Shown in pieces: positions 1-64,000 of a stretch of 64,000 nucleotides of DNA. Source of the stretch: an uncultured Bacteroidaceae bacterium (GTDB lineage Bacteria; Bacteroidota; Bacteroidia; Bacteroidales; Bacteroidaceae); contig CALUJL010000031.1 in the NCBI GenBank assembly GCA_944320955.1, forward strand, positions 1 to 64,000, read 5' to 3'. The notes beneath the pieces were generated by a model. That model saw only the letters and a list, made by a program, of their open reading frames with translations, was not told the origin of the DNA and did no database searches. The position numbers and the translations under genes are program-made. The number at the start of each line of letters is the position of its first letter. The stretch's first letter is position 1.

Positions 1-1
1 A

Positions 2-352
2 CCGCAATTTGCAGAGGCTTCCCCCTTCGTCTCCGGCGATTTGGCCGCCGCCACGGCCGACGGGAAGCTGTGGGGATACGTAGACCGCAAGGGGAAATGG
101 GCCATCGAGCCGCAGTTTGAGCGGGCCGACCCCTTCCTCGGCGACATCGCCCCCGTGCGGATCGAGGGCCGGAAGCATGGCTTCGTCGGAAAAGACGGCC
201 GCTTCGTCGTCGAGCCGCAGTTCGAATCGCTGGAAGTGGCCTACGGCGGCCCGGTCTTCTACGACGCCGCGCGGCGCAACTACTTCGACGCCGGGGGAAC
301 GGCCGAGCGCATCGTGGGCAAGTCCCCCGCCGCCGACCCGGCAGGCAAGTAG
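2..352 (+). CDS. WG-repeat protein, C-terminal part (cut by left edge)
   Basis: The reading frame is open from base 2 and ends with TAG at 350-352, so the start lies outside the window. The visible 116 residues hold at least two WG-type repeats: a GYVDRKGKWAIEPQFE copy, then a divergent HGFVGKDGRFVVEPQFE copy, spaced about 45 residues apart. WG repeats (KWG/Leptospira type) form beta-rich surface or envelope modules of unknown ligand, common in Bacteroidetes. The last 20 residues, rich in Gly, Ala and Pro, look like a disordered tail. A 22-bp repeat array starts 12 bp after the stop. Family assignment is firm; cellular role is unknown. Confidence 0.8.
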   Translation, partial: PQFAEASPFVSGDLAAATADGKLWGYVDRKGKWAIEPQFERADPFLGDIAPVRIEGRKHGFVGKDGRFVVEPQFESLEVAYGGPVFYDAARRNYFDAGGTAERIVGKSPAADPAGK

Positions 353-363
353 CCCCCGGCGAA

Positions 364-473
364 AAAAGCGCTGCATCTTTTCAGAAGAAGTGCTGCATGT
401 TTTGGGAAAAAGCGCTGCATCTTTTCGGAAAAAGCCCTGCATGTTTTCGGAGAAAGCCCTGCCGCGCACGGGA
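364..473. repeat. 22-bp tandem repeat array A (5 units)
   Basis: Five contiguous units of exactly 22 bp. The G that ends the AAAAG motif falls at 368, 390, 412, 434 and 456. Cores read CGCTGCATC, TGCTGCATG, CGCTGCATC, CCCTGCATG and CCCTGCCGC, so all are in the CTGC orientation. No unique spacers separate the units. Confidence 0.9.
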
Positions 474-491
474 AAAGGGGCACAAGGAAAA

Positions 492-522
492 GCCGCCCTG
501 CGCAATCGCTGCGGAGGGCGGC
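492..522. terminator. Hairpin between WG gene and DPP-IV gene
   Basis: GCCGCCCT (492-499) pairs with AGGGCGGC (515-522), and the inner CGCA (501-504) pairs with TGCG (510-513) across one G-G mismatch. On the minus strand it is followed by a T-rich stretch (TTTTCCTTG), fitting a terminator for the convergent minus-strand peptidase gene. The loop side resembles the hairpin at 10695-10724. Confidence 0.6.
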
Positions 523-585
523 CGAACTACTTAAAATTGAATCTTATGGAAAAAAATTGAATGGTTATGGAGAAAATGGGGATTG

Positions 586-2820
586 TCAGAGGTTCTTTTT
601 CCAATAGTCGGCCATGGTCTTGCGCAGGTGGAGCGACGTTCCCGGCCGTTCGTTGATGGAGTGCGAACGCATGGGGTAGGAGATCTGGGAGAAAATCTTA
701 CCGTGTTTCACCAGCTCGTTGACCAGCATTTCGCAGCTCTGGTAGTGCACATTGTCGTCGCCCGTGCCGTGGATGAGCAGCAGGTTGCCCTCGAGTCCCT
801 CGACATAGCTAATGGGCGAGCCTTTGCGGTAGCCCTCGGGATTGTTTTGCGGCGTGTTCATGTAGCGTTCCTGGTAGACGGTGTCGTAAAGCCGCTGGTC
901 GGAGACGAAAGCCACGGCAATGCCGGTGGAGAAGACCTGCGGGTAGCGGAACATGCAGTTGAGCGTCTGGCTGCCCCCGCCGCTCCATCCGGTAATTCCC
1001 ACGCGGTACGGGTCGAGCCACGGGAAGCGCGCCAGCAAGTCGAGCACCCCGTTTGCCTGGTCGCGGCTGGCCAGCGTGCCGACCTCGCCGTAGATGCACT
1101 TGCGCCAGGCGCGTCCGCGGGGAGCCGCCGCGCCGCGGTTGTCGATGCTCACTACGACATATCCCAGCTGCGCAAGGTATTGGTGCCAAAGGTCGCCCCC
1201 GCCCCAGACATCCTGCACCGTGGAGTTGGCAGGCTCGCCGTAGACGTCGACAATCATCGGGTACTTTTTCGTAGAGTCGAAGTCGGCCGGGAGAATCATC
1301 CAGGCATCGAGCTGGAGAGTGTCGCTCTTTACCTTGAGGAACTGCTTGGGACGCAGGCCGAGGGCTGCATATTCGGCGCGGGCGCGCTCGTTGGTCACCA
1401 GCGTGCGCACCACCTTATGCCCGGGGAAGGAGAGGATTTCGGCCACGGGCGGCATCTGTGCGTTGCTGAAGCTGTGCACGGCCCACTTTCCCGTAGGCGA
1501 CATCTGGTAGGAGTGCTGCCCCACCTGCCCCTCGGGGCTGAGCCGCTCGCAGCCGCTGCGCCCCTTCTTGAGGGAAGCGCTGTAGAGATAGCGCTGCGTA
1601 GCATTGTCGGGCGAGGCAATGAAGTAGAGGATTTGCTTTTTCAGGTCGGCGCCGACGATCTGGATGAGGTCGAAATTGCCGGAAGTGATGGGGCTGATTT
1701 CTTTTCCGTCGCGGCTGACGCGGTAAAGATGGCGGAATCCGCTGCGTTCGCTCATCCAAGTGAAGGACTGCGCATCATCGAGCCAGAGAATCTGGTCGTT
1801 CGTTTCGAGCCAGGCGGCGTCTTTTTCGGTAAAGATGTTGCGCGCCTTGCCGTCGGCGAGGGAGACGGTCCAGACATAGTTGGTGTTTTGCTCGCGGTTC
1901 ATCTGCTGGATGAAGAGCTCGTTGCTGCCCGGGATGAATTCCATGCGGGGGATGTACATGTTGCGTGCGTCGCCGGGCAGGTCCACCCAGTGCGTCTCGC
2001 CGCCCTCGACGGGCATGTATCCCACGCGGACGGCCGAATTCGTGGTGCCGGCCTTGGGGTAAGGGAAGTGGAGCAGGGTGGGATAGATGGAATCCACATT
2101 ATTTATTATGTCGAAGACGCCCGTCCCGCGCGTGTCGCTCTGCCAGTATGCGATAAAGCGGCTGTCGGGGCTGAAGCGGAAGCCGTCGCGGCAGGAGAAT
2201 TCTTCTTCGTAGACCCAGTCGAAGGTGCCGTTGACGATGTAGTCGCACCCGTCGGGCGTCAACTGCCGGGGAGCGGCTTCGGCGGCGGTGGCGGGCTCGA
2301 TGTAGATATTGTTGCGGCTGACGTAGGCCACGCGCTGCCCGTCGGGGGAGAATTTGGCAAACATCAGCGAGCTTTCGGGCAGGCCTTTGCCCAACTGGCG
2401 CAGCGCGCCGGTCGAGAGGTCGAGCAGCCAGTAGTCTCCGCGCGTGTCATATCGCCAGACGCGGCGGGTGTTATTGTAGATGAGCACCTTCTTGTTGTCG
2501 TTGCTCCAGACCAAACTGCGCACGGGCAGGGGCTTTCCGCTCTCCGGGTAGCGCAAAAGGGAGGAAGGTATGAGCACTTGGCGCGCTTCGTCGGCCGCTT
2601 TGTAGGAAACCACTTCCACTCCTCCGTCTTCCGCAGTCTCCACGCGCGAATAGCTCTCCCCGTCGGCCAGCCAGACAGGCGAAGGGGCGTATTGGGTATG
2701 GATCAAACTTCCGTTTACTACCTGCTCCAGCTCCAGCGTGGCAGGCTTCTGTGCGCCTAGGGGCAGCGCGCCGAGCAGGGCGGCCAGCACGGCCGCAGAA
2801 AAAAGTCGCATGATTTTCAT
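586..2820 (-). CDS. Dipeptidyl peptidase IV-type serine peptidase (S9B)
   Basis: A 744-residue secreted peptidase with an N-terminal signal peptide ending near LPLGAQ. The N-terminal half is the DPP-IV beta-propeller, including the WVYEEEF motif near residue 204 whose glutamates bind the free amino terminus of the substrate in this family. The C-terminal alpha/beta-hydrolase domain carries the nucleophile in GWSGGGSQ (Ser about 612), the acid in GTGDDNVH (Asp about 686) and the base in MRSHSINE (His about 719). Length and motif order fit S9B enzymes that remove X-Pro dipeptides in the periplasm or at the outer surface. A TAACTTTG promoter element lies 35 bp upstream. The gene stands alone. 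The family is clear; DPP-IV specificity over related exo-dipeptidases is inferred. Confidence 0.9.
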   Translation of the reverse strand: MKIMRLFSAAVLAALLGALPLGAQKPATLELEQVVNGSLIHTQYAPSPVWLADGESYSRVETAEDGGVEVVSYKAADEARQVLIPSSLLRYPESGKPLPVRSLVWSNDNKKVLIYNNTRRVWRYDTRGDYWLLDLSTGALRQLGKGLPESSLMFAKFSPDGQRVAYVSRNNIYIEPATAAEAAPRQLTPDGCDYIVNGTFDWVYEEEFSCRDGFRFSPDSRFIAYWQSDTRGTGVFDIINNVDSIYPTLLHFPYPKAGTTNSAVRVGYMPVEGGETHWVDLPGDARNMYIPRMEFIPGSNELFIQQMNREQNTNYVWTVSLADGKARNIFTEKDAAWLETNDQILWLDDAQSFTWMSERSGFRHLYRVSRDGKEISPITSGNFDLIQIVGADLKKQILYFIASPDNATQRYLYSASLKKGRSGCERLSPEGQVGQHSYQMSPTGKWAVHSFSNAQMPPVAEILSFPGHKVVRTLVTNERARAEYAALGLRPKQFLKVKSDTLQLDAWMILPADFDSTKKYPMIVDVYGEPANSTVQDVWGGGDLWHQYLAQLGYVVVSIDNRGAAAPRGRAWRKCIYGEVGTLASRDQANGVLDLLARFPWLDPYRVGITGWSGGGSQTLNCMFRYPQVFSTGIAVAFVSDQRLYDTVYQERYMNTPQNNPEGYRKGSPISYVEGLEGNLLLIHGTGDDNVHYQSCEMLVNELVKHGKIFSQISYPMRSHSINERPGTSLHLRKTMADYWKKNL

Positions 2821-2854
2821 CGGTCTTGTCTTCGGTTTTCGGTTAACGTGCGGG

Positions 2855-2862
2855 CAAAGTTA
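2855..2862 (-). promoter_or_regulatory. -7 element for the DPP-IV gene
   Basis: TAACTTTG on the minus strand matches the Bacteroidetes TAnnTTTG consensus. It predicts a leader of about 30 nt before the ATG at 2820. Confidence 0.65.
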
Positions 2863-2885
2863 ATAAAAAAAGAGCCCGCCCCGGC

Positions 2886-2973
2886 AAAAGCGCTGCCGCT
2901 TTTTCCAAAAAGTCCTGCCGCTTTTCCCGAAAAGTGCCGCATCTTTTTCCCGAAAGCGCTGCCACTTTCCGCC
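2886..2973. repeat. 22-bp tandem repeat array B (4 units)
   Basis: AAAAG-type junctions at 2890, 2912, 2934 and 2956 give an exact 22-bp period. Cores include CGCTGCCGC, TCCTGCCGC and TGCCGCATC. It occupies most of the 323-bp gap between the divergent DPP-IV and BspA-like genes, upstream of both promoters. Confidence 0.9.
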
Positions 2974-3036
2974 CGGAGCGGAGGGGGGAAGCGGCATTTC
3001 CTACGGCATACGTTTTCATTTTCGGAGAAAAATGTT

Positions 3037-3044
3037 TTACTTTG
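3037..3044 (+). promoter_or_regulatory. Probable -7 element for BspA-like gene
   Basis: TTACTTTG differs from TAnnTTTG at one position and is followed by GCG as in neighbouring promoters. It lies 99 bp before the ATG, so the leader would be long. Confidence 0.4.
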
Positions 3045-3143
3045 CGCCGGAGATTCCCCCCTCTACCCCAAGGGCGGAGGGGAAGCAGGTGAGCGATTTA
3101 CCGGAAATCTCCCTACCGAATACACTAAAAACGAGACGAAGAA

Positions 3144-6011
3144 ATGAAGAAAAAATCCGTATTCCTGCTCCTGTCGCTGCTCTCCCTTTGCCAGACGGCG
3201 GCGGGATACATATTCGAACGCGGCGGCATCTACTACGGCTGGACCAGCACGAGCCGGAAAGCCGTGGAGGTGACTTACATGAAAGACAATGGCGACGGGA
3301 CATACTCCAGCCCCTACCGGGGCACAGTGGTAGTGCCCGCCGAAGTGGAGTATGGCGGAAAGACGTATCCCGTAGAGGCCGTCGGGGCTTATGCCTTCGC
3401 CGGTTGCCCGGAAGTGGACTCCATTATCTTGCCGGACGGCCTGATAAGACTGACGGGCTATGCCCTCTACGGCTGCAGCGCAAGGTACATCAACATTCCC
3501 GGAAGCGTAACCACCATGTGGAGCAACCCTTTCGCGGACGGATGCCCGCGGCTGGAGGAAGTAGTGATAGAGGATTCCTACTTTCCCCTCCCCCTGCCCG
3601 AGAATCTCTCCGGCAGCGAGGAGATGATGGAAGGCCTGTTCCACAGCTGCCCGGCACTGAAAAGAGTATATATCGGGCGGACTTTGGACTACGACGCAAG
3701 CGAACAGTATGGCCCGTTCCACGGCTTGACGAACTTGGAGGAAGTCACCATAGGGGAAGAGGTGGAGGAATTGGACCAAAACCTCTTCGCCGGCTGCACG
3801 GGGCTGAAGACCGTATATTATAACGCGTACTCCGCCGAGTTCTCCCACACGCACTTCAACCGTAGCCCCTTTGGCGAAGGGTCGGCCGTGGAGCAGATGA
3901 TCATCGGGGAGAGCGTGAGGAATATCCCTACAGGCTTCTGCAAAAACAACACGAGCCTTCGCTCCGTCACGGTCCGCCCCCACGATTTCCCCAATTTGAG
4001 GACATTCGGTACGGAAGCCTTCAGCGGGTGCACGCAGCTCGAGGAGGTGCACATAGAAGATCTGGCAGGGTGGTGCTCCGCAACGTTTGCCTCCGAAAGC
4101 GCCAACCCCTTGTCTCCCGGCGCAGACCTCTACGTAAATAACGAATTGGTGCGCACGCTCCAGATACCGGACAGCACCTACATACAATCTTATGCCTTCG
4201 CCGGATGCACCTCGGTAGAGGAAGTCCATATCCCCGCTTCCGTGGGTTCTGTCGACGGCCTCGCTTTTGCGGAATGCCCCTCGCTGCGCAAACTGGTTGT
4301 GGAAGGCGATCTCACCATAATAGGCGCCAACTTCCTGAACGGCTGCGCCGCATTGGAGGAATTGTACTTCATGGGCGCGCCGTCGCACTACCGCTTCATG
4401 GGCTATGTGCCGGCCGATGCCGTCGCCTACGCCCTGCCCTCGGAGGCAGAGGCCATACAAGACGAATGGGACGGCCGGGTGATTGAGTTCGGACCGGAAG
4501 TCTCGCTCGTAAAACGCTACCTGGCAGCCATCGTTTTCTCCGTCGCCAACCACTGCCCGGAGGGCATGGACGTGAGGATAGAGCAAGTGACCTTCGACAG
4601 CAAGGCAGCCGAAGCCGCAGAGGGCGACAGCCTCTACCGCATCGAAGGGCTTGAGCCGGAGACGTGGCACGAAGTGGTTGTGTACTATACCGTCAACGGA
4701 AAGGAGTACACCTACAGCACCGAGCTGAAAACCGAGTACCTCTCCGTCAGCCTCTACGGGGCGGAGACGGGCCAATGCCACATCGCTTTCGACGACGTGC
4801 TGGCCTCTTCCGACGAAACGATGCAGCCCGGCCGGAAAGGAGTTGTATTCAACTCCACCAATTACCCTATAGAAGAAGACGGAATACGCTTCGACAATCT
4901 CGTGCCCGGCAGGCAATACACCTTCACGCCCTATGCCGTGTACGACGGAAAGACCTACTACGGCGGCGAATACAAATATGCGACAAAGAGCGTTTCCCCC
5001 CGCATTTCCATCCTGCAGACCGGCCCCACTTCGGTCGTCTGCAAGGGAGAAAAGACCCTCTCGGAGGCCACTTTGGGCGAAGAGTGGTTCACCATAGAGG
5101 GCACCGACCATGCGGGCGACTCCCTCTCCCTGGCAGGGCTTGAGCCGCAGACGCGCTACACGGTCAGCTACACGGTGACGACCGCGGAAGGAAGTACGGA
5201 GACAGCGACCGCCACCTTTACCACTTCCGCCCTCGAGCTGACCACCCTGCAGCCGAAAGGCGTGTCGGAAACGTGCTCCGTAGTGGCCGCTTCCACGAAC
5301 ATCGCCGAGGAAGAGACGGGCGTGGGCTTCCAGTGGCGCAAATACGATGCGCCCGAATCCCTGCCTTCGAGCGAGGGTTACGGGGCCATCTACGGCGGCC
5401 GCCTGGAAGGCTACATCCGCAATCTCCAGCCCACCTCGTACTACAACGTGCGCGCCTTCTACAAATCGGCCGCAGGCACGTACCACTACGGAGACTGGGT
5501 TACGTTCGACCCGAGCGACTTCAGCTACTTCGAGCCCACCGTGCATACGTATCCCGCCGGAAGCGTCACCCCCACGTCGGCCGCCGTGCGCGGCTACGTG
5601 CTGGCCGGCACGGACGAAATCGAGGAACAGGGCTTCGAATACCGCCCGGCAGCCTCCCCCGCCTCCGAGCCGCGGCGCACCGCAGCCCTGCCGGCCACAG
5701 CACCGGGAACCGGGACCGTACCGGCCGAAGGACAAGTGATGCAGGCCACCATCGAAGGCCTGCAGCCCGGCACGGAATACATCTTCCGCGCCTTTGCCCG
5801 CACGGCAGCCGCCACCGTCTACGGCGAAGAGCAACGCTTCACGACCGCCGCAGGCGCCACGGGCACCGGCCGGGTGGAACTCCCCGGAGCCGAAGAACCC
5901 GAAATCACCGGATACTACAGTCTGGACGGACGGGCCTACGACAGCCCCCGGAAAGGCCTCAACATCGTGCGCTACTCCGACGGCTCGGCACGCAAAATCA
6001 TCGTGCCCTGA
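3144..6011 (+). CDS. BspA-like leucine-rich repeat surface protein
   Basis: A 955-residue secreted protein with a signal peptide ending near residue 21. Residues about 55-450 hold LRR_5 (BspA/treponemal type) repeats with the recurring pattern 'AFxGCxxLxxVxIP', for example YAFAGCPEVDSIILP and YAFAGCTSVEEVHIP. Residues about 455-890 are four or so fibronectin III-like beta-sandwich segments. The last 35 residues (YYSLDGRAYD...) match the short conserved tail found on many Bacteroidales BspA proteins and may be a secretion signal, though it is not a classic type IX domain. Family members bind host matrix proteins or other bacteria; that is not shown here. The FnIII and linker parts are paralogous to the gene at 44263. 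A strong terminator follows. Confidence 0.85.
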   Translation: MKKKSVFLLLSLLSLCQTAAGYIFERGGIYYGWTSTSRKAVEVTYMKDNGDGTYSSPYRGTVVVPAEVEYGGKTYPVEAVGAYAFAGCPEVDSIILPDGLIRLTGYALYGCSARYINIPGSVTTMWSNPFADGCPRLEEVVIEDSYFPLPLPENLSGSEEMMEGLFHSCPALKRVYIGRTLDYDASEQYGPFHGLTNLEEVTIGEEVEELDQNLFAGCTGLKTVYYNAYSAEFSHTHFNRSPFGEGSAVEQMIIGESVRNIPTGFCKNNTSLRSVTVRPHDFPNLRTFGTEAFSGCTQLEEVHIEDLAGWCSATFASESANPLSPGADLYVNNELVRTLQIPDSTYIQSYAFAGCTSVEEVHIPASVGSVDGLAFAECPSLRKLVVEGDLTIIGANFLNGCAALEELYFMGAPSHYRFMGYVPADAVAYALPSEAEAIQDEWDGRVIEFGPEVSLVKRYLAAIVFSVANHCPEGMDVRIEQVTFDSKAAEAAEGDSLYRIEGLEPETWHEVVVYYTVNGKEYTYSTELKTEYLSVSLYGAETGQCHIAFDDVLASSDETMQPGRKGVVFNSTNYPIEEDGIRFDNLVPGRQYTFTPYAVYDGKTYYGGEYKYATKSVSPRISILQTGPTSVVCKGEKTLSEATLGEEWFTIEGTDHAGDSLSLAGLEPQTRYTVSYTVTTAEGSTETATATFTTSALELTTLQPKGVSETCSVVAASTNIAEEETGVGFQWRKYDAPESLPSSEGYGAIYGGRLEGYIRNLQPTSYYNVRAFYKSAAGTYHYGDWVTFDPSDFSYFEPTVHTYPAGSVTPTSAAVRGYVLAGTDEIEEQGFEYRPAASPASEPRRTAALPATAPGTGTVPAEGQVMQATIEGLQPGTEYIFRAFARTAAATVYGEEQRFTTAAGATGTGRVELPGAEEPEITGYYSLDGRAYDSPRKGLNIVRYSDGSARKIIVP

Positions 6012-6034
6012 CCCGCCCGCGCACTCCCAAACCC

Positions 6035-6077
6035 GAAAGCCCGCCCTGCCCCCGACACCCCGGCAGGGCGGGCTTTC
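6035..6077. terminator. Terminator after BspA-like gene
   Basis: GAAAGCCCGCCCTGCC (6035-6050) and GGCAGGGCGGGCTTTC (6062-6077) form a perfect 16-bp stem with an 11-base loop, 24 bp after the stop codon. No clear T-run follows. Confidence 0.75.
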
Positions 6078-6104
6078 ACGCAACCGGCCCCGCCGCTTCC
6101 GCCG

Positions 6105-6214
6105 AAAAGCCCTGCAACTTTTCCGCAAAACCGCTGCCGCTTTTCCCAAAAAGTGCCGCATCTTTTCCGCCACCGCGCCGCAACTTTTCGCCCGAAGCCC
6201 TGCAAACCAAAGTT
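6105..6214. repeat. 22-bp tandem repeat array C (5 units)
   Basis: Junctions at 6109, 6131, 6153, 6175 and 6197 keep an exact 22-bp period. The array ends 8 bp before the typA promoter element and so lies where upstream promoter contacts would be. Confidence 0.9.
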
Positions 6215-6221
6215 TTTTGCG

Positions 6222-6229
6222 TACCTTTG
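6222..6229 (+). promoter_or_regulatory. -7 element for typA
   Basis: TACCTTTG followed by GCGCCCGG; about 42 nt of leader before the ATG at 6277. This position rules out the much longer upstream open frame as the protein start. Confidence 0.7.
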
Positions 6230-6276
6230 CGCCCGGATCGGCCCACGGCCCTTCGCAGAACAGACTCTATGACTTT

Positions 6277-8076
6277 ATGCAAAACATCAGGAACATCGCT
6301 ATCATAGCACACGTAGATCATGGCAAAACCACGCTGGTGGACAAAATGCTCCTTGCAGGAAACCTCTTCAGGGAGAACCAGAACAAAGGAGAACTCATAC
6401 TGGACAACAACGATCTGGAGCGGGAACGCGGCATAACCATCCTGTCGAAGAACGTCTCCATCACCTACAAAGGGACAAAGATCAACATCATCGACACGCC
6501 GGGGCACAGCGATTTCGGCGGCGAGGTAGAACGCGTCCTGAACATGGCCGACGGTTGCATCCTCCTGGTCGACGCTTTCGAAGGCCCGATGCCGCAGACG
6601 CGCTTCGTCCTGCAGAAGGCTCTGGAAATCGGCCTCAAACCCCTGGTCGTAGTCAATAAGGTAGACAAGCCAAACTGCAGGCCCGAGGAAGTCTACGAGA
6701 TGGTCTTCGACCTGATGTTCAGCCTCAACGCCACCGAAGAGCAGCTCGACTTCCCCGTCATCTACGGCTCGGCCAAGAACGGGTGGATGAGCACCGACTG
6801 GAAACAGCCCACCGACAACATACTCCCCCTGCTGGACGCCATCGTCGAACACATACCCGCGCCCCAACAGCTCGAAGGCACGCCCCAAATGCTCATCACT
6901 TCCCTCGACTACTCCAGCTACACCGGCCGGATCGCCATAGGCCGCGTGCACCGCGGCACGCTGCGCGAGGGAATGAACGTGACGCTCGTCAAGCGCGACC
7001 GCAGCGAAGTCAAGTCGAAGATCAAGGAACTCCACGTCTTCGAGGGCATGGGCCGCAAAAAGACCGAGTCCGTTTCCTCAGGCGACATCTGCGCGCTGGT
7101 AGGACTGGAGCAGTTTGAGATAGGAGATACAGTCTGCGACTACGAAACCCCGGAGCCTTTGCCGCCAATCGCAGTGGACGAGCCCACAATGAGCATGCTT
7201 TTCACCATAAACGACTCTCCTTTTTACGGACAGGACGGGAAATTCGTCACTTCCCGGCATATTCAGGACAGATTAGACCGTGAATTGGAGAAAAACCTGG
7301 CACTTCGCGTCAAAAAGAGCGAGGAAGACGGGAAATGGCTCGTATTCGGCCGCGGCGTGCTGCACCTCTCCGTGCTGATCGAGACCATGCGGCGCGAAGG
7401 ATATGAGCTCCAAGTGGGCCAACCGCAGGTCATCATCAAGGAAATCGGCGGCACCAAGTGCGAGCCGGTGGAAGAGCTGACCGTCAATGTGCCCGAGGAA
7501 TTCTCCAGCAAGATTATCGATATGGTGACAAGACGCAAGGGAGAACTGACCGGCATGGAGACCGTGGGCGACCGCGTGAACCTGGAATTCCTCATCCCCT
7601 CCCGCGGAATCATCGGACTGCGCAACAACGTCCTGACAGCCTCGCAGGGCGAAGCCATCATGGCGCACCGCTTCAAGGAATACCAGCCGTACAAAGGCGA
7701 CATCCAACGCCGCACAAACGGCTCGATGGTAGCCATGGAGAGCGGAACGAGCTTCGCCTATGCCATCGACAAGCTGCAGGACCGCGGAAAGTTCTTCATC
7801 TATCCGCAAGAGGAGGTGTACGCCGGGCAGGTAGTGGGAGAACACTGCAAGGAAAACGACCTGGTTGTGAACGTAACGAAGTCGAAAAAACTCACCAACA
7901 TGCGCGCTTCCGGCTCCGACGACAAGGCCCGTCTCGTGCCGCCCGTCATCTTCTCGCTCGAAGAGGCGCTGGAATACATAAAAGAAGACGAATACGTGGA
8001 AATAACCCCCAAGCATATGCGCCTGCGCAAGGTAATCCTCGACGAAAACGAACGCAAGCGCGCCAACCGAAACTAA
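6277..8076 (+). CDS. typA: Translational GTPase TypA/BipA
   Basis: A 599-residue ribosome-associated GTPase of the elongation factor G superfamily, linked to stress response and 50S subunit assembly. The start [19 protein letters not shown] is the standard one: the G1 loop is at residues about 11-18, G3 is DTPGH, G4 is NKVD, and G5 is GSAK. After the G domain come the beta-barrel domain II, EF-G-like domains III and V, and the BipA-specific C-terminal domain ([20 protein letters not shown] and [10 protein letters not shown] are family signatures). Length matches the family. The frame is open for 483 bases upstream, but that stretch is repeat array and promoter. It precedes a nitroreductase gene by 5 bp, probably co-transcribed. 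Confidence 0.97.
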
Positions 8077-8081
8077 ACCCT

Positions 8082-8705
8082 ATGAAGAAGAAGACCCTCC
8101 TCCCCCTGCTGCTGGGCGGCCTCCTGCTGGTGGCCGGGGCAGCACCCGCCGGGGCGCAGAGCGCCGCGGCGGACAACGAAGTGGTGCGCACCATCATGGC
8201 GCGCCGCAGTATCCGGCAATACAAGGCGCAGCCCGTGCCGCGCGAGCTGCTGGAGACCATCGTGGAGTGCGGCATCAACGCCCCGAACGGGCTCAACAAG
8301 CAGCCTTGGCAGGTGCGCGTCGTGACCGATCCCGCCTACATCGAAGGCATCACCGCCCTCTACCTTGAGCAAAACCCGCGCGCCAAGGAAGACAAAAACT
8401 TCAAGAACATGTTCCGCAACGCGCCGGCCGTCATCTTCATCGCCTCCCCCAAGGACGGAAGCGGGCAGATCGACTGCGGGCTGCTGGGCGGCAACATGGT
8501 GATCGCCGCGCAGTCCCTCGGGCTGGGCACCTGCTGCCTGGGCGGCCCCATAGGCTTCATGAAGTCCGAAGCGGCAGCCGACTACCTCAAACGCCTCGGC
8601 CTCCCGGCCGGCTACGAGCTGCTCTACGCCATCGGCGTGGGCTATCCCGACGAGAGCCCCGCGGCCAAGCCCCGCGACGCGCAGAAGGTGCGCTTCATAG
8701 ACTAA
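8082..8705 (+). CDS. Secreted nitroreductase-family protein
   Basis: A 207-residue FMN-dependent nitroreductase fold with the family opening RRSIRQYKAQPVP (residues about 41-53), followed by the conserved GINAPNGLNKQPW segment and the C-terminal glycine-rich GLGTCCLGGP motif that contacts flavin. Unlike most members it starts with a clear signal peptide (MKKKTLLPLLLGGLL, cleavage near AGAQS), so it should act in the periplasm; exported nitroreductases are known in Bacteroidetes but their substrates are not. The gene follows typA after 5 bp. Both neighbours are on the plus strand and no separate promoter was seen, so co-transcription is likely. Confidence 0.85.
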   Translation: MKKKTLLPLLLGGLLLVAGAAPAGAQSAAADNEVVRTIMARRSIRQYKAQPVPRELLETIVECGINAPNGLNKQPWQVRVVTDPAYIEGITALYLEQNPRAKEDKNFKNMFRNAPAVIFIASPKDGSGQIDCGLLGGNMVIAAQSLGLGTCCLGGPIGFMKSEAAADYLKRLGLPAGYELLYAIGVGYPDESPAAKPRDAQKVRFID

Positions 8706-8717
8706 AGGCTCCTGCGG

Positions 8718-8805
8718 AAAAGCGGCAGCGCGCTTTGCGGAAAGCGCTGCCGCTTTTTCCCCTTTCCCCCGCAACTTTTCCGGAAAAGGGGCATGACTTC
8801 CCGGC
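8718..8805. repeat. 22-bp tandem repeat array D (4 units)
   Basis: Junctions at 8722, 8744, 8766 and 8788. Core orientation changes inside the array: CGGCAGCGC, then CGCTGCCGC, then two degenerate cores. It separates the nitroreductase and SulP genes. Confidence 0.85.
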
Positions 8806-8838
8806 ATGCCCCTCGTCCGTTTCATACAAACACTGCAC

Positions 8839-10524
8839 ATGAACGCATTCGAATTCCGACCGAAACTACTCCAAACCCTTCGTCACTACGACCGAAAGAC
8901 CTTCCTCTCCGACCTGCTGGCGGGCGTCATTGTGGGCATTGTGGCCCTCCCGCTGGCCATAGCCTTCGGCATTGCCTCCGGAGTCTCGCCCGAAGTGGGC
9001 ATCACCACGGCCATCGTGGCCGGATTCCTCGTCTCCCTCCTGGGCGGGAGCAAGGTGCAGATCGGCGGCCCCACGGGGGCTTTCATCGTAATCGTCTACG
9101 GCATCATCCAGCAGTACGGCCAGAACGGCCTGATCGTGGCCACCCTTTTGGCCGGCGCGCTGCTGATTATGCTCGGGCTCTTCAAGTTGGGCACGATTAT
9201 CAAGTACATTCCTTACCCGATCATCGTAGGTTTTACCAGCGGCATAGCCGTCACCATCTTCACCACGCAGGTCAAAGACCTCCTCGGCCTGCAGCCGGCC
9301 GATGTCCCCGCCGACTTCCTGGGCAAATGGGCCGCCTACTTCCGCGCCCTCCCCACGTGGGACCCCTGGTCGGCCTGCATCGCCGTGGGAAGCATCCTCA
9401 TCATAGCCCTCGCCCCGCGGCTCTCCCGCCGGATTCCGGGCTCGCTGCTGGCCATCGTGGCCGCCACCGTGGCCGCCTGGCTGCTGCGGGAATACGCCGG
9501 GGTGCAAAGCATCGAGACCATCGGCGACCGCTTTGTCATCAACCCCTCCCTGCCCGAGGCCGAAATCCCCCCGATGAGTTGGGAAATGGTGCAGGGCCTG
9601 CTGCCTGCGGCGCTGACGATAGCCGTCCTGGGCGCCATCGAATCGCTGCTTTCCGCCACCGTAGCCGACGGAATGATCGGCGACAAACACAATTCGAACC
9701 AGGAGTTGATGGCACAGGGCGTGGCCAATCTCATAACTCCCCTCTTCGGCGGAATACCCGCCACGGGGGCAATCGCCCGGACGATGACGAACATCAACAA
9801 CGGCGGCCGCACTCCTGTGGCCGGCCTCGTGCATGCCGTCGTCTTGCTGCTCATCCTCCTCTGCCTGGGCAGCCTGACGAGCCTCATTCCCATGGCCTGC
9901 CTGGCAGGCGTGCTGGCGGTGGTGGCCTACAACATGAGCGAATGGCGCACGTTCCGCCTGCTCCTTAAGAATCCGAAGAGCGACGTGGCCGTATTGCTCA
10001 TCACCTTTTTCCTCACCGTGCTGTTCGACCTGACGATTGCCATAGAGGTGGGCCTCGTCATCGCCTGCCTCCTCTTCATGCGCCGTGTGGCGGAAACGAC
10101 GGACATCCACGTAATTACCGACGAAATCGACCCGGCCGAAGACACCGACGCGCTGCTCCACGAGGAGCATCTCGCCGTGCCCGACGGCGTGGAGGTCTAC
10201 GAGATCAACGGACCGTACTTCTTCGGGATCGCCAATCGCTTTGAGGAACAGATGGCCCTCATGGGCGATCGCCCGCGGGTGCGCATCATCCGTATGCGGC
10301 GGGTGCCCTTCATCGACTCCACCGGGCTGCACAACCTGACCAACCTCTGCCTGATGAGCCAGAAGGAGGGCATCACCATCATCCTCTCCGGCGTAAACGA
10401 AAAAGTACACGCCGTGCTGGAACGGAGCGGTTTCTACGCCCTGCTCGGCAAGGAGAACATCTGCAGCCACATCAATCTGGCGCTCCAGCGGGCCCGTCTC
10501 CTTACCGGGGAGGCGAAGTCCTGA
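8839..10524 (+). CDS. SulP-family anion transporter with STAS domain
   Basis: A 561-residue inner-membrane anion transporter of the SLC26/SulP family (sulfate, bicarbonate or other small anions). About 12-14 hydrophobic helices cover residues 20-410, with the signature region GGPTGAFIVIVYGI and PYPIIVGFTSGIAVTIF. A cytoplasmic STAS domain follows (about 430-545), containing RRVPFIDSTGLHNL, where the conserved D-S-T-G loop is intact. I prefer the ATG at 8839 (MNAFEFRPKLL) to the one at 8806, because the 11 extra residues lie partly in a repeat array. No clear promoter was found; read-through from typA and the nitroreductase gene is possible. Substrate cannot be told from sequence. Confidence 0.9.
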   Translation: MNAFEFRPKLLQTLRHYDRKTFLSDLLAGVIVGIVALPLAIAFGIASGVSPEVGITTAIVAGFLVSLLGGSKVQIGGPTGAFIVIVYGIIQQYGQNGLIVATLLAGALLIMLGLFKLGTIIKYIPYPIIVGFTSGIAVTIFTTQVKDLLGLQPADVPADFLGKWAAYFRALPTWDPWSACIAVGSILIIALAPRLSRRIPGSLLAIVAATVAAWLLREYAGVQSIETIGDRFVINPSLPEAEIPPMSWEMVQGLLPAALTIAVLGAIESLLSATVADGMIGDKHNSNQELMAQGVANLITPLFGGIPATGAIARTMTNINNGGRTPVAGLVHAVVLLLILLCLGSLTSLIPMACLAGVLAVVAYNMSEWRTFRLLLKNPKSDVAVLLITFFLTVLFDLTIAIEVGLVIACLLFMRRVAETTDIHVITDEIDPAEDTDALLHEEHLAVPDGVEVYEINGPYFFGIANRFEEQMALMGDRPRVRIIRMRRVPFIDSTGLHNLTNLCLMSQKEGITIILSGVNEKVHAVLERSGFYALLGKENICSHINLALQRARLLTGEAKS

Positions 10525-10534
10525 GCCGCCCCCT

Positions 10535-10579
10535 CCCCCGCGGCGCGCCGCGGGGGAAGCCGCCCGCCGCGGCGGGCGG
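10535..10579. repeat. Two adjacent GC-only palindromes
   Basis: A perfect 22-nt palindrome at 10535-10556, centred on GGCGCGCC, is followed by a perfect 20-nt palindrome at 10560-10579, centred on GCCGCGGC. They lie 10 bp after the SulP stop and directly abut array E. They could act as terminator-like hairpins for SulP. Confidence 0.7.
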
Positions 10580-10581
10580 GG

Positions 10582-10669
10582 AAAAGCCCTGCCGCTTTCG
10601 GGGAAAAACGCTGCATCTTTTCCGAAAAAGCCCTGCAACTTCTGACCGCAAGTTGCAGGGCTTTTCCCG
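10582..10669. repeat. 22-bp tandem repeat array E (4 units)
   Basis: Junctions at 10586, 10608, 10630 and 10652. The first three cores are in CTGC orientation (CCCTGCCGC, CGCTGCATC, CCCTGCAAC); the last is inverted (TTGCAGGGC), which creates the terminator at 10626-10665. Confidence 0.9.
10626..10665. terminator. Terminator built from two opposed repeat units
   Basis: AAAAGCCCTGCAACTT (10626-10641) and AAGTTGCAGGGCTTTT (10650-10665) form a perfect 16-bp stem with an 8-base loop. A-rich and T-rich flanks on both sides make it a bidirectional terminator for the convergent SulP and aroA genes. Confidence 0.85.
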
Positions 10670-10694
10670 TACCCCGGCAGGGGGAAAAGAAAAA

Positions 10695-10724
10695 GCCGTG
10701 CGGCGCATCGCTGCGGCACACGGC
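10695..10724 (-). terminator. Terminator for aroA
   Basis: GCCGTG (10695-10700) pairs with CACGGC (10719-10724), with further inner pairing GCGCA/TGCG. On the minus strand it is followed by TTTTTCTTTTCCCCC. It sits 34 bp past the aroA stop. Confidence 0.65.
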
Positions 10725-10758
10725 ACAACCAATTTATTCTCTAATGAAAAAACTTACT

Positions 10759-12039
10759 TTATGCGTTGTCTATCGTAAACGAGGCACGGCGCAAGACGTC
10801 CCAATACGTGGGAAACGACTTGCTGACCACGCCCGGGTCTTCTATTTCCACCGCCCCCGCTGCCAGCGCCGCCGGGGCAAAGGCCATGGCCATGCGGTGG
10901 TCGTCGTAGGTGGCTATGGGGGCCGCCGGCACGCCCTGCGGCGCGCCGCCCGGGGTGTCCTGGCCCGCGGGCCAGAAGAGCACCGTGCCGCGCCCCTCTT
11001 CCTCGGCCTCGCCGAGGCTGAAGCCCAGCTTCTTCATCTCCTGGCGCAGGGCGAAGATGCGGTCCGTCTCCTTGATTTTCAGGCTTTGCAGCCCGCCGAA
11101 CCGGAAGGGGACGCCCCGCAGCGCGCAGGTCACGACCATCGTCTGCGCCAAGTCCGGGCAGCGGAGCAGGTCGGCCTCATAGGTTTCCCCCCCCTTCAGC
11201 TGTGGCGCGGTGCGCACGAGCCTTACGCCGCCCGCCTCATACGCCGTGCCTACGCCCAGCGGGGCGAAGAGCGAAGCCACGCAACTGTCGCCCTGGAGGC
11301 TGTCGCGGTAGAGGTGGGGCAGGAAAAGGCTGCCGCCCTCCGGGGCGAGGGCCAGCATCTCGTAGGCATAGGAGGCCGCGCTCCAGTCGCCCTCCACGGT
11401 GTATTCCACCGGCCAGTAGCCCGTCGGTTCCACGCGCAGCACGCAACTTTCCCCGCCGGCCCACCCGGCGCGCGCGCCGAAGCTGCGCATCATGGCGAGC
11501 GTGAGGTCTATGTAAGGCCGCGAGACCACTGTACCTTCGAGCCGCAACTCCAGCCCCTCGGGCAGAAGAGGGGCCACCATCAACAGCGCCGAGACGTACT
11601 GCGAGCTCACCCCGCCCGGCAGCGAGAGCGACTTTCCCGCAAGCTTCCGCCCGCGGACGAGCAGGGGGGGGAAGCCCTCGCTGCCGCGGTATTCGATGTC
11701 GGCCCCGAGGCTCCGGAGCGCGTCGACCAGCAGTCCGATGGGGCGGCGACGCATCCGCTCCGTGCCGGTCAGTAGGCGCGTGCCGGGCGTCACCGCATAA
11801 TAAGCCGTCAGGAAGCGCATGGCCGTGCCCGCCGCCTTGATGTCGATGGTCAGGTCCTGCGGGTGTTCCATGGCGTAGACCATGACCGCCGTGTCGTCGC
11901 AGGCAGAGAGGTTGTAGAGCTGCGTGCTCTCTCCCCCGGCCAGGGCCTGCAGGATGAGGGCGCGGTTGCTGATGCTTTTCGAAGCCGGCAGGCACATCGT
12001 GCCTTCGAGCCGCCGGGGAGCTGTGACGCGGTACTTCAT
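10759..12039 (-). CDS. aroA: 3-phosphoshikimate 1-carboxyvinyltransferase (EPSP synthase)
   Basis: A 426-residue enzyme of the shikimate pathway that joins phosphoenolpyruvate to shikimate 3-phosphate. Visible family motifs are PASKSISNRALIL near residue 18, GTAMRFLTAYYA near 88, RRRPIGLLVDAL, a substrate-binding SSQYVSALL, CPDLAQT (the conserved aspartate), IKETDRI and YDDHRMAMAFA. The start at 12039 (MKYRVTAP) is chosen because the promoter element sits only 9 bp upstream; a longer frame would begin inside repeat array F. A Gly/Pro/Ala-rich insertion (near TPGGAPQGVPAAP) just before the DDHRMAM motif looks unusual. Another shikimate gene, aroQ, is 3 kb away. Confidence 0.95.
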   Translation of the reverse strand: MKYRVTAPRRLEGTMCLPASKSISNRALILQALAGGESTQLYNLSACDDTAVMVYAMEHPQDLTIDIKAAGTAMRFLTAYYAVTPGTRLLTGTERMRRRPIGLLVDALRSLGADIEYRGSEGFPPLLVRGRKLAGKSLSLPGGVSSQYVSALLMVAPLLPEGLELRLEGTVVSRPYIDLTLAMMRSFGARAGWAGGESCVLRVEPTGYWPVEYTVEGDWSAASYAYEMLALAPEGGSLFLPHLYRDSLQGDSCVASLFAPLGVGTAYEAGGVRLVRTAPQLKGGETYEADLLRCPDLAQTMVVTCALRGVPFRFGGLQSLKIKETDRIFALRQEMKKLGFSLGEAEEEGRGTVLFWPAGQDTPGGAPQGVPAAPIATYDDHRMAMAFAPAALAAGAVEIEDPGVVSKSFPTYWDVLRRASFTIDNA

Positions 12040-12048
12040 ATCGGGAGG

Positions 12049-12056
12049 CAAAGATA
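12049..12056 (-). promoter_or_regulatory. -7 element for aroA
   Basis: TATCTTTG on the minus strand with only 9 bases between it and the ATG at 12039, implying an mRNA leader of about 5 nt or none. Confidence 0.75.
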
Positions 12057-12070
12057 GTGTTTTGCACCCA

Positions 12071-12201
12071 AAAAGCCTTGCCCGCAGCAAAAAAAGCGCA
12101 AGCACTTTCCGGAAAAAGTGCTGCATGTTTTTCCGAAAAGCGCTGCATGTTTTCGGAAAAAGCCCTGCCGCTTTTTTGGAAGAGTGCCGCGGGAAATGTA
12201 T
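12071..12201. repeat. 22-bp tandem repeat array F (5-6 units)
   Basis: Junctions at 12075, 12096, 12118, 12140, 12162 and 12184; all steps but the first are 22 bp. It fills the gap between the divergent aroA and FISUMP promoters and ends exactly where the latter's -7 element begins. Confidence 0.9.
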
Positions 12202-12206
12202 CTTTG
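12199..12206 (+). promoter_or_regulatory. -7 element for FISUMP lipoprotein 1
   Basis: TATCTTTG followed by GCGC; about 30 nt of leader before the ATG at 12241. Confidence 0.7.
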
Positions 12207-12240
12207 GCGCAACGTTAACCCCCTAATCCCCCATGCAGCC

Positions 12241-13611
12241 ATGAAAAAAGCCCTTCGTCCCATCCGTCTTTTATCCGCCCTTTTTTGTCTCGCGTGCCTC
12301 CCCGCCTGTTCCGGCGACGAGCCGCAGCCGTCCGCTCCCGGCGGCGGGGGCGGGGAAAGTGCGGGCGCAGGCGGCGGGGCGGCGGCCGAAGCCGTCGACC
12401 TGGGGCTGAGCGTCCGCTGGGCCGCGTGCAACATGGGGGCCTCCGCGCCGCACGAAGCCGGGGGGCTCTACGGCTGGGCCGACCCCACGGGGCAGGCCGT
12501 GACCGACCAGGTGCACGATGAAGCCTACAATTGGACCTCTCCCCTCTACGGCGGCGCAGACCCCATGCCCGACATCTGCCGCACCGTCTACGACTTGCCC
12601 CACATGCAGCTCGGCGATTGCTGGCGCCTGCCCTCCGAAGCCGAGGCGCAAGAGCTGGTGGAACGCTGCGTCTGGCGCGAAGGGACGCGGCAGGGCGTGA
12701 AGGGATATACGGTGACGGGCCCCAACGGCCGCAGTATTTTCCTCCCCATGGCGGGCATGAGAGTCGGCGCGGAGCCCTACGAACAGGGCCGGCGCGGCTA
12801 CTATTGGACCGGCACGCGGCAGCCGGGCGCCACGGGCGCCGTATCCCTGCACGTGGGCGGCAGCACGGGCGGGCAAATCAGCAGCGACTACCGCTACCAA
12901 GGCTGCTCCGTCCGCCCCGTTTTCGGTACGGACTCCACGACTTTCACCTACGACTCCCCGCTCGACACCGTAGACCGCCGCGTCGACATGGGCGTGCTTT
13001 CCGGCTCCGGCAAGCCCCTCTATTGGGCCTCGGGCAACCTCGTTGTCCGCCGATATGCAAGGTCGTACATTGCCCACGAGCCCACTTTCGTCCCCGAGCA
13101 CCGCATCTTCAGCGAAGAAGCCCTGGAGTGGGATCTCTTCTGCTGGGGCGACGCCACGGGAAAGGAACTGTTTCTTTCCCAAGAATGGGAACTCCAACGG
13201 GTCAGCAGCCTGCCGGAGAACATCAGCGGCGATGTGCGTTACGACATCGCCCGCGCCCAATTGGGCGGGAACTGGCGGCTACCCACTGAGAATGAGTGGC
13301 GGCGGTTGCTCGACAATTGCGAGTTGACCTATGACTCCGTGAGAGGCCGTTTCTGCGTCTGGCTCACCAGTAAGATAAATGGCAACGTGCTTTGTTTCTA
13401 CGACTCACAGGCTTATGGTATGGAGACGGCGATCCCTCCTGTTTTCCGTGAGGTGGAGTCTGAATTTTTCTGCAGCACGCATGCGACAACCGCGCACCTG
13501 AATCCCTATCTCTACCAGAACCTCGTGACTGGCGAGCTATTCAGAATGCCGGACATTCGCTTATACTATGAGACTATTTCCATGGGACTTGTCCGTCCGG
13601 TGACAGAGTGA
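12241..13611 (+). CDS. FISUMP-type lipoprotein 1
   Basis: A 456-residue lipoprotein. The signal peptide ends with a lipobox (LPACSGDE), followed by a Gly/Pro/Ala-rich linker. Residues about 50-220 form a Fibrobacter-succinogenes-major-paralogous (FISUMP) domain, recognised by the opening VDLGLSVRWAACNMGA, the GGLYGWADP segment and WRLPSEAEAQELV. Residues about 250-456 hold a second, more divergent copy with CWGDATGK and WRLPTENEWRRLL. The domains resemble formylglycine-enzyme/C-type-lectin-like folds; their role in Bacteroidetes is unknown, probably outer-membrane surface display. A close paralog lies inverted at 20239-21585. It is followed by a hairpin at 13631-13676. Confidence 0.8.
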   Translation: MKKALRPIRLLSALFCLACLPACSGDEPQPSAPGGGGGESAGAGGGAAAEAVDLGLSVRWAACNMGASAPHEAGGLYGWADPTGQAVTDQVHDEAYNWTSPLYGGADPMPDICRTVYDLPHMQLGDCWRLPSEAEAQELVERCVWREGTRQGVKGYTVTGPNGRSIFLPMAGMRVGAEPYEQGRRGYYWTGTRQPGATGAVSLHVGGSTGGQISSDYRYQGCSVRPVFGTDSTTFTYDSPLDTVDRRVDMGVLSGSGKPLYWASGNLVVRRYARSYIAHEPTFVPEHRIFSEEALEWDLFCWGDATGKELFLSQEWELQRVSSLPENISGDVRYDIARAQLGGNWRLPTENEWRRLLDNCELTYDSVRGRFCVWLTSKINGNVLCFYDSQAYGMETAIPPVFREVESEFFCSTHATTAHLNPYLYQNLVTGELFRMPDIRLYYETISMGLVRPVTE

Positions 13612-13630
13612 CGGTCCGGAAAGCCCGATG

Positions 13631-13676
13631 CAGGAAAGGCAGGCCATGCCCCGTAAGCATCGACCAGCCTTTCCTG
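13631..13676 (+). terminator. Terminator after FISUMP lipoprotein 1
   Basis: CAGGAAAGGC (13631-13640) pairs with GCCTTTCCTG (13667-13676) over a long loop, followed by TTGATTATT. The stem begins 19 bp after the stop codon. Confidence 0.6.
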
Positions 13677-13727
13677 TTGATTATTCAATCCTTAATATAC
13701 AAGTCCATTCCCCCGTGCCGGGGCAAA

Positions 13728-13837
13728 AAAAGCGGCAGCGCCAGCGGCAAAAAGTGCAGGCACTTTTCCCGGAAAGCCCTGCATGTTTTCGCAGAAAGCC
13801 CTGCCGCTTTTTCCGCAAGGCGGCGCAGGGCTTCCCC
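13728..13837. repeat. 22-bp tandem repeat array G (5 units)
   Basis: Junctions at 13732, 13754, 13776, 13798 and 13820. Both core orientations occur. It lies between the convergent FISUMP 1 and xerD genes, about 45 bp past the xerD stop. Confidence 0.9.
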
Positions 13838-13882
13838 CGGCGGGGCGGAGGGCGGCGGCTGGAGGAGAGCAGCACACGGCAG

Positions 13883-14815
13883 TCAGCGGCCGAAGGGGTG
13901 GCGGATGTTGCGGGGGTGGTGCTCGATAATCTCGGCGCGGAGCTGCTCGCGGTCGAGGTGGGCGTAGATTTCGGTGGTGTCGATGCTCTCGTGGCCCAGC
14001 ATCATCTGGATGGCGCGCAGGTTGGCGCCGCCTTCGAGCAGGTGGGTGGCAAAGGAATGGCGCAGCGTGTGGGGGCTGACGGTCTTGGCGATTCCGGCCA
14101 GGGCGGCCCACTCTTTGATCAAACGGAAGACCATGATGCGCGAGAGATGCGCCCCGCGGCGGGAGAGGAAGAGGAAGTCTTCCTCGCCCGGCTTGGCGCC
14201 CTGCTCCAGGCGCTCCGGCAGATAGAGCCCTATCTCCCGCATGGCGGCGGGCGAAATGGGGACGAGGCGCTGCTTGCGCCCCTTGCCTTCGACGCGGACG
14301 TACTGCTCCTGGGGGAAATAATCGCTCAGCCGCAGGGTGCAGAGCTCCGTGACGCGCAGGCCGCAGCCGTAGAGCGTTTCGAGCATGGCGCGGTTGCGCT
14401 GGCCGAAAGGCGCGGAGCGGTCTATGGCGGCGGCCATGCGGTCTATCTCTTCCACGGTGAGCACCTCCGGCAAGTGGCGCCCCAGGCGGGGGACGGGTAT
14501 GAGCTCCGTAGGGTCGTCCGCTATGCGGCCGGAGAGGAGCAGGAAGCGGTAAAAGGACTTCGTGCCGCTGATGATGCGGCACTGCGAGCGCGCCCCGATG
14601 CCGATGTCGTGCAGCCCGGCCAGAAACTCCTCCAGCTTCTGCCGCGAAGCCTCGAGGGGCGAGACGCCTTCGAGCAGCAGGAAGGCCAGGAGCTTGTCCA
14701 GATCGGACAGATAGGCCTCCACCGTATTCTTCGCGAGGGAGCGCGAAAGGGTGAGATAGCGGCGGTATTCCGCCACGAGACGGGCGGTTTCTTCTTTTTT
14801 CAGCGGTGCGGACAT
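13883..14815 (-). CDS. xerD: Site-specific tyrosine recombinase XerD
   Basis: A 310-residue tyrosine recombinase that resolves chromosome dimers together with a partner Xer protein. The N-terminal SAM-like DNA-binding domain spans residues about 10-95. The catalytic domain shows all active residues: Arg in GCGLRVTELC, Lys in GKGRKQR, His-Arg in PHTLRHSFATHLLEGG, His in MMLGHESI and the nucleophile Tyr in TEIYAHLD. I chose the ATG at 14815 because a rare Shine-Dalgarno-like GGAGGA lies 7 bases before it; the ATG at 14821 overlaps that site. The xerD/aroQ divergent arrangement and lack of mobile-element genes argue for a housekeeping Xer rather than an integrase; XerC cannot be fully excluded. 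Confidence 0.9.
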   Translation of the reverse strand: MSAPLKKEETARLVAEYRRYLTLSRSLAKNTVEAYLSDLDKLLAFLLLEGVSPLEASRQKLEEFLAGLHDIGIGARSQCRIISGTKSFYRFLLLSGRIADDPTELIPVPRLGRHLPEVLTVEEIDRMAAAIDRSAPFGQRNRAMLETLYGCGLRVTELCTLRLSDYFPQEQYVRVEGKGRKQRLVPISPAAMREIGLYLPERLEQGAKPGEEDFLFLSRRGAHLSRIMVFRLIKEWAALAGIAKTVSPHTLRHSFATHLLEGGANLRAIQMMLGHESIDTTEIYAHLDREQLRAEIIEHHPRNIRHPFGR

Positions 14816-14836
14816 CGGCATTCCTCCGATTTTGTG

Positions 14837-14858
14837 TATCTTTGCGCCCGCAAAATTA
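14837..14858. promoter_or_regulatory. Face-to-face promoters of aroQ and xerD
   Basis: The plus-strand TATCTTTG (14837-14844) serves aroQ and the minus-strand TAATTTTG (14851-14858) serves xerD. The boxes are 6 bp apart, so the two polymerase footprints overlap and xerD transcription would pass through the aroQ promoter. Confidence 0.65.
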
Positions 14859-14868
14859 GGTTTTTCAC

Positions 14869-15297
14869 ATGAGAATTTTGATTTTGAACGGCCCGAACCT
14901 CAACCTCCTGGGGCGGCGCGAACCGGAAATCTACGGGCAAGACTCGATGGAGACCCTGCTCGGGCGGCTCCGCGCGGCCTATCCGGACGTAGAACTGGAG
15001 TACGCGCAGAGCAACAGCGAAGGGGTTCTGATAGACCACCTGCAGGAAGCCGGATACCGGTGCGACGGTATCGTCTTCAACGCAGGCGCTTACACGCACA
15101 CGTCCGTCGCCTTGCACGACGCCATCAAGGCCATTCCCGCCCCGGTGGTGGAGATACACATCTCCAACGTGCATACGCGCGAGGCTTTCCGCCGCGTTTC
15201 GATGATTTCCCCCGCCTGCTGCGGCGTGATCTGCGGCTTCGGGCTGGATTCCTACCGCCTCGGCATCGAAGCCCTCAGGGCACGGCTGCAAAAATAG
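14869..15297 (+). CDS. aroQ: 3-dehydroquinate dehydratase, type II
   Basis: A 142-residue type II dehydroquinase, the third step of the shikimate pathway. Motifs are complete: ILNGPNLNLLGRREPEIYG carries the catalytic Tyr (about 22), FNAGAYTHTSVALHDAI is the substrate pocket, and EIHISNVHTRE contains the catalytic His. Length matches the dodecameric family. It begins a plus-strand run with pyk, an O-methyltransferase, rbfA and an FtsX/LolE-like permease; array H separates it from pyk. The leader is about 20 nt. Confidence 0.97.
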   Translation: MRILILNGPNLNLLGRREPEIYGQDSMETLLGRLRAAYPDVELEYAQSNSEGVLIDHLQEAGYRCDGIVFNAGAYTHTSVALHDAIKAIPAPVVEIHISNVHTREAFRRVSMISPACCGVICGFGLDSYRLGIEALRARLQK

Positions 15298-15312
15298 GCG
15301 GCACTTCCCGGC

Positions 15313-15378
15313 AATTCATGCGGCACTTTCCGGAAAAAGCGGCAGCGCTTTTCCGCAGAAGCGCTGCCGCTTTCCACA
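15313..15378. repeat. 22-bp tandem repeat array H (3 units)
   Basis: Junctions at 15317, 15339 and 15361, filling the 104-bp gap between aroQ and pyk. If the two genes share a transcript, the array is transcribed. Confidence 0.85.
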
Positions 15379-15401
15379 AAATAAACACAACTTCTCCCAA
15401 C

Positions 15402-16862
15402 ATGAACAACAAGCGAACGAAAATAGTGGCCTCCATCTCCGACGAGCGCTGCGAGGTGGAATTCCTCAAGCAGCTCCACGAAGCGGGGATGAACGTAGTG
15501 CGGATGAACACAGCCCACGCCACTCCCGAAGGACTCAAGAAGATAATCCGCAACGTGCGGGCCGTCTCCAACCAGATAGCCATACTCATCGACACGAAAG
15601 GCCCCGAGGTACGCACCACGGCCTGCGCCGGCGGCGCGCCCATCGCCTACCGCACGGGCGAGGAAGTCACCCTCGTCGGGGCGCCGGGCGAAGCCACCAC
15701 GCACGACCGCATCTGCGTCACCTATCCTGACATGGCGGACGACGTGGCCGAAGGGGCGCACATACTCTTCGACGACGGCCTGCTCGACTTCAGCGTCATC
15801 GGCCGCGAAGAAGGCCGACTCCTGCTCCGCGCCGAAAACGACGGGGAGCTCGGCAGCCGCAAGAGCGTCAACGTCCCCGGGACGCGCATCAACCTTCCGG
15901 CAATCACCGAGAAGGACCGGCAAAACATCCTCCTCGCCATCGAAGAAGACATAGACTTCATAGCCCATTCCTTCGTGCGCAACAAGCAGGACGTGCTGGC
16001 CGTGCAGGAAATCCTCGACGAGAACCACAGCGACATCAAGATCATTGCCAAAATCGAGAACCAGGAAGGCGTGGACAACATAGACGAAATCCTCGACGCC
16101 GCCTACGGAGTGATGGTGGCCCGCGGCGACCTGGGCATCGAAGTGCCCATCGAGCAGATCCCCGGCATACAGCAGAAACTCATCAACCGCTGCATCCTGC
16201 GCAAGAAGCCCGCCATCGTGGCCACGCAGATGCTGCACTCCATGATACAGAACCCGCGCCCCACGCGCGCCGAGGTAACGGACATCGCCAACGCCATCTA
16301 CTGCCACGCCGACGCCATCATGCTCAGCGGCGAGACGGCCTACGGCAAGTATCCCGTGGAGGCAGTGCGCACGATGGCCACCGTGGCCCGCGAAGTGGAG
16401 CGCACCTGCCCCGACGAGAACAACGTGCGCATCCCCCTCTCCGGCGAGGAAGACATCACCGAATTCCTGGCCAAGCAGGCCGTGAAAGCCACCCAGCGCA
16501 TGAGCATCCGCGCCATACTCACCGACTCCTACACCGGGCGCACGGCGCGCCACGTGGCGGCGTTCCACGCCAAATACCCCGTGCTCGCCATCTGCTACCG
16601 CGAGAAGACCATGCGCCTGCTGGCCCTCTCCTACGGCGTAATACCGCTCTACCAGGAAGAAAAGAGCAACGCCCGCGCCTACTTCTTCGCCGCGCTCCAC
16701 ATGCTCATGCGCGACCACAAGATCACGGAGGCAGACCGGGTGGCCTACCTCAGCGGCAGTTACGGCGAAGGGGGCGGCACCACCTTCCTCGAACTCAACC
16801 GCGTGGGCGACATCCTCAACAGCGCGAAAGACTACCTCCTGCCCACCTTCACCGCCCGGTAG
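15402..16862 (+). CDS. pyk: Pyruvate kinase
   Basis: A 486-residue glycolytic enzyme converting phosphoenolpyruvate and ADP to pyruvate and ATP. The N-terminal MNNKRTKIVASISDE and VVRMNTAHA match the barrel start. The ADP/metal site is visible in AILIDTKGPEVRT, the catalytic Lys in IIAKIENQEGVDN, the signature in GVMVARGDLGIEVP, and MLSGETAYGKYPVEAV lines the active site. The C-terminal allosteric domain spans about 360-486. A longer open frame exists upstream, but it runs through aroQ in another frame and array H, so the ATG at 15402 is used. No -7 element was seen in the gap, so it may depend on the aroQ promoter. Confidence 0.97.
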   Translation: MNNKRTKIVASISDERCEVEFLKQLHEAGMNVVRMNTAHATPEGLKKIIRNVRAVSNQIAILIDTKGPEVRTTACAGGAPIAYRTGEEVTLVGAPGEATTHDRICVTYPDMADDVAEGAHILFDDGLLDFSVIGREEGRLLLRAENDGELGSRKSVNVPGTRINLPAITEKDRQNILLAIEEDIDFIAHSFVRNKQDVLAVQEILDENHSDIKIIAKIENQEGVDNIDEILDAAYGVMVARGDLGIEVPIEQIPGIQQKLINRCILRKKPAIVATQMLHSMIQNPRPTRAEVTDIANAIYCHADAIMLSGETAYGKYPVEAVRTMATVAREVERTCPDENNVRIPLSGEEDITEFLAKQAVKATQRMSIRAILTDSYTGRTARHVAAFHAKYPVLAICYREKTMRLLALSYGVIPLYQEEKSNARAYFFAALHMLMRDHKITEADRVAYLSGSYGEGGGTTFLELNRVGDILNSAKDYLLPTFTAR

Positions 16863-16899
16863 GCGCGGCAAGCCGCACCCGGCGGCAGCACTTCCGCCC

Positions 16900-16987
16900 G
16901 GAAGCCCTTGCACTTTCCGGCAAAAGTGCTGCCGCTTTCCGGCAAAAGCCCCGCCGCTTTTCCCCGAAACCGCCGCATCCCCCGGCA
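16900..16987. repeat. 22-bp tandem repeat array I (4 units)
   Basis: Junctions at 16904, 16926, 16948 and 16970 in the 142-bp gap between pyk and the O-methyltransferase gene. Cores CCCTTGCAC, TGCTGCCGC, CCCCGCCGC and CGCCGCATC. Confidence 0.85.
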
Positions 16988-17004
16988 CCGACCCCCGCAA
17001 CACG

Positions 17005-17667
17005 ATGGACGAATCCTTAGAAGAATACATCCTCTCCCACAGCGACCCGGAAGGAGACTACCTCCACCGCCTCTACCGCGATACGAACATCCGCCTCCTC
17101 CACGGCCGCATGGCCTCCGGACACCTGCAGGGCCGCATCCTGAAGATGCTCGTCCGCATGGTGCGCCCCCGCCGCGTCCTGGAGATCGGCACCTTCAGCG
17201 GCTACTCCGCCCTGTGCCTGGCCGAAGGATTCGACCGCCCCGACGCCCTGCTCCACACCTTCGAAATCAACGACGAGCTGGAAGACTTCACCCGCCCCCG
17301 CATCGAAAACTCACCCCTGGGGCGCCACATACGCCTCCACTTCGGCGATGTCTTCAGCCTCCTCCCTGCACTGGGCGAGACCTTCGACATGGCCTTCATC
17401 GACGCCGACAAGCGCCACTACGTCGAATACTACGAACTTTGCCTCCCCCGCCTGCGGCCCGGCGGATTCCTCCTTGCCGACAACACGCTCTGGGACGGCC
17501 ACGTCACCGACCCCGCCTACAGCCGCGACGCCCAGACCTGCGGCATACGCCGCTTCAACGACCACGTGGCCGCCGACCCGCGCGTGGAGAAAGTCATACT
17601 CCCCCTGCGCGACGGGCTCACCCTCATCTGCAAAAAACCCGAAAACCCCGGCCCCGGCATACAATAA
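17005..17667 (+). CDS. Class I SAM-dependent O-methyltransferase
   Basis: A 220-residue methyltransferase of the catechol/caffeoyl-CoA O-methyltransferase type. The SAM site is LEIGTFSGYSALCLAEG (residues about 59-75), followed by the acidic TFEIND, the metal-binding FIDADKRHYVEYYE and the LLADNTLWDGHVTD segment that completes the divalent-cation site. Substrate is unknown; bacterial members methylate small phenolics. The position between pyk and rbfA suggests a housekeeping rather than accessory gene. No own promoter was found. Confidence 0.9.
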   Translation: MDESLEEYILSHSDPEGDYLHRLYRDTNIRLLHGRMASGHLQGRILKMLVRMVRPRRVLEIGTFSGYSALCLAEGFDRPDALLHTFEINDELEDFTRPRIENSPLGRHIRLHFGDVFSLLPALGETFDMAFIDADKRHYVEYYELCLPRLRPGGFLLADNTLWDGHVTDPAYSRDAQTCGIRRFNDHVAADPRVEKVILPLRDGLTLICKKPENPGPGIQ

Positions 17668-17709
17668 TACGGCCCTTCCCCACGTTTTCCCCTAAAACAC
17701 ACCCGAAAA

Positions 17710-18045
17710 ATGGAAACCACCCGACAGAACAAGATAGCCCGCCTCCTGCAGAAAGAACTGAGCGAAATCTTCATGCGCCAGACACAAGCCTGGGGAAAAG
17801 GCGTGCTCGTCTCCGTAAGCACCGTGCGCATCAGCCCCGACCTCAGCGTGGCCCGCGCCTACCTCAGCATCTTCCCCTCCGAGCGGGCGCAGGAACTCTG
17901 CGAAAACATCAACGCCAACCAGAAATCCGTGCGCTACGAGCTCGGAAACCGCGTGCGGCACCAGCTCCGCATCATACCGGAGTTGCGCTTCTTCGTCGAC
18001 GATTCGCTGGACTACATCGAGCACATCGACCAACTTCTCAAGTAG
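17710..18045 (+). CDS. rbfA: Ribosome-binding factor A
   Basis: A 111-residue KH-like protein that binds the 30S subunit and helps mature the 5' end of 16S rRNA. Recognisable features are the N-terminal helix TRQNKIARLLQKELSEIF, the TVRISPDLSVARAYLSIF strand-helix region and the C-terminal FFVDDSLDYIEHIDQLL. Length is standard for Bacteroidetes. It lies 42 bp after the methyltransferase gene and 33 bp before the permease gene, consistent with one operon. Confidence 0.93.
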   Translation: METTRQNKIARLLQKELSEIFMRQTQAWGKGVLVSVSTVRISPDLSVARAYLSIFPSERAQELCENINANQKSVRYELGNRVRHQLRIIPELRFFVDDSLDYIEHIDQLLK

Positions 18046-18078
18046 CCCCGCCGCCGGGCGCCGTACGGAACCCCGCCG

Positions 18079-19323
18079 ATGAACTTCCCTTTCTACATAG
18101 CCCGCCGCTACCTTTTCTCCAAGAAGAGCCACAGCGCCATCAATCTCATATCGGGCCTCTCCGTCTGCGGGGTGGCCTTCGCCACGATGGCCCTCGTCTG
18201 CACACTCTCCGTCTTCAACGGATTCCAGGAAATGATAGCGGGCATCTTCACTTCCTTCGACCCCGACCTGAAAATCACCGCCGCCGACGGCAAAACCTTC
18301 GACGCTTCCGCCCCGGAGCTCGCCCCGCTGCGCACGATGCCCGAGGTCGAAACCTACACCGAGAGCCTCGAAGAGCAGGCGCTCCTCGTCTTCGACGACA
18401 AACAGGCCACGGCCACGCTGAAAGGCGTGGACGACAACTTCCGCCGCCTGGCCGCCATCGACAGCGTCCTCTACGGCAACGGCTACTTCGCCCTGCGCGA
18501 CTCCCTATTCGACTACGCCATCCTCGGAATCGACCTCGCCGCCCGGCTGGGAATTGCCGTCATCCGCAACGAACCGCTCGAAGTCTACCTCCCCGTACGC
18601 GGCGCGGAGGTCGACCCGGCCAACCCTTCTTCCGCCCTGCGCCGCGAGATGCTGCTCAGCCCCGGCATCGTCTTCGCGCTCAACCAGAGCAAATACGACT
18701 CCCACTACGCACTGACGTCCATCTCCTTCGTGCGCCGCATCCTCGACTACGGCCCCCACACGGTGAGCGCCATAGAACTCAAGATCAGAGGCGGCACCGC
18801 GGCAGCCGACGAGCTGAAGCCCCGCCTGCAGGAACGCCTCGGCAGCCGCTACCTCGTCCTCGGCCGCTACGAACAGCAGGCCGAGGTTTTCCGCATCATG
18901 GAGATAGAAAAACTCATTTCCTACATATTCCTCACCTTTATCCTGCTCATCGCCTGCTTCAACGTCATCGGTTCGCTCTCGATGCTCATCATCGACAAGC
19001 AAAAAGACACGCAGACGCTGCGCAACCTCGGCGCCGACAACCGGCTCATCCGCCGCATCTTCCTCTTCGAGGGGCGCCTCATTTCGCTCATCGGGGCCGT
19101 GGCCGGCATCGCGCTGGGCCTCCTCCTCTGCTTCCTGCAGCAGGAGTTCGGGCTTGTCAGCCTCGGCGCGGGCGGCGACGAGGGCATCTTCGTGGTCGAC
19201 GCCTACCCCGTCAGCGTAGAGTGGCAGGACATCGTGCTCGTCTTCTTCACCGTCCTGGCCGTAGGCTTCCTCGCCGTCTGGTATCCCATACGCTATCTCA
19301 GCCGCAAACTGCTCAGCGACTGA
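18079..19323 (+). CDS. FtsX/LolE-like ABC transporter permease
   Basis: A 414-residue permease with the MacB/LolCE layout: one helix at residues about 20-45, a large periplasmic domain (about 50-270) and three helices at the C-terminus (about 280-405). The opening FYIARRYLFSKKSHSAINLISGLSVCGVA and the cytoplasmic DTQTLRNLGADNRLIRRIFLFEG are characteristic of lipoprotein-releasing LolC/LolE permeases. The ATPase partner is not adjacent. Likely role is release of outer-membrane lipoproteins from the inner membrane; MacB-like export is the alternative. It ends the aroQ-to-rbfA run and is followed by array J. Confidence 0.88.
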   Translation: MNFPFYIARRYLFSKKSHSAINLISGLSVCGVAFATMALVCTLSVFNGFQEMIAGIFTSFDPDLKITAADGKTFDASAPELAPLRTMPEVETYTESLEEQALLVFDDKQATATLKGVDDNFRRLAAIDSVLYGNGYFALRDSLFDYAILGIDLAARLGIAVIRNEPLEVYLPVRGAEVDPANPSSALRREMLLSPGIVFALNQSKYDSHYALTSISFVRRILDYGPHTVSAIELKIRGGTAAADELKPRLQERLGSRYLVLGRYEQQAEVFRIMEIEKLISYIFLTFILLIACFNVIGSLSMLIIDKQKDTQTLRNLGADNRLIRRIFLFEGRLISLIGAVAGIALGLLLCFLQQEFGLVSLGAGGDEGIFVVDAYPVSVEWQDIVLVFFTVLAVGFLAVWYPIRYLSRKLLSD

Positions 19324-19369
19324 CCTTCCCCGCCACCGCTCCCCCGCCCTTCCCCTGCCGCGCGCGGGA

Positions 19370-19457
19370 AAAAGCCCTGCCGCTTTTCGGAAAAAGTGCC
19401 TGCGCTTTTCCCGAAAACCGCTGCACCTTTTCCGTCGCAGCCGTAAGGCTCTTCCGA
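19370..19457. repeat. 22-bp tandem repeat array J (4 units)
   Basis: Junctions at 19374, 19396, 19418 and 19440. It lies between the permease gene and the promoter of the orphan secreted protein; the rest of the 261-bp gap is AT-rich. Confidence 0.88.
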
Positions 19458-19509
19458 AAACACAGCCATGCTTTTTAAACAATAAAAAGCCGCTTTTTTA
19501 TAAAATCAT

Positions 19510-19540
19510 TTTGCTTTTCCACCGCGATCTCCTATATTTA
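19510..19540 (+). promoter_or_regulatory. Promoter of orphan secreted protein
   Basis: TTTG (19510-19513) and TATATTTA (19533-19540) are separated by 19 bp, the spacing expected for a Bacteroidetes -33/-7 pair. The ATG follows 44 bp later. Confidence 0.65.
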
Positions 19541-19584
19541 CGGGCAACTATCCTATGTTTCACTTTTAAAACCCTATTGGCTTT

Positions 19585-20145
19585 ATGAAAAGATTGTTTC
19601 TTACCCTGTTCGCCCTTGCGGGTCTTTTGGTATTTGCGCCTTCCAATTCACATGCCCAAGGCCCAGATTCTTCCGAAGGGAAGATAGAACTAATATTAGA
19701 CGGCTGGTGCGGAAATGGAATTGACTTTGATGTTTACATCGGAATCAGGCCAAAAAATGAAAACTTCGACTTCAATTGCGGATTTACCGCACGCTTCTAC
19801 GTCGGAGATGCAGCTTACAACTGGGGATACATAGGGGAAGCCCATTTCGGGCGTTACTCCAATTGCTACGAAGCCCCTAACAGCACAGTAATCGGACACT
19901 ACTTCCCAAAAGACGACGGGCATGCTTTCCTGCATTTAACCAAGCAAACTGTCCCTTGGCCTACGGGGTTATGCCTTATGCTGGTAGAATTCATTCCCGA
20001 TAACTCGGAAGAAAAAGATACTTTCTGCCAAATAGAACTCGATGCACGTCCATTCATAGATCGATTAAGCCAAGTCACAGTCTTGGGCGACCCCGTTGGA
20101 AAACCATTTGCTGAATGGTATGTCAACAAAACCGCTCCCCTATAA
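19585..20145 (+). CDS. Orphan secreted protein, unknown family
   Basis: A 186-residue protein with a signal peptide (MKRLFLTLFALAGLLVF, cleavage near SHAQG). I do not recognise the family. The mature part is rich in aromatic residues and has four cysteines (in DGWCGNGID, DFNCGFT, SNCYEAP and GLCLM, with a fifth in TFCQIE), suggesting a small beta-rich, possibly disulfide-bonded periplasmic or surface protein. Its coding sequence is clearly less GC-rich than the genes around it, with many A/T third positions, so it may be a recent acquisition. It has its own promoter and a strong terminator, so it is a single-gene unit. Confidence 0.75.
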   Translation: MKRLFLTLFALAGLLVFAPSNSHAQGPDSSEGKIELILDGWCGNGIDFDVYIGIRPKNENFDFNCGFTARFYVGDAAYNWGYIGEAHFGRYSNCYEAPNSTVIGHYFPKDDGHAFLHLTKQTVPWPTGLCLMLVEFIPDNSEEKDTFCQIELDARPFIDRLSQVTVLGDPVGKPFAEWYVNKTAPL

Positions 20146-20169
20146 ATCCAAAATTTATAAGAGACGACA

Positions 20170-20213
20170 AAAGAAAGCTTCAAGCCGCATGGAATTGGCC
20201 TGAAGCTTTCTTT
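20170..20213. terminator. Bidirectional terminator
   Basis: AAAGAAAGCTTCAAGCC (20170-20186) pairs with GGCCTGAAGCTTTCTTT (20197-20213) with one wobble position. A-run and T-run flanks serve the convergent orphan gene and FISUMP lipoprotein 2. Confidence 0.85.
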
Positions 20214-20238
20214 GCAATATACCCGCGAGCCTTGGTGA

Positions 20239-21585
20239 TTACTCCGTCACCGGCCGGACAAAGAACATGCCCATGGAAGACCAATTGATAGAAGAATACA
20301 TGATAGTATCTGAGTGTGCGATATCTTCACCTACCATATTGAAAAAGAAATTGGCAGTCCGGTTCTTCGTCCCGCTGAGATATTCCCCGGCTCCTTCGCT
20401 GTAAAATCCATGCTCCGGACTGATAAAACCAATTACCCCCGACATATAGAAACAAATCGTATTGCCGGTCGTCTTGCTGGTGAGCCACGTGCGATAATAG
20501 CGCAGGCGGCGGTCGCAGTCGATGGTGCAGTTTTCAAACAGCCGCTTCCACTCCGACTCCGTCGGCAGGCGCCAGCCTCCGCCCAGTTGGGCGCGGGCAA
20601 TGTCGTAGCGCGCATCGCCGCTTATCTCGTCCGGCAGGGAACTGACGTCCAAGCTGTACCACTCCGGGGAGTAGTACTTGATGCGCCCCGTGGCATCGCC
20701 CCAGGAGAAAAGATTCCACTCCAGCGCGCCGTCCTCGAAGATGGGGTGCTCGGGGACGAAAGTAGGTTCGTGGGCGATGTAAGCGCGGGCAAAACGGCGC
20801 ACGACGAGGTCGCCAGAGGCCCAATAGAGGGGCCTGCCGGAATCGGAAAGCACGCCCATGTCCACGCGGCGGTCTACGGTGTCGAGCGGCGAGTCGTAGG
20901 TGAAAGTCGTGGAATCCGTGCCGAGGACGGGGCGGATGGAGCAACCTTGGAAGCGATAGTCATTGCCGATGGCCCCACTGTGCCCTACGCCCACCCAGAG
21001 CGATACGGCGCCCGTCGCGCCCGGCTGCCGCGTGCCCGTCCAGTAGTAGCCGCGATCGCCCTGCATGTAGTACTTCTCGCCCAGCCTCATGCCCGCCAGG
21101 GGGAGGAAAATGCTGCGGCCGCTGGGGCCCGTCACTGTATAACCCTTCACGCCCTGCCGCGTCCCTTCGCGCCAGATGCAGCGGTCCACCAGCTCGCGCG
21201 CCTCGGCCTCGGAGGGCAGGCGCCAGCAGCCGCCCAGGCGGACGTGGGGCAAATCATAAATGGTGCGGCAGATGTCGGGCATGGGGTCTGTGCCGCCGTA
21301 GAGGGGCGAAGTCCAGTTGTGCGCTTCATCGTGCACCTGGTCGGTCACGGCCTGCCCCGTGGGGTCGGCCCATCCGTAGAGGCCACCCGCCTCGTGCGGC
21401 GCAGTAGCCCCGAGGTTGCATGCGGCCCAGCGGACGCTCAGCCCCAGGTCGACGGCTTCGGAAGAAGTTTCTTCGCCTCCGCCGCCGGGGGAGGAGGGTT
21501 GCGGCTCGTCGCCGGAGCAGCCGGCCGCGGCAAAAAGACAGAAGAGGCAGGAAAAGAGAAGAAGGGGGGAAGGGATACGTTTCAT
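20239..21585 (-). CDS. FISUMP-type lipoprotein 2
   Basis: A 448-residue lipoprotein with lipobox AAAGCSGDE and a short Gly/Ser/Pro linker. Its two FISUMP domains match those of the protein encoded at 12241-13611 over nearly the whole length, for example VDLGLSVRWAACNLGA, GGLYGWADPTGQAVTDQVHD and DSTTFTYDSPLDTVDRRV. Divergence concentrates in the last 90 residues, which suggests that the C-terminal part is under different selection. Its own promoter (21618-21625) precedes it by 33 bp. Function unknown; surface exposure is inferred from the lipoprotein signal and acidic residues after the cysteine (SGDE). Confidence 0.8.
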   Translation of the reverse strand: MKRIPSPLLLFSCLFCLFAAAGCSGDEPQPSSPGGGGEETSSEAVDLGLSVRWAACNLGATAPHEAGGLYGWADPTGQAVTDQVHDEAHNWTSPLYGGTDPMPDICRTIYDLPHVRLGGCWRLPSEAEARELVDRCIWREGTRQGVKGYTVTGPSGRSIFLPLAGMRLGEKYYMQGDRGYYWTGTRQPGATGAVSLWVGVGHSGAIGNDYRFQGCSIRPVLGTDSTTFTYDSPLDTVDRRVDMGVLSDSGRPLYWASGDLVVRRFARAYIAHEPTFVPEHPIFEDGALEWNLFSWGDATGRIKYYSPEWYSLDVSSLPDEISGDARYDIARAQLGGGWRLPTESEWKRLFENCTIDCDRRLRYYRTWLTSKTTGNTICFYMSGVIGFISPEHGFYSEGAGEYLSGTKNRTANFFFNMVGEDIAHSDTIMYSSINWSSMGMFFVRPVTE

Positions 21586-21617
21586 GGCGCAGGGGGATTG
21601 ATTGGTTTCTTTCCGCG

Positions 21618-21625
21618 CAAAGATA
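21618..21625 (-). promoter_or_regulatory. -7 element for FISUMP lipoprotein 2
   Basis: TATCTTTG on the minus strand, followed by GCGCGG. The leader would be about 27 nt. Confidence 0.7.
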
Positions 21626-21648
21626 ACAAAACCTCTGTGCTTTCCCCA

Positions 21649-21736
21649 AAAAGCCCTGCCGCTTTTTTCGGAAAGATGCAGCGCTTTTGGGGAAAAGCGG
21701 CAGCACTTTTCCCCGGCCGCGGCAGGGCTTTCCCCC
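21649..21736. repeat. 22-bp tandem repeat array K (4 units)
   Basis: Junctions at 21653, 21675, 21697 and 21719. One CTGC core is followed by three GCAG cores. It lies in the 378-bp gap between divergent genes; the remaining 21737-21890 holds no other recognised feature. Confidence 0.88.
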
Positions 21737-21894
21737 GGGGGCGGCGGCGCAAAAATCCATCCCCGCAGGACGGAATAAGCGACTTTTCGACCGCTCCTCG
21801 CCCGCCACGCAGCCCCTTTTGGCCGTTCCTAAGGGGAAAAACAGCCAAAGCCCGTACAATTAAGGCTTAAATTGCTAAAATAACATAATCAAGC

Positions 21895-21926
21895 ATTGAC
21901 TTGCGAAACAAAATGCCTTATCTTTG
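21895..21926 (+). promoter_or_regulatory. Promoter of OmpA/TPR lipoprotein
   Basis: ATTG (21895-21898) and TATCTTTG (21919-21926), spaced 20 bp, followed by GCGC. The ATG at 21964 is 37 bp downstream. Confidence 0.7.
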
Positions 21927-21963
21927 CGCTGTTTGAAGCGAAATGTTTAAATTTCAAATAGTG

Positions 21964-23670
21964 ATGAATAAGAAAATTTTTCTGCCCCTTGCCATGGTGG
22001 CAGCCGTAGGAATGGTGATGACCTCCTGCAGCAAAAAATTAGGAGCCTTGTCTCCCGAATATTTCACGACGACCCCGCAGGTCCTCGAGGCCGTGGGCGG
22101 TAAAGTGCCCGTCACAATCAACGGGACTTTCCCCGAGAAGTACATGAAGAAGAAAGCCGTAGTCAGCGTAACCCCCGTGCTCCGCTACGAAGGCGGCGAA
22201 GTGAAAGGCGAAACCGCCACCTTCCAGGGCGAGAAAGTGGAAGGCAACAACCAGACGATCTCCTACAAAGTAGGCGGCAACTACACGATGAAGAACAGCT
22301 TCGACTTCGTGCCCGAAATGGCTAAGTCGGAACTTTACCTGACGTTCGACGCAACAGTCGGCAAGAAGGAAGTGGAAGTTCCCGAAGTCAAGATAGCCGA
22401 CGGCGTAATCGCCACCTCCGCGCTCGTAAACCAGACCCTCAACGGCGCAAACACGGGCGCTTCTGCCGACGCCTTCCAGCGCGAAATCCAGCAGGCCAAG
22501 GAAGCCAACATCATGTTCCTCATCAACCAGGCCGAAGTGCGCGCCAAAGAGCTGAAGTCGCAGGGCGTCCAGGACTTTAACGAGACGATGAAGAAAATCG
22601 AGGCCGACAGCACGCTCCAACTCAGCAACGTGGAAATCTCTTCCTACGCATCGCCCGACGGAAAAGAAGACTTCAACGACAAACTCGCGCAGAAGCGTCT
22701 GAGCAACACCGAGAAGTACATGCAGAAAGAGATGAAGAAAAACGAAGTGGACGCAGCCCTCGACACCAAGTACACCGCCGAAGACTGGGAAGGCTTCCAG
22801 GAACTCGTCTCCAAGTCCAACATCCAGGACAAAGACCTCATCCTGCGCGTGCTGAGCATGTATAAGGATCCGGAACAACGCGAGACGGAAATCCGCAACC
22901 TCTCTGCCGTATTCACCACGCTGGCCGACGAAATCCTCCCGCAGCTGCGCCGTTCGCGCCTGACGCTCAACTACAAAATCATAGGCAAGAGCGACGCCGA
23001 GCTCAAGCAGCTCTCCGCTTCCACGCCGGAGAAGCTCTCCGTGGAAGAACTCCTGTATGCCGCCACGCTGACCGACAACGCTTCTGAGAAAAAGGCCATC
23101 TATACCGCCGCAACCAAGCAGTATCCCAACGATTACCGCGCATACAACAACCTCGCGGGCCTGGCCTATGCCGAAGGCGACTACACCGCTGCCGCAAACT
23201 ACGTGGCCCAGGCTGCAAAGCTCAACGCTTCTGACGCAGACGTGAAGGTAAATCAGGCACTTCTCGCCCTGAAACAAGGAAACCAGAGCCAGGCTCAGAC
23301 TTTGCTCGGCAGCGCCGGCAACAGCGCCGCCGCCAATGAAGCACTTGGCAACCTCTATCTCATGCAAGGCGAGTACCAGAAAGCCGTGACCGCCTTCGGA
23401 GATGCCAAGACCAACAGCGCCGCCCTGGCACAGATCCTCACCTCCAACTACAACAAGGCCAAGTCTACGCTCGACGCCGTGCAGAACAAAGACGCTTACA
23501 CCAGCTATCTGGGCGCTATCCTTGCCGCACGTACCAACAACGCCGACGGCGCCATCAGCAACCTCAAGGAAGCTATCCAGAAAGACCCGTCGATGGCCAA
23601 GAAAGCCGCTACCGACCTCGAATTCTCCAAGCTGCTCACCAACGCAGCCTTCAAGGCCCTGCTGCAATAA
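21964..23670 (+). CDS. Lipoprotein with OmpA-like and TPR regions
   Basis: A 568-residue lipoprotein with lipobox MVMTSCSKK. The ATG at 21964 is preferred to 21943 because it directly precedes the signal peptide MNKKIFLPLAM. Residues about 30-160 are beta-rich; about 190-310 include VEISSYASPDGKEDFNDKLAQKR, which resembles the peptidoglycan-binding OmpA C-domain, though divergent. Residues about 340-560 contain tetratricopeptide-like helices (YRAYNNLAGLAYAEGDY, ANEALGNLYLMQGEYQKAV). Codon use is strongly biased (for example AAG, GAA, AAC), suggesting high expression. This architecture is conserved in Bacteroidales as an abundant envelope protein; the precise role is unknown to me. Confidence 0.8.
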   Translation: MNKKIFLPLAMVAAVGMVMTSCSKKLGALSPEYFTTTPQVLEAVGGKVPVTINGTFPEKYMKKKAVVSVTPVLRYEGGEVKGETATFQGEKVEGNNQTISYKVGGNYTMKNSFDFVPEMAKSELYLTFDATVGKKEVEVPEVKIADGVIATSALVNQTLNGANTGASADAFQREIQQAKEANIMFLINQAEVRAKELKSQGVQDFNETMKKIEADSTLQLSNVEISSYASPDGKEDFNDKLAQKRLSNTEKYMQKEMKKNEVDAALDTKYTAEDWEGFQELVSKSNIQDKDLILRVLSMYKDPEQRETEIRNLSAVFTTLADEILPQLRRSRLTLNYKIIGKSDAELKQLSASTPEKLSVEELLYAATLTDNASEKKAIYTAATKQYPNDYRAYNNLAGLAYAEGDYTAAANYVAQAAKLNASDADVKVNQALLALKQGNQSQAQTLLGSAGNSAAANEALGNLYLMQGEYQKAVTAFGDAKTNSAALAQILTSNYNKAKSTLDAVQNKDAYTSYLGAILAARTNNADGAISNLKEAIQKDPSMAKKAATDLEFSKLLTNAAFKALLQ

Positions 23671-23717
23671 GCCGATAGCCTGCGGCCGGACGGCGCTTCC
23701 GCCCGAGCCATATATAT

Positions 23718-23764
23718 AAGGAATAAGGGACGTTTCCTCTGCGGGAAAACGTCCCTTATTCCTT
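23718..23764 (+). terminator. Terminator after OmpA/TPR lipoprotein
   Basis: AAGGAATAAGGGACGTTT (23718-23735) and AAACGTCCCTTATTCCTT (23747-23764) form a perfect 18-bp stem. Confidence 0.85.
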
Positions 23765-23784
23765 TGCTTTCGCCGGAAAGTCCC

Positions 23785-23792
23785 TATCTTTG
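23785..23792 (+). promoter_or_regulatory. -7 element for DUF4369-like lipoprotein
   Basis: TATCTTTG, followed by CACACC. The leader before the ATG at 23839 is about 40 nt. Confidence 0.7.
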
Positions 23793-23838
23793 CACACCGA
23801 AACGCTCCGCCCACGGCAGAGACAACCCGCGACTTCCC

Positions 23839-24594
23839 ATGAACAGACTGCCCCGCCCCGATGCCTTCGCCGCCATCCTCCGCCCGCTCCGCCTCATGAT
23901 TCCGGCCGGCCTGCTGCTCCTCCTCGCCACCGCCTGCAAGGACGACCCGCAAGTCCACCTCACCGGCGACATAAAAGGCCTGCAGCAACCCGAAATCCTC
24001 GCCTACGGATTCCGCCCCGACACCTGCCGCCTCCTCTCCCTGCCCCAGCACGGAGGAGACTTCCAGGCCGACTTCCTGCCCGACTCGCTGCAGCCCTTCG
24101 TGCTCATCCTCGACGGAAAAACGGAAATCCCCCTCTTCGCCGAGGGAGGCGACGAAGTGCGCGTCACGGGCGACGTGCGGCATCCGGAAGAAATCACCGT
24201 AACAGGCGGCAGCGACATCAACGAAGACCTCAACCGCTACCGCAAGGAAAAGCAGAAACCCGAAGACTTCATCCGGAAACATCCCGACCATTTCGCCTCC
24301 GCCTGGCTCCTCATCAACCTCGCCACCTGCACTCCCGGCTACGACGCCAAGCGCCTCGAATCCCTCCACAAGCTCCTCACGCCCCGGCTGGCGCAACATC
24401 CCGCCCTGCAGGACGTACGAAACGAATTCGGGCGGGCAGGTTTCCAAGACGAATTGCAGATCCCCCACTTCGGACGGGCCGCACACGTCACGCTCCCCGA
24501 CTCCGCCACCGGACAAATGCGCGACACCGTGCTCACCAACGAGCAGCTCAACCGCGCAATCCGCAAGCTCGCCGGACGGCCCGCGGCACAATAA
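23839..24594 (+). CDS. DUF4369-like lipoprotein
   Basis: A 251-residue protein whose N-terminus holds a long basic leader (MNRLPRPDAF), a hydrophobic stretch and a lipobox-like LLATACKDD. Residues about 40-125 resemble DUF4369, the beta domain usually placed before a thioredoxin fold in Bacteroidetes thiol-disulfide proteins. The rest is helical (RKEKQKPEDFIRKHPDHFASAW...) and there is no CxxC motif or thioredoxin domain, so this is a stand-alone or shortened form. The ATG at 23839 is chosen because the promoter lies at 23785-23792, after the upstream alternative ATG. Partner and role are unknown. Confidence 0.65.
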   Translation: MNRLPRPDAFAAILRPLRLMIPAGLLLLLATACKDDPQVHLTGDIKGLQQPEILAYGFRPDTCRLLSLPQHGGDFQADFLPDSLQPFVLILDGKTEIPLFAEGGDEVRVTGDVRHPEEITVTGGSDINEDLNRYRKEKQKPEDFIRKHPDHFASAWLLINLATCTPGYDAKRLESLHKLLTPRLAQHPALQDVRNEFGRAGFQDELQIPHFGRAAHVTLPDSATGQMRDTVLTNEQLNRAIRKLAGRPAAQ

Positions 24595-24626
24595 ACTCCC
24601 CAAAAAGCAAAGCAAAAGAAAGATTC

Positions 24627-24654
24627 CCCCGGCCTTTCCGCCGAAAAGCCGGGG
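24627..24654 (+). terminator. Weak hairpin before yifB
   Basis: CCCCGGCCTTTC (24627-24638) pairs with GAAAAGCCGGGG (24643-24654) with one mismatch. There is no T-run and the yifB promoter starts 8 bp later. Confidence 0.45.
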
Positions 24655-24661
24655 AAACCGC

Positions 24662-24669
24662 TAACTTTG
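24662..24669 (+). promoter_or_regulatory. -7 element for yifB
   Basis: TAACTTTG followed by GCGCAG; leader about 20 nt. Confidence 0.7.
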
Positions 24670-24694
24670 CGCAGTAGCAAACAAACCGTTCCCC

Positions 24695-26242
24695 ATGTAC
24701 GTCAAACTCTACGGGGCAGCCCTCAAGGGCGTAGACTCCGTGATTATCACCATAGAGGTCAACAGCTCCCGCGGAATCGTCTGCACCATGGTCGGGCTTC
24801 CCGACAGTGCCGTCAAGGAAAGCCACGACCGCATCCGCTCCGCCCTTGCCGAAAGCGGCTACAAGCTCCCCGCCCGCAAGACAGTCATCAACCTCGCTCC
24901 CGCCGACATCCGCAAGGAAGGCGCAGCCTATGACCTGCCCATCGCCATCGGCCTCATGGCCGCCGGCGAAATGCTGCCCGCCGACCGCCTTGAGCGCTAC
25001 CTCATCATGGGAGAACTCGGCCTCGACGGCAGCGTACGCCCCATCAAAGGCGCCCTCCCCATAGCCATAAAAGCCCGGGAGCTGGGCTACGAAGGCCTGA
25101 TCGTGCCGCACGCCAACGGAAGAGAAGCCGCCGTTGTCAACAAACTCAAAGTCTATGCCGTCGACCACATACGCCAAGTCGTCGACTTCTTCTCCGGCGA
25201 CGGCCGAAACCTGCAACCCGTCGAAGTAGACACCCGCAAGGAATTCTACGAGCACCAGATGAATTTCGACTGCGACTTCTCCGAAGTGCGCGGACAGGAG
25301 AGCGTCAAGCGCGCCATTGAAGTGGCCGCAGCCGGCGGGCACAACCTTATTATGATCGGCCCTCCCGGAAGCGGCAAATCGATGATGGCCAAACGCATCC
25401 CGACCATCCTCCCCCCGCTCTCGCTGGCGGAGAGTTTGGAAACTACGAAGATACATTCCGTGGCCGGACGGCTCGAACGCGGCAGTTCCCTCATCGCCGT
25501 GCGCCCCTTCCGCAGCCCCCACCACAGCATCTCGCAGGCCGCCATGTGCGGCGGCGGCAGCAATCCGCAGCCCGGCGAAATCAGTCTGGCCCACAACGGC
25601 GTGCTCTTTCTCGACGAGCTGCCCGAGTTCGGCCGCAATGTGCTCGAAGTCCTGCGCCAACCGCTGGAGGACCGGTGCATTACCGTCTCGCGGGCCAAGT
25701 ACAGCGTAGAGTATCCCGCCAACTTCATGCTCGTGGCTTCCATGAACCCCTGCCCCTGCGGCTACTACAACGACCCCTCGCGCAAGTGCGTCTGCAGCCC
25801 CGGCCAGGTACAGCGCTACCTGAACCGCATTTCGGGCCCGCTCATGGACCGGATCGACCTGCAGACGGAGATCGTCCCCGTGCCCTTCAGCGAACTTTCG
25901 CGCCACGAACCGGGCGAGCCCAGCAGCGCCATCCGCCGGCGGGTCGTCCGCGCCCGCGAAATCCAGCAGCAGCGCTACGCCGGCCACCCCGGCATTTTCT
26001 GCAACGCGCAGATGACTCCCGCCCTGCAGGAGCAGTATGCCCGCCCCGACGCGGCAGGCCTGGCGCAGCTGAAGCTGGCCATGGAGCGCTTCAACCTCTC
26101 GGCCCGTGCCTACACGCGCATCCTGAAAGTGGCGCGCACCATAGCCGACCTCGAAGAGAGCCCCGCCGTCCTCCCGCACCACCTGGCCGAAGCCATCGGC
26201 TACCGCAAGCTCGACCGCGAAGACTGGGGCAACCATCTCTGA
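24695..26242 (+). CDS. YifB/ComM-family magnesium-chelatase-like ATPase
   Basis: A 515-residue AAA+ protein of the YifB/ComM family; ComM is a branch-migration helicase that extends recombination tracts during transformation. The N-terminal ChlI-like domain (MVGLPDSAVKESHDRIRSAL, about 30-60) is followed by Walker A GPPGSGKSMMAKRIP (about 221-235) and Walker B GVLFLDELPEF, then the arginine-rich sensor region and the zinc-like PCPCGYYNDPSRKCVCSP motif. Length and order match the family exactly. The gene is monocistronic between a promoter and a strong terminator. Confidence 0.93.
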   Translation: MYVKLYGAALKGVDSVIITIEVNSSRGIVCTMVGLPDSAVKESHDRIRSALAESGYKLPARKTVINLAPADIRKEGAAYDLPIAIGLMAAGEMLPADRLERYLIMGELGLDGSVRPIKGALPIAIKARELGYEGLIVPHANGREAAVVNKLKVYAVDHIRQVVDFFSGDGRNLQPVEVDTRKEFYEHQMNFDCDFSEVRGQESVKRAIEVAAAGGHNLIMIGPPGSGKSMMAKRIPTILPPLSLAESLETTKIHSVAGRLERGSSLIAVRPFRSPHHSISQAAMCGGGSNPQPGEISLAHNGVLFLDELPEFGRNVLEVLRQPLEDRCITVSRAKYSVEYPANFMLVASMNPCPCGYYNDPSRKCVCSPGQVQRYLNRISGPLMDRIDLQTEIVPVPFSELSRHEPGEPSSAIRRRVVRAREIQQQRYAGHPGIFCNAQMTPALQEQYARPDAAGLAQLKLAMERFNLSARAYTRILKVARTIADLEESPAVLPHHLAEAIGYRKLDREDWGNHL

Positions 26243-26261
26243 CCGCCCCTTCCCCACCTAC

Positions 26262-26304
26262 AAAAGCCAGGCTGCCTTCCCGCAGGAAAGCAGCCTGGCT
26301 TTTT
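26262..26304. terminator. Bidirectional terminator yifB/nhaA
   Basis: Bases 26262-26280 pair with 26285-26303 in a 19-bp stem with one mismatch and a CGCA loop, ending in TTTTT. The arms begin AAAAGCCAGG and end CCTGGCTTTT. The AAAAG/CTTTT ends recall repeat units, but the spacing is not 22 bp. Confidence 0.88.
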
Positions 26305-26332
26305 CTTATTCACCTTGCCGCAAGCCGGAGGC

Positions 26333-27691
26333 TCACTCCGCGGCCGAGAGAGCCCGCACTTCCTCTTCCTTGGGAAGCACGAAGTGCAGGATGATGCAGC
26401 CCAGGATGCCGGAAATGATCGTGCCGCAGACGACGCCTATCTTCGCCTGGTCCAGCAGCTGCGGCGCATCGGCAAAGGAGAGCTGGGCTATGAAGAGCGA
26501 AACCGTAAACCCTACGCCGCCCAACATGCTGACTCCCATAAGATTGCGGAAGTCCATGCCCTTCGGCATTTTGGCCAGCCCCGAGAGGATGGAAATGGCC
26601 GTGAACGAATAGATGCCCACGAACTTCCCGATCACCAGGCCGAGGATAATGCCCGTGCTGACCACGCCGTATTCTATCGAGCCGTCGGCTTTCATCACCG
26701 TGACGCCCGCATTGGCAAAAGCGAAGAGCGGAAGGATGAAATAGTTGACCGCCCCCTGCAGATTGGCATCGAGCTTCTGCAGCGGCGATACCACGCGGCG
26801 CGAAGCCGCCCGCATCTCCCTGAGCGTGCCCACCTGCCCTTCGTCGAGCAGGATGTCTTCTTTCGGCGCAACGCGGAAGCCCTTCAGCGCAGCGTGCAGG
26901 CGCTCGGCAAAACGGCCCGTCGCCTCCTGCGGAGTGGCGGGGATGGTGAAGGCGACTATCACGCCCGCTATCGTGGCGTGCACGCCGCTTTGCAGGAAAA
27001 GATACCACATAATCAGCCCGAGCCCTACATAAAACCAGCGGCTGTGCACCCCTTTCCAGTTGCCGATGCAGAGCACGGCCAAAATCACGGCCGACCAGAG
27101 CAAATACTCCAGCGCAAGATGGGAAGAGTAGAAGAGCGCGATGACAAGGATGCCGCCGATATCGTCGGCCACGGCGAAAGTCGTCAGAAAGATCTTGAGG
27201 TTCAGCGGAACACGCTTGCTGAAAAGCGCAAGGACGCCGAGCGAAAAGGCAATGTCCGTGGCCATCGGGATGGCCATGCCCGTCTCGCCCGGAGTCCCGT
27301 AGGCGATGTAGGCAAAAATCAGTACGGGCATGATCATTCCGCCGCAGGCGGCTATCACGGGGAGCAGCGCCTGGCGCACGGTGGAGAGCTCGCCCACGAG
27401 CATCTCGCGCTTGATTTCCATGCCGGTGCTGAAGAAGAAGACGACCATCAGGGCATCGTTGATGAATTCGAGCAGCGTGAGCGGATGGCCGCCGTGGTTG
27501 AAGACATTGAAAGAGCCTATCTGCAGGTGCACGGGCTGCAGCCAGAAGGCAAAATACTCGTCGCTCCACGAGGAATTGGCCACCACGAGCGCCAGGGCGG
27601 CCATGAGCATGAGGAGAATGCCCCCGTTCAGGTGCTTGCCGATGCTCCGGGCAAGGGAAAGAACGGGATTCGAAACAGTGTTTGGTTGCAT
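26333..27691 (-). CDS. nhaA: Na+/H+ antiporter NhaA
   Basis: A 452-residue inner-membrane antiporter that exports sodium in exchange for protons. Twelve helices are expected. Family motifs are present: the FFFSTGMEIKREM segment, MATDIAFSLGVLALF with the conserved Asp, AVADDIGGILVIALFYS with the Asp pair of the ion site, and FANAGV near the C-terminal third. The cytoplasmic loop around residues 265-305 is longer than in E. coli NhaA, as in other Bacteroidetes. Promoter evidence (27801-27808) gives a leader of about 105 nt made almost wholly of 22-bp repeat units. Confidence 0.95.
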   Translation of the reverse strand: MQPNTVSNPVLSLARSIGKHLNGGILLMLMAALALVVANSSWSDEYFAFWLQPVHLQIGSFNVFNHGGHPLTLLEFINDALMVVFFFSTGMEIKREMLVGELSTVRQALLPVIAACGGMIMPVLIFAYIAYGTPGETGMAIPMATDIAFSLGVLALFSKRVPLNLKIFLTTFAVADDIGGILVIALFYSSHLALEYLLWSAVILAVLCIGNWKGVHSRWFYVGLGLIMWYLFLQSGVHATIAGVIVAFTIPATPQEATGRFAERLHAALKGFRVAPKEDILLDEGQVGTLREMRAASRRVVSPLQKLDANLQGAVNYFILPLFAFANAGVTVMKADGSIEYGVVSTGIILGLVIGKFVGIYSFTAISILSGLAKMPKGMDFRNLMGVSMLGGVGFTVSLFIAQLSFADAPQLLDQAKIGVVCGTIISGILGCIILHFVLPKEEEVRALSAAE

Positions 27692-27724
27692 GTATTATTG
27701 GGTATTTGTGAGTATCTTCCGGGG

Positions 27725-27812
27725 GAAAGCACTGCATCTTTTCCGGAAAAGCGCTGCATGAATTCGCCAAAAGATGCGGCGCTTTTTCCGAAAACCGCTG
27801 CAAAGATAGCGG
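27725..27812. repeat. 22-bp tandem repeat array L (4 units)
   Basis: Junctions at 27729, 27751, 27773 and 27795. The last unit contains the nhaA -7 element on the opposite strand, so the other three units are transcribed into the nhaA leader. Confidence 0.9.
27801..27808 (-). promoter_or_regulatory. -7 element for nhaA inside a repeat unit
   Basis: TATCTTTG on the minus strand overlaps the last unit of array L, whose core there reads CGCTGCAAA. No other TAnnTTTG occurs between it and the ATG. Confidence 0.65.
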
Positions 27813-27871
27813 TTTTTCCCGCAACTGTCCAAACCCGGGGCAGCAATCGCCCCTTCCGTGGGGCAGAAGTT

Positions 27872-30064
27872 TCAGAGCGTGAGGCGCAGCATGAAGTCCA
27901 GATCCTGCTTGGCCGGGGAGTCTATGCGCTGCAGGCCGCTGCTGATCGTGCTGCGGTCGAAGTAGCGGGTCAGGCCGTATTTCCCGATGAGGGCCAGCCT
28001 CCGGCCCCAATTGTAGCGGAGCATCACGTAGGCGCGCAGGCCCCGCCCGTAGAAGGAAGGCACGGAGAAGGTGTAGGGCAGGCCGTATTCGTAGGAGTAG
28101 AGGCGCGAGGCATAGTCGTCTGTGCGGAAACCGCCCACCCCCGCCGCAGCCTGCAGGGGCAACCGCCGCGGTTTCCACACGACGGCCTGCGCCGCCATCC
28201 AGCCGAGGCCGCGGCGGTGGCGGAGATGCCCGGCGGAAGTGAAGAGGAGCGACGTCTTGGCCACGAACTCCTCCTCCCCGCCCACGGCATAGCGCAGCTG
28301 AAGCTTGGCGCGGTGCGTGGCGTAGGGGACCACGCTGTGCCGGTCTTCCCCGTCGAGGGCTGCCGAAGCGAGGTTCTTGCCCTTCTGCTTGTATCGGTAG
28401 TAGGCATCGACCTGCCAGCCGCGGCGCGGCGTCCAGAGGAGCCGGCCCATGAGGTCGAAACCCCGCGAGGGGGCGCTCACGTTGTATTTAGGATAGGGAA
28501 AGCGGAAAAAGTCGGCAAAGAGCGTGAGCCTCAGCCCGCGCAGGGGGAGCGGCCCCTCGGCGCCGAGGTAGAGGCCCTCCTCGTTTTGCACATATCCGCC
28601 TTCGGAAAAGCTCCGGGCGTAGAAGCTCCGGTAGCGAAGGTCGTAGCGCCGGTAGAGGAGTACGGCGGTCCAGTCGCCCGGAAGAGGCTGGCGGACGGTC
28701 TGGAGCAGGGCGGTGTGGCCGGCGGGGTCGAGGGCTATTTCGCCGGAGAGCTGCGCGCGCCCGAGGAGGAGGCGGTAGTCTGCGCTCAAGTTGTAGCCCC
28801 GGCGGCCGCGGAAGTAGTGGGTATTGTAGTAGCGGAGCGCGGGTTGGTAGGTTTTGCTGAAGAAGTAGCCCACGGCGTTGAGCCCCGCTTCCAGGCGGGT
28901 GCCGAGGTAGTGGACGGACCCGCCTGCGGTCTGGAGCACGGCGGCATGGCGGCGGCCGGCTTCGCGCGGCAGGCGGTGGTAGCCGTCGGTCGTGATGCTC
29001 ACGAGCGTGTCGCCGCTTTCCGTGCGCCCGTCGGGGCGGCGGTAGGAATAGAAGGCGGAAAGGCGGAGGCGCGGCAGGGGTTGCAGGACGAAGGCAGCCC
29101 CGCTCAGATAGTTATACTCGTCGAGCGAGGTATGGGCGCGGAGCTTTCCGCGGTTCAGGCCGGCCACGGGCAGCGCCGAGCCCTTGCTGCTGAGAAAACC
29201 GTTGCCCATCGTGAGCCCCTGCCCCAGGTCGATGCGGTAACTGCCCAGGGCCAGGGTGTGGAGCCAGCCGCGGCCGCGGTAGAGGAAATAGAGGGAATAG
29301 GCATCGTAGCCCTTGCGGTTCGTGCCGCGGAAGAAGGGCTCTCCGGCATCGTTGGAGGCGGTGAGCCCGGCTTGCAGGCGGTCGGCAAGGCGAAAGGAGT
29401 AGCGCAACGAATGGGCCACGGGCGGCCCGAGATAGGCGGCGTCGGGGTTTTCCATCAGTTCCGGCACGGTTTTTTCCCTGTAGCCCTCGCGGCGATAGAG
29501 GGGCAGGGAGGCCTTGAGCTGCAAGTCGTGCCGCCCCCGGCGCAGGGAGAGGCGCTCCTGTCCATCGGCGGAAGCGCCGGGCGGGCGCACGCAGAGGAAA
29601 GGGCCCACGAGGCGCAGCCCGAGGCGGGAAAAGGCCGGGAGGAGCTGCAATTCCTGCAGGCTGCGGAAGGCGCCGTGGCGGGCGCGGTAATCGAGAATCT
29701 GCTGCGCCCCCTCGGGCGGGAGGAAGGGGATGCGCTCCAGATCGCGGCGTGTGGCGCGGTTCAGGTCGAGCGGATTGGCGAGCAGGTGTTCCCACTCTTC
29801 GCGGTTTTCCTCCCACAAGGCTGGGGAGAAGCCTTCCTCCTGTGCGCTCTCCTCCTCCAGCAGCTCCAGAAAGTCGCGCACCCGCGCGGCCGCCCCGGAG
29901 CGGTTATCCCCGTCGGCCTGCCCCCGCAGCGGGAGACAGGCAAGGAGGAGGCAGAAAAGCACTGCACGAAACCGGAAAAAGCGCTGCCGCTTTTCGGAAA
30001 AAGTGCCTGCACTTTTCGCCCGAAGGGGCAGCACTTCCCGGAGGAAGAAGCCACGGTTTGCCAT
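27872..30064 (-). CDS. Helix-hairpin-helix/beta-barrel outer-membrane protein
   Basis: A 730-residue protein. After a hydrophobic segment (AVLFCLLLACLPLRG) come paired helix-hairpin-helix motifs of ComEA type at residues about 95-145 (LDLNRATRRDLERIPFLPPEGAQQILDYRAR is split here by position). The remaining 550 residues alternate aromatic and polar residues in short strands ending in aromatic or Leu residues, as in a large outer-membrane beta-barrel; the C-terminus FMLRLTL fits barrel insertion. This pairing occurs in Bacteroidetes genomes; the function is unknown, with DNA contact only suggested. The ATG at 30064 follows the -7 element by 11 bp. Codons 1 to about 36 lie entirely in repeat array M, so the true start could be the GTG at about residue 35. 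Confidence 0.7.
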   Translation of the reverse strand: MANRGFFLREVLPLRAKSAGTFSEKRQRFFRFRAVLFCLLLACLPLRGQADGDNRSGAAARVRDFLELLEEESAQEEGFSPALWEENREEWEHLLANPLDLNRATRRDLERIPFLPPEGAQQILDYRARHGAFRSLQELQLLPAFSRLGLRLVGPFLCVRPPGASADGQERLSLRRGRHDLQLKASLPLYRREGYREKTVPELMENPDAAYLGPPVAHSLRYSFRLADRLQAGLTASNDAGEPFFRGTNRKGYDAYSLYFLYRGRGWLHTLALGSYRIDLGQGLTMGNGFLSSKGSALPVAGLNRGKLRAHTSLDEYNYLSGAAFVLQPLPRLRLSAFYSYRRPDGRTESGDTLVSITTDGYHRLPREAGRRHAAVLQTAGGSVHYLGTRLEAGLNAVGYFFSKTYQPALRYYNTHYFRGRRGYNLSADYRLLLGRAQLSGEIALDPAGHTALLQTVRQPLPGDWTAVLLYRRYDLRYRSFYARSFSEGGYVQNEEGLYLGAEGPLPLRGLRLTLFADFFRFPYPKYNVSAPSRGFDLMGRLLWTPRRGWQVDAYYRYKQKGKNLASAALDGEDRHSVVPYATHRAKLQLRYAVGGEEEFVAKTSLLFTSAGHLRHRRGLGWMAAQAVVWKPRRLPLQAAAGVGGFRTDDYASRLYSYEYGLPYTFSVPSFYGRGLRAYVMLRYNWGRRLALIGKYGLTRYFDRSTISSGLQRIDSPAKQDLDFMLRLTL
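29955..30064. repeat. 22-bp tandem repeat array M (5 units, in coding DNA)
   Basis: Junctions at 29959, 29981, 30003, 30025 and 30047. The array runs from inside the HhH/barrel gene to exactly its likely start codon, so it encodes the pre-signal segment (…REVLPLRAKSAGTFSEK…). Confidence 0.9.
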
Positions 30065-30075
30065 ATCTCGTGCGC

Positions 30076-30083
30076 CAAATATA
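30076..30083 (-). promoter_or_regulatory. -7 element for HhH/barrel gene
   Basis: TATATTTG on the minus strand, 11 bp before the ATG at 30064; implies a very short leader. Confidence 0.65.
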
Positions 30084-30214
30084 GGAAATCGGGGCAAGAC
30101 TTCACGCATCTTTGCACCGGAATTTCAGCATACGGCCCGGAAATGTTCCGTATCTTCGCTTGTTTCCGCGTCATCATCCTCGCCGCGCCCGACTGACCGC
30201 CGCACCCCGCCGCG

Positions 30215-30324
30215 GCGGGCGCTACGGCTTTTCGGAAAAAGCGGCAGTACTTTTGCCGGAAAGCGCTGCATCTTTCCGGCAAAAGTCCTGCATCTTTCTG
30301 CCGCGGGCTGCGCGGCGGCTGTCG
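30215..30324. repeat. 22-bp tandem repeat array N (5 units)
   Basis: Junctions at 30219, 30241, 30263, 30285 and 30307, directly downstream of the TolC-like gene (minus strand, stop at 30342). A perfect GC palindrome at 30206-30219 abuts it, as beside array E. Confidence 0.85.
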
Positions 30325-30341
30325 GCCCGCGGCGGGGGAAG

Positions 30342-31658
30342 TCACTCCAGGCGCCCCGTGGCGCGGAGGTATTCCGTCTCGTAAATCTTACACTGCGTGC
30401 GGGCTTCTATGAGGTTGCTCTCCGCCTGCTGCCACTGCGACTGGGCTTCCAGCAAATCGGTGAGCGGGCTCATCGAGGCGGCGTAGCGGTTTTGCATGAC
30501 GCGCAGGTTCTCCCGGGCCTGGCGCAAGGCGGTCTCGGCCGTCTGCAGCAGGAGATAGCCGTCGTCCACGTTGCGCGCGGCCTGCTCGGCCTCTATGCGG
30601 AGCAGGCGGGCGCTGCGGCTGAGTTCGAGGCGGGCGTTCTGTACGTCGAAGCGGGCCTTGCGCACTTTCTTGCGCGTCTCGCCCCAACGGAAAAGGGGCA
30701 CTTTGACTGCCAGCATCAGCATGCCCATGCCGTCGCGGAACTCCTGCGTGTAGGGCACCGCCGTGCCGTCGCCCGCATCGGCAAGGCCCTGGAGTTTTAT
30801 GTTTCCATAGTAGGAATATCCGGCCGTCAGGCCTACGGTGGGCAACATGTCGGCGCGGGCCATGCGCACCTGCTGCTCGCCGGCTTCTATCCGGTGCTCC
30901 AGCAGGTGCAGCTCGGGGCGGGCCTCCACGCTGGTTTCCGGCAGCGCGGGCGGGGCGACGGCAGGGAGCGTATCGGTAAGCAGCAGGCGCGTGCCGGGCT
31001 CCGCTCCCACAATCTGGCAGAGCGAGAGGCGGCAGAGTTCGGCGCCGCTGCGCGCTTTGCGGAGCTGGTAGCGGATGTTGCCGCGCTCGGCCTCGATGCG
31101 GAGCAAATCGGCTTCGGTGGCCATGCCGGCCGCCAGCGCGGTGGAGATTTGCCTGTGGAGCGTGTCCATCCGGCTGCAGTAGCTTTCCAGCATGCGCACC
31201 TTGCGGCCGACGGCCACGCAGGTCCAATAGGCCCGGTCGGCTTCCACTATGACGTCCATGCGGCTCATGCGCTGCTCTTCTGCGGCAGCCTCGCTGCCGA
31301 TGCGGGCCAGGCGCCGGCCGGAAACTATCTTGCCCCCGGCGTAGAGGGGCTGCGTGAGGGTGATGCCGGCCATGTAGGAACCGCGCATGCGCAGCTCCGC
31401 CCCCGCCATGTCCATGTCGGGGAAGATGTAGGCCCCCATGGCGGAAGCCTCCAGTTTGGGCAGGTAGGCCGTCGCGGCGATCTCGCGGTCGAGACGGGAT
31501 TGGGAGAGCTTGTTGCCGGCCTGCTGCAGCACTTCGCTGCAGGCGAGCGCCCGCTCGCGGCAGCCGGACAGGGAGAGACTGAGGGGCTGCTGCGCCGCGG
31601 TGGGGAAAAAGTGCAGCAGCAAGAGGAAAAAAGCGGCAGTGGTTTTCGGGAAATTCAT
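30342..31658 (-). CDS. TolC-like outer-membrane efflux protein
   Basis: A 438-residue outer-membrane factor of a tripartite efflux pump. The signal peptide MNFPKTTAAFFLLLLHFF is followed by two OEP repeats (about 30-215 and 230-430) rich in long amphipathic helices, with typical elements such as ITLTQPLYAGGKIVSGRR and AVKVPLFRWGETRKKVRKA. It follows the RND pump gene by 14 bp on the minus strand, so it is the third gene of the operon. The start codon and signal peptide lie inside repeat array O: the codons for TTAAFF derive from one unit. The frame is open far upstream, but only this ATG precedes the signal peptide. Confidence 0.9.
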   Translation of the reverse strand: MNFPKTTAAFFLLLLHFFPTAAQQPLSLSLSGCRERALACSEVLQQAGNKLSQSRLDREIAATAYLPKLEASAMGAYIFPDMDMAGAELRMRGSYMAGITLTQPLYAGGKIVSGRRLARIGSEAAAEEQRMSRMDVIVEADRAYWTCVAVGRKVRMLESYCSRMDTLHRQISTALAAGMATEADLLRIEAERGNIRYQLRKARSGAELCRLSLCQIVGAEPGTRLLLTDTLPAVAPPALPETSVEARPELHLLEHRIEAGEQQVRMARADMLPTVGLTAGYSYYGNIKLQGLADAGDGTAVPYTQEFRDGMGMLMLAVKVPLFRWGETRKKVRKARFDVQNARLELSRSARLLRIEAEQAARNVDDGYLLLQTAETALRQARENLRVMQNRYAASMSPLTDLLEAQSQWQQAESNLIEARTQCKIYETEYLRATGRLE

Positions 31659-31694
31659 TGCATGTTTTGTTTTTAAGCGGCAGCGGTTTTCCGG
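31607..31694. repeat. 22-bp tandem repeat array O (4 units, across a gene junction)
   Basis: Junctions at 31611, 31633, 31655 and 31677. It spans the last codons of the RND gene (RKTAAA), the 14-bp gap, and the signal-peptide codons of the TolC-like gene. Most cores are in GCAG orientation on the plus strand. Confidence 0.85.
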
Positions 31695-34600
31695 ATGCGG
31701 AACATCGCGGTATAAAAAAGCGGCAGCAGGACGAGCGTAATGAGGGTGCCCACGGTCAGTCCGCCCATGATGGTGACGGCCATGGAGCCGTACATAGGGT
31801 CGGTAACGAGCGGTATCATCCCGACAATGGTGGTGAGCGAAGCCATCAGGACGGGGCGCACTCGGGAAACCGTGGCTTCGACCACGGCACGGTAGGGAGG
31901 CACTTTTTCCTCGACCTGCAGGCGATTGATCTCGTCGACCAGCACAATGGCGTTTTTCACCATCATCCCGACGAGGCCCATCATGCCGATGATGGCCATG
32001 AACGTCATGGGTTGCCCCGTAAGGAGCAGGGCGGGCGTGATGCCGCAGAAGACAAACGGGAAACAGAGCAGGATGAGCAGCACCTTCCGCCAGCTGCCGA
32101 AGAGCAAAAGGAGGATGGCAAGGATGAGGAAGACGGTGATGGGCACGTATTTCATCAAGTTGCCGATGGCTTCGCCCTGCAGCTCGCCCTCGCCCACCCA
32201 GCGCATCTTGTAACCCGCGGGCAGGGGGATGGACTCGATCTCTTCCCGGATGGCGGAAACCACCTTGGCGGGAGTGGCCTCGCTGCAGTCGGGATTGGGA
32301 TCGCACTCGGCCTCGATGGCGCGACGCCCGTTGATACGCATGACGACATCTTCGTCCCATTCCAGGCGGACGCTGCGCGCCACGCTGCCCAAGGGCAGCG
32401 AACGGACCATTCTGTCCTGCAATTCGCCGATTCCCCCGCCTCCGGCAAGGGCGGGTTGCAGGCCTTCGGAAGGAAAATGCAGGTTTGTCATGCTCCAGAC
32501 GGGCACTTCGGCGGGATCGGCTATGCGGCTTCCGTCGGCATTGCGCACCTGGAGGTTGACCGGCACGAGGCGGTCCTGGTCGTTCAGCACGCCGAGGGTC
32601 GTCCCTTCCTCTGCCGCGAGCAGGGAGTTGCCCACGTCGCCGCGCTGGATGCCCGAGCGCCGGGCGGAGAGCGGGTCATACTCCACGACAAAAGACTTGC
32701 CCGCCGGTTTCCAGTTGTTCTGCACCGAATAGGCATCCACGTAGGGACAACGGCGCATGACGGCCTCGGCCCGGGCGCTCAAGTCGCGCAGGACGGCCGG
32801 ATCGGGGCCGGAAAATTCCACTTCGACGGTGTGGGAAGTGGAAATCGAGAAGTTGTATTTCCGAATCCGGATGTAGGCTTCGGGAAAGCGCTTGCGCAAT
32901 TCGTCGCGGACGGAAGGGATTTTCCGCACGACGGTGGCATAATCGTCGCAATCGACCATCAGCTCGCCGTAGCAATCGCCGCCCGAAGTCATCGGCCGCA
33001 CCAGGCAATAATAGGCCGGGGCGCTCCCCTGGCTGGCGGCCACGCGCCGGATTTCGGGATCGGCGGAGAGGTAATCGCCCATCTCCAGCAGCCGGTCGCG
33101 CACGACACCGGCATCGGTGGCCGAAGGGAAGAAGCACTCTACGACAAACTGCTTGTAGTCGAAATCGGAAAAGAAGAGGTTTTTGACGCGCGTCATGCCG
33201 AAAATGCAAAGTCCCAGTAAGGCAAATGCCACAACGAGCGCCGTTTTCCGATAACCGATAAGGAAAGATATAATACGGCGCACGGCCCGGTGCACCGGGG
33301 AATTCATCACTTCGCCGGAAGCGGCGCCGCTCTTCTTCTCCCGGAGCGGCAGCCACGACCGGGCGCACACGGGAACTTGCACCAAGGCCAGCACCCAACT
33401 GGCAAGCAGGCTGACGCAAAGCACCAAAAAGAGGTCGCCGGCATATTCGCCCGCAGAGTCGGGCGAGAGATAGACGCAGAGGAAAGTGGAAGCCGCTATG
33501 ACGGTGGCGCCCAGGAGGGGCAGCGCCGTGTTGCGCCCGATGCGGTAGAGATACGTCTTCGGGCCTAAGCCGCGCCTTTTATCGACAAGGATTCCGTCCA
33601 TGATGACTACGGCATTGTCGACCAACATGCCCATGGCCACGATGAAAGCGCCGAGGGAAATGCGCTGGAGTGTCGTGCCGCAGACCAAAAGCAGCGGAAA
33701 GGAGACGGCCACGGTGAGCAGCAATCCGAAACCGATTATCATCCCGCTGCGGAATCCCATGCTGAAGACAAGCACAAGGACTACAATCAGGACCGATTCG
33801 AGCAGGTTCCACATGAAAGAGGAGATGGCCTCGTCCACCTTGTCGGGCTGGAAAAATATCTTTTCCGTCTGCATTCCGGCGGGCAGGCGCTGCATGGCTT
33901 CGGCCAATCTTGCGTCGACGGCCTTTCCCACATCAGGCACTATGGCGTCCGCCTCCATGGCAATGCAGAGGGCGAGGGCAGGCTTTCTGCCGACGAAGAA
34001 GCCGTTTCGCTGCGGTTCGGCATAGGCGCGCTCCACGCGGGCCACGTCGCCCAGGCGGACCTGCTTCCCGTCGGCCGTGGAGATGAGCAGGCCGCGCACG
34101 TCGGCCTCGCTGCCGAGGGCCGAATCCACATAGACGGCGATGCGCTCGCTGCCGGCCGGATATTTGCCGGCGTCCACGGTTTTTCCCGCCGCCTGCAAGG
34201 CAGAGGCTATCTGCGCGGGCAGGAGCCCGTTGCGGGAGAGCTGTTCTTTGGAAAGGACGATGTTGATCACCTCGTCCCGGTTGCCGGCAATCGTGATGCG
34301 CTTTACGCCTTTCACGTCGAGCAGCTCGTGCCGCAGATATTTGGCGTAGCGGTACATCGCGGGATAGCCGTAGCCGTCGGCCGTGAGGGCATAGAAAATG
34401 CCGTAAACATCCATCATATCGTCCACGACCACCGGGGCACGGCATCCCTGGGGCAGCCGCCCGGCAGCATCGGACACGGCCCTCCGCAGCAAATCGAAGT
34501 GCTGTTCGAGGTCGCGGTTGAGCACCGTCATCCGAAACTCCACGGTGAACAGGGCCGAACCGTTGCGGCATTCCGTCTTTACCTTCTTCACATTGGGCAG

Positions 34601-34822
34601 GGCGCGCAGCTCATCTTCCATCATAAGCCCTACCTTCAGCTCCACTTCATGCGCCGAAGCGCCGGGAAAGGAGACGACGACCATGGCCTGTTTGGCAGGG
34701 ACTGCAGGATCTTCCAGCTTGGGCATCTGCACGAAGGCCAGCACCCCGGCCACCAAAATGGCGCCCACAAACGACCAGAACAGCAGCGGGCGCCGCATGA
34801 AGAACTCGGCCAACCTCGTCAT
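31673..34822 (-). CDS. RND-family efflux pump, inner-membrane subunit
   Basis: A 1049-residue transporter of the AcrB/MexB superfamily, full length, with 12 helices and two large periplasmic loops. Helix 1 begins at FWSFVGAILVAGVLAF. The helix 4 proton-relay region is GAFIVAMGMLVDNAVVIMDGI, with one of the usual two aspartates replaced by Asn, as in many HAE-1/HME-like relatives; the helix 10 region is IIGMMGLVGMMVKNAIVLVDEIN with the conserved Lys. It overlaps the adaptor gene by 4 bp (ATGA) and is followed by the TolC-like gene. Substrates (drugs, bile salts, dyes) cannot be told. Its last three alanine codons lie in repeat array O. Confidence 0.93.
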   Translation of the reverse strand: MTRLAEFFMRRPLLFWSFVGAILVAGVLAFVQMPKLEDPAVPAKQAMVVVSFPGASAHEVELKVGLMMEDELRALPNVKKVKTECRNGSALFTVEFRMTVLNRDLEQHFDLLRRAVSDAAGRLPQGCRAPVVVDDMMDVYGIFYALTADGYGYPAMYRYAKYLRHELLDVKGVKRITIAGNRDEVINIVLSKEQLSRNGLLPAQIASALQAAGKTVDAGKYPAGSERIAVYVDSALGSEADVRGLLISTADGKQVRLGDVARVERAYAEPQRNGFFVGRKPALALCIAMEADAIVPDVGKAVDARLAEAMQRLPAGMQTEKIFFQPDKVDEAISSFMWNLLESVLIVVLVLVFSMGFRSGMIIGFGLLLTVAVSFPLLLVCGTTLQRISLGAFIVAMGMLVDNAVVIMDGILVDKRRGLGPKTYLYRIGRNTALPLLGATVIAASTFLCVYLSPDSAGEYAGDLFLVLCVSLLASWVLALVQVPVCARSWLPLREKKSGAASGEVMNSPVHRAVRRIISFLIGYRKTALVVAFALLGLCIFGMTRVKNLFFSDFDYKQFVVECFFPSATDAGVVRDRLLEMGDYLSADPEIRRVAASQGSAPAYYCLVRPMTSGGDCYGELMVDCDDYATVVRKIPSVRDELRKRFPEAYIRIRKYNFSISTSHTVEVEFSGPDPAVLRDLSARAEAVMRRCPYVDAYSVQNNWKPAGKSFVVEYDPLSARRSGIQRGDVGNSLLAAEEGTTLGVLNDQDRLVPVNLQVRNADGSRIADPAEVPVWSMTNLHFPSEGLQPALAGGGGIGELQDRMVRSLPLGSVARSVRLEWDEDVVMRINGRRAIEAECDPNPDCSEATPAKVVSAIREEIESIPLPAGYKMRWVGEGELQGEAIGNLMKYVPITVFLILAILLLLFGSWRKVLLILLCFPFVFCGITPALLLTGQPMTFMAIIGMMGLVGMMVKNAIVLVDEINRLQVEEKVPPYRAVVEATVSRVRPVLMASLTTIVGMIPLVTDPMYGSMAVTIMGGLTVGTLITLVLLPLFYTAMFRIRKTAAA

Positions 34823-35880
34823 AGCAGGCCTCCCACGTTGCTTTCACCCGGCGCCGGGACGGGACACACCTTCTCCCCTTCCTGAAGGGCGCCTGTGCCC
34901 ATCTCCACGAGTTGCTCCCCGCCTGTCAGCCCGCTGCGGACGAGCGCACGGCCCGCGCCGTCGGTCCCGCCGAGCCGCACGGGGCGTTTGCGCACAGTCG
35001 AGTCCGCGGCCAGCACCCAGACGCAGGCCTCTCCGCCGTTGCGGAAGACCGCTGAGAGCGGAACGGAGAAGCCCCGGGCAGCCGCCGTATCGCTTACGGT
35101 TATCTCCACCTCCACATTCATCCCCGCCGTCAGCCGCCGCCCGGCCTCCCCGGCAAGGGCGAACCGCAGGCGGTAGAGCTGATTGCCGTCGGCCCTGGGC
35201 GTGAGGCTGAGCAAAGCGAGGGGGAAATCCGCACCGAGCCCTTCCGCCCGGCAGGAAAAGCCCGTGAAGCAGCCGCGCCTGAGGTAGTCGCCCTGCGGAA
35301 TATCGGCCGTCACTTCCATCCGCGAAGCATCGAACAAGCTGAAGACAGCCGTGCCGGCGTCCACCATCTCCGCCTCCGAAAAGTGCACTGCACGCACGTA
35401 TCCGTCCACCGGGGCACGGAGTTTCGTATAACTGAGCCTGTTCTTTTCGGCCCGGAGCTGCACGCCCAGCCGGCGGAGCCCTGCCTCGGCTTTCTCGTAG
35501 TCATTGGCCGAAATGCTTTTCTGCCCGTAGAGTTGCCGCGTGCGCCGCACCTCGTCGGCAAGCTGGTCGTACTGTATCTGCAAAGCCTCTACGCCGAGGC
35601 GGTAATCCTCGGCATCCAGCTCGGCCAGCAGCTGCCCGCGGCGCACAAAGTCGCCCTCTTCCACACAGATGCGGCTCAGCTGCCCGGCAGTCTTGAAGCC
35701 CAAATCCACTTCGCGCGCCGCCTCCACCACGCCCGGGTAGACACATATTTCTTCCTTGCCCGCCGCTTCGGGCCGGACCAGGTAGACATTGCGCACAAAA
35801 GCCGTGCGCTCCCCGCTGTCTGAACAGGCGCAGAGCGCACAGAGCGCAAGGGCCAGCCAGCTGTTTCTCTTCATCTTCAT
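34819..35880 (-). CDS. RND periplasmic adaptor (HlyD/AcrA family lipoprotein)
   Basis: A 353-residue membrane-fusion protein. The lipobox ALCACSDS anchors it to the inner membrane. Residues about 45-85 and 150-190 form the split lipoyl domain (FKTAGQLSRICVEEGDFVRRGQLLAELD and LRAPVDGYVRAVHFSEAEMV), with an alpha-hairpin in between that contacts TolC, then beta-barrel and membrane-proximal domains. It is first in the operon adaptor-pump-TolC. The ATG at 35880 (MKMKRNSW) is preferred; one at 35895 is possible. The AraC-type gene at 36067 diverges from it, so the shared 187-bp region probably holds the control sites. Confidence 0.9.
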   Translation of the reverse strand: MKMKRNSWLALALCALCACSDSGERTAFVRNVYLVRPEAAGKEEICVYPGVVEAAREVDLGFKTAGQLSRICVEEGDFVRRGQLLAELDAEDYRLGVEALQIQYDQLADEVRRTRQLYGQKSISANDYEKAEAGLRRLGVQLRAEKNRLSYTKLRAPVDGYVRAVHFSEAEMVDAGTAVFSLFDASRMEVTADIPQGDYLRRGCFTGFSCRAEGLGADFPLALLSLTPRADGNQLYRLRFALAGEAGRRLTAGMNVEVEITVSDTAAARGFSVPLSAVFRNGGEACVWVLAADSTVRKRPVRLGGTDGAGRALVRSGLTGGEQLVEMGTGALQEGEKVCPVPAPGESNVGGLL

Positions 35881-35915
35881 ACGATCGGTTGCCATGTCAG
35901 TATTGTTTTCTGTCG

Positions 35916-35923
35916 CAAAGTTC
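35916..35923 (-). promoter_or_regulatory. Possible -7 element for efflux operon
   Basis: GAACTTTG on the minus strand differs from TAnnTTTG by one base. It is about 36 bp before the preferred adaptor ATG. Confidence 0.4.
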
Positions 35924-35966
35924 CCCCTTTTCGGGCATACCGCGTTGTCGCACTCGGCGGACAGAT

Positions 35967-35983
35967 TGTCGAAAAAGTCGACA
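35967..35983. promoter_or_regulatory. Operator-like palindrome between efflux operon and AraC gene
   Basis: TGTCGA (35967-35972) and TCGACA (35978-35983) form a perfect inverted repeat around AAAAG. It lies 44 bp upstream of the efflux -7 candidate and 49 bp upstream of the AraC gene's -7 element. Confidence 0.55.
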
Positions 35984-36031
35984 CTTCGGGCTGTTTTACA
36001 GCAATACTCACCACTTTTCTATCCAATAAAG

Positions 36032-36039
36032 TATATTTG
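36032..36039 (+). promoter_or_regulatory. -7 element for AraC-type regulator
   Basis: TATATTTG followed by CAACC. It overlaps the ATG at 36037, which therefore cannot be the start and supports 36067. Confidence 0.7.
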
Positions 36040-36066
36040 CAACCGACTAATTCCCACATTTCCCCC

Positions 36067-36996
36067 ATGCAATACCCCGACCGATTCAGCAACCTGAGCC
36101 TGATGGCCATACCGCTCGACGGACGAAGCTGCGTCTTCCGCAACGAATTTCTCCTGGCCGACAACCTCGACGAGGCAGGCTCTGCCGTAGACCTCACTGC
36201 CGACCCCGGCGCAAAGCCCTTCATCACCTCGCCCTACCCCTTCAAGATCCAGTTCTGGATGGCCATGCTCTGCCTGGGCGGACGCATGCGCGTGCAGCTC
36301 AACCTCTTCGAGTACGAGCTGGGAGAAAATGACGTTTTGATAATAGAGGAAGGCTCCATCGGCCAGGCCCGAAGCATTTCGGCCGACTGCCGCCTCGTCG
36401 TCATAGCCTCCTCCTCGCCCCATTTCGTGCCCGAGGCAAGCACCCGGGAGGCCATCTCCATACGCCGCTTCCTCTCCGCCTCACCGCTCATCCGCCTCGC
36501 CCCCGCCGACGTGGAAGAAACGCTGGGCCTCTACCGCCTCATGCGCCGCAAGATACAGCAGAGCGGCTACCGGTACACACGCGAAGCCCTCAGGGGATAC
36601 ATGCAAGTGCTCTTCTGCAACTGCTGCCAGCTGGCCTCCGCCCACGCCGAAGCCCCGCAGGCCGCCGCCGGAGGACGGCAGGAAGAACTCTTCGGCCGCT
36701 TCATGGAGCTGCTCAAAGAACACTACACCCGCGAGCGGAGCATAGCCTTCTATGCCGGCAAGCTCTGCATCACGCCGAAATATCTCTCGCAATCCGTCTG
36801 CCACGCCAGCGGCCGCCGCGCCGGGGAGTGGATACGCGACTACGTAATCCTCGAAGCAAAAGCCCTCTTAAAGAGCCGCAAATACACCGTGCAGCAGGTG
36901 AGCGAGATGCTCCACTTCCCCAATCAGTCCTTCTTCGGCGCCTATTTCCGCAAATCCGCAGGCTGCTCGCCCCGGGCCTACCAGATGCACGGCTGA
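36067..36996 (+). CDS. AraC-family transcription regulator
   Basis: A 309-residue regulator. The N-terminal 170 residues resemble the AraC ligand/dimerisation cupin (HFVPEA, LFEYELGENDVLIIEEGSIG). The C-terminal 100 residues are the double helix-turn-helix domain: LKEHYTRERSIAFYAGKLCITPKYLSQSVCHASGRR is HTH 1 with flanks, and YTVQQVSEMLHFPNQSFFGAYFRKSAGCSPRAYQ is HTH 2 (both are cited by position, about 215-250 and 265-300). It diverges from the RND operon and is the obvious candidate for its local control, perhaps in response to the pump's substrate. The stop codon abuts repeat array P. Confidence 0.88.
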   Translation: MQYPDRFSNLSLMAIPLDGRSCVFRNEFLLADNLDEAGSAVDLTADPGAKPFITSPYPFKIQFWMAMLCLGGRMRVQLNLFEYELGENDVLIIEEGSIGQARSISADCRLVVIASSSPHFVPEASTREAISIRRFLSASPLIRLAPADVEETLGLYRLMRRKIQQSGYRYTREALRGYMQVLFCNCCQLASAHAEAPQAAAGGRQEELFGRFMELLKEHYTRERSIAFYAGKLCITPKYLSQSVCHASGRRAGEWIRDYVILEAKALLKSRKYTVQQVSEMLHFPNQSFFGAYFRKSAGCSPRAYQMHG

Positions 36997-37105
36997 GAAG
37001 CGCTGCCGCTTCTGCCGAAAAGTGCTGCCGCTTTTCGGGAAAAGCGCTGCAACTTTTCCGAAAAAGCCCTGCCGCTCTCCGGAGAAAGCCCTTGCGGGGA
37101 AAAAA
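36996..37105. repeat. 22-bp tandem repeat array P (5 units)
   Basis: Junctions at 37000, 37022, 37044, 37066 and 37088. It begins at the last base of the AraC gene's stop codon. Cores are mostly CGCTGCCGC-like. Confidence 0.9.
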
Positions 37106-37189
37106 TTTGCATATCCCGCTTTTTTTTTCGAATATTGCAGGACGTTAGGAAAACATCATTCACAATCTTTCTAAAACCCACACCTTATT

Positions 37190-39232
37190 ATGAAGAAACA
37201 CCTTCTTACGAAATCGCTTCCCCTGGCCCTCTTCTCGTGCGGTCTGCTGCTGGCTGCACCGCTCCGCACGGCGGCGGCCGAGAGTCCCGCCGCCGCAGAA
37301 GAAGTGAAGCTCACCGTGTTCCACGTAGACCAGCCGGACTACGACCTGAGCCCCTACACGGGCATGACGCGCAAGCACTGGATCGACGCCGCGCGCTACC
37401 TGCTCGAAGGAGCTTTCAGCTACATAAACTCGATGGACGACCCCATGAAGTTTCCCCAACAGCCGGGCAAGAGCTACACCGGGCGCACCGAAAACCTCGA
37501 AGGCCTCTGCCGCACCACCTTCCTGGCCGTAGGCCCGCTCAAGGAAAACCCGGAACTCGAGCTCCACGGCATAAAGGTAGCCGAATACTACCGCCACCAG
37601 CTCCGCAACATGATCACGCCCGGACGGCCGGGATACATAGAGCACCGCAAGGGAGGCGCCAGCCAGACGCTCGTCGAGCTCGGCGGTCTTGCCCTTTCGC
37701 TCACCGCCATGCCCGAAATCCTCTGGGAGCCCCTCTCGAAAGAGGAGAAGGACAAACTGGCCGCCATGATGCTTTCCTACGGAAACGGCCCCACCATCGG
37801 GTCGAACTGGCGGTTCTTCAACATCTTCGTCATGTCCTTCTTCAAAGACAAGGGCTACGCCGTCAACGACTCCCACCTGCAGAAACTCCTGCGCCAGTGC
37901 CTCGACCAGTACAAAGGCTACGGGTGGTATAACGACAGCCCTGCCTACGACTACTACAGCATGTGGGCCTTCCAGATGTACGGCATGATCTGGTCGCACT
38001 ATTACGGGGCGAAATTCAACCCGCAGTACGGCGAAGAATTCAAAAACAACTTCCGCGACCTGGCCGAAACCTACCCGTACATGTGGAGCCGCGACGGGCT
38101 TATGAACATGTACGGCCGCAGCATCTGCTACCGCACGGCAGCCATCGTGCCCTTCCCCCTGATGGGATGGCTCGAAGACCCCGCCATCAACTACGGCTGG
38201 ATGCGCCGCATCTCCTCCTCCACGCTGCTGCAGTTCCTCACCAACCCCGCACTGCTCAAGGACAACATCCCCACCCTCGGCTTCTACGGTGCGTTCGAAC
38301 CGGCCGTCCAGATATACAGTTGCCGCGGAAGCGTCTACTGGATGGGAAAAGCTTTCCTGGGACTTCTCGTCCCGGCCGACAACGCTTTCTGGACCGCACG
38401 GGAGAACAACGGCGGATGGGAAGAGATGAAAGAAGACGAAGTGCACAACCTTTTCATGCCCGGCAGCAACACGCTTTTCACCAACTACCCCGCCAGCGGG
38501 GCAAGCGAGGTGCGTGCCTGGTGCCACGAACGCGTGGCCGACGACTGGCAGAAGTTCCGCTCCAGCGAAAACTACAACAAGTTGGCCTACAACACGGAGT
38601 TCCCCTGGATGGCCGACGGCAAGGGAGGCGAAGTTTCGCAGAACTACGCCGTGAAAAACGACAAGGGCGAGTGGGAAGTCCTGCGCCTCTATACATTTAA
38701 AGGCTTCGAAGAAGGCATCTACCGCCGCGACGCCGTGCTCGAAACGAACGGGCAAATCCAGTTCCGCCTGGCCGACATCCCGCTGCCCGGCGGCATCTTG
38801 CGCGTGGACAAGGCCATCGTCCCGCGCACCACGGAGCTGCGCCTGGGACATTACTCCCTGCCCGAGCTCGACGGGAAGCCCATCGAAAAGAAAGAAGTGA
38901 AGGCCGGAGAGTGGACAGCCCAAGTAGTCTCCAACGGCGCCTACAGCCTGGCCCTCGTCCCCCTCATGGGCTGGACCGGTGCCGACGCTGAAGAAGCCAC
39001 CGGGCTGCACCCGGTGAGCGACCGCTGCGCCTACCCCGTGGCCGAAGACGTGCTGCATGCCGACGGCAGCCAGGCAGAAAAAATCTACATCACCCTCATG
39101 CTCTGGAAAAAAGGCGACAAGGACTTCAGCAAAAAAGAACTCACGCCGGTCAAGGAAATACAAGTCTCCGCCAGCGGGAACGTGGTGGAAATCACTCTGC
39201 GCAGCGGCGAGAAGAAATACGTGAGCCTCTGA
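37190..39232 (+). CDS. DUF2264-family secreted protein, possible glycoside hydrolase
   Basis: A 680-residue protein with a signal peptide ending near AAAESP. Residues about 45-420 match DUF2264, an (alpha/alpha) helical toroid seen in carbohydrate-active proteins (TGMTRKHWIDAARYLLEG, NWRFFNIFVMSFFKDKG, YGWYNDSPAYDYYSMWAFQMYG). The C-terminal 240 residues are beta-rich. The aromatic and acidic residues around YNDSPAYDYYS are candidates for a sugar cleft. Some relatives are, as I recall, classed with beta-glucuronidases (GH154); I cannot confirm that here. Promoter: TTTG at 37105-37108 and an imperfect AATATTG near 37130. It is not in a glycan gene cluster. Confidence 0.75.
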   Translation: MKKHLLTKSLPLALFSCGLLLAAPLRTAAAESPAAAEEVKLTVFHVDQPDYDLSPYTGMTRKHWIDAARYLLEGAFSYINSMDDPMKFPQQPGKSYTGRTENLEGLCRTTFLAVGPLKENPELELHGIKVAEYYRHQLRNMITPGRPGYIEHRKGGASQTLVELGGLALSLTAMPEILWEPLSKEEKDKLAAMMLSYGNGPTIGSNWRFFNIFVMSFFKDKGYAVNDSHLQKLLRQCLDQYKGYGWYNDSPAYDYYSMWAFQMYGMIWSHYYGAKFNPQYGEEFKNNFRDLAETYPYMWSRDGLMNMYGRSICYRTAAIVPFPLMGWLEDPAINYGWMRRISSSTLLQFLTNPALLKDNIPTLGFYGAFEPAVQIYSCRGSVYWMGKAFLGLLVPADNAFWTARENNGGWEEMKEDEVHNLFMPGSNTLFTNYPASGASEVRAWCHERVADDWQKFRSSENYNKLAYNTEFPWMADGKGGEVSQNYAVKNDKGEWEVLRLYTFKGFEEGIYRRDAVLETNGQIQFRLADIPLPGGILRVDKAIVPRTTELRLGHYSLPELDGKPIEKKEVKAGEWTAQVVSNGAYSLALVPLMGWTGADAEEATGLHPVSDRCAYPVAEDVLHADGSQAEKIYITLMLWKKGDKDFSKKELTPVKEIQVSASGNVVEITLRSGEKKYVSL

Positions 39233-39271
39233 TTCCGGCGACGACCGGAGCAACGGCGCCCCCTCCCCCAT

Positions 39272-39306
39272 TCCCCTGCCTCCCCCGGACGGCAGGGGAT
39301 TTTTCA
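39272..39306 (+). terminator. Terminator after DUF2264 gene
   Basis: CCCCTGCC (39273-39280) pairs with GGCAGGGG (39291-39298), extended by one T-A pair, followed by ATTTTTCATTTT. Confidence 0.85.
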
Positions 39307-39394
39307 TTTTCATGCAGCGCTTTTCAAGAAAAGATGCAGCACTTTTTCCCACTCCATGCAGCACTTTCCAAAGAAAGACGCAACGCTCTTTTCT
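39307..39394. repeat. 22-bp tandem repeat array Q (4 units, inverted cores)
   Basis: Junctions at 39311, 39333, 39355 and 39377. Clear cores are in GCAG orientation (ATGCAGCGC, ATGCAGCAC). The rest of the 417-bp gap before gdhA (39395-39550) is A/C-rich with no other feature seen. Confidence 0.85.
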
Positions 39395-39556
39395 CCCTCC
39401 CTTCCGCTCCTGAAAAAGACCCCCCACTGCTTCTTTCGCCCCTCCCCTGAAAACAAACCGACACACCCTACGCCGCAAAAAACAAACGCTGCGTTAAATA
39501 TCACAAACCACAGCAGAAAAAACCGCGAAAAACCACACTTTGACCGGCGCAAAGCG

Positions 39557-39564
39557 TATCTTTA
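39557..39564 (+). promoter_or_regulatory. -7 element for gdhA
   Basis: TATCTTTA (last base differs from the consensus). A TTTG lies at 39539-39542, closer than usual. The leader would be about 80 nt. Confidence 0.5.
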
Positions 39565-39649
39565 CGGCAGAAAAGGTGCCCCCGGCGGACGCCTCATACG
39601 GAAACCAATATAGATTAAGATACACTAAAAACCAAAAACCCTTATTACT

Positions 39650-40987
39650 ATGAAAACCGAACAAATACTCGCCGCGCTCGAAGCCAAGCACCCCGGCGAA
39701 AAAGAGTACCTGCAAGCCGTAAAAGAAGTGCTGCTTTCCATCGAAGATGTGTACAACCAGCACCCCGAGTTTGAGAAAGCGAAGATAATCGAAAGGCTTG
39801 TCGAGCCCGACCGCATCATCACTTTCCGCGTGCCCTGGGTGGACGACCAAGGAGAGGTGCACATCAACCTCGGATACCGCGTACAATTCAACAACGCCAT
39901 AGGCCCGTACAAAGGAGGGATGCGCTTCCATCCGTCAGTCAACCTCTCCATTCTGAAATTCCTCGGCTTCGAACAGACATTCAAGAACGCCCTTACCACA
40001 CTCCCCATGGGCGGCGGCAAAGGGGGCTCGGACTTTGCGCCGAAAGGCCGGAGCAATGCCGAAATCATGCGCTTCTGTCAGAGTTTCATGCTGGAGATGT
40101 GGCGCCATGTAGGCCCCGATCTCGACGTTCCGGCAGGAGATATAGGAGTAGGAGGCCGCGAAGTGGGATATATGTTTGGGATGTATAAAAAACTCTCGCA
40201 CGAACACACCGGAACCTTTACCGGAAAAGGCCTGGAGTTCGGCGGTTCCAACCTGCGGCCCGAGGCCACGGGATTCGGGGCCCTCTACTTTGTCCACCAA
40301 ATGCTGGAGGAACACGGCATCGACATAAAGGGAAAGACCGTGGCCCTCTCCGGATTTGGAAATGTCGCTTGGGGTGCTGCCCTGAAGGCGACCCAGTTGG
40401 GCGCAAAGGTAGTCACCATTTCCGGCCCGGACGGCTACGTGTACGATCCGGACGGCATCTCCGGAGAAAAAATAGACTACATGTTGGAACTCCGTGCTTC
40501 GGGCGAGGACATTGTAGCCCCATATGCTGAAAAATACGCCTCCTCCGCCCAGTTCTTCCCGGGGCGCAAACCGTGGGAACAGAAGGTGGACATCGCCCTG
40601 CCCTGCGCCACTCAGAACGAACTGGACGGCGCGGACGCGCGGAAGCTCGTGGAAAACGGCACACTCTGCATAGCCGAAGTCTCAAACATGGGCTGCACGG
40701 CCGAAGCCACGGACTACTTTATCGAAAACAAGTGCCTCTTTGCCCCGGGCAAGGCAGTGAATGCCGGCGGAGTCGCTACCTCGGGACTGGAAATGTCGCA
40801 GAACGCCATGCACCTCTCCTGGAGCTCCGAAGAAGTGGACCAGCGGTTGCACCAGATCATGGGCAACATCCACAAACAATGTGTGGCCCACGGCCGCGAA
40901 GGCGACTACGTAAACTACGTGAAGGGCGCCAACATTGCCGGATTCATGAAGGTGGCACGCGCCATGCTGGCCGAAGGCGTCATATAA
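39650..40987 (+). CDS. gdhA: NADP-type glutamate dehydrogenase
   Basis: A 445-residue hexameric dehydrogenase that makes glutamate from 2-oxoglutarate and ammonium. The substrate domain shows GPYKGGMRFHPSVNL and the catalytic Lys in TTLPMGGGKGGSDFAPKG; the dinucleotide fold is GKTVALSGFGNVAWGAA. Length and the N-terminal 50-residue extension match the NADP(H)-dependent, biosynthetic subclass common in Bacteroides. Strong codon bias fits high expression. It has a promoter with a leader of about 80 nt, and two hairpins follow the stop. Confidence 0.97.
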   Translation: MKTEQILAALEAKHPGEKEYLQAVKEVLLSIEDVYNQHPEFEKAKIIERLVEPDRIITFRVPWVDDQGEVHINLGYRVQFNNAIGPYKGGMRFHPSVNLSILKFLGFEQTFKNALTTLPMGGGKGGSDFAPKGRSNAEIMRFCQSFMLEMWRHVGPDLDVPAGDIGVGGREVGYMFGMYKKLSHEHTGTFTGKGLEFGGSNLRPEATGFGALYFVHQMLEEHGIDIKGKTVALSGFGNVAWGAALKATQLGAKVVTISGPDGYVYDPDGISGEKIDYMLELRASGEDIVAPYAEKYASSAQFFPGRKPWEQKVDIALPCATQNELDGADARKLVENGTLCIAEVSNMGCTAEATDYFIENKCLFAPGKAVNAGGVATSGLEMSQNAMHLSWSSEEVDQRLHQIMGNIHKQCVAHGREGDYVNYVKGANIAGFMKVARAMLAEGVI

Positions 40988-41009
40988 TCTCTTTCATTTG
41001 AAAATGGAG

Positions 41010-41106
41010 AGTGGAGCATCAGGTGCGAACCCCGTGCTCCGCGTTTAGGATATCTTTCATAAGAACTATTCAATTAGTGGAGCACCGGATGTGAATCCCG
41101 TGCTCC
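41010..41106 (+). other. Tandem GNRA-capped hairpins after gdhA
   Basis: Two 31-nt copies at 41010-41040 and 41076-41106, 66 bp apart. Each folds as GGAGCAC/T… with the closing arm GTGCTCC and a tetraloop, GCGA in copy 1 and GTGA in copy 2. The bases next to the loop change in concert (GGT/ACC versus GAT/ATC). Copy 2 is followed by AAATTTTTTATA and looks like the terminator of gdhA. Confidence 0.75.
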
Positions 41107-41159
41107 AAATTTTTTATATCCTCTTGCAAAAAGAACCCGCCCTGCCCGTACCCTCGGGA

Positions 41160-41247
41160 AAAAGTGCTGCACCTTTTTTCCGGAAGTGCTGCATCTTTTT
41201 CCGAAAACCGCCGCATGAAACCAGAAAAAACCCTGCCCCTTTTCGCA
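41160..41247. repeat. 22-bp tandem repeat array R (4 units)
   Basis: Junctions at 41164, 41186, 41208 and 41230, in the 305-bp gap between the convergent gdhA and nadA genes. The last unit forms one arm of the nadA terminator. Confidence 0.88.
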
Positions 41248-41258
41248 AAGGGGCAGGG
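41231..41258 (-). terminator. Terminator for nadA built on a repeat unit
   Basis: CCCTGCCCCTTT (41231-41242) and AAAGGGGCAGGG (41247-41258) form a perfect 12-bp stem with a TCGC loop, followed on the minus strand by TTTTTTCTGG. Confidence 0.88.
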
Positions 41259-41292
41259 CCAAACTATAGATAAATTGAAAAAGAAAATTTCT

Positions 41293-42243
41293 TCAGAGCT
41301 TATACCGGGCCGAGATGTCCAGCATCCGCCGGATGCAGCGCACGGCCTTGCGGCTGACTTCCGGGTCCACCTGTATCTCGGGGCTCTCGTCTTTCAGGCA
41401 ACGGTAGAGCTTCTCCATCGTGTTGAGCCGCATGAAGTTGCACTCGCTGCAGCCTGCCGCCGCGTCTTCCACCGGGGCAGGGATGAAAACCTGCGCCGGA
41501 CACTGCTTGCGCATCTCGTGGAGGATTCCGTTTTCCGTAGCCACAATGAATTCCCGCTGCCCGGGATGGGCCACGGCGTACTTCAGCAACGCCGCCGTAC
41601 TGCCTACGACATCGGACACGTCCACCACCGCGCCCTTGCATTCCGGATGCGCCAGGACGACGGCGCCGGGGTGTTCGGCCTTCATCTGCCGTATCTTCTC
41701 GGCAGAAAACTGCTCGTGTACGTGGCAAGCCCCGTCCCAAAGCAGCATTTCCCGCCCCGTCACGGCACTGATGTAGCTCCCCAGGTTGCGGTCCGGGCCG
41801 AAGATTATCTTCTCCTCCGGCGGCAGTGTCTCGATGATCTTGCGGGCGTTGGTGGAAGTCACCACGATGTCCGTGCAGGCTTTTACGGCGGCCGACGTGT
41901 TGACATACGAGACGACCGTGTAGCCGGGGTGCGCCGCCACGAAACGGGCGAAGTCGTCGGCCGGACAACTGTCGGCCAGGCTGCAGCCCGCCGCAGCATC
42001 GGGCACCAGGACCTTCTTCTCCGGACAGAGAATCTTGGCCGTCTCGCCCATGAAATGCACGCCGCACATGACGATGATGTCCGCCTCCGTCTTCTGTGCC
42101 CACTGCGCCAGGGCCAGGCTGTCGCCTACGAAGTCGGCCACGTCCTGCAACTCGCCCCGCTGGTAGTAGTGCGCAAGGATTACGGCGTTCTTCTCCTTCC
42201 GGAGTTTTTCTATCTCGCTTCTGAGGTTATCAACTGCTGACAT
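41293..42243 (-). CDS. nadA: Quinolinate synthase
   Basis: A 316-residue 4Fe-4S enzyme that condenses iminoaspartate with dihydroxyacetone phosphate in NAD synthesis. Three homologous subdomains are visible. The cluster ligands are the cysteines in AAGCSLADSC, HPECKGAV and AAAGCSECNFMRLNT; the active-site opening is VILAHYYQRGELQDVADFVGDSL. Length fits the short bacterial type without a C-terminal extension. nadB and nadC are not adjacent. The upstream region is very AT-rich and no convincing TAnnTTTG was found; TATATTTT near 42285-42292 on the minus strand is the best candidate. Confidence 0.95.
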   Translation of the reverse strand: MSAVDNLRSEIEKLRKEKNAVILAHYYQRGELQDVADFVGDSLALAQWAQKTEADIIVMCGVHFMGETAKILCPEKKVLVPDAAAGCSLADSCPADDFARFVAAHPGYTVVSYVNTSAAVKACTDIVVTSTNARKIIETLPPEEKIIFGPDRNLGSYISAVTGREMLLWDGACHVHEQFSAEKIRQMKAEHPGAVVLAHPECKGAVVDVSDVVGSTAALLKYAVAHPGQREFIVATENGILHEMRKQCPAQVFIPAPVEDAAAGCSECNFMRLNTMEKLYRCLKDESPEIQVDPEVSRKAVRCIRRMLDISARYKL

Positions 42244-42705
42244 ATTATATTAGTTTATAGGTTTATTTCTCTTTCTTGAAGAAAAAAATATATGCTGATG
42301 ATGATAGTCCGTTGACAGGGTGCATAAAAAACGGCCTGTTCGCTTGCACTTTCGGGTTATTGTGCTGCCGCGGCAGGATATCCACGGCTTGTGAACAGCC
42401 TGCCGGTGCCTTATCTTTTGATAGTAAGGACTGTGGCTTTCTTTATTCACACCCTGTTGATAGGGAGCAAAGTTACTAACTTCTTCCCAATCGCTATGCA
42501 AGAATCGGGGAAAAAACCCGTGGATAAGTCCGTAACAGCCGTGTGTTATCTTTTTTGGGGCTTTGCTTCCGGGTGTTGTATAAGCGCTTTTTCCGAAGGG
42601 TGAAGCGGAAACGGGAAATCTTGTTGCGCGGTTATTAGCCGGGTTTTCCACTTTTTCCGGCGGGTTATAAACCAGTGTTGGCTTCTCCCTGCCGGAAGTT
42701 TGCGC
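42244..42705. other. AT-rich intergenic region with DnaA-box-like sites (possible oriC)
   Basis: This 0.5-kb gap has no credible gene and no repeat array, only a lone half-unit near 42585. The first 60 bases are strongly AT-rich, unlike the surroundings. DnaA-box-like sites: TTATTCACA at 42443-42451 (perfect TTATNCACA), and on the other strand TTATGCACC at 42319-42327 and TTATCCACG at 42519-42527 (one mismatch each). The first two lie in an imperfect inverted repeat (ACAGGGTG / CACCCTGT). The role is inferred. Confidence 0.45.
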
Positions 42706-42713
42706 TATCTTTG
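42706..42713 (+). promoter_or_regulatory. -7 element for TrmH-family gene
   Basis: TATCTTTG followed by CATCCG. Being downstream of the ATG at 42675, it shows that the longer frame is not the protein. Confidence 0.7.
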
Positions 42714-42746
42714 CATCCGTTACGACAATGCTTAATGGGAAACACG

Positions 42747-43289
42747 ATGAGAAAGCTGGACGTTTTGGAAATGAACCGCATCTCGGCCGAAGAATTCCAC
42801 CGGGCAAGGAAGATTCCCCTTGCCGTGGTGCTCGACGATGTACGCAGTATGAACAATGTGGGCTCCGTCTTTCGCACGGCCGATGCCTTCCGCGTGGAGC
42901 GGATCTGCCTGTGCGGCATCACCGGCACGCCGCCCCATCCCGACATTCATAAGACGGCGCTCGGGGCGGAATGCAGCGTCAGTTGGACGTACTGCCCTAC
43001 CGCCCTGGAAGCCGTGCAGCAGTTGCGCGGGGAGGGCTACGTGGTGTGCAGCGTGGAGCAGGCCGAGGGGAGCACCCTGTTGCAGGACTTCCGGTTCGAC
43101 CCCCTGCGCCGCTATGCCCTCGTGCTGGGCAACGAGGTGAAGGGCGTGGGGCAGGAAGTGGTGGACAGTTCCGACTTTTGCATCGAAGTGCCGCAGTACG
43201 GGACGAAACACTCGCTCAACGTCTCCGTGGCGGCAGGCATTGTGCTCTGGCAGGCCTTCCTCCAGTTGCGGGGCGTATTGGGGGAGTGA
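42747..43289 (+). CDS. TrmH/SpoU-family RNA methyltransferase
   Basis: A 180-residue SPOUT methyltransferase acting on 2'-O of tRNA or rRNA. The trefoil-knot motifs are present: motif 1 is MNNVGSVFRTADAF, motif 2 is ALVLGNEVKGVGQEVVDSSD and motif 3 is VPQYGTKHSLNVSVAAGIVLW. There is no N-terminal substrate-binding extension, so it is the short form. The ATG at 42747 (MRKLDVLEMNR) is chosen because it starts the conserved region and follows the promoter by about 33 bp; the ATG at 42735 is possible. The exact RNA target is unknown. Confidence 0.88.
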   Translation: MRKLDVLEMNRISAEEFHRARKIPLAVVLDDVRSMNNVGSVFRTADAFRVERICLCGITGTPPHPDIHKTALGAECSVSWTYCPTALEAVQQLRGEGYVVCSVEQAEGSTLLQDFRFDPLRRYALVLGNEVKGVGQEVVDSSDFCIEVPQYGTKHSLNVSVAAGIVLWQAFLQLRGVLGE

Positions 43290-43302
43290 TGTGCGCCGTG
43301 CG

Positions 43303-43950
43303 CTACAACTGGTAGTTGGTTACGAGGGTGATGACCCGTTCCGTCAGCTTGTCTTCGCCCTTGCGGTCGTACTTCTTCTTCAAGCTGGCGCCGAAGACGG
43401 CGGCGAAGCTCTGGTAAAATTTGGCGCGGAACGTGCCTACGAAGGCTTTTATGATGTCGTATGAAGCCGAATTGCACTGCCTGTCGACCATTTTTATGAG
43501 CAGTTTCCCCTGGCTGAAGGTCAACTTCTTGAACATGGGCTTGTATTGCTCCATCAGCCCGTCTTCCACTCTTTTTATGTGCGCCAGGCGTTCCTTCTTG
43601 CTCATGCCCTCCATGTATTCATAGGTCTCGATGATTATATTATTGATCATCACCGAAATCGGATAGACCTTCTTCACATTGCGTACCAGGCGCAGGTATT
43701 CGCGCCATTCCTTGTTGTTTTTGAATTTCAGGGGCGGGTAGACGTAGACTTGCCGCATCTGGAAAAAGGGGATTGTGTCGCCCTCGTAAACGCATAGCGC
43801 TATGTGCGTGTAGAATTGGCGGTCGAAGGCTCTCTTCCTTTCCAAGGCTTCGTCGACCACTCCCTCCTCCCCTTGTGCCGCAAGCGGGGCAGGGGCCGCG
43901 GACAAGAGGGTAAGCAAAAAGCAGAACTGCAGCAGTTTCTTCGCTTTCAT
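43303..43950 (-). CDS. DUF4294 family exported protein
   Basis: A 215-residue protein with a signal peptide ending near LAAQG. The body matches DUF4294, a family conserved in Bacteroidetes and of unknown function: YPPLKFKNNKEWREYLRLVRNVKKVYP, the helical IIETYEYMEGMSKKERLAHIK and LLIKMVDRQCNSASYDIIKAFVG are typical (positions about 75-100, 105-130 and 150-175). It converges with the TrmH-family gene, the two stops being 13 bp apart, with no clear terminator between them. The -7 element ends 5 bp before the ATG. Confidence 0.88.
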   Translation of the reverse strand: MKAKKLLQFCFLLTLLSAAPAPLAAQGEEGVVDEALERKRAFDRQFYTHIALCVYEGDTIPFFQMRQVYVYPPLKFKNNKEWREYLRLVRNVKKVYPISVMINNIIIETYEYMEGMSKKERLAHIKRVEDGLMEQYKPMFKKLTFSQGKLLIKMVDRQCNSASYDIIKAFVGTFRAKFYQSFAAVFGASLKKKYDRKGEDKLTERVITLVTNYQL

Positions 43951-43955
43951 GGCCG

Positions 43956-43963
43956 CAAAAATA
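43956..43963 (-). promoter_or_regulatory. -7 element for DUF4294 gene
   Basis: TATTTTTG on the minus strand; only 5 bases separate it from the ATG at 43950, so the mRNA should be leaderless or nearly so. Confidence 0.7.
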
Positions 43964-44075
43964 CGGCTTCTGCTTGAAATAGAGCCTCTTTGCCGTAAAT
44001 AAAAAGTATAATAGATGTTGCTCCGTTTCCCATTTTACAAAACTTTTAGTCTCCCCTCCCCTGCTTTTGTCTAAA

Positions 44076-44184
44076 TTAAGTAACGGGACTTTTCCCCCCA
44101 GCCCTGCCGCTTCCGCCGGAAAGCGCTGCATGAAATCTGGAAAACATGCAGCACTTTTCCAGAAAAGCAGCAGGACTTTTTTTG
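44076..44184. repeat. 22-bp tandem repeat array T (4-5 units)
   Basis: Junctions at 44080, 44101, 44123, 44145 and 44167 (first step 21, others 22). It lies in the 312-bp gap between the divergent DUF4294 and second BspA-like genes; 43964-44075 holds nothing else recognised. Confidence 0.85.
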
Positions 44185-44216
44185 TAGGGTATGGGGCTTT
44201 TTACCAAAAGAATAAC

Positions 44217-44224
44217 TATTTTTG
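44217..44224 (+). promoter_or_regulatory. -7 element for second BspA-like gene
   Basis: TATTTTTG followed by CAATC; leader about 32 nt before the ATG at 44263. Confidence 0.7.
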
Positions 44225-44262
44225 CAATCATCTGAATAACAAACAAGAACAAATCGAACATT

Positions 44263-46899
44263 ATGAACAGAAGATTACAAAGGATTTTGGCGTTAGCCCT
44301 GCTTGTGTTGGTTGGAACCTACGCGCGGTCGCAGACGATCGGAAACAATTATGATGCCTATGTGGGTGGAGTTTATTATAAACTTAATAAGGAAGCCAAA
44401 ACAGCTTCAGTAACATTTATAAGACAATTGGTGCAGCGTCCGATGGATCCACAGATGCCTGTAGAAATTATCTATGAGACAGATTACAAAGGTAGCATAG
44501 TAATTCCTAAGACTATTGAAGTGGATGACCCCATAACCGTTGCAGTGGATAAGGAAGAGTACACCGTGACGTCTATTGGCCACCATGCTTTTTATAGATG
44601 CACGGGGCTTCGGAGCGTCGTATTGCCTGCCACGGTCACTTCTATCAGTTCCAGTGCGTTCGAAGGGTGCACCATGTTGTCCTCCATCGATATGCCTCTT
44701 ACTATGGAAATCATAGCAGATAGAGCTTTCTACGGCTGTAGAAATGCGAAACTTATTTTCCCGAAAGTCCTAACGCTGGGCACGGATGCGCTCACGGGCA
44801 GCAAGATCGGCGTGGGAGTGGAAGCCTATGGCCTTTGTTTCGTACCGGACAAGGAGGAAGGTACTGCCATGCTCATCGCAAAGGACATAGACGTGGACGA
44901 AAACGGCAGCATCATATATAATAGAGATGCGAAGTACGAAGGAAAAATAGCTTTGGGCGGCAGTTATTCCATAAACGGGAATACGGAAAGTTATAGACTA
45001 AATTCTATTAGCGACCATGCCTTTACGAACTGTAGTATCGACGGGCTTTACCTTCGGCCAAGCATTACGAAGATTTCTCCTGCAGCTTTTGAGGATGCGC
45101 AGATAAACAATTTGTTTGTTTCTTCCCCGTTGCAGTCGTCTTATGCAGCGTTTGCTTCGCTCAGTGGAGGACATATTTTTACGATTCCCGACGAAATAGA
45201 GAAGATAGAGCAGTATTTTTCCGGCGAAGTGTTCTCCATTGAGCCGGTGGTGACGGATGTCACGCCTTACTTGCGGGGAGTTTCGTTCCGTGCCCATAGT
45301 GCTAATAAATATATGACTTTAGGAGATCCTACTGGAGTAGAAGGAATCGAGCCGATGGAGAAGGGCGACGATGGATACTACATGTTTAAATTAGATTATC
45401 TCCAGCCCGGAGAGGATAGTCAAGTATGGCTGAATTATACAATCGAAAATTGTCCGGAAGAATTGAGCTATGAGATTCCTTTTACAACTGTGCCTTTTTA
45501 CAGTGTGACGCAGCTGAAATCGCGTACACAGACTTCGGTTTCCTTCACAGTCACGGTGCCGGAAGATAAAACTTGGTCGCTGGAGAAACTGATTGTTGGG
45601 GATAAGGAAATAAAAAATGGCGGGGAATTAAGCTATTCAGGCCTTACTCCGGGAGCTTCCTTATCGGTAGATGGCATTGCCCTCTATGACAGTACGGACT
45701 TTTCTTCATTTTGGATAGATAAAATAAATGCCTCTTTCCCATTTTCGACAAGCAGAATAGGGATATTAGGCCTTGATGAAGAGATCACGGTGCAGGATAT
45801 AGGACCGACAAGTGCTACTATTATGGGAACATATACCCTTATCGATGCTGAAGTGGAGCGGACAGAATTGATTTGCAACGAGGAAGTTTCGGAAAATGAC
45901 AGGCTTGATTTGACAGGATTGGAGCCTGGAAAAAAGTATAGTATTCGTTATCATATTTATTCGGGTAACGGGCCAATCGCATCCGACTATCGTGAATTTT
46001 CCACCGATACCGTCTCTTTCCGCACGCTCCCGGCACAGGCTGTGTCGAATACGTGCGCCATCATTGCGGCGGAGTGCAACATCAGCGAAAACGAGACGGG
46101 CTGTGGCTTCGAATGGCGGCGCTACGACGCGCCCGACCTGGTACCCTCCACATTCAGCCCCTGCTTCGTGGCCGACAGCATGCTGGCCGGTCGGCTCGAA
46201 GGCCTCAGCGCAAACACATATTACAAGTATCGCCCCTATTACCGTTCTGCATCGGGCACGTATTACTATGGCGAGTGGATAGCTTTCGGCACGGCCGATG
46301 CCTACGTCTACTTCGAGCCGATTGTCTATACCTCTGCTCCCGAGATCAAAGGGACTGCCGTTTGCCTGCGCGGGCAGGCTCTCGCGGGTTCCGAACCGGT
46401 AGTGCGGCAAGGATTCGAATACTGGGAAGAGTCTTCCCCGGCCTTGTCCGCGAAACGCGTAGCGGGAGCGGTGCAGACGGTTTTGGCCGAGGGTACGCGC
46501 ATGGAGGTCGAGCTGAAGGACCTGCTTCTGGGTGCGACTTACGTCTACCGAGCTTTTGTTACTACCGCTACGGGCACCACTTACGGCGAAACCCGCAGCT
46601 TCTCCCTTCCGGGAGCGCCTGTGGGAATCGAAGAAACCGCTGCCGCTTCCGGCGAAAAGTGCTTGGACTTTTCTGTACGTCATGCAGGGCAAATGGAGAT
46701 TTGCGTTTCGGGAAGCAGTGCAGAGCGGTGCGTCTGCCGTGTGACGGACACGGCGGGGCGGACAGTGTTCTCTGCATCGGTCTTGGCCGACGGACAGTGG
46801 CATCTGCTCGGTGAAGCCGGTGCCTTACCCGCAGGGCTGTATGTGTTGACCTTGACGGACGGCACGGAAGTGAAGTCGCGCACGGTCTTGGTGGAATAA
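44263..46899 (+). CDS. BspA-like LRR protein with type IX secretion tail
   Basis: An 878-residue secreted protein. After a signal peptide (MNRRLQRILALALLVLVG) come LRR_5 repeats (GHHAFYRCTGLRSVVLPATV, about 95-330), then fibronectin III-like segments (about 340-780), then an 80-residue C-terminal domain starting near GEKCLDFSVRHAG and ending LTDGTEVKSRTVLVE, which matches the type A sorting domain of the type IX secretion system (GLYVLTLTDG is typical). It should be exported through T9SS and anchored to the cell surface. Codons before about 46015 are much more AT-rich than those after, and only the later part is close to the paralog at 3144-6011. Two repeat units encode the linker before the sorting domain. 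Confidence 0.85.
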   Translation: MNRRLQRILALALLVLVGTYARSQTIGNNYDAYVGGVYYKLNKEAKTASVTFIRQLVQRPMDPQMPVEIIYETDYKGSIVIPKTIEVDDPITVAVDKEEYTVTSIGHHAFYRCTGLRSVVLPATVTSISSSAFEGCTMLSSIDMPLTMEIIADRAFYGCRNAKLIFPKVLTLGTDALTGSKIGVGVEAYGLCFVPDKEEGTAMLIAKDIDVDENGSIIYNRDAKYEGKIALGGSYSINGNTESYRLNSISDHAFTNCSIDGLYLRPSITKISPAAFEDAQINNLFVSSPLQSSYAAFASLSGGHIFTIPDEIEKIEQYFSGEVFSIEPVVTDVTPYLRGVSFRAHSANKYMTLGDPTGVEGIEPMEKGDDGYYMFKLDYLQPGEDSQVWLNYTIENCPEELSYEIPFTTVPFYSVTQLKSRTQTSVSFTVTVPEDKTWSLEKLIVGDKEIKNGGELSYSGLTPGASLSVDGIALYDSTDFSSFWIDKINASFPFSTSRIGILGLDEEITVQDIGPTSATIMGTYTLIDAEVERTELICNEEVSENDRLDLTGLEPGKKYSIRYHIYSGNGPIASDYREFSTDTVSFRTLPAQAVSNTCAIIAAECNISENETGCGFEWRRYDAPDLVPSTFSPCFVADSMLAGRLEGLSANTYYKYRPYYRSASGTYYYGEWIAFGTADAYVYFEPIVYTSAPEIKGTAVCLRGQALAGSEPVVRQGFEYWEESSPALSAKRVAGAVQTVLAEGTRMEVELKDLLLGATYVYRAFVTTATGTTYGETRSFSLPGAPVGIEETAAASGEKCLDFSVRHAGQMEICVSGSSAERCVCRVTDTAGRTVFSASVLADGQWHLLGEAGALPAGLYVLTLTDGTEVKSRTVLVE
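46633..46676. repeat. Two 22-bp repeat units inside coding DNA (array U)
   Basis: Junctions at 46637 and 46659, exactly 22 bp apart, with cores CGCTGCCGC and TGCTTGGAC. They encode ETAAASGEKCLDFS, the linker between the last FnIII segment and the sorting domain. Confidence 0.75.
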
Positions 46900-46941
46900 C
46901 CGCTACCGTCCTTTCCTTCTTCCGCAGGGGCGGAAAACGAA

Positions 46942-46977
46942 AACCGCCGGACAAGTTACGAGACCTGTCCGGCGGTT
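46942..46977. terminator. Bidirectional terminator BspA2/argS
   Basis: AACCGCCGGACA (46942-46953) and TGTCCGGCGGTT (46966-46977) form a perfect 12-bp stem between the convergent genes. Confidence 0.8.
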
Positions 46978-47001
46978 CTATTATAATAAGGTATAGGCAG
47001 T

Positions 47002-48801
47002 CTACATCCGCTCCGGCACTTCTATCCCGAGCAGCCCCATGGCGGCCTTCACGGTGCGGGCCACGGTGGCGGAAAGGGCGAGGCGGAAACCGCGCAGGGC
47101 TTCGTTCTCCTCGCGCAGGATGGAGAAGTCGTGGTAGAACTGGTTGTACTCCTTCACCAGGTCGTAGGCGTAGTTGGCGATGCCCGAAGGGGAATAGTCG
47201 CTCCCCGCTTGGGCCACGACGGCGCGGAAGTCGGCAATCTTCTGAATGAGGCTCTCCTCTTTTTCGTTCAGGCTGATGGCCGTGTCCACTGCGGCGGGCA
47301 CCGTGAGCCCTGCTGCCTCCGCCTTGCGCAGGATGCTGCGGATGCGGGCGTAGGTGTACTGGATGAAGGGGCCAGTATTGCCGTTGAAGTCGATGGATTC
47401 CTTGGGGTTGAAGGTCATGTTCTTGCGGGCGTCTACCTTGAGGATGAAGTACTTCAGCGCACCCATGCCTACGATGCGGGCTATTTCGTCGGCTTCTTCC
47501 GGGGTAAAGTCGTCGAGCCGTATTTCGCGGCCCTCGGAGGTTTCGTGCGCGGCCTCTACCATGGAGTCCATCAGGTCGTCGGCATCGACCACCGTGCCCT
47601 CGCGCGATTTCATTTTCCCCTCGGGCAGTTCCACCATGCCGTAGGAGAAATGTACCAGACTCTTGCCCCACTTGAAGCCGAGGCGGTCGAGCAGGATGGA
47701 AAGCACTTGGAAATGGTAGTTTTGCTCATTGCCTACGACGTAGATCATCTTGTCTATCGGATAGTCGGCGAAGCGCTGTTCGGCCGTGCCTATGTCCTGT
47801 GTCATATAGACGGAAGTCCCGTCGGCGCGCAGCAGGAGCTTCTGGTCGAGACCCTCGGCAGAAAGGTCGGCCCATACGGAGCCGTCTTCCTTGCGGAAGA
47901 AGAGTCCGCGCTCGAGGCCCTCCATGACTTTGCGTTTGCCTTCGAGGTAGGTGTCCGATTCGTAGTAGATCTTGTCGAAGGAGGCTCCCATGCGGCGGTA
48001 CGTCTCGTCGAATCCGTCGTAAACCCACTGGTTCATCTTCGTCCAGAGGGCGCGCACTTCCGCATCGCCGGCTTCCCACTTGCGGAGCATCTCGCGGGCT
48101 TCCTGCATGAGGGGTGCTTCGGCTTCGGCTTCCTCCTTGGTTTTTCCCTGGGCCATGAGCTCGCCGACTTCGGCCTTGTAGTGCTTGTCGAAGGCCACGT
48201 AGTAGTCGCCTACCAGATGGTCGCCCTTTTTGCCGGACGACTCGGGCGTTTCGCCGCCGCCGTACTTGAGCCAGGCGAGCATCGACTTGCAGATGTGGAT
48301 GCCGCGGTCGTTGACTATGTTGGTTTTCACCACGCGGTTTCCGTTGGCCTCCATGATGCGTGCCAGCGAAGTGCCGAGCAATATGTTGCGCATGTGGCCC
48401 AAATGGAGCGGCTTGTTGGTGTTGGGCGAGGAGTACTCTATCATGACGAGCGGCGCCTGCTCCCCGGCCTGGCGGAAGCCGTAGCGCCCGTCGGCACGGA
48501 TGCCCTCCAGCAGCCCGATCCAGCAGCGGGAGGCGACGGTCAGGTTGAGGAAACCTTTGATTACGTTGTAGCGCTCCACGATTTCGGGCTCGTGCTCCAC
48601 GAGGTAGCGGCCTATCTCGTCGGCCGTGTCTTCCGGTTTTTTCCGCGAGAGGCGCACCAGGGGGAAGACGACGAGCGTCAGGTGTCCCTCGAACTCCTTC
48701 TTTGTCTTCTGCAGCTGTATGCTTTCAGCCGCCACGTCGGCGCCGTACAGGCTCCGCGCTGCGGCTTGTATGGCACAGACGAGTTTGTCTTCTATATTCA
48801 T
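47002..48801 (-). CDS. argS: Arginyl-tRNA synthetase
   Basis: A 599-residue class I synthetase. The N-terminal Add-1 domain that contacts the tRNA D-loop spans about 1-105. The catalytic domain carries the HIGH motif as HLGH in SSPNTNKPLHLGHMRNILLG and a KMSKS-like KMKSREGTVV. The C-terminal helical anticodon-binding domain ends with the typical LLGIEVPERM. Length is standard. The promoter (48826-48833) lies 25 bp upstream; array V is beyond it. Confidence 0.97.
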   Translation of the reverse strand: MNIEDKLVCAIQAAARSLYGADVAAESIQLQKTKKEFEGHLTLVVFPLVRLSRKKPEDTADEIGRYLVEHEPEIVERYNVIKGFLNLTVASRCWIGLLEGIRADGRYGFRQAGEQAPLVMIEYSSPNTNKPLHLGHMRNILLGTSLARIMEANGNRVVKTNIVNDRGIHICKSMLAWLKYGGGETPESSGKKGDHLVGDYYVAFDKHYKAEVGELMAQGKTKEEAEAEAPLMQEAREMLRKWEAGDAEVRALWTKMNQWVYDGFDETYRRMGASFDKIYYESDTYLEGKRKVMEGLERGLFFRKEDGSVWADLSAEGLDQKLLLRADGTSVYMTQDIGTAEQRFADYPIDKMIYVVGNEQNYHFQVLSILLDRLGFKWGKSLVHFSYGMVELPEGKMKSREGTVVDADDLMDSMVEAAHETSEGREIRLDDFTPEEADEIARIVGMGALKYFILKVDARKNMTFNPKESIDFNGNTGPFIQYTYARIRSILRKAEAAGLTVPAAVDTAISLNEKEESLIQKIADFRAVVAQAGSDYSPSGIANYAYDLVKEYNQFYHDFSILREENEALRGFRLALSATVARTVKAAMGLLGIEVPERM

Positions 48802-48825
48802 GGGTACGTTTGGTTTTTATGGCTG

Positions 48826-48833
48826 CAAAGGTA
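48826..48833 (-). promoter_or_regulatory. -7 element for argS
   Basis: TACCTTTG on the minus strand, followed by CAGCC; leader about 18 nt. Confidence 0.7.
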
Positions 48834-48861
48834 CGAAAAAATCCCCCTTGCGGCAAATGGG

Positions 48862-48971
48862 AAAAGTCTTGCCTCGGCCGGCAAAAAGTGCTGCCGCTTT
48901 TTCCGGAAAGATGCAGCACTTTTTCCGGAGGGATGCAGGGCTTTTTGCCGGCCGCGGCAGGAGGGGTGGCC
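48862..48971. repeat. 22-bp tandem repeat array V (5 units)
   Basis: Junctions at 48866, 48888, 48910, 48932 and 48954. Core orientation switches from CTGC to GCAG in the middle, giving an array with overall dyad symmetry. It is the last array; none was found from here to the right edge. Confidence 0.9.
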
Positions 48972-48993
48972 GTTTCTTCCCGCGGGTATGAAA

Positions 48994-49034
48994 AAAAGGA
49001 ACAGCGCCCTCACTTCGGGACGGCTGTTCCTTTT
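48994..49034 (-). terminator. Terminator for the HU gene
   Basis: AAAAGGAACAGC (48994-49005) and GCTGTTCCTTTT (49023-49034) form a perfect 12-bp stem, with seven T residues following on the minus strand. Confidence 0.85.
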
Positions 49035-49087
49035 GTCTCTCGTGTTGCAGAAAGAGTTCTTGATCCTTGCGCTTCAGAGTGCGGGGG

Positions 49088-49360
49088 TCATTGCAGGGCG
49101 TCGGCAAGTTCGGCGCCGGGTTTGAATTTGGCAATCTTCTTGGCCGGAATGGTGATGGACTCTTTGGTGGCGGGGTTGATGCCCGTGCGCTCGCCGCGCT
49201 CGCTGACGGCAAAAGTGCCGAAGCCTACGAGGGCAATCTTGTCGCCTTCCTTCAGGGTTTTGATGACAGTGGAGACAAAAGCGTCGAGTGCTTTTTTCGA
49301 ATCAGCCTTGCTCAGACCGGATTCCTCCGCAATGGCGTTGATGAGTTCTGCTTTGTTCAT
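49088..49360 (-). CDS. hup: HU-family nucleoid protein
   Basis: A 90-residue HU/IHF-type DNA-bending protein. The dimerisation helices MNKAELINAIAEESGLSKAD and AFVSTVIKTLKEGDKIALVGFGTF are followed by the beta-arm signature RTGINPATKESITIPA, whose Pro in NPAT intercalates into DNA, and the end KKIAKFKPGAELADAL. It is a canonical HU subunit rather than the longer Bacteroidetes-specific HU-like type. The promoter is at 49411-49418, leader about 46 nt. It is the only obvious nucleoid protein near the repeat arrays. Confidence 0.96.
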   Translation of the reverse strand: MNKAELINAIAEESGLSKADSKKALDAFVSTVIKTLKEGDKIALVGFGTFAVSERGERTGINPATKESITIPAKKIAKFKPGAELADALQ

Positions 49361-49410
49361 AATGACAAATTAGGGATGAATTTTGATGATAATAGAGATT
49401 TTGTTTCGGA

Positions 49411-49418
49411 CAAATGTA
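49411..49418 (-). promoter_or_regulatory. -7 element for hup
   Basis: TACATTTG on the minus strand, followed by TCCGAAAC. Confidence 0.65.
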
Positions 49419-49524
49419 ACACTAAAACGAATAAAAACAAATAATTGGAGGAGGAAATCGCTTGTTTTTGGCGAATAAAAGCTAATCGGGCGTGGATTTT
49501 GCCCTTTTCAAGCGAAAAAAGTCG

Positions 49525-49532
49525 TACTTTTG
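49525..49532 (+). promoter_or_regulatory. -7 element for rhomboid operon
   Basis: TACTTTTG followed by CGCTC; leader about 33 nt before the ATG at 49571. Confidence 0.7.
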
Positions 49533-49570
49533 CGCTCACTTCGTATCAGACTTTTTATTTTTCAGACTGC

Positions 49571-50218
49571 ATGAACGGCACTCCTCCTGTTACCAAAAAT
49601 CTCTTGATCATCAATGTGCTTTTCTTCTTCGCCACCGAGGTTCTCGCGCGGAGGGGCATAGACTTGACCGGGCTCTTCGGCTTGTTTTTCTTCGGTGTGG
49701 GCGATTTCCATATCTGGCAGCCGGTCACGTACCTGTTTATGCACGGGAGTTTCTCGCACATCTTCTTCAATATGTTCGCCCTGTGGATGTTCGGCCGGAT
49801 TCTGGAGACCGTCTGGGGCGGGCGCCGCTTCTTTATTTATTACATGGTGTGCGGTGTGGGCGCGGGCTTGATACAAGAACTTGTCCAGCTCTTCTCTTTT
49901 CTCCATGCGGTAGACACGGGTGTCGTGGACTACAGCATTTTTGCCCCGACGGTGGGAGCTTCGGGCGCGGTCTACGGCATCTTGCTGGCTTTCGCCATGC
50001 TCTTCCCGAACGAGAAGATGTTCATTTTCCCCTTCCCCATGCCCATCAAGGCCAAGTATTTCGTGGCTTTCTTCTTTGTGCTGGAGCTGTTTTCGGGAAT
50101 TGCCGTGTCGGACAATGTGGCCCACTTTGCCCATCTGGGCGGCATGATCTTCGGCTGGCTCCTGATAGTCTACTGGAAACGCAAACGTTATGGCGGGGGA
50201 AATTATCCGAGATATTAA
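49571..50218 (+). CDS. Rhomboid-family intramembrane serine protease 1
   Basis: A 215-residue six-helix rhomboid. The oxyanion-hole region is MHGSFSHIFFNMFALWMFG with the conserved His and Asn, the nucleophile is Ser in GASGAVYGI, and the base is His in AHFAHLGGMIFGW. The start at 49571 (MNGTPPVTKNLLIIN) follows the promoter; the longer frame upstream crosses it. The coding sequence overlaps the next rhomboid gene by 29 bp, pointing to coupled translation. Natural substrates are unknown. Confidence 0.93.
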   Translation: MNGTPPVTKNLLIINVLFFFATEVLARRGIDLTGLFGLFFFGVGDFHIWQPVTYLFMHGSFSHIFFNMFALWMFGRILETVWGGRRFFIYYMVCGVGAGLIQELVQLFSFLHAVDTGVVDYSIFAPTVGASGAVYGILLAFAMLFPNEKMFIFPFPMPIKAKYFVAFFFVLELFSGIAVSDNVAHFAHLGGMIFGWLLIVYWKRKRYGGGNYPRY

Positions 50219-51137
50219 GCGCCGCTTCCGTGAAGGCTCGGTGCCGGCACGCCTCTTGTATGTCAATGTAGGCGTCTTCCTGCTGGTTTCCGTCTGCCGC
50301 GTGGTGGACTGGCTGTTCCGCCTGCCTCCCGGTGGCGGGGCGGGCGGTTGGATTTCCTCTCTGATGCTGCCTGCCGGTTGGCGGGAAGCCCTCTCCTGCC
50401 CTTGGACGCTGCTGACTTACATGTTCCTGCATGTGGACATCTGGCATCTGGCCTTCAACATGCTCTGCCTCTACGGCTTCGGGATGCTTTTTCTGCAGTT
50501 CTTTTCGGCCCGCCATCTGAGGGGGCTTTATCTGTTGGGCGGACTGTGCGGGGCGGTGTTCTTCCTGTTGTCGGTGGCGGTGTTCCCTGTTTTCCGCGAA
50601 GGGCAAGGGCCGCTGCTGGGCGCTTCGGCGGCGGTGTTGGCCCTGATAGCCGCCATGGGCACGGCGCAGCCCGACTATCCCGTGCGGCTCTTCCTCTTCG
50701 GGCAAATCCGGATGAAGTACATAGCCATCGGGCTGATTCTGATATCTTTTCTCTCCGTACCTTCGGCCAATGCCGGGGGCGAGATAGCCCATCTGGGCGG
50801 CGCTTTCGGCGGGTGGCTCTTTGCCTGCTGCCTGGCGCGGGGGCGCGACTTGACGAAATGGCTGAATGCGCCGTTCGACTGGTGCGCACAATGGTTCTTT
50901 TCCCGCCGGACAGCGCGGAAGAATTCCCCGGGGAAAGGGCGGAAAGGATGGGCCCGCAATCCGCACATGCGGGTGCATACGGCCCGCGAAGCGCGGGATT
51001 GGCAGGCTCCGTCGGCTGCTCCCCGCCCGGAACAGGGCGCGCTGGACGGGATACTCGAAAAGCTCAAACGCTCCGGATACAGTAGCTTGTCGGCCGAGGA
51101 GAAGCGTATTTTGTTTGAAGCAAGTAAGAGAAAATGA
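50190..51137 (+). CDS. Rhomboid-family protease 2 with C-terminal extension
   Basis: A 315-residue rhomboid. HVDIWHLAFNMLCLYGFG, LLGASAAVLAL (Ser) and GGEIAHLGGAFGGW (His) give a complete catalytic set. About 90 cytoplasmic residues follow the last helix: a basic, Pro/Arg-rich linker and a conserved end, LDGILEKLKRSGYSSLSAEEKRILFEASKRK (by position, residues about 285-315), a short helical motif found on one of the two rhomboids in many Bacteroidetes. It overlaps both neighbours (29 bp before, 4 bp after). Confidence 0.92.
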   Translation: MAGEIIRDIKRRFREGSVPARLLYVNVGVFLLVSVCRVVDWLFRLPPGGGAGGWISSLMLPAGWREALSCPWTLLTYMFLHVDIWHLAFNMLCLYGFGMLFLQFFSARHLRGLYLLGGLCGAVFFLLSVAVFPVFREGQGPLLGASAAVLALIAAMGTAQPDYPVRLFLFGQIRMKYIAIGLILISFLSVPSANAGGEIAHLGGAFGGWLFACCLARGRDLTKWLNAPFDWCAQWFFSRRTARKNSPGKGRKGWARNPHMRVHTAREARDWQAPSAAPRPEQGALDGILEKLKRSGYSSLSAEEKRILFEASKRK

Positions 51138-52246
51138 AGAAAATAGGCAAGATAGTTTCGCGACTGCTGCTGGCGGCCAATCTGTTGTGCGTAGCATTGA
51201 TGCTGTTTTCGGCGTGGAGTCCGTGGATTGTGGACCCGCGTGAGCATTCCCTTTGGGCGCTGGCGGGGTTCCTGCTACCGCTCTTTTTCTTTCTGAACCT
51301 GGCCTTTGCGGTGATGTGGGTGCTCTTTGCCTGGCGCTATGCCCTGCTTTCGCTCGTGGCTTTTGCTTGCTGCCAGGGGCAGCTGCGCGCCTATTGTCCG
51401 CTCAATCTGAGGGAAGAGGAAATCCCGCAGCAGGGCGTGATAAAAGTGCTCTCTTACAATGTGATGGGGTTCGACAAATTGCTCAAGGACGGGTCGGAAA
51501 ACCTGAATCCCATCCTGGGTTACATCAAACGGCAGGACGCCGACATCGTCTGCCTCCAGGAGTTCCGCTATTCGACCAATGGCGACCCTGCCCAGCTCTC
51601 AGAGGAGGACATTTGTTCGGTGCTGAAGGAATACCCCTACTATGCGCATGGCGGAAGCAGGAAGTCGGGGCGCATGAATCTGGCGGTCTTCTCCCGTTTC
51701 CCGATTCTCTCCTCCAGCAACGTGGACTACGGGGAGTCGATGAATGCCTCCATGCTCCATGAGCTGCTCGTCGGGAGCGATACGCTCACTTTGGTCAACA
51801 ACCATCTGGAGTCGAACAAGCTCACGAAGGCCGACAAGGCGCTCTACGAGGAAATCATCAAAGACCCGAACAAGAATACCGTCTCGGCCGGCGGCCGCAC
51901 GCTGCTGCGCAAACTGGCCGAAGCCGGCGTCATACGCGCCGGACAGGCTGACCTGCTGGCCGAGCACATGGCCCGCGAAGCGCGGCCCACAACCATTATT
52001 TGCGGGGACTTCAATGACATCCCTGTCTCCTACACGCACCGTGTCGTGCAGGGCGACCGCCGGGACGCTTATGTGGACGCGGGTTCCGGCCCCGGCATCT
52101 CGTATAACCAGAATAAGTTTTATTTCCGCATCGACAATATCCTCTACTCCGGAGCCTTGAGGGCCTTGCGTTGCCGGGTGGACAACAGCATCAAAGACTC
52201 CGACCATTATCCCATCTACGCCTATCTCTCGCTGGAAAACCGATAA
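51134..52246 (+). CDS. Membrane-anchored endonuclease/exonuclease/phosphatase-family hydrolase
   Basis: A 370-residue protein with two or three N-terminal helices (about 10-85) and an EEP catalytic domain. The metal and phosphate site residues are visible in SYNVMGFD, CLQEFRYS, NNHLES, CGDFNDIP and SDHYPIYAY, all in family order. It overlaps rhomboid 2 by 4 bp (ATGA), so the three genes form one operon. EEP proteins hydrolyse phosphodiesters in DNA, RNA, inositol phosphates or lipids; the membrane anchor places the domain outside the cytoplasm or on its inner face, and substrate remains open. Confidence 0.9.
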   Translation: MKKIGKIVSRLLLAANLLCVALMLFSAWSPWIVDPREHSLWALAGFLLPLFFFLNLAFAVMWVLFAWRYALLSLVAFACCQGQLRAYCPLNLREEEIPQQGVIKVLSYNVMGFDKLLKDGSENLNPILGYIKRQDADIVCLQEFRYSTNGDPAQLSEEDICSVLKEYPYYAHGGSRKSGRMNLAVFSRFPILSSSNVDYGESMNASMLHELLVGSDTLTLVNNHLESNKLTKADKALYEEIIKDPNKNTVSAGGRTLLRKLAEAGVIRAGQADLLAEHMAREARPTTIICGDFNDIPVSYTHRVVQGDRRDAYVDAGSGPGISYNQNKFYFRIDNILYSGALRALRCRVDNSIKDSDHYPIYAYLSLENR

Positions 52247-52304
52247 AAACAGCCTCTTAAGGCAAATAATGAGAAGAATATTTCCAACGAGCACGGAAAA
52301 AAAG

Positions 52305-52312
52305 TATATTTG
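52305..52312 (+). promoter_or_regulatory. -7 element for secDF
   Basis: TATATTTG followed by CGCGC; leader about 57 nt, AT-rich. Confidence 0.7.
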
Positions 52313-52374
52313 CGCGCTAATTTTCGTAAAATAGGAAGCAAAAACAAAAATCAAATAAAAACCAATTAGTAAAA

Positions 52375-55300
52375 ATGAGAAACAAAGGATTCGTAAAGTT
52401 ATTCTCGGTCTTACTGATCCTGGTATGCCTTTTCTATCTCTCTTTCTCCTTCGTATCCTCTTCCTATGACAACAAGGCAGAGCAATACGGCCAGGGAGAT
52501 CCTGCGCGCGAGGAGGCATTCCTGGATTCCATAGCCAACGAGAAAGTCTGGTTGGGCTATACGCTCAAAGAGTGCCGCGAAATGGGCATCAGCCTGGGCC
52601 TCGACCTGAAAGGTGGTATGAATGTCATACTGGAAGTGTCGGTGAGCGACGTATTGAAGTCGCTGTCCGACAACAACCCCGACCCGGCTTTCAACCAAGC
52701 CCTCGTCAATGCTCAAAAGGCCCGCGAGAGCAGCCAGTCGGACTACATTACGCTCTTCATCCGCGAGTATCACAAACTGGCTCCGGGCAAGAGTCTGGCC
52801 TCCCTCTTCGCCACTCAGCAGATGCGGGGCAAGATCTCTCCCCAGAGTTCGGACAGCGAAGTGGAAAGAGCCATTCGCGAGGAAGCCAAGAGCGCCATCG
52901 ACAACTCGTTCAACGTATTGCGCACCCGTATCGACCGCTTCGGCGTCGTGCAGCCCAACATTCAGGCTTTGGAAAACAGCATGGGCCGCATCATGATCGA
53001 ACTGCCGGGCATCAAGGAACCGGAGCGTGTGCGCCGCCTCCTGCAGGGCTCGGCCAATCTGGAGTTCTGGGAGACATACGAAGCCTCTGAAATACTTCCT
53101 TACCTGACCTCTGTGGAAAATGCCGTGCGCATGGCACGCGGCAACAAGTCCGGCTCGGTTGACTCTACCGCCGTAGCCGCTGCCGAGGCAGAAACCGACA
53201 CGGCTGCCGCCACTGCCGCTTCCGCTGGCGAGAGCGGCAAGCTGGCTTCCATCCTGAAAGCCTCTGCCGGCAAGTCGGAGGCTGCTGGCGTTTCGGACGA
53301 ACAGGCTGCCGAGGAGCATCCTTTGTTCTATCATTTCCAGCCTGTCCAGGGTTCCCGCGGCTGCCTCCTCGGCTATGCCCGCGACACGGCGGCGGTCAAC
53401 GCCTGCTTCGCAATGCCTGAGGTCACGAAAATCCTGCCCCGCGATTTGCGCCTGAAGTGGAGCGTGAAAGCCGCAGAGTTCGACCCGACGGGCAAAATCT
53501 TCGAGCTCTATGCCATCAAGAGCACCGAGCGCGACGGGCGTGCCCCGCTGGAAGGCGACGTAGTGGTAGGTGCCCAGGCTGACTTCAACCAGCACGGGCA
53601 GCAGATCGTCAGCATGCGCATGAATTCCGAAGGAGCGCGCCTCTGGGCCCAGCTCACGAAGAAGAACATAGGCCGCTGCGTGGCCATCGTCTTGGACGGG
53701 TATGTCTACTCCGCACCGGTGGTAAACAGCGAAATCACGGGCGGAAGTTCCGAAATCAGCGGCAACTTCACGCCGGAAGAAGCCCAGGACTTGGCCAACG
53801 TGCTGCGTTCGGGTAAAATGCCGGCTCCCGCCCACATCATCCAGGAAGACGTAATCGGCCCGAGCCTTGGCGCCGAATCCATCCAGCAGGGTATCATTTC
53901 CTGTGTCATAGCCATTATCTTCCTGATGGTCTACATGTGCTTCATGTATGGCCTCATCCCCGGCATGATTGCCAACGTGGCCATTCTCCTGAACTTCTTC
54001 TTTACGCTCGGCATCCTCACCTCTTTCCAGGCAGCCCTCACGATGTCCGGAATAGCCGGTATGGTCCTCTCGCTGGGTATGGCGGTCGACGCCAATGTGC
54101 TTATCTATGAGCGCGCCAAGGAAGAACTTCGCGCCGGAAAGAACGTGCGCGACGCCATAACCGACGGTTACAAGAACGCATTCTCGGCCATTTTCGACTC
54201 CAACGTGACGTCCATCATTACCGGTGTCATCCTCTTCTGGTTCGGAACCGGCACGATCCGCGGATTTGCCACGACGCTCATCATCGGTATCTGCTGCTCC
54301 TTCTTCACCGCTGTCTACATGACCCGCCTGGCTTACGAGCATTTCCTGGCAAAAGGCAAGTTCCAGAACCTTACTTTCAAGGGTCTCTGGAAAGATGTAC
54401 TGGTGGATACGCACTATAAATTCATCGAAAATACGAAGCGCTACTTCACGATTTTCGGAATCCTCGTGCTTGTCTGCGTAGCCTCCTTCATCTTCAACAA
54501 ACTGAACCCGAGCATCGATTTCACGGGCGGCCGCAACTACGTCGTACAGTTTGAGAAGCCCGTGACAGTAGAAGAAGTCCGCGACTGTCTGGAGGAGAAC
54601 GCCGGTCCCGACGTATTCAACCAGGTGCTTGCCGTAGGTACCGACGGAAAGAAAGTCCGCATCAGCACCAACTACCGGATAGAGGAAAACAATCCGCAGA
54701 TAGACTCTGAAATAGAAGGATTGCTCTACAAGGGACTGAAACCCTTGCTCACGCACAACATATCGCTTGAGCAATTCGTAGACCGCGACGACTACACGGG
54801 CGGAACCATCATCAGTTCGCAGAAAGTAGGCCCCACGATGGCCGACGACCTGAAGGTAGACGCCGTATGGGCCGTCATCTTCTCCCTCATCGGTATCGGT
54901 ATCTACATCCTCATCCGCTTCCGCAACATCGCGTACAGTATCGCCTCCACCGTGGCCCTGGCCTTCGATGCCTTCATGCTGATCGGCATTTACTCCCTCT
55001 GCTGGAAGTTTATGCCTTTCTCCATGGAAGTCGACCAGACATTCATCGGCGCCGTGCTCACCGTGGTGGGTTACTCCATCAACGACAAGGTGGTCATCTT
55101 CGACCGCGTGCGTGAATTCTTCGGCCTCTACCCCAAGCGCGGCAAGCTGCAGATCTTCAACGATTCGCTGAACTCCACCCTGTCCCGTACGCTGAACACG
55201 GGTACTTCGACGCTCGTCGTGCTCATCTGCATCTTCTTCCTCGGCGGCGAGAGCATCCGCAGCTTCTCCTTCGCCATGATTGTGGGTATCATTATCGGTA

Positions 55301-55383
55301 CGTTCTCCTCGCTCTTCCTGGCAGCGCCCGTGGCATACCGCATCATCGCCCGCAAGGAACGCAAGCAGCAGGCAGCAGCCTGA
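52375..55383 (+). CDS. secDF: Fused protein-export membrane protein SecDF
   Basis: A 1002-residue fusion of SecD and SecF, the proton-driven accessory of the Sec translocon, as is usual in Bacteroidetes. SecD part (about 1-650): GLDLKGGMNVILEVS, the periplasmic P1 domain and helix 4 region LSLGMAVDANVLIYERAKEE. SecF part (about 675-1002): NPSIDFTGGRNYVVQFE and VVGYSINDKVVIFDRVRE. Twelve helices are expected. An Ala/Glu/Thr-rich insertion at about 255-315 (AVAAAEAETDTAAATAASAG) within the SecD periplasmic loop looks lineage-specific. It is monocistronic, with a promoter and a perfect terminator. Confidence 0.96.
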   Translation: MRNKGFVKLFSVLLILVCLFYLSFSFVSSSYDNKAEQYGQGDPAREEAFLDSIANEKVWLGYTLKECREMGISLGLDLKGGMNVILEVSVSDVLKSLSDNNPDPAFNQALVNAQKARESSQSDYITLFIREYHKLAPGKSLASLFATQQMRGKISPQSSDSEVERAIREEAKSAIDNSFNVLRTRIDRFGVVQPNIQALENSMGRIMIELPGIKEPERVRRLLQGSANLEFWETYEASEILPYLTSVENAVRMARGNKSGSVDSTAVAAAEAETDTAAATAASAGESGKLASILKASAGKSEAAGVSDEQAAEEHPLFYHFQPVQGSRGCLLGYARDTAAVNACFAMPEVTKILPRDLRLKWSVKAAEFDPTGKIFELYAIKSTERDGRAPLEGDVVVGAQADFNQHGQQIVSMRMNSEGARLWAQLTKKNIGRCVAIVLDGYVYSAPVVNSEITGGSSEISGNFTPEEAQDLANVLRSGKMPAPAHIIQEDVIGPSLGAESIQQGIISCVIAIIFLMVYMCFMYGLIPGMIANVAILLNFFFTLGILTSFQAALTMSGIAGMVLSLGMAVDANVLIYERAKEELRAGKNVRDAITDGYKNAFSAIFDSNVTSIITGVILFWFGTGTIRGFATTLIIGICCSFFTAVYMTRLAYEHFLAKGKFQNLTFKGLWKDVLVDTHYKFIENTKRYFTIFGILVLVCVASFIFNKLNPSIDFTGGRNYVVQFEKPVTVEEVRDCLEENAGPDVFNQVLAVGTDGKKVRISTNYRIEENNPQIDSEIEGLLYKGLKPLLTHNISLEQFVDRDDYTGGTIISSQKVGPTMADDLKVDAVWAVIFSLIGIGIYILIRFRNIAYSIASTVALAFDAFMLIGIYSLCWKFMPFSMEVDQTFIGAVLTVVGYSINDKVVIFDRVREFFGLYPKRGKLQIFNDSLNSTLSRTLNTGTSTLVVLICIFFLGGESIRSFSFAMIVGIIIGTFSSLFLAAPVAYRIIARKERKQQAAA

Positions 55384-55403
55384 TACGGCTTAAAGCCCCT
55401 CAT

Positions 55404-55447
55404 AAAATTCAGCCCGGCCTCCAACAGAGGAGGCCGGGCTGAATTTT
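55404..55447. terminator. Bidirectional terminator secDF/glycan operon
   Basis: AAAATTCAGCCCGGCCTCC (55404-55422) and GGAGGCCGGGCTGAATTTT (55429-55447) form a perfect 19-bp stem. It marks the border between the core region and the lower-GC cluster. Confidence 0.92.
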
Positions 55448-55481
55448 GCGTGCTTGTCCTGAATATCCGGAAGCCGGGGGA

Positions 55482-57596
55482 TTAGTGTAATACCCCGAAG
55501 GATGCGTTTTTTTCGTTGACCAACAAATAGTAAACCAAGGCCCAATCCTGGTCATTGGCATACGGGTCGTAGAAACTTGCGTCCGTTCCGTCCACCCGCC
55601 GGGGATAGACGTAAGCACATGAAGCGCGTCCGTCCTCGAAGAACAGGCAGAGGTTGTTCCGTACTATGTTTTCCGCACGTTGTTGGTATCCGATGTCACC
55701 GGTGCATAAGTAATAATAGTGGAACACGCCGGCTGTCACCGTGCTCCAATAATGCGGGAACGTGTCGCCGAACATTTCCCGCTTGCCAAACCAATAACCG
55801 TCCCAATGACGAATGGCGATGTCATTCAGGTGGAAACTGGGTTGGAATCCGTTGAAGGCTTCCAATACGGGCAGTTGCCGTCTCACTTCATCCAGGTATC
55901 CGGCTTCGTTTGTCACTAAATAGAGTTGTGCCAAGAGTTCCAATGCCGGCGCTACGATGCTTTGTTCGTAATTTACTTCGTGTGCCGGATAGTTCGTACC
56001 GTTTCGTACGAATATGTCTCCGGTTTGGCGGAAATGATCCAGCAGCGTATCGCGTTCGGCCTTCATCCCGGCGTTTTCCAATACGTGCAGGCTCAGGCAT
56101 ACAGGCACCCCGATGGCGTAGAATCCGTGGCCGAACTGTCGGTAGAATGACATTAAAGTGCGGTATCCGTCCAAGGCAAATTGTTTTTCTCCTGTTACTT
56201 GGTACATCAGGAAATAAAAATGTGCTGCCCATTGGTAATTATAACCCCGGTTGCGTCCTTTTTGGTCTACGCTGGAGTATGTGACGTAATCTTCGGTCTG
56301 CAACTTGCTGCGGACAAAGCGGGCATACCTCTCTAACGACGATTTCAGTTCCGGCTGCCTTGTTTGCAGGTACCGTTTGGCAAGCAAGACTCCCATGCCT
56401 GTCCGTTCGGCCCCTTCGTCACGGTCTGCGGGGTTACAATTGGGCGTGTCGTTCGGGTAGATGCTGTCCCCTTCATTGTCGTACACCATATAAGCGCCGT
56501 AACGGGGATCTTCCGGATCGTCCATTTGCTGGTGTGTGCGGATAAAATCCGTGCGCTTCTGCAGAAGCGTTTCCGCCTTGCTGATGACCAGAAAGTCGGC
56601 ATGGGTCTGCTTGTTCCCGTCATAGAAAAAATCGAAACGTACTTTGCCCGGGTTTTGCATGACTGCTTTCACTTCGTATCGGTCTCGCCCGCTTTTGCTT
56701 ATGTCAACCGGCATTCCATTGATTTCCGCCCGGTACGACCGTAGCGCATGATGTGAGCGGAGCGTAATGCGGGCCGTATCGCCTGCTTCAAATACATACC
56801 TGTCGCACGTTACGACGACACTTCCTTTCTCTAATATTTTCCGGCGGAAATCCTCATTGCCCTCGTGCGGGAAGATTTGCCATTCCAGAGTATAGCATTC
56901 TCCCGGCTGCAACAGGATGTCGGGCAGATTCAACGCAATAATGCCCCGGGTGTGCGAACTGCCTTTTGTCCGTCCCCGTTCCCATATCTCATAGTCCCGG
57001 ACGGAACCTTTTGTCACTACCAGTCCTAAATGGGGACCGGAGCCGCCCATGCGCAGTGCATCGACACAGGCCGCATTCTCCCCCGGCCAAATGTGGGCAT
57101 GGGCACGCATACCCATACATTCTTTGGCATTAGGATAATTATCATTAAAAGGGGTATAAATGCCGACATCTGACAAGGATGCGGCATTTTCCCCCTTATT
57201 GGTAAAGGTGTACTGCTCTACCAGATTATCCTGTTCCAGCCTTCTTTCCACAGTGATGCGTATGTTCCCTGCCCGGTAGATACAGCATGAGGGATTATCG
57301 TGTGTCTTTACCGGGGCTTCCCATTTCTGCCTGACGCTTTGTTTCCCTACGGTTTCTGTAAAATACCCCAGTCCCCAACCGTAGCCTTGCTTTATCCAGG
57401 GATATTGGCTCCCGTCAGTTGCCACTATCCAGTTCATGCTGTAATTATCGCCTTGTATTTTCAGTTCGCGGATAGCCCCGGTGGGCGGGTCTTGTGAGAA
57501 AACTATACCTCTGTCCCCGCCCGCCATTGCCGGGGCAATAAGGCCGGCAATGGCCCATGCGCCGGCCGCCAGTTTGTAAAACAGTGTGTGCCTCAT
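55482..57596 (-). CDS. Secreted protein of glycan operon, family not recognised
   Basis: A 704-residue protein with a signal peptide (cleavage near PAMAGG). I do not recognise a named family. Residues about 25-330 look like a beta-sandwich; residues about 365-690 are helix-rich with repeated aromatic pairs (YNYQWAAHFYFLMYQVTG, YRTLMSFYRQFGHGFYAIG, FPHYWSTVTAGVFHYYYLC), the look of an (alpha/alpha)6 toroid seen in six-hairpin glycosidases and polysaccharide lyases. Acidic candidates are in NPADRDEGAERTG and HEVNYEQS. It is last in the GH51-GH43-GH28 operon (27-bp gap), so it likely acts on the same pectin-like glycan. Confidence 0.6.
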   Translation of the reverse strand: MRHTLFYKLAAGAWAIAGLIAPAMAGGDRGIVFSQDPPTGAIRELKIQGDNYSMNWIVATDGSQYPWIKQGYGWGLGYFTETVGKQSVRQKWEAPVKTHDNPSCCIYRAGNIRITVERRLEQDNLVEQYTFTNKGENAASLSDVGIYTPFNDNYPNAKECMGMRAHAHIWPGENAACVDALRMGGSGPHLGLVVTKGSVRDYEIWERGRTKGSSHTRGIIALNLPDILLQPGECYTLEWQIFPHEGNEDFRRKILEKGSVVVTCDRYVFEAGDTARITLRSHHALRSYRAEINGMPVDISKSGRDRYEVKAVMQNPGKVRFDFFYDGNKQTHADFLVISKAETLLQKRTDFIRTHQQMDDPEDPRYGAYMVYDNEGDSIYPNDTPNCNPADRDEGAERTGMGVLLAKRYLQTRQPELKSSLERYARFVRSKLQTEDYVTYSSVDQKGRNRGYNYQWAAHFYFLMYQVTGEKQFALDGYRTLMSFYRQFGHGFYAIGVPVCLSLHVLENAGMKAERDTLLDHFRQTGDIFVRNGTNYPAHEVNYEQSIVAPALELLAQLYLVTNEAGYLDEVRRQLPVLEAFNGFQPSFHLNDIAIRHWDGYWFGKREMFGDTFPHYWSTVTAGVFHYYYLCTGDIGYQQRAENIVRNNLCLFFEDGRASCAYVYPRRVDGTDASFYDPYANDQDWALVYYLLVNEKNASFGVLH

Positions 57597-57623
57597 AAAT
57601 ATTTTGGATATAAAATAAGATAC

Positions 57624-59012
57624 TTACAACGTGCGGAGGACATGGTACGACACGCCGTTTTCGTGCAATCCTTTCACATTCCGGATGCGGTTGACGAATT
57701 GGCGCACGGTGTCCACTCTCACATTTTCTATGAATACGTCTTTTATCGGTTCTTCTTCTTCGCCTTTCAGTTCGTAGATGGCGTCGGCCGAGCGGCCATG
57801 GACGTTCCGGATGTGGATGTTTTGGATGCGGGTTAGCTTCCGTTCATACGTCGGGACGAGGTCTTTCCACTGGTAGAGCACATCGGTGTCTATCTCGAAA
57901 ACGCGTTGCATGCTACCTGTCCGGATGTTTTCCAGATAGATGTTTTCAATGAAGCCTCCGCGCCGGTGGTTCGTTTTCAAGTATAGAAGGCGGCGTACGG
58001 ATTGGGGCACTGTGCAGTCGTGCATGTAGATGTTGCGTACTCCTCCTGAGATCTCGCTCCCGATGCCGAGCAGTGTATGGCCTTCGCGTATGGTACAATG
58101 GCGGATGACGATGTTCTCGCTTGGCGTATGCAGACGCCAAGCGTCCTGGTTGCGTCCGGATTTGATGACTACGGCGTCGTCGCCTTGGTCGAACGTGCAA
58201 TGCTCTATCAGGAAATTGCGGCTCATCTCCAGGTCAATGCCGTCGTTGTTGTGCCCGTGCGCCTTCACGTCGAGGTTGCGTACCGTCCCGCCGTTGCACA
58301 GATAGAGATGTATGGTCCAGAACGGGCTTTCGCGTATCTTGAACCCGTCCAGCATCACGCGGTTGCATCGGTTGAAGTGGATGAGGTGCGGTCGCAGGTG
58401 GTTTTCGCCCCGCGCCATCTGGCGGTATTCTACAGGGACGTCGGTGGAGCCCATCGAGTATAATTGTGCCAGCGCGTCCAGGTGCGCTTTGGGCCGTTGG
58501 AACCATACGCGCCACGTGCCCATCTTGGGCGCCAGCGTGCCTTTTCCTGTTATGGCAATGTTTTCACATCCGAACGCATAGACCAGAGGTGAATAGTTAT
58601 AGCACTCCAATCCTTCCCACGAGACCATGACGGCAGGCAGGTAATCGGCGGGATTGTCCGTAAAGCGTACTGTCGCCCCTTCTTCCAGATGCAGGTTTAC
58701 GTTGCTCTTCAGATGGATGGGGCCGGTCAGCCATTCGCCTTTGGGGATTATTACCCGTCCGCCGCCTGCGCGGTTGCAGGCATCGATGGCTTGGGCAATG
58801 GCTTGGGTGTTTGTTTTCTTGCCGCCCGCTTCCGCTCCGTAACGGGTTATCACGAAGTCTTTGTCGGGAAATGTGCATAGTGTGACCGAGTCCATGGGGA
58901 AGGGTGCTTCCACTTGCGCCCGTTCGTGTTTTTGTCCTTCGGCAAATGTGGCGGGGGCGATTGTTGCCAGCAGTCCTGCGCAGAAGAGAATCAGTTTTCT
59001 AATCGGTTTCAT
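57624..59012 (-). CDS. Glycoside hydrolase family 28 (polygalacturonase-like)
   Basis: A 462-residue secreted protein, signal peptide ending near TFAEG. The right-handed beta-helix of GH28 is recognisable from ITRYGAEAGGKKTNTQAIAQAID and AGGGRVIIPKGEWLTGPIHLKSNVNLHLEEGA (by position, about 55-110). Active-site motifs: NNDGIDLEMSRN (usual NTDGID), QGDDAVVIKSG with the Asp pair, GHTLLGIGSEISGGVRN with the His, and the Arg-Ile region near YLKTNHRRGG. It should cleave galacturonic-acid-containing backbones, exo or endo unknown. Gaps to its operon neighbours are 27 and 12 bp. Confidence 0.9.
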   Translation of the reverse strand: MKPIRKLILFCAGLLATIAPATFAEGQKHERAQVEAPFPMDSVTLCTFPDKDFVITRYGAEAGGKKTNTQAIAQAIDACNRAGGGRVIIPKGEWLTGPIHLKSNVNLHLEEGATVRFTDNPADYLPAVMVSWEGLECYNYSPLVYAFGCENIAITGKGTLAPKMGTWRVWFQRPKAHLDALAQLYSMGSTDVPVEYRQMARGENHLRPHLIHFNRCNRVMLDGFKIRESPFWTIHLYLCNGGTVRNLDVKAHGHNNDGIDLEMSRNFLIEHCTFDQGDDAVVIKSGRNQDAWRLHTPSENIVIRHCTIREGHTLLGIGSEISGGVRNIYMHDCTVPQSVRRLLYLKTNHRRGGFIENIYLENIRTGSMQRVFEIDTDVLYQWKDLVPTYERKLTRIQNIHIRNVHGRSADAIYELKGEEEEPIKDVFIENVRVDTVRQFVNRIRNVKGLHENGVSYHVLRTL

Positions 59013-59024
59013 GATGGTTGTTTT

Positions 59025-60428
59025 TTAGTTATTGGATGTTTCTTGCAATTCATGAGTGCAGTAGACTCCGGTTATGAAGACAGTAGTGCCTTTGCTTCCA
59101 TAGATGGTTTTTGTCTTGTCTGTCCATGTGGGCATGATGCCGGTCACTTCCACTGTCAGTCCATAGTTCCCTTTTTCGAATTCGGGGGTTATGAAGCGGA
59201 TGGCCTTTTCCGGATGTTTACTATAGAAGTCTACCAATGAGGTGTATATTTCTTTCCCGTTTTTTGTAATATGGACTCGTGCGTAGCCTCCCGTGGGTTG
59301 CGAGATGCCTGCCAACGCTATTTTGCCCCCGCCGAACCGGGTGGACAGCACAGCTCCTTTTATGTCCGATTCCCATGTACCATCCCGTTTTGTCCAGTCT
59401 TTGGGGAGGGTGAGCCTGTCTTCCGGCACAGGCTGCATTCCTTCTAAAATGTCGGTGGGCTTCACGTTCTCGACGTCCCAGCTCTGCCAGTATTCGGGGA
59501 TGGAAATCTTGTTTCCCTCCACTTGCAGTGGCATCCAGACGTAGGTAGCGGCGGATGCTTGGTGCGGGTATGACCAACGGTCGCCCATAAACATCGGTAT
59601 CGTGTCGTTTCCGTGTTTCAGGGGAAATACGAAGGTGGTCTGCGAATTATGGGTAAGCGAACCTTCGGGACAAAACAGCCCTTGTTTGGTCCACGGGCCT
59701 TCGATGGAAGGGGATGTGAAATAGAAGTTGTCGTTTTTTTCCCAGCTGGTGAGGTTGGAATAAAGTATATAGTAAGTCCCGCTTTTCTTGAACATTGCGG
59801 GCGATTCTCCGCTTCCTTTGACGTTTGCCACAAGCGTGTCGATGGAGCGGTAGTCTTTGCTCAACCGGTAGATGGGTCCGTGGTGGATTAGCAGATAGCC
59901 TTTGCCGTCGGTGTCCTGGAATGTCCCCATGTCCCATCGCTTGACCGGTCTTCCATTATAAAGCAATGGACCTTGGAACTGATATTCTCCGTCGATGGTT
60001 TTGCTGGTAGCGTAGGCGATATACGGGTCTTTATAGGCTAAGTCGTCCGAATGCATGTACATGACGTATTCGCCTGTAGCGGGACAGCGCATTACTTTTA
60101 CCCGTTCACCTACGCGGTTGGCCCCCATGATGCCGTCGGGCTGTACGCCCAGCACGATCCGTTCGAATGTCCAATGCACCAGGTCGTCAGACGAATAGCA
60201 ACTGAATCCGGGAAAGGCATTGCTCGTGTCCGACTTGTATTCGCCGAAGAGATAATACCGTCCGTTGTCTTCCACGATGCAAGCTCCATGGGCATTGACG
60301 ATATGCCCTTGTGTATCAAACCACGGGATGCCATTGGTCAGGATGGAGCCGGCGTGTAATGTTGCATATTGTAATTGTCCTGTCAGTAGGAAAAGACAAC
60401 ATAGCGTAGAGATGAACTTTGATTTCAT
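59025..60428 (-). CDS. GH43-like glycosidase with C-terminal beta domain
   Basis: A 467-residue secreted protein. Residues about 30-320 are a five-bladed beta-propeller of GH43 type: DTQGHIVNAHGACIVEDNGRYYLFGEYKS opens blade 1 (about 38-66), and candidate acids are the Asp in WFDTQG, the Asp in MGTFQDTDGKGYL and the Glu in GSGESPAMFKKSG. Residues about 355-455 form a small beta-rich domain. The subfamily appears related to exo-galactosidase or arabinofuranosidase branches; I cannot decide. Its start overlaps the stop of the GH51-like gene by 4 bp (ATGA). Confidence 0.8.
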   Translation of the reverse strand: MKSKFISTLCCLFLLTGQLQYATLHAGSILTNGIPWFDTQGHIVNAHGACIVEDNGRYYLFGEYKSDTSNAFPGFSCYSSDDLVHWTFERIVLGVQPDGIMGANRVGERVKVMRCPATGEYVMYMHSDDLAYKDPYIAYATSKTIDGEYQFQGPLLYNGRPVKRWDMGTFQDTDGKGYLLIHHGPIYRLSKDYRSIDTLVANVKGSGESPAMFKKSGTYYILYSNLTSWEKNDNFYFTSPSIEGPWTKQGLFCPEGSLTHNSQTTFVFPLKHGNDTIPMFMGDRWSYPHQASAATYVWMPLQVEGNKISIPEYWQSWDVENVKPTDILEGMQPVPEDRLTLPKDWTKRDGTWESDIKGAVLSTRFGGGKIALAGISQPTGGYARVHITKNGKEIYTSLVDFYSKHPEKAIRFITPEFEKGNYGLTVEVTGIMPTWTDKTKTIYGSKGTTVFITGVYCTHELQETSNN

Positions 60429-62647
60429 ATTACTGTGTGGGTTTTGTGTAAGGTAATCATTGTATATGAGTATTTGGGAAATGTGTACGCTGTTTCTCCT
60501 TTTATATTTTGTCGGGAATACCGGGGTACAACGTTGTCCTGTTTGTCGGCAGTATTATATTCCGTGAGCGCGCAGTCTCCTAATGTTACAATCTCTGCTT
60601 TGCCTTTTGGAACGAAATTATTTATGCCTATAATCGCTTCTTGCGGTTGGTCGGTTAGATTGACTACATACAATGTCAGTTCATCCCCTTTTTCATTGAT
60701 TTTCGCGGTAAGATCTATCTTTTGTGGTTCACTGCTTGTGGTTTCTACAACATAAGGTTTCCATGATTCCATCATTAACTTGTCGATATAAGCAGATGGC
60801 TGAAACCAAATCCGGTCTGCCGTATAGTGAATGCGCCCCTGGTCCCACATGTAGTGTAGTCCGTGGGGTTGGAAAGTGTTGGCAGTGCCTAACATCTCAA
60901 AATGATTTCCATAGCGCTGGAGCACAATCCAATTGTGTGCATGCGCCAGTCCCCGGTTCCAGTCGCATCGGGAACCGTTCTCTTCCAACGGGGTAAGGTG
61001 CAACTTGAAACCGGGATAATCTTTGGCTAATTCCTGTTGCAATTCGATGCCCATTTCGCATTCCAAGCGTTTTCTGTCACATGCGAAATCAAGGTCTCCG
61101 CTGTAGTGTGAATCCCATGCCAGCTTGTCTCCTTTTCCTTGCCTGATGAACCAGCCGACAAGTTCCGATGCCAATTTGTAATTGGGCGTATTCCGGTCAA
61201 ACCTGCCCTTCTTGATGTTCAGTGAAACCATGATGTTCATATCGGGGTCTACGGACCAGGCAGATTCGGCAAACTTCTTGACGCATTCCACATAGCCTTG
61301 TGAAATGCGTTGTTCATTGTCTACTTCGATGTATTTTAATTGATAAGGCGCTGCGTGCCCGTCGCGGGCGCGCTTGAATCCCCATGGTGAGTCTTGTGGA
61401 CCGTTGACATATTCTACAAAATCACGGATGTCTTCGGCCGTTTCGTCTTGGCTCATGCCGATGATGGCCGTTGCCTGGAGGCATTCGGCCGCTTTGAGCA
61501 TTTCGATAATGCCGAAACTATGGGTAGCATACATGTTGAAGCCTGAACGGAACAGTGTCCGCCGTTCGTCAATGGGCGCAAGCATCTTTTTCCAGCGGTA
61601 GAGATGTTTGTCTGCCCCTACGTCTACCATCGAACCATTGTAGCGGATGGCTGTGATGCCCTGTCTTTTCAAGGCGTCGATAAACGGTTTGCGTAGCGGA
61701 TAGCCGTTTGCCCGTCCCCATTCGCCCGGTTGTAGGAAAGCGAATCCTAAATTCAGCGTGCCGGGTTGCTTTAGGGCGATGCAGAAACTTCCTTGTGCTG
61801 CATGGGCCTTAGGTGTAAGGCTGAATGTCGCTTTTTCGTAGCTTCCGTCGCCTTTCAACGTACAAGGCTTTTCGTCCAATATCTTGCCGTTTCCGTCTCT
61901 TAGTGAAACATAGAATGTAAGCGGTTCATGAGACATGACCCGTACTATGCCTTCGTAGTTTTTCCCTTTTTCATAGCAGATGCCCATGCGGTAAAGCCCG
62001 GAGTTGCTGATGCCTACTTCGCCTGTGCCGTCAATGTAGTTGACTTGTTGGGTTTGCCTTCCGATGTAGGCTTTTCCATCCCGTATCAGTTTGTAGCTGT
62101 AGGTAGGATTTCCGTTGATTGCCTTGCTCCAATATTTGCTTATTTGTTCGTTTCCATTGATTTTGTCCAACATCGCTTGTTGAATCGTGGTAGAAAGTGA
62201 ATCAAATGGGAGTACCCTCCCGTAGAATGTCAGGCCTGAAATGGTTTTTGGGTTGTTGAATCGTGTACAGCCGTACACATCTTTTGTGTAAAAATCGTAC
62301 TTGTCCGACAGATGGTTCCAGTTGACTTTGTGGTAAATGTCGCTTTGCGTGATGAGATGCGGAATGCGTCTTTCGTCAAGTATTACATACAGTTTGGAGT
62401 AGTCAGCCCGTTTGACATTGAGAAAGTCTATGTCTACGTTTTCCTCGAAAGCTTCTCCGTGGAGCAACTGGCTGAACAGCCCCCCGTTTGTTTGGTTATT
62501 CAGGTCTTCGATGTTGGTCCCGTTGAACAGTTTGCTGACTGTGGCTATCTTTTTGTCTGCATTCACTTCTATATGTATTTGTGCATATATCGTTTTGCAT
62601 ATTGTCAATAAACAAAAGATAAATGATAGGATGTATTTCTTTTTCAT
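60425..62647 (-). CDS. GH51-like alpha-L-arabinofuranosidase
   Basis: A 740-residue secreted protein, first in the operon. Residues about 20-290 hold an N-terminal beta domain with a carbohydrate-binding-module look. The (beta/alpha)8 barrel follows (about 300-650), with the likely acid/base Glu in YIEVDNEQRISQ and a candidate nucleophile in LTPLEENGSRCDW, which corresponds in place to the GH51 second glutamate. The last 90 residues form a beta-sandwich. GH51 enzymes remove arabinofuranose from arabinan and arabinoxylan. It is unusually AT-rich for this window. The ATG at 62647 is 35 bp after the -7 element. Confidence 0.78.
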   Translation of the reverse strand: MKKKYILSFIFCLLTICKTIYAQIHIEVNADKKIATVSKLFNGTNIEDLNNQTNGGLFSQLLHGEAFEENVDIDFLNVKRADYSKLYVILDERRIPHLITQSDIYHKVNWNHLSDKYDFYTKDVYGCTRFNNPKTISGLTFYGRVLPFDSLSTTIQQAMLDKINGNEQISKYWSKAINGNPTYSYKLIRDGKAYIGRQTQQVNYIDGTGEVGISNSGLYRMGICYEKGKNYEGIVRVMSHEPLTFYVSLRDGNGKILDEKPCTLKGDGSYEKATFSLTPKAHAAQGSFCIALKQPGTLNLGFAFLQPGEWGRANGYPLRKPFIDALKRQGITAIRYNGSMVDVGADKHLYRWKKMLAPIDERRTLFRSGFNMYATHSFGIIEMLKAAECLQATAIIGMSQDETAEDIRDFVEYVNGPQDSPWGFKRARDGHAAPYQLKYIEVDNEQRISQGYVECVKKFAESAWSVDPDMNIMVSLNIKKGRFDRNTPNYKLASELVGWFIRQGKGDKLAWDSHYSGDLDFACDRKRLECEMGIELQQELAKDYPGFKLHLTPLEENGSRCDWNRGLAHAHNWIVLQRYGNHFEMLGTANTFQPHGLHYMWDQGRIHYTADRIWFQPSAYIDKLMMESWKPYVVETTSSEPQKIDLTAKINEKGDELTLYVVNLTDQPQEAIIGINNFVPKGKAEIVTLGDCALTEYNTADKQDNVVPRYSRQNIKGETAYTFPKYSYTMITLHKTHTVI

Positions 62648-62682
62648 GTTGTTTGTTATTAGGGCCGTTGCTGTTTATTAGA

Positions 62683-62690
62683 CAAAGATA
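62683..62690 (-). promoter_or_regulatory. -7 element for glycan operon
   Basis: TATCTTTG on the minus strand, leader about 30 nt. It shares the 252-bp divergent region with the sensor gene's promoter; binding sites of the sensor's output domain would be expected here, but none is obvious. Confidence 0.65.
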
Positions 62691-62872
62691 GGGAATCAAT
62701 ATAAAATGCGGCTCGAATAGTCGGGCACTTGCAAGCGGCAAATCGTGCATGCGCAATTTTTCTATGGGATTGATTGATACGCCTATGTCTCGTTTTGCAT
62801 AGATGAATCGGTCAAATAGGGTGGAGAATAGAGCAAAAGGATTGAGCGACTGTTAGATTTGAGGAGAATGAT

Positions 62873-62880
62873 TAACTTTG
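62873..62880 (+). promoter_or_regulatory. -7 element for hybrid two-component sensor
   Basis: TAACTTTG, 19 bp before the ATG at 62900. Confidence 0.65.
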
Positions 62881-62899
62881 CTATCAAAGTGTGCCGATT

Positions 62900-64000
62900 A
62901 TGAGGAATAGAATAGAAGCAATGTTCAAGCGAGCGGGTGGATTGGTTTCCCTTATTTTTCTTATGATAATAGGTAGTAAAGGGATGGCACAGTCCCCGTA
63001 TGCTTTGTCGCATCTGAATGTAACTGACGGTTTGTCGAATAATTATGTGCTGGATGTGGAGTGCGATGAGAGGGGGCTTGTATGGATAGCGACAGAATCG
63101 GGCTTAAACCGTTTTGATGGATATGAGTTTGTTAATTACCGGAGTGTGAACAGTGGTTTGCCTTACGATGCGCTTCAGGCGCTTTATTATGATGAAGAGG
63201 AAAACAAGTTATGGATAGGCAGCAAGTTCCATGGGGTAAGTTGGATGGATTGTGACTCTTATGCCATTTCCGCTTGTCCGGATAGTATGATGAATGAATT
63301 GGGAGGAGTTGTCAGGATTTGCCGGGCTGCGGATGGAGGTGTTTGGATTGTACCTTCGCGCGGGGATATAATCTATTATGATAAAGTGAAGCGGACTTTT
63401 ACGCCTTTGGCCTGTAAAGAAGCTCGGGAAACAAAATGGACGATGCTGGATGACGGGAAGGGAAACCTGTATATTGGATTCAAGAATAGGGGATTGGGGA
63501 TATTGGATATAGCTAAAGGGTCTATTCGCTTTTATAATAGTGATTTGGCCGGTATGAAGGATTATCCGGCTGCCGATGTACATGCTTTATGTCAAGACCA
63601 TGCAGGCAACATCTGGGTAGGGAGCGGGAACGGATTGGCCTTGTTCGACCCGTCGACCAATACATTTACGGCTTTTCGCCATGATCCTGGCAATCCTTAT
63701 TCGCTTATAGCTAATCCGATATATGATATTCGGGAGATGAAGGACGGAAAATTGTGGGTTGCCAGTGATATCGGCGGTATCAGTATCTTGGATTTAAGCG
63801 GGATTGCTTTTAAAAATCCGTATGAGGTACGTTTCCGCCGTATTGATATGGGGCGTTCGTCGCATGGCTTGTCTTCCCGGAATCCTCGCAGCCTGCTCCA
63901 GGATTCGTTTGGGAATGTTTGGATAGGCCATTATGGCAGCGGCGTGGATTTTGTAAGCCATATCGGGCCGGAGTTTCGTGTTTTGCCTTACGTGTATGGC
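62900..64000 (+). CDS. Hybrid two-component system sensor, N-terminal part (cut by right edge)
   Basis: The frame is open from the ATG at 62900 to the last base of the window (367 codons, no stop). After a signal/anchor segment (VSLIFLMIIGSKGMAQ) the protein opens with SHLNVTDGLSNNYVLDVECDERGLVWIATESGLNRFDGYEF, the typical start of the periplasmic two-bladed-propeller Y_Y_Y/Reg_prop sensor domain (residues about 35-75), followed by further Reg_prop repeats such as DHAGNIWVGSGNGLALFD and DSFGNVWIGHYGSGVDF. In Bacteroidales such hybrid sensors (periplasmic sensor, kinase, receiver and AraC-type output in one chain) detect glycan fragments and switch on the adjacent cluster. It diverges from the glycan operon. 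Confidence 0.88.
   Translation, partial: MRNRIEAMFKRAGGLVSLIFLMIIGSKGMAQSPYALSHLNVTDGLSNNYVLDVECDERGLVWIATESGLNRFDGYEFVNYRSVNSGLPYDALQALYYDEEENKLWIGSKFHGVSWMDCDSYAISACPDSMMNELGGVVRICRAADGGVWIVPSRGDIIYYDKVKRTFTPLACKEARETKWTMLDDGKGNLYIGFKNRGLGILDIAKGSIRFYNSDLAGMKDYPAADVHALCQDHAGNIWVGSGNGLALFDPSTNTFTAFRHDPGNPYSLIANPIYDIREMKDGKLWVASDIGGISILDLSGIAFKNPYEVRFRRIDMGRSSHGLSSRNPRSLLQDSFGNVWIGHYGSGVDFVSHIGPEFRVLPYVYG

What the first reader, a model, noticed from the sequence alone, without database searches (positions are those of the whole stretch)
364..48971. Family of 22-bp tandem repeats in strict register across the chromosome segment
About 21 arrays with 2-6 units each share one design: AAAAG, nine variable bases around CTGC or GCAG, then about CTTTTCCG. 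I measured the junction G in every array and the step is 22 bp almost without exception (for example 6109, 6131, 6153, 6175, 6197). Units vary in sequence but not in length, so spacing seems to be selected while the core drifts among a few forms (CGCTGCCGC, CGCTGCATC, CCCTGCCGC, TGCTGCATG and reverse complements). Twenty-two bp is about two helical turns, so one face of the DNA would be presented again and again, as expected for cooperative binding by a protein. The unit ends are self-complementary, so single units can also fold as short hairpins. There are no unique spacers, so this is not CRISPR. I know of no named element with this form.
Basis: seen in the sequence. Interest (0 to 1): 0.88.

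Follow-up and report, generated by a model that had tools for sequence, protein, structure and literature searches.

The report
Four-site phased DNA elements between genes
Between its genes this bacterium carries hundreds of short DNA elements, each a row of about four similar sites set 22 letters (two turns of the helix) apart, and some relatives carry the same layout written in quite different letters; they likely are docking platforms for an unknown DNA-bending protein that would keep neighbouring genes apart.

Summary
The window holds 20 arrays of 4-5 dyad units (AAAAG-N8-CTTTT) stepped by 22 bp; the genome holds 763 two-unit matches, 0 for the reversed pattern. In 800 kb sampled, 382 of 394 steps are 22 bp. 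Neighbouring units are barely more alike than random ones, arrays are not copies of each other, and the arms of a unit do not covary; slippage, block copying and selected hairpins are disfavoured. Arrays sit between transcription units in all three gene orientations, mostly upstream of promoters and nearly always one per gap.

Seven genomes of a related genus, most likely Bacteroides, carry 52-116 matches to an unrelated sequence (TGTACA) with the same step; 31 of 32 distinct elements read have exactly four sites. Dyad rows at period 22 recur elsewhere in Bacteroidales. REP, BrickBuilt and iteron membership tests failed. Most likely these are operator platforms for a cooperative DNA-bending protein acting as boundary elements. 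The protein is unidentified; a terminator role or some mobility is not excluded.

The parts
364..469 (.). array, 5 units (4 strong), convergent gap
2886..2969 (.). array, 4 units, divergent gap; promoter motifs of the TAnnTTTG type read by eye on both outer sides
6083..6188 (.). array, 5 units (3 strong), tandem gap after a terminator-type hairpin (read by eye, about 6036-6076) and before typA/bipA
8718..8801 (.). array, 4 units, tandem gap
10582..10665 (.). array, 4 units, convergent gap
12092..12197 (.). array, 5 units (4 strong), divergent gap
13728..13833 (.). array, 5 units (4 strong), core on both strands, convergent gap next to a tyrosine recombinase (XerD-like) gene
15291..15374 (.). 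array, 4 units, core on both strands, tandem gap before a pyruvate kinase gene
16878..16983 (.). array, 5 units (4 strong), tandem gap
19370..19475 (.). array, 5 units (3 strong), tandem gap
21627..21732 (.). array, 5 units (4 strong), core flips strand, divergent gap
27725..27808 (.). array, 4 units (3 strong), tandem gap
29955..30060 (.). array, 5 units (3 strong), overlaps the called 5' end of gene 27872-30064 (start probably mis-called)
30215..30298 (.). array, 4 units (3 strong); with the previous one perhaps two arrays in one gap
31607..31690 (.). array, 4 mostly weak units, overlaps a called gene 5' end, tandem
36996..37079 (.). array, 4 units, tandem gap
39285..39390 (.). array, 5 mostly weak units, tandem gap
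41160..41243 (.). array, 4 units, convergent gap
44097..44180 (.). array, 4 units (2 strong), divergent gap
48862..48945 (.). array, 4 units (3 strong), tandem gap; last array of the window
46633..46672 (.). 2-unit match inside called gene 44287-46899; doubtful

Best explanation
This genome carries roughly 400 intergenic elements (an estimate), each a row of about four 18-bp dyads stepped by 22 bp, which likely act as operator platforms on which a sequence-specific protein would assemble cooperatively, bend the DNA and form a boundary between neighbouring transcription units. Shown: step, unit number, concentration outside genes, place mostly upstream of promoters and in all gene orientations, near-independence of units and arms, the same layout in other letters in relatives, and, at one locus of a related genus, better conservation than the flanks. 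Predicted: intrinsic curvature. Inferred: that a protein binds, that it is an oligomer, and that the effect is insulation (of read-through transcription, of supercoils, or both). The letters seem private to a lineage while the geometry is kept, so the protein would have changed its specificity, or been replaced, without changing its spacing.
For: Spacing: 382 of 394 steps are 22 bp. Unit number peaks at 4 (2:3, 3:21, 4:52, 5:36, 6:11, 7:6, 8:3 of 132), unlike an open-ended minisatellite. Units behave almost as independent draws from one profile: neighbours agree at variable positions in 0.528 against 0.495 when dealt at random, identical neighbours 3 of 309; best 40-bp matches between arrays no better than the null; no dyad covariation. 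That fits selection on binding sites better than copying. Location: 7967 units per Mb outside called genes against 437 inside. Gaps of 80 bp or more with at least one unit: tandem 87 of 173, divergent 36 of 70, convergent 30 of 65 (summed). One array per gap: in the first sample 1 of 185 gaps has two against 15.5 expected at random, minimum 9 in 500 runs; in the second 28 gaps have one, none has two. TAnnTTTG in tandem gaps: 26 in 6605 bp between array and start, 2 in 3758 bp between stop and array; 7 in 2742 against 1 in 1563 bp. In divergent gaps 22 outward against 4 inward and 17 against 5. Predicted net bend 8.4 degrees per turn against 3.8 shuffled, 2.7 at 24-bp spacing. Relatives: 7 of 9 genus-g3 genomes have 52-116 three-site matches at a 22-bp step, none at a 20-bp step; 35 of 36 entries (31 of 32 distinct elements) have exactly 4 TGTACA; the element upstream of corA is 0.90-0.97 identical with 0 gaps in four genomes, flanks 0.43-0.91.
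Against: No binding protein is known or was found. Neighbours are slightly more alike than chance (4 of 1000 deals reach it), and 115 of 193 units in tandem gaps share the direction of transcription. Hairpin+T motifs inside arrays are commoner in convergent gaps (29 of 36 strands) and tandem gaps (42 of 58 sense, 39 of 58 antisense) than in divergent ones (19 of 36), as a terminator role would predict. In 27 of 58 tandem gaps the array starts within 35 bp of the stop, leaving little room for another terminator. Gaps without any unit are common: 82 of 123 of at least 80 bp in the blind sample. In genus g3 only 4 of 35 classed entries lie in divergent gaps, and there promoter motifs point inward more often than outward (9 against 4). 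In g3 some elements ride in larger repeats: a 550-bp segment occurs twice in G174 at 93% identity and in G202 and G160 at 82-88%, and a stretch of at least 3 kb is doubled in G479, so the second conserved group is no clean orthologue test. Hundreds of sites would have to change together when the letters change between lineages. Curvature is strongest at 21, not 22. The same-genus genome G001 shows no excess of lag 22 (11 runs against 27 at lag 21).
Confidence: 0.48

Rival explanations
1. The arrays are multi-hairpin bidirectional transcription terminators: each AAAAG...CTTTT unit would give an RNA stem with an A-run before and a U-run after it.
For: Units are A-run/GC core/T-run dyads; hairpin+T motifs occur inside arrays on 42 of 58 sense strands of tandem gaps and 29 of 36 strands of convergent gaps, 19 of 36 in divergent gaps. 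In 27 of 58 tandem gaps little room is left for a terminator before the array. MFE -36 against -21 per 100 nt in shuffles.
Against: Arms do not covary; folding equals that of arrays rebuilt position by position, and sense and antisense fold alike (-38.1 and -40.0); divergent gaps hold units as often as the others (36 of 70); where there is room, strong hairpins lie between stop and array (median best -23.0 against -15.1 shuffled in 31 tandem segments, -26.2 against -17.9 in 26 convergent ones), though tandem start sides also exceed shuffles somewhat (-15.4 against -11.6). In genus g3 hairpin+T motifs inside the element are few (9 of 38 strands of tandem elements).
Confidence: 0.17
2. They are mobile or selfish interspersed repeats of the REP/BIME/MITE kind that are tolerated only in untranscribed gaps.
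For: Hundreds of copies, lineage-specific sequence, intergenic, patchy among relatives (52-116 matches in seven g3 genomes, 0 in two). In g3 some elements sit inside larger repeated segments.
Against: This genome has no Y1_Tnp/RAYT match (33 of 61 genomes searched have one). Its arrays are not copies of one another, half-sites are unlinked, no conserved flank comparable to the units and hardly any GTAG/CGTC tags, one per gap far below random. At corA the g3 element is shared by four genomes and better kept than its flanks. Exact patterns found nothing in viral contigs; plasmids gave no match to one own array or one g3 element, phages one 27-bp match to the g3 element (the own array was not searched in phages).
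Confidence: 0.17
3. Only the helical phasing matters: curved DNA that places plectoneme tips or gyrase wrapping between genes, with no dedicated sequence-specific protein.
For: Predicted curvature above shuffles and lost by respacing to 24; unrelated letters with the same 22-bp step in several Bacteroidales.
Against: Core bases are strongly kept within this genome (C 0.94, G 0.89, C 0.83 at positions 8, 10, 11), so a specific code exists; curvature alone would favour 21.
Confidence: 0.13

Closest known systems
REP/BIME elements (GTAG- and CGTC-tagged palindromic repeats)
   Same: Short dyads, hundreds per genome, extragenic, lineage-specific letters, sometimes in rows
   Different: No RAYT found in this genome, GTAG/CGTC tags nearly absent, arms not kept paired, arrays not block copies, as frequent between divergent genes, 22-bp step and about four units. 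PMC3733652 (passages read) reports REPs mostly between unidirectional and convergent genes.
BrickBuilt MITE/minisatellite of Porphyromonas gingivalis
   Same: Bacteroidales (recalled), intergenic, tandem unit of about two turns
   Different: 23-nt tandem repeat inside a MITE with leader and tail, 19 copies (PMC4596501, outline with abstract and passages read); here 22 bp, about four diverged dyads, no leader or tail seen
Plasmid iterons (Rep-binding, often about 22 bp; recalled)
   Same: Two-turn spacing kept while letters differ between plasmids, several sites, cooperative binding
   Different: Inverted dyads rather than direct repeats, hundreds of chromosomal loci, no Rep_3 (PF01051) match in 10 genomes searched
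PM2, a near-palindromic promoter motif of B. thetaiotaomicron
   Same: Near-palindromic, boxes at about -10 and -30, Bacteroides (PMC7366714; section 6 and passages read)
   Different: A promoter element; its letters are only in a figure that I could not see, so identity is untested

Membership tests
REP/REPIN with RAYT | RAYT (Y1_Tnp, PF01797) gene in the genome | tested here: not met
   0 matches in G000 (95.9% complete draft); 33 of 61 genomes have one
REP/REPIN with RAYT | GTAG or CGTC tag at one end | tested here: not met
   132 arrays +-10 bp: GTAG 3, CTAC 5, CGTC 7, GACG 13 in 11.8 kb
REP/REPIN with RAYT | paired stem kept | tested here: not met
   83 of 441 palindromic at inner dinucleotides, 87.4 expected; no dyad covariation
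REP/REPIN with RAYT | scarce between divergent genes | tested here: not met
   units in 36 of 70 divergent gaps of at least 80 bp, as in other classes; in genus g3 4 of 35 entries are divergent
BrickBuilt MITE | 23-nt near-identical repeats with leader and tail | tested here: not met
   period 22; slots beyond the array ends far less conserved than units
CRISPR | unique spacers between identical repeats | tested here: not met
   4-bp linkers between diverged units
Minisatellite by slippage | neighbours most alike, open-ended copy number | tested here: not met
   neighbour identity 0.528 against 0.495, a small excess; number peaked at 4
Iterons | Rep_3 initiator (PF01051) | tested here: not met
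   0 of 10 genomes; other Rep families not tested
Intrinsic terminator | selected stem plus T-run downstream of genes only | tested here: inconclusive
   hairpin+T inside most arrays, but no covariation and divergent gaps equally occupied
Cooperative operator array | a protein that binds the units and needs the spacing | not testable with these tools
   needs binding assays

The most novel reading that the evidence does not exclude
Bacteroidales own a class of chromosomal boundary element defined by geometry, not sequence: about four dyads at 22 bp, one per gap between transcription units, read by an architectural protein whose letter code is rewritten from lineage to lineage while its spacing is frozen - a bacterial counterpart of an insulator.
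Probability: 0.32. Interest if true: 0.93.

Novelty: categorically new. Interest (0 to 1): 0.8.

Why it matters
An element kept by spacing and site number while its letters change is hard to see in sequence-similarity searches, which may be why it seems undescribed. If it marks borders between transcription units, it would give a major bacterial order a systematic insulator, and it hands experimenters a ready bait (array DNA with 22-bp against 20- or 24-bp spacing) to fish out the protein.

Tried and rejected
RAYT/REPIN origin: no Y1_Tnp match in the genome. Slippage minisatellite: neighbours scarcely more alike than random. Block transposition in this genome: array-to-array matches equal the null. 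RNA hairpins as the selected feature: no covariation. Rfam: no match in the window. Carriage by viruses or plasmids: nothing in viral contigs by exact pattern or in plasmids; one 27-bp phage match judged chance. Rep_3 initiator: 0 of 10 genomes. PM2 as the same motif: letters not in the text. The first two terminator scans were superseded. Tn7-type 22-bp TnsB sites (recalled) were considered and set aside because those are transposon ends with direct sites; not tested. PMC5771137: the passages that I saw hold nothing on such rows.

Corrections and dropped rows. My first own-genome sample (20 stretches, several chosen near listed hits, plus the window) is about 1.8 times too rich: 244 two-unit hits in 464 kb would give 1392 per genome, the whole genome has 763. 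A second sample chosen without regard to hits (336 kb, 2.6 kb of it masked) gives 60 hits and 43 arrays. 'Roughly 400' arrays: 763 scaled by 132/244, 175/304 or 43/60 gives 413, 439 or 547, and plain density of the blind sample gives 339. Left out of the class and one-per-gap counts: 34 of 132 arrays whose centre falls in a called gene, most at gene 5' ends or in low-scoring ORFs, and 2 more; in the blind sample 15 of 43. Gene calls come from my own script. In one search the G479 row was in the wrong orientation; one search replaces it. In one search the second and fourth groups contain copies from one genome, the third is one locus fetched twice; only the corA group is used. Of the 36 entries four are loci fetched twice, leaving 32. 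Searches had a wrong pattern (20-bp spacing) and serve only as a spacing control. One search, meant to name genus g3, did not tell kinship. For the and 80 family set I used 11 contig-start stretches and left out four short or masked ones and the targeted ones. Wedge values for curvature are recalled.
Full report
What is there. Its family also holds a genome whose single contig has the length of Phocaeicola vulgatus ATCC 8482 (5,163,189 bp; G332, record), so the family is probably Bacteroidaceae. The unit is an 18-bp dyad, AAAAG-YSCTGCNN-CTTTT, followed by a 4-bp linker. The asymmetric core may lie on either strand while the AAAAG/CTTTT frame stays in register. There are 20 arrays of 4-5 units in the window and 763 two-unit matches in the genome with none for the reversed pattern. 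Among 398 other genomes of the family none exceeds 41 matches to the two-unit pattern at up to 2 mismatches (this genome: 541), and the listed ones have other cores.

Own-genome statistics. In 464 kb (window plus 20 stretches; 379 genes called) there are 132 arrays of two or more strong units; 299 of 309 steps are 22 bp, 9 are 21 and 1 is 19. A second sample of 336 kb chosen without regard to hits has 43 arrays, with 83 of 85 steps at 22 and 2 at 21. Extending into weak slots gives a unit number peaked at four, median 84 bp. Units carry 22.8 bits. Scaling gives roughly 400 arrays per genome (339 to 547 by the way of scaling).

Units are not local copies. At variable positions neighbours agree in 0.528 of cases, units dealt at random in 0.495 (sd 0.012; 4 of 1000 deals reach the observed value), a small excess that points to slight local relatedness. 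The best 40-bp match of each array to any other is distributed like arrays dealt from a common pool of units. Symmetric positions of the dyad show no mutual information (z -1.2 to 2.4), while adjacent positions such as 12-13 do. Arrays fold strongly, but no more strongly than arrays rebuilt position by position. This is the pattern expected when each site is held near a profile by selection; copying, slippage and selected RNA stems each predict linkage that is absent or very small.

Where they lie. Gaps of at least 80 bp with at least one unit: tandem 70 of 110 and 17 of 63, divergent 21 of 36 and 15 of 34, convergent 21 of 39 and 9 of 26 (first sample; blind sample). The classes are alike; the first sample is too rich. 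In the first sample 94 gaps had one array and one had two; among gaps of at least 80 bp one of 185 had two, against 15.5 expected at random. In the blind sample 28 had one and none had two. Arrays overlapping called genes are not in these counts, and 29955-30060 with 30215-30298 may be a further exception. The motif TAnnTTTG (the Bacteroides -7 box, recalled) lies between array and start codon (26 in 6605 bp against 2 in 3758 bp between stop and array; 7 in 2742 against 1 in 1563) and points outward in divergent gaps (22 against 4; 17 against 5). It was seen in 25 of 58 tandem gaps on the start side and in 2 of 58 on the stop side. Strong hairpins lie between stop and array where there is room. 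A common order is thus stop, terminator if any, array, promoter, start.

Relatives. The only other genome of the genus that was searched (G001, 38% G+C, 153 kb read) shows a few rows of other letters with a 22-bp step by eye, but no excess of lag 22 over other lags. Genus g3 of the same family is unnamed in the tools; one of its genomes has a single contig of the length that I recall for Bacteroides ovatus ATCC 8483, so I take it to be Bacteroides. In seven g3 genomes a TGTACA version has 52-116 three-site matches each, in two others none; the same query at 20-bp spacing finds none. Of 36 entries read (32 distinct), 35 have exactly four TGTACA and one has five; 21 tandem, 10 convergent, 4 divergent, 1 at a stretch end. 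The query needed three sites, so shorter rows would be missed. In tandem gaps promoter motifs again favour the start side (15 in 4055 bp against 4 in 4437), in the four divergent entries they do not (4 outward, 9 inward). Upstream of corA the element is 0.90-0.97 identical without gaps in four genomes, while the flanks are 0.43-0.91 identical with up to 12 gapped columns. The 17 other corA loci have no three-site match. Against this stands that some g3 elements lie in larger repeats: a segment of about 550 bp at two places of G174, also in G202 and G160, and at least 3 kb doubled in G479.

How wide. In 0.66 Mb of Bacteroidales loci gathered around an unrelated gene, rows of three or more units have periods 21 (14), 22 (8), 18 (7), 23 (7), 24 (6), 27 (5) and a few others, and none at 19, 20, 25, 26, 28, 29 or 31; in 0.20 Mb of family stretches taken from contig starts, period 22 leads with 6, then 21 with 5. 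At period 22, 7 of these 14 rows are significantly dyad-symmetric (p 0.05 or less); at periods 20, 21, 23, 24 and 27 together 2 of 38 are; in 0.77 Mb from other groups 0 of 2 period-22 rows are. In this genome the same test reaches p 0.05 in 26 of 90 rows, since core flips blur the consensus. The samples are modest and period 22 is not the commonest period, but it is the one that carries dyads.

Mechanism. Two-turn spacing, about four sites, independence of half-sites, a specific core and predicted curvature together point to a protein that assembles on the row and bends it. Place and orientation-indifference point to a boundary function. The first part is a moderately strong inference, the second weaker. 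The terminator rival keeps some weight because hairpin+T motifs inside arrays rise from divergent (19 of 36 strands) to tandem (42 of 58 sense, 39 of 58 antisense) to convergent gaps (29 of 36).

Known or not. Rfam has nothing in the window. Paper searches and a search for printed TGTACA-unit strings gave no description of such elements; the library lacks most subscription papers, and the CTGC unit was not searched as a string. REP and BrickBuilt fail on tested features (see the membership table). I therefore rate the kind as new while holding the function open.

Noticed in passing
window 49000-64000: No arrays here. The stretch starts with an HU/IHF-like gene (49088-49360) and includes secDF; the last array ends at 48945.
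   Followed up: partly
window 533-576: Separate short 21-bp repeat (AAAATTGAATG.. type, 2.1 copies) just beyond the 3' end of the S9-peptidase-like gene.
   Followed up: no
window about 490-520 and 10690-10722: Two terminator-type hairpins read by eye share a similar inner stretch (GCGCA(A)TCGCTGCGG), perhaps a recurring terminator form.
   Followed up: no
L044, L045: Rows of about seven 22-bp units built on GACAGTTGTGTTTCT, longer than the usual four.
   Followed up: no
L215, upstream of corA: Tandem repeat of about 41 bp with a CCCGGG dyad between A and T runs, in another g3 genome.
   Followed up: no
genomes of genus g30 (e.g. G128, G187, G229): The reversed control pattern (TTTTC..GAAAA at 22 bp) has 41-44 matches in these genomes, so they may carry yet another phase of such elements.
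   Followed up: partly
g3 TGTACA elements (L180-L187, L230-L248, L269-L288): Sites are asymmetric, one flank C/G and the other T/A (complementary 0.37 against 0.51 expected), and outer sites often end in CTTGTACAA..TTGTACAAG.
   Followed up: partly
L272 and L281 (G174); L275 and L283 (G479): Elements inside larger repeated segments: about 550 bp at 93% identity, and at least 3 kb at 97%.
   Followed up: partly
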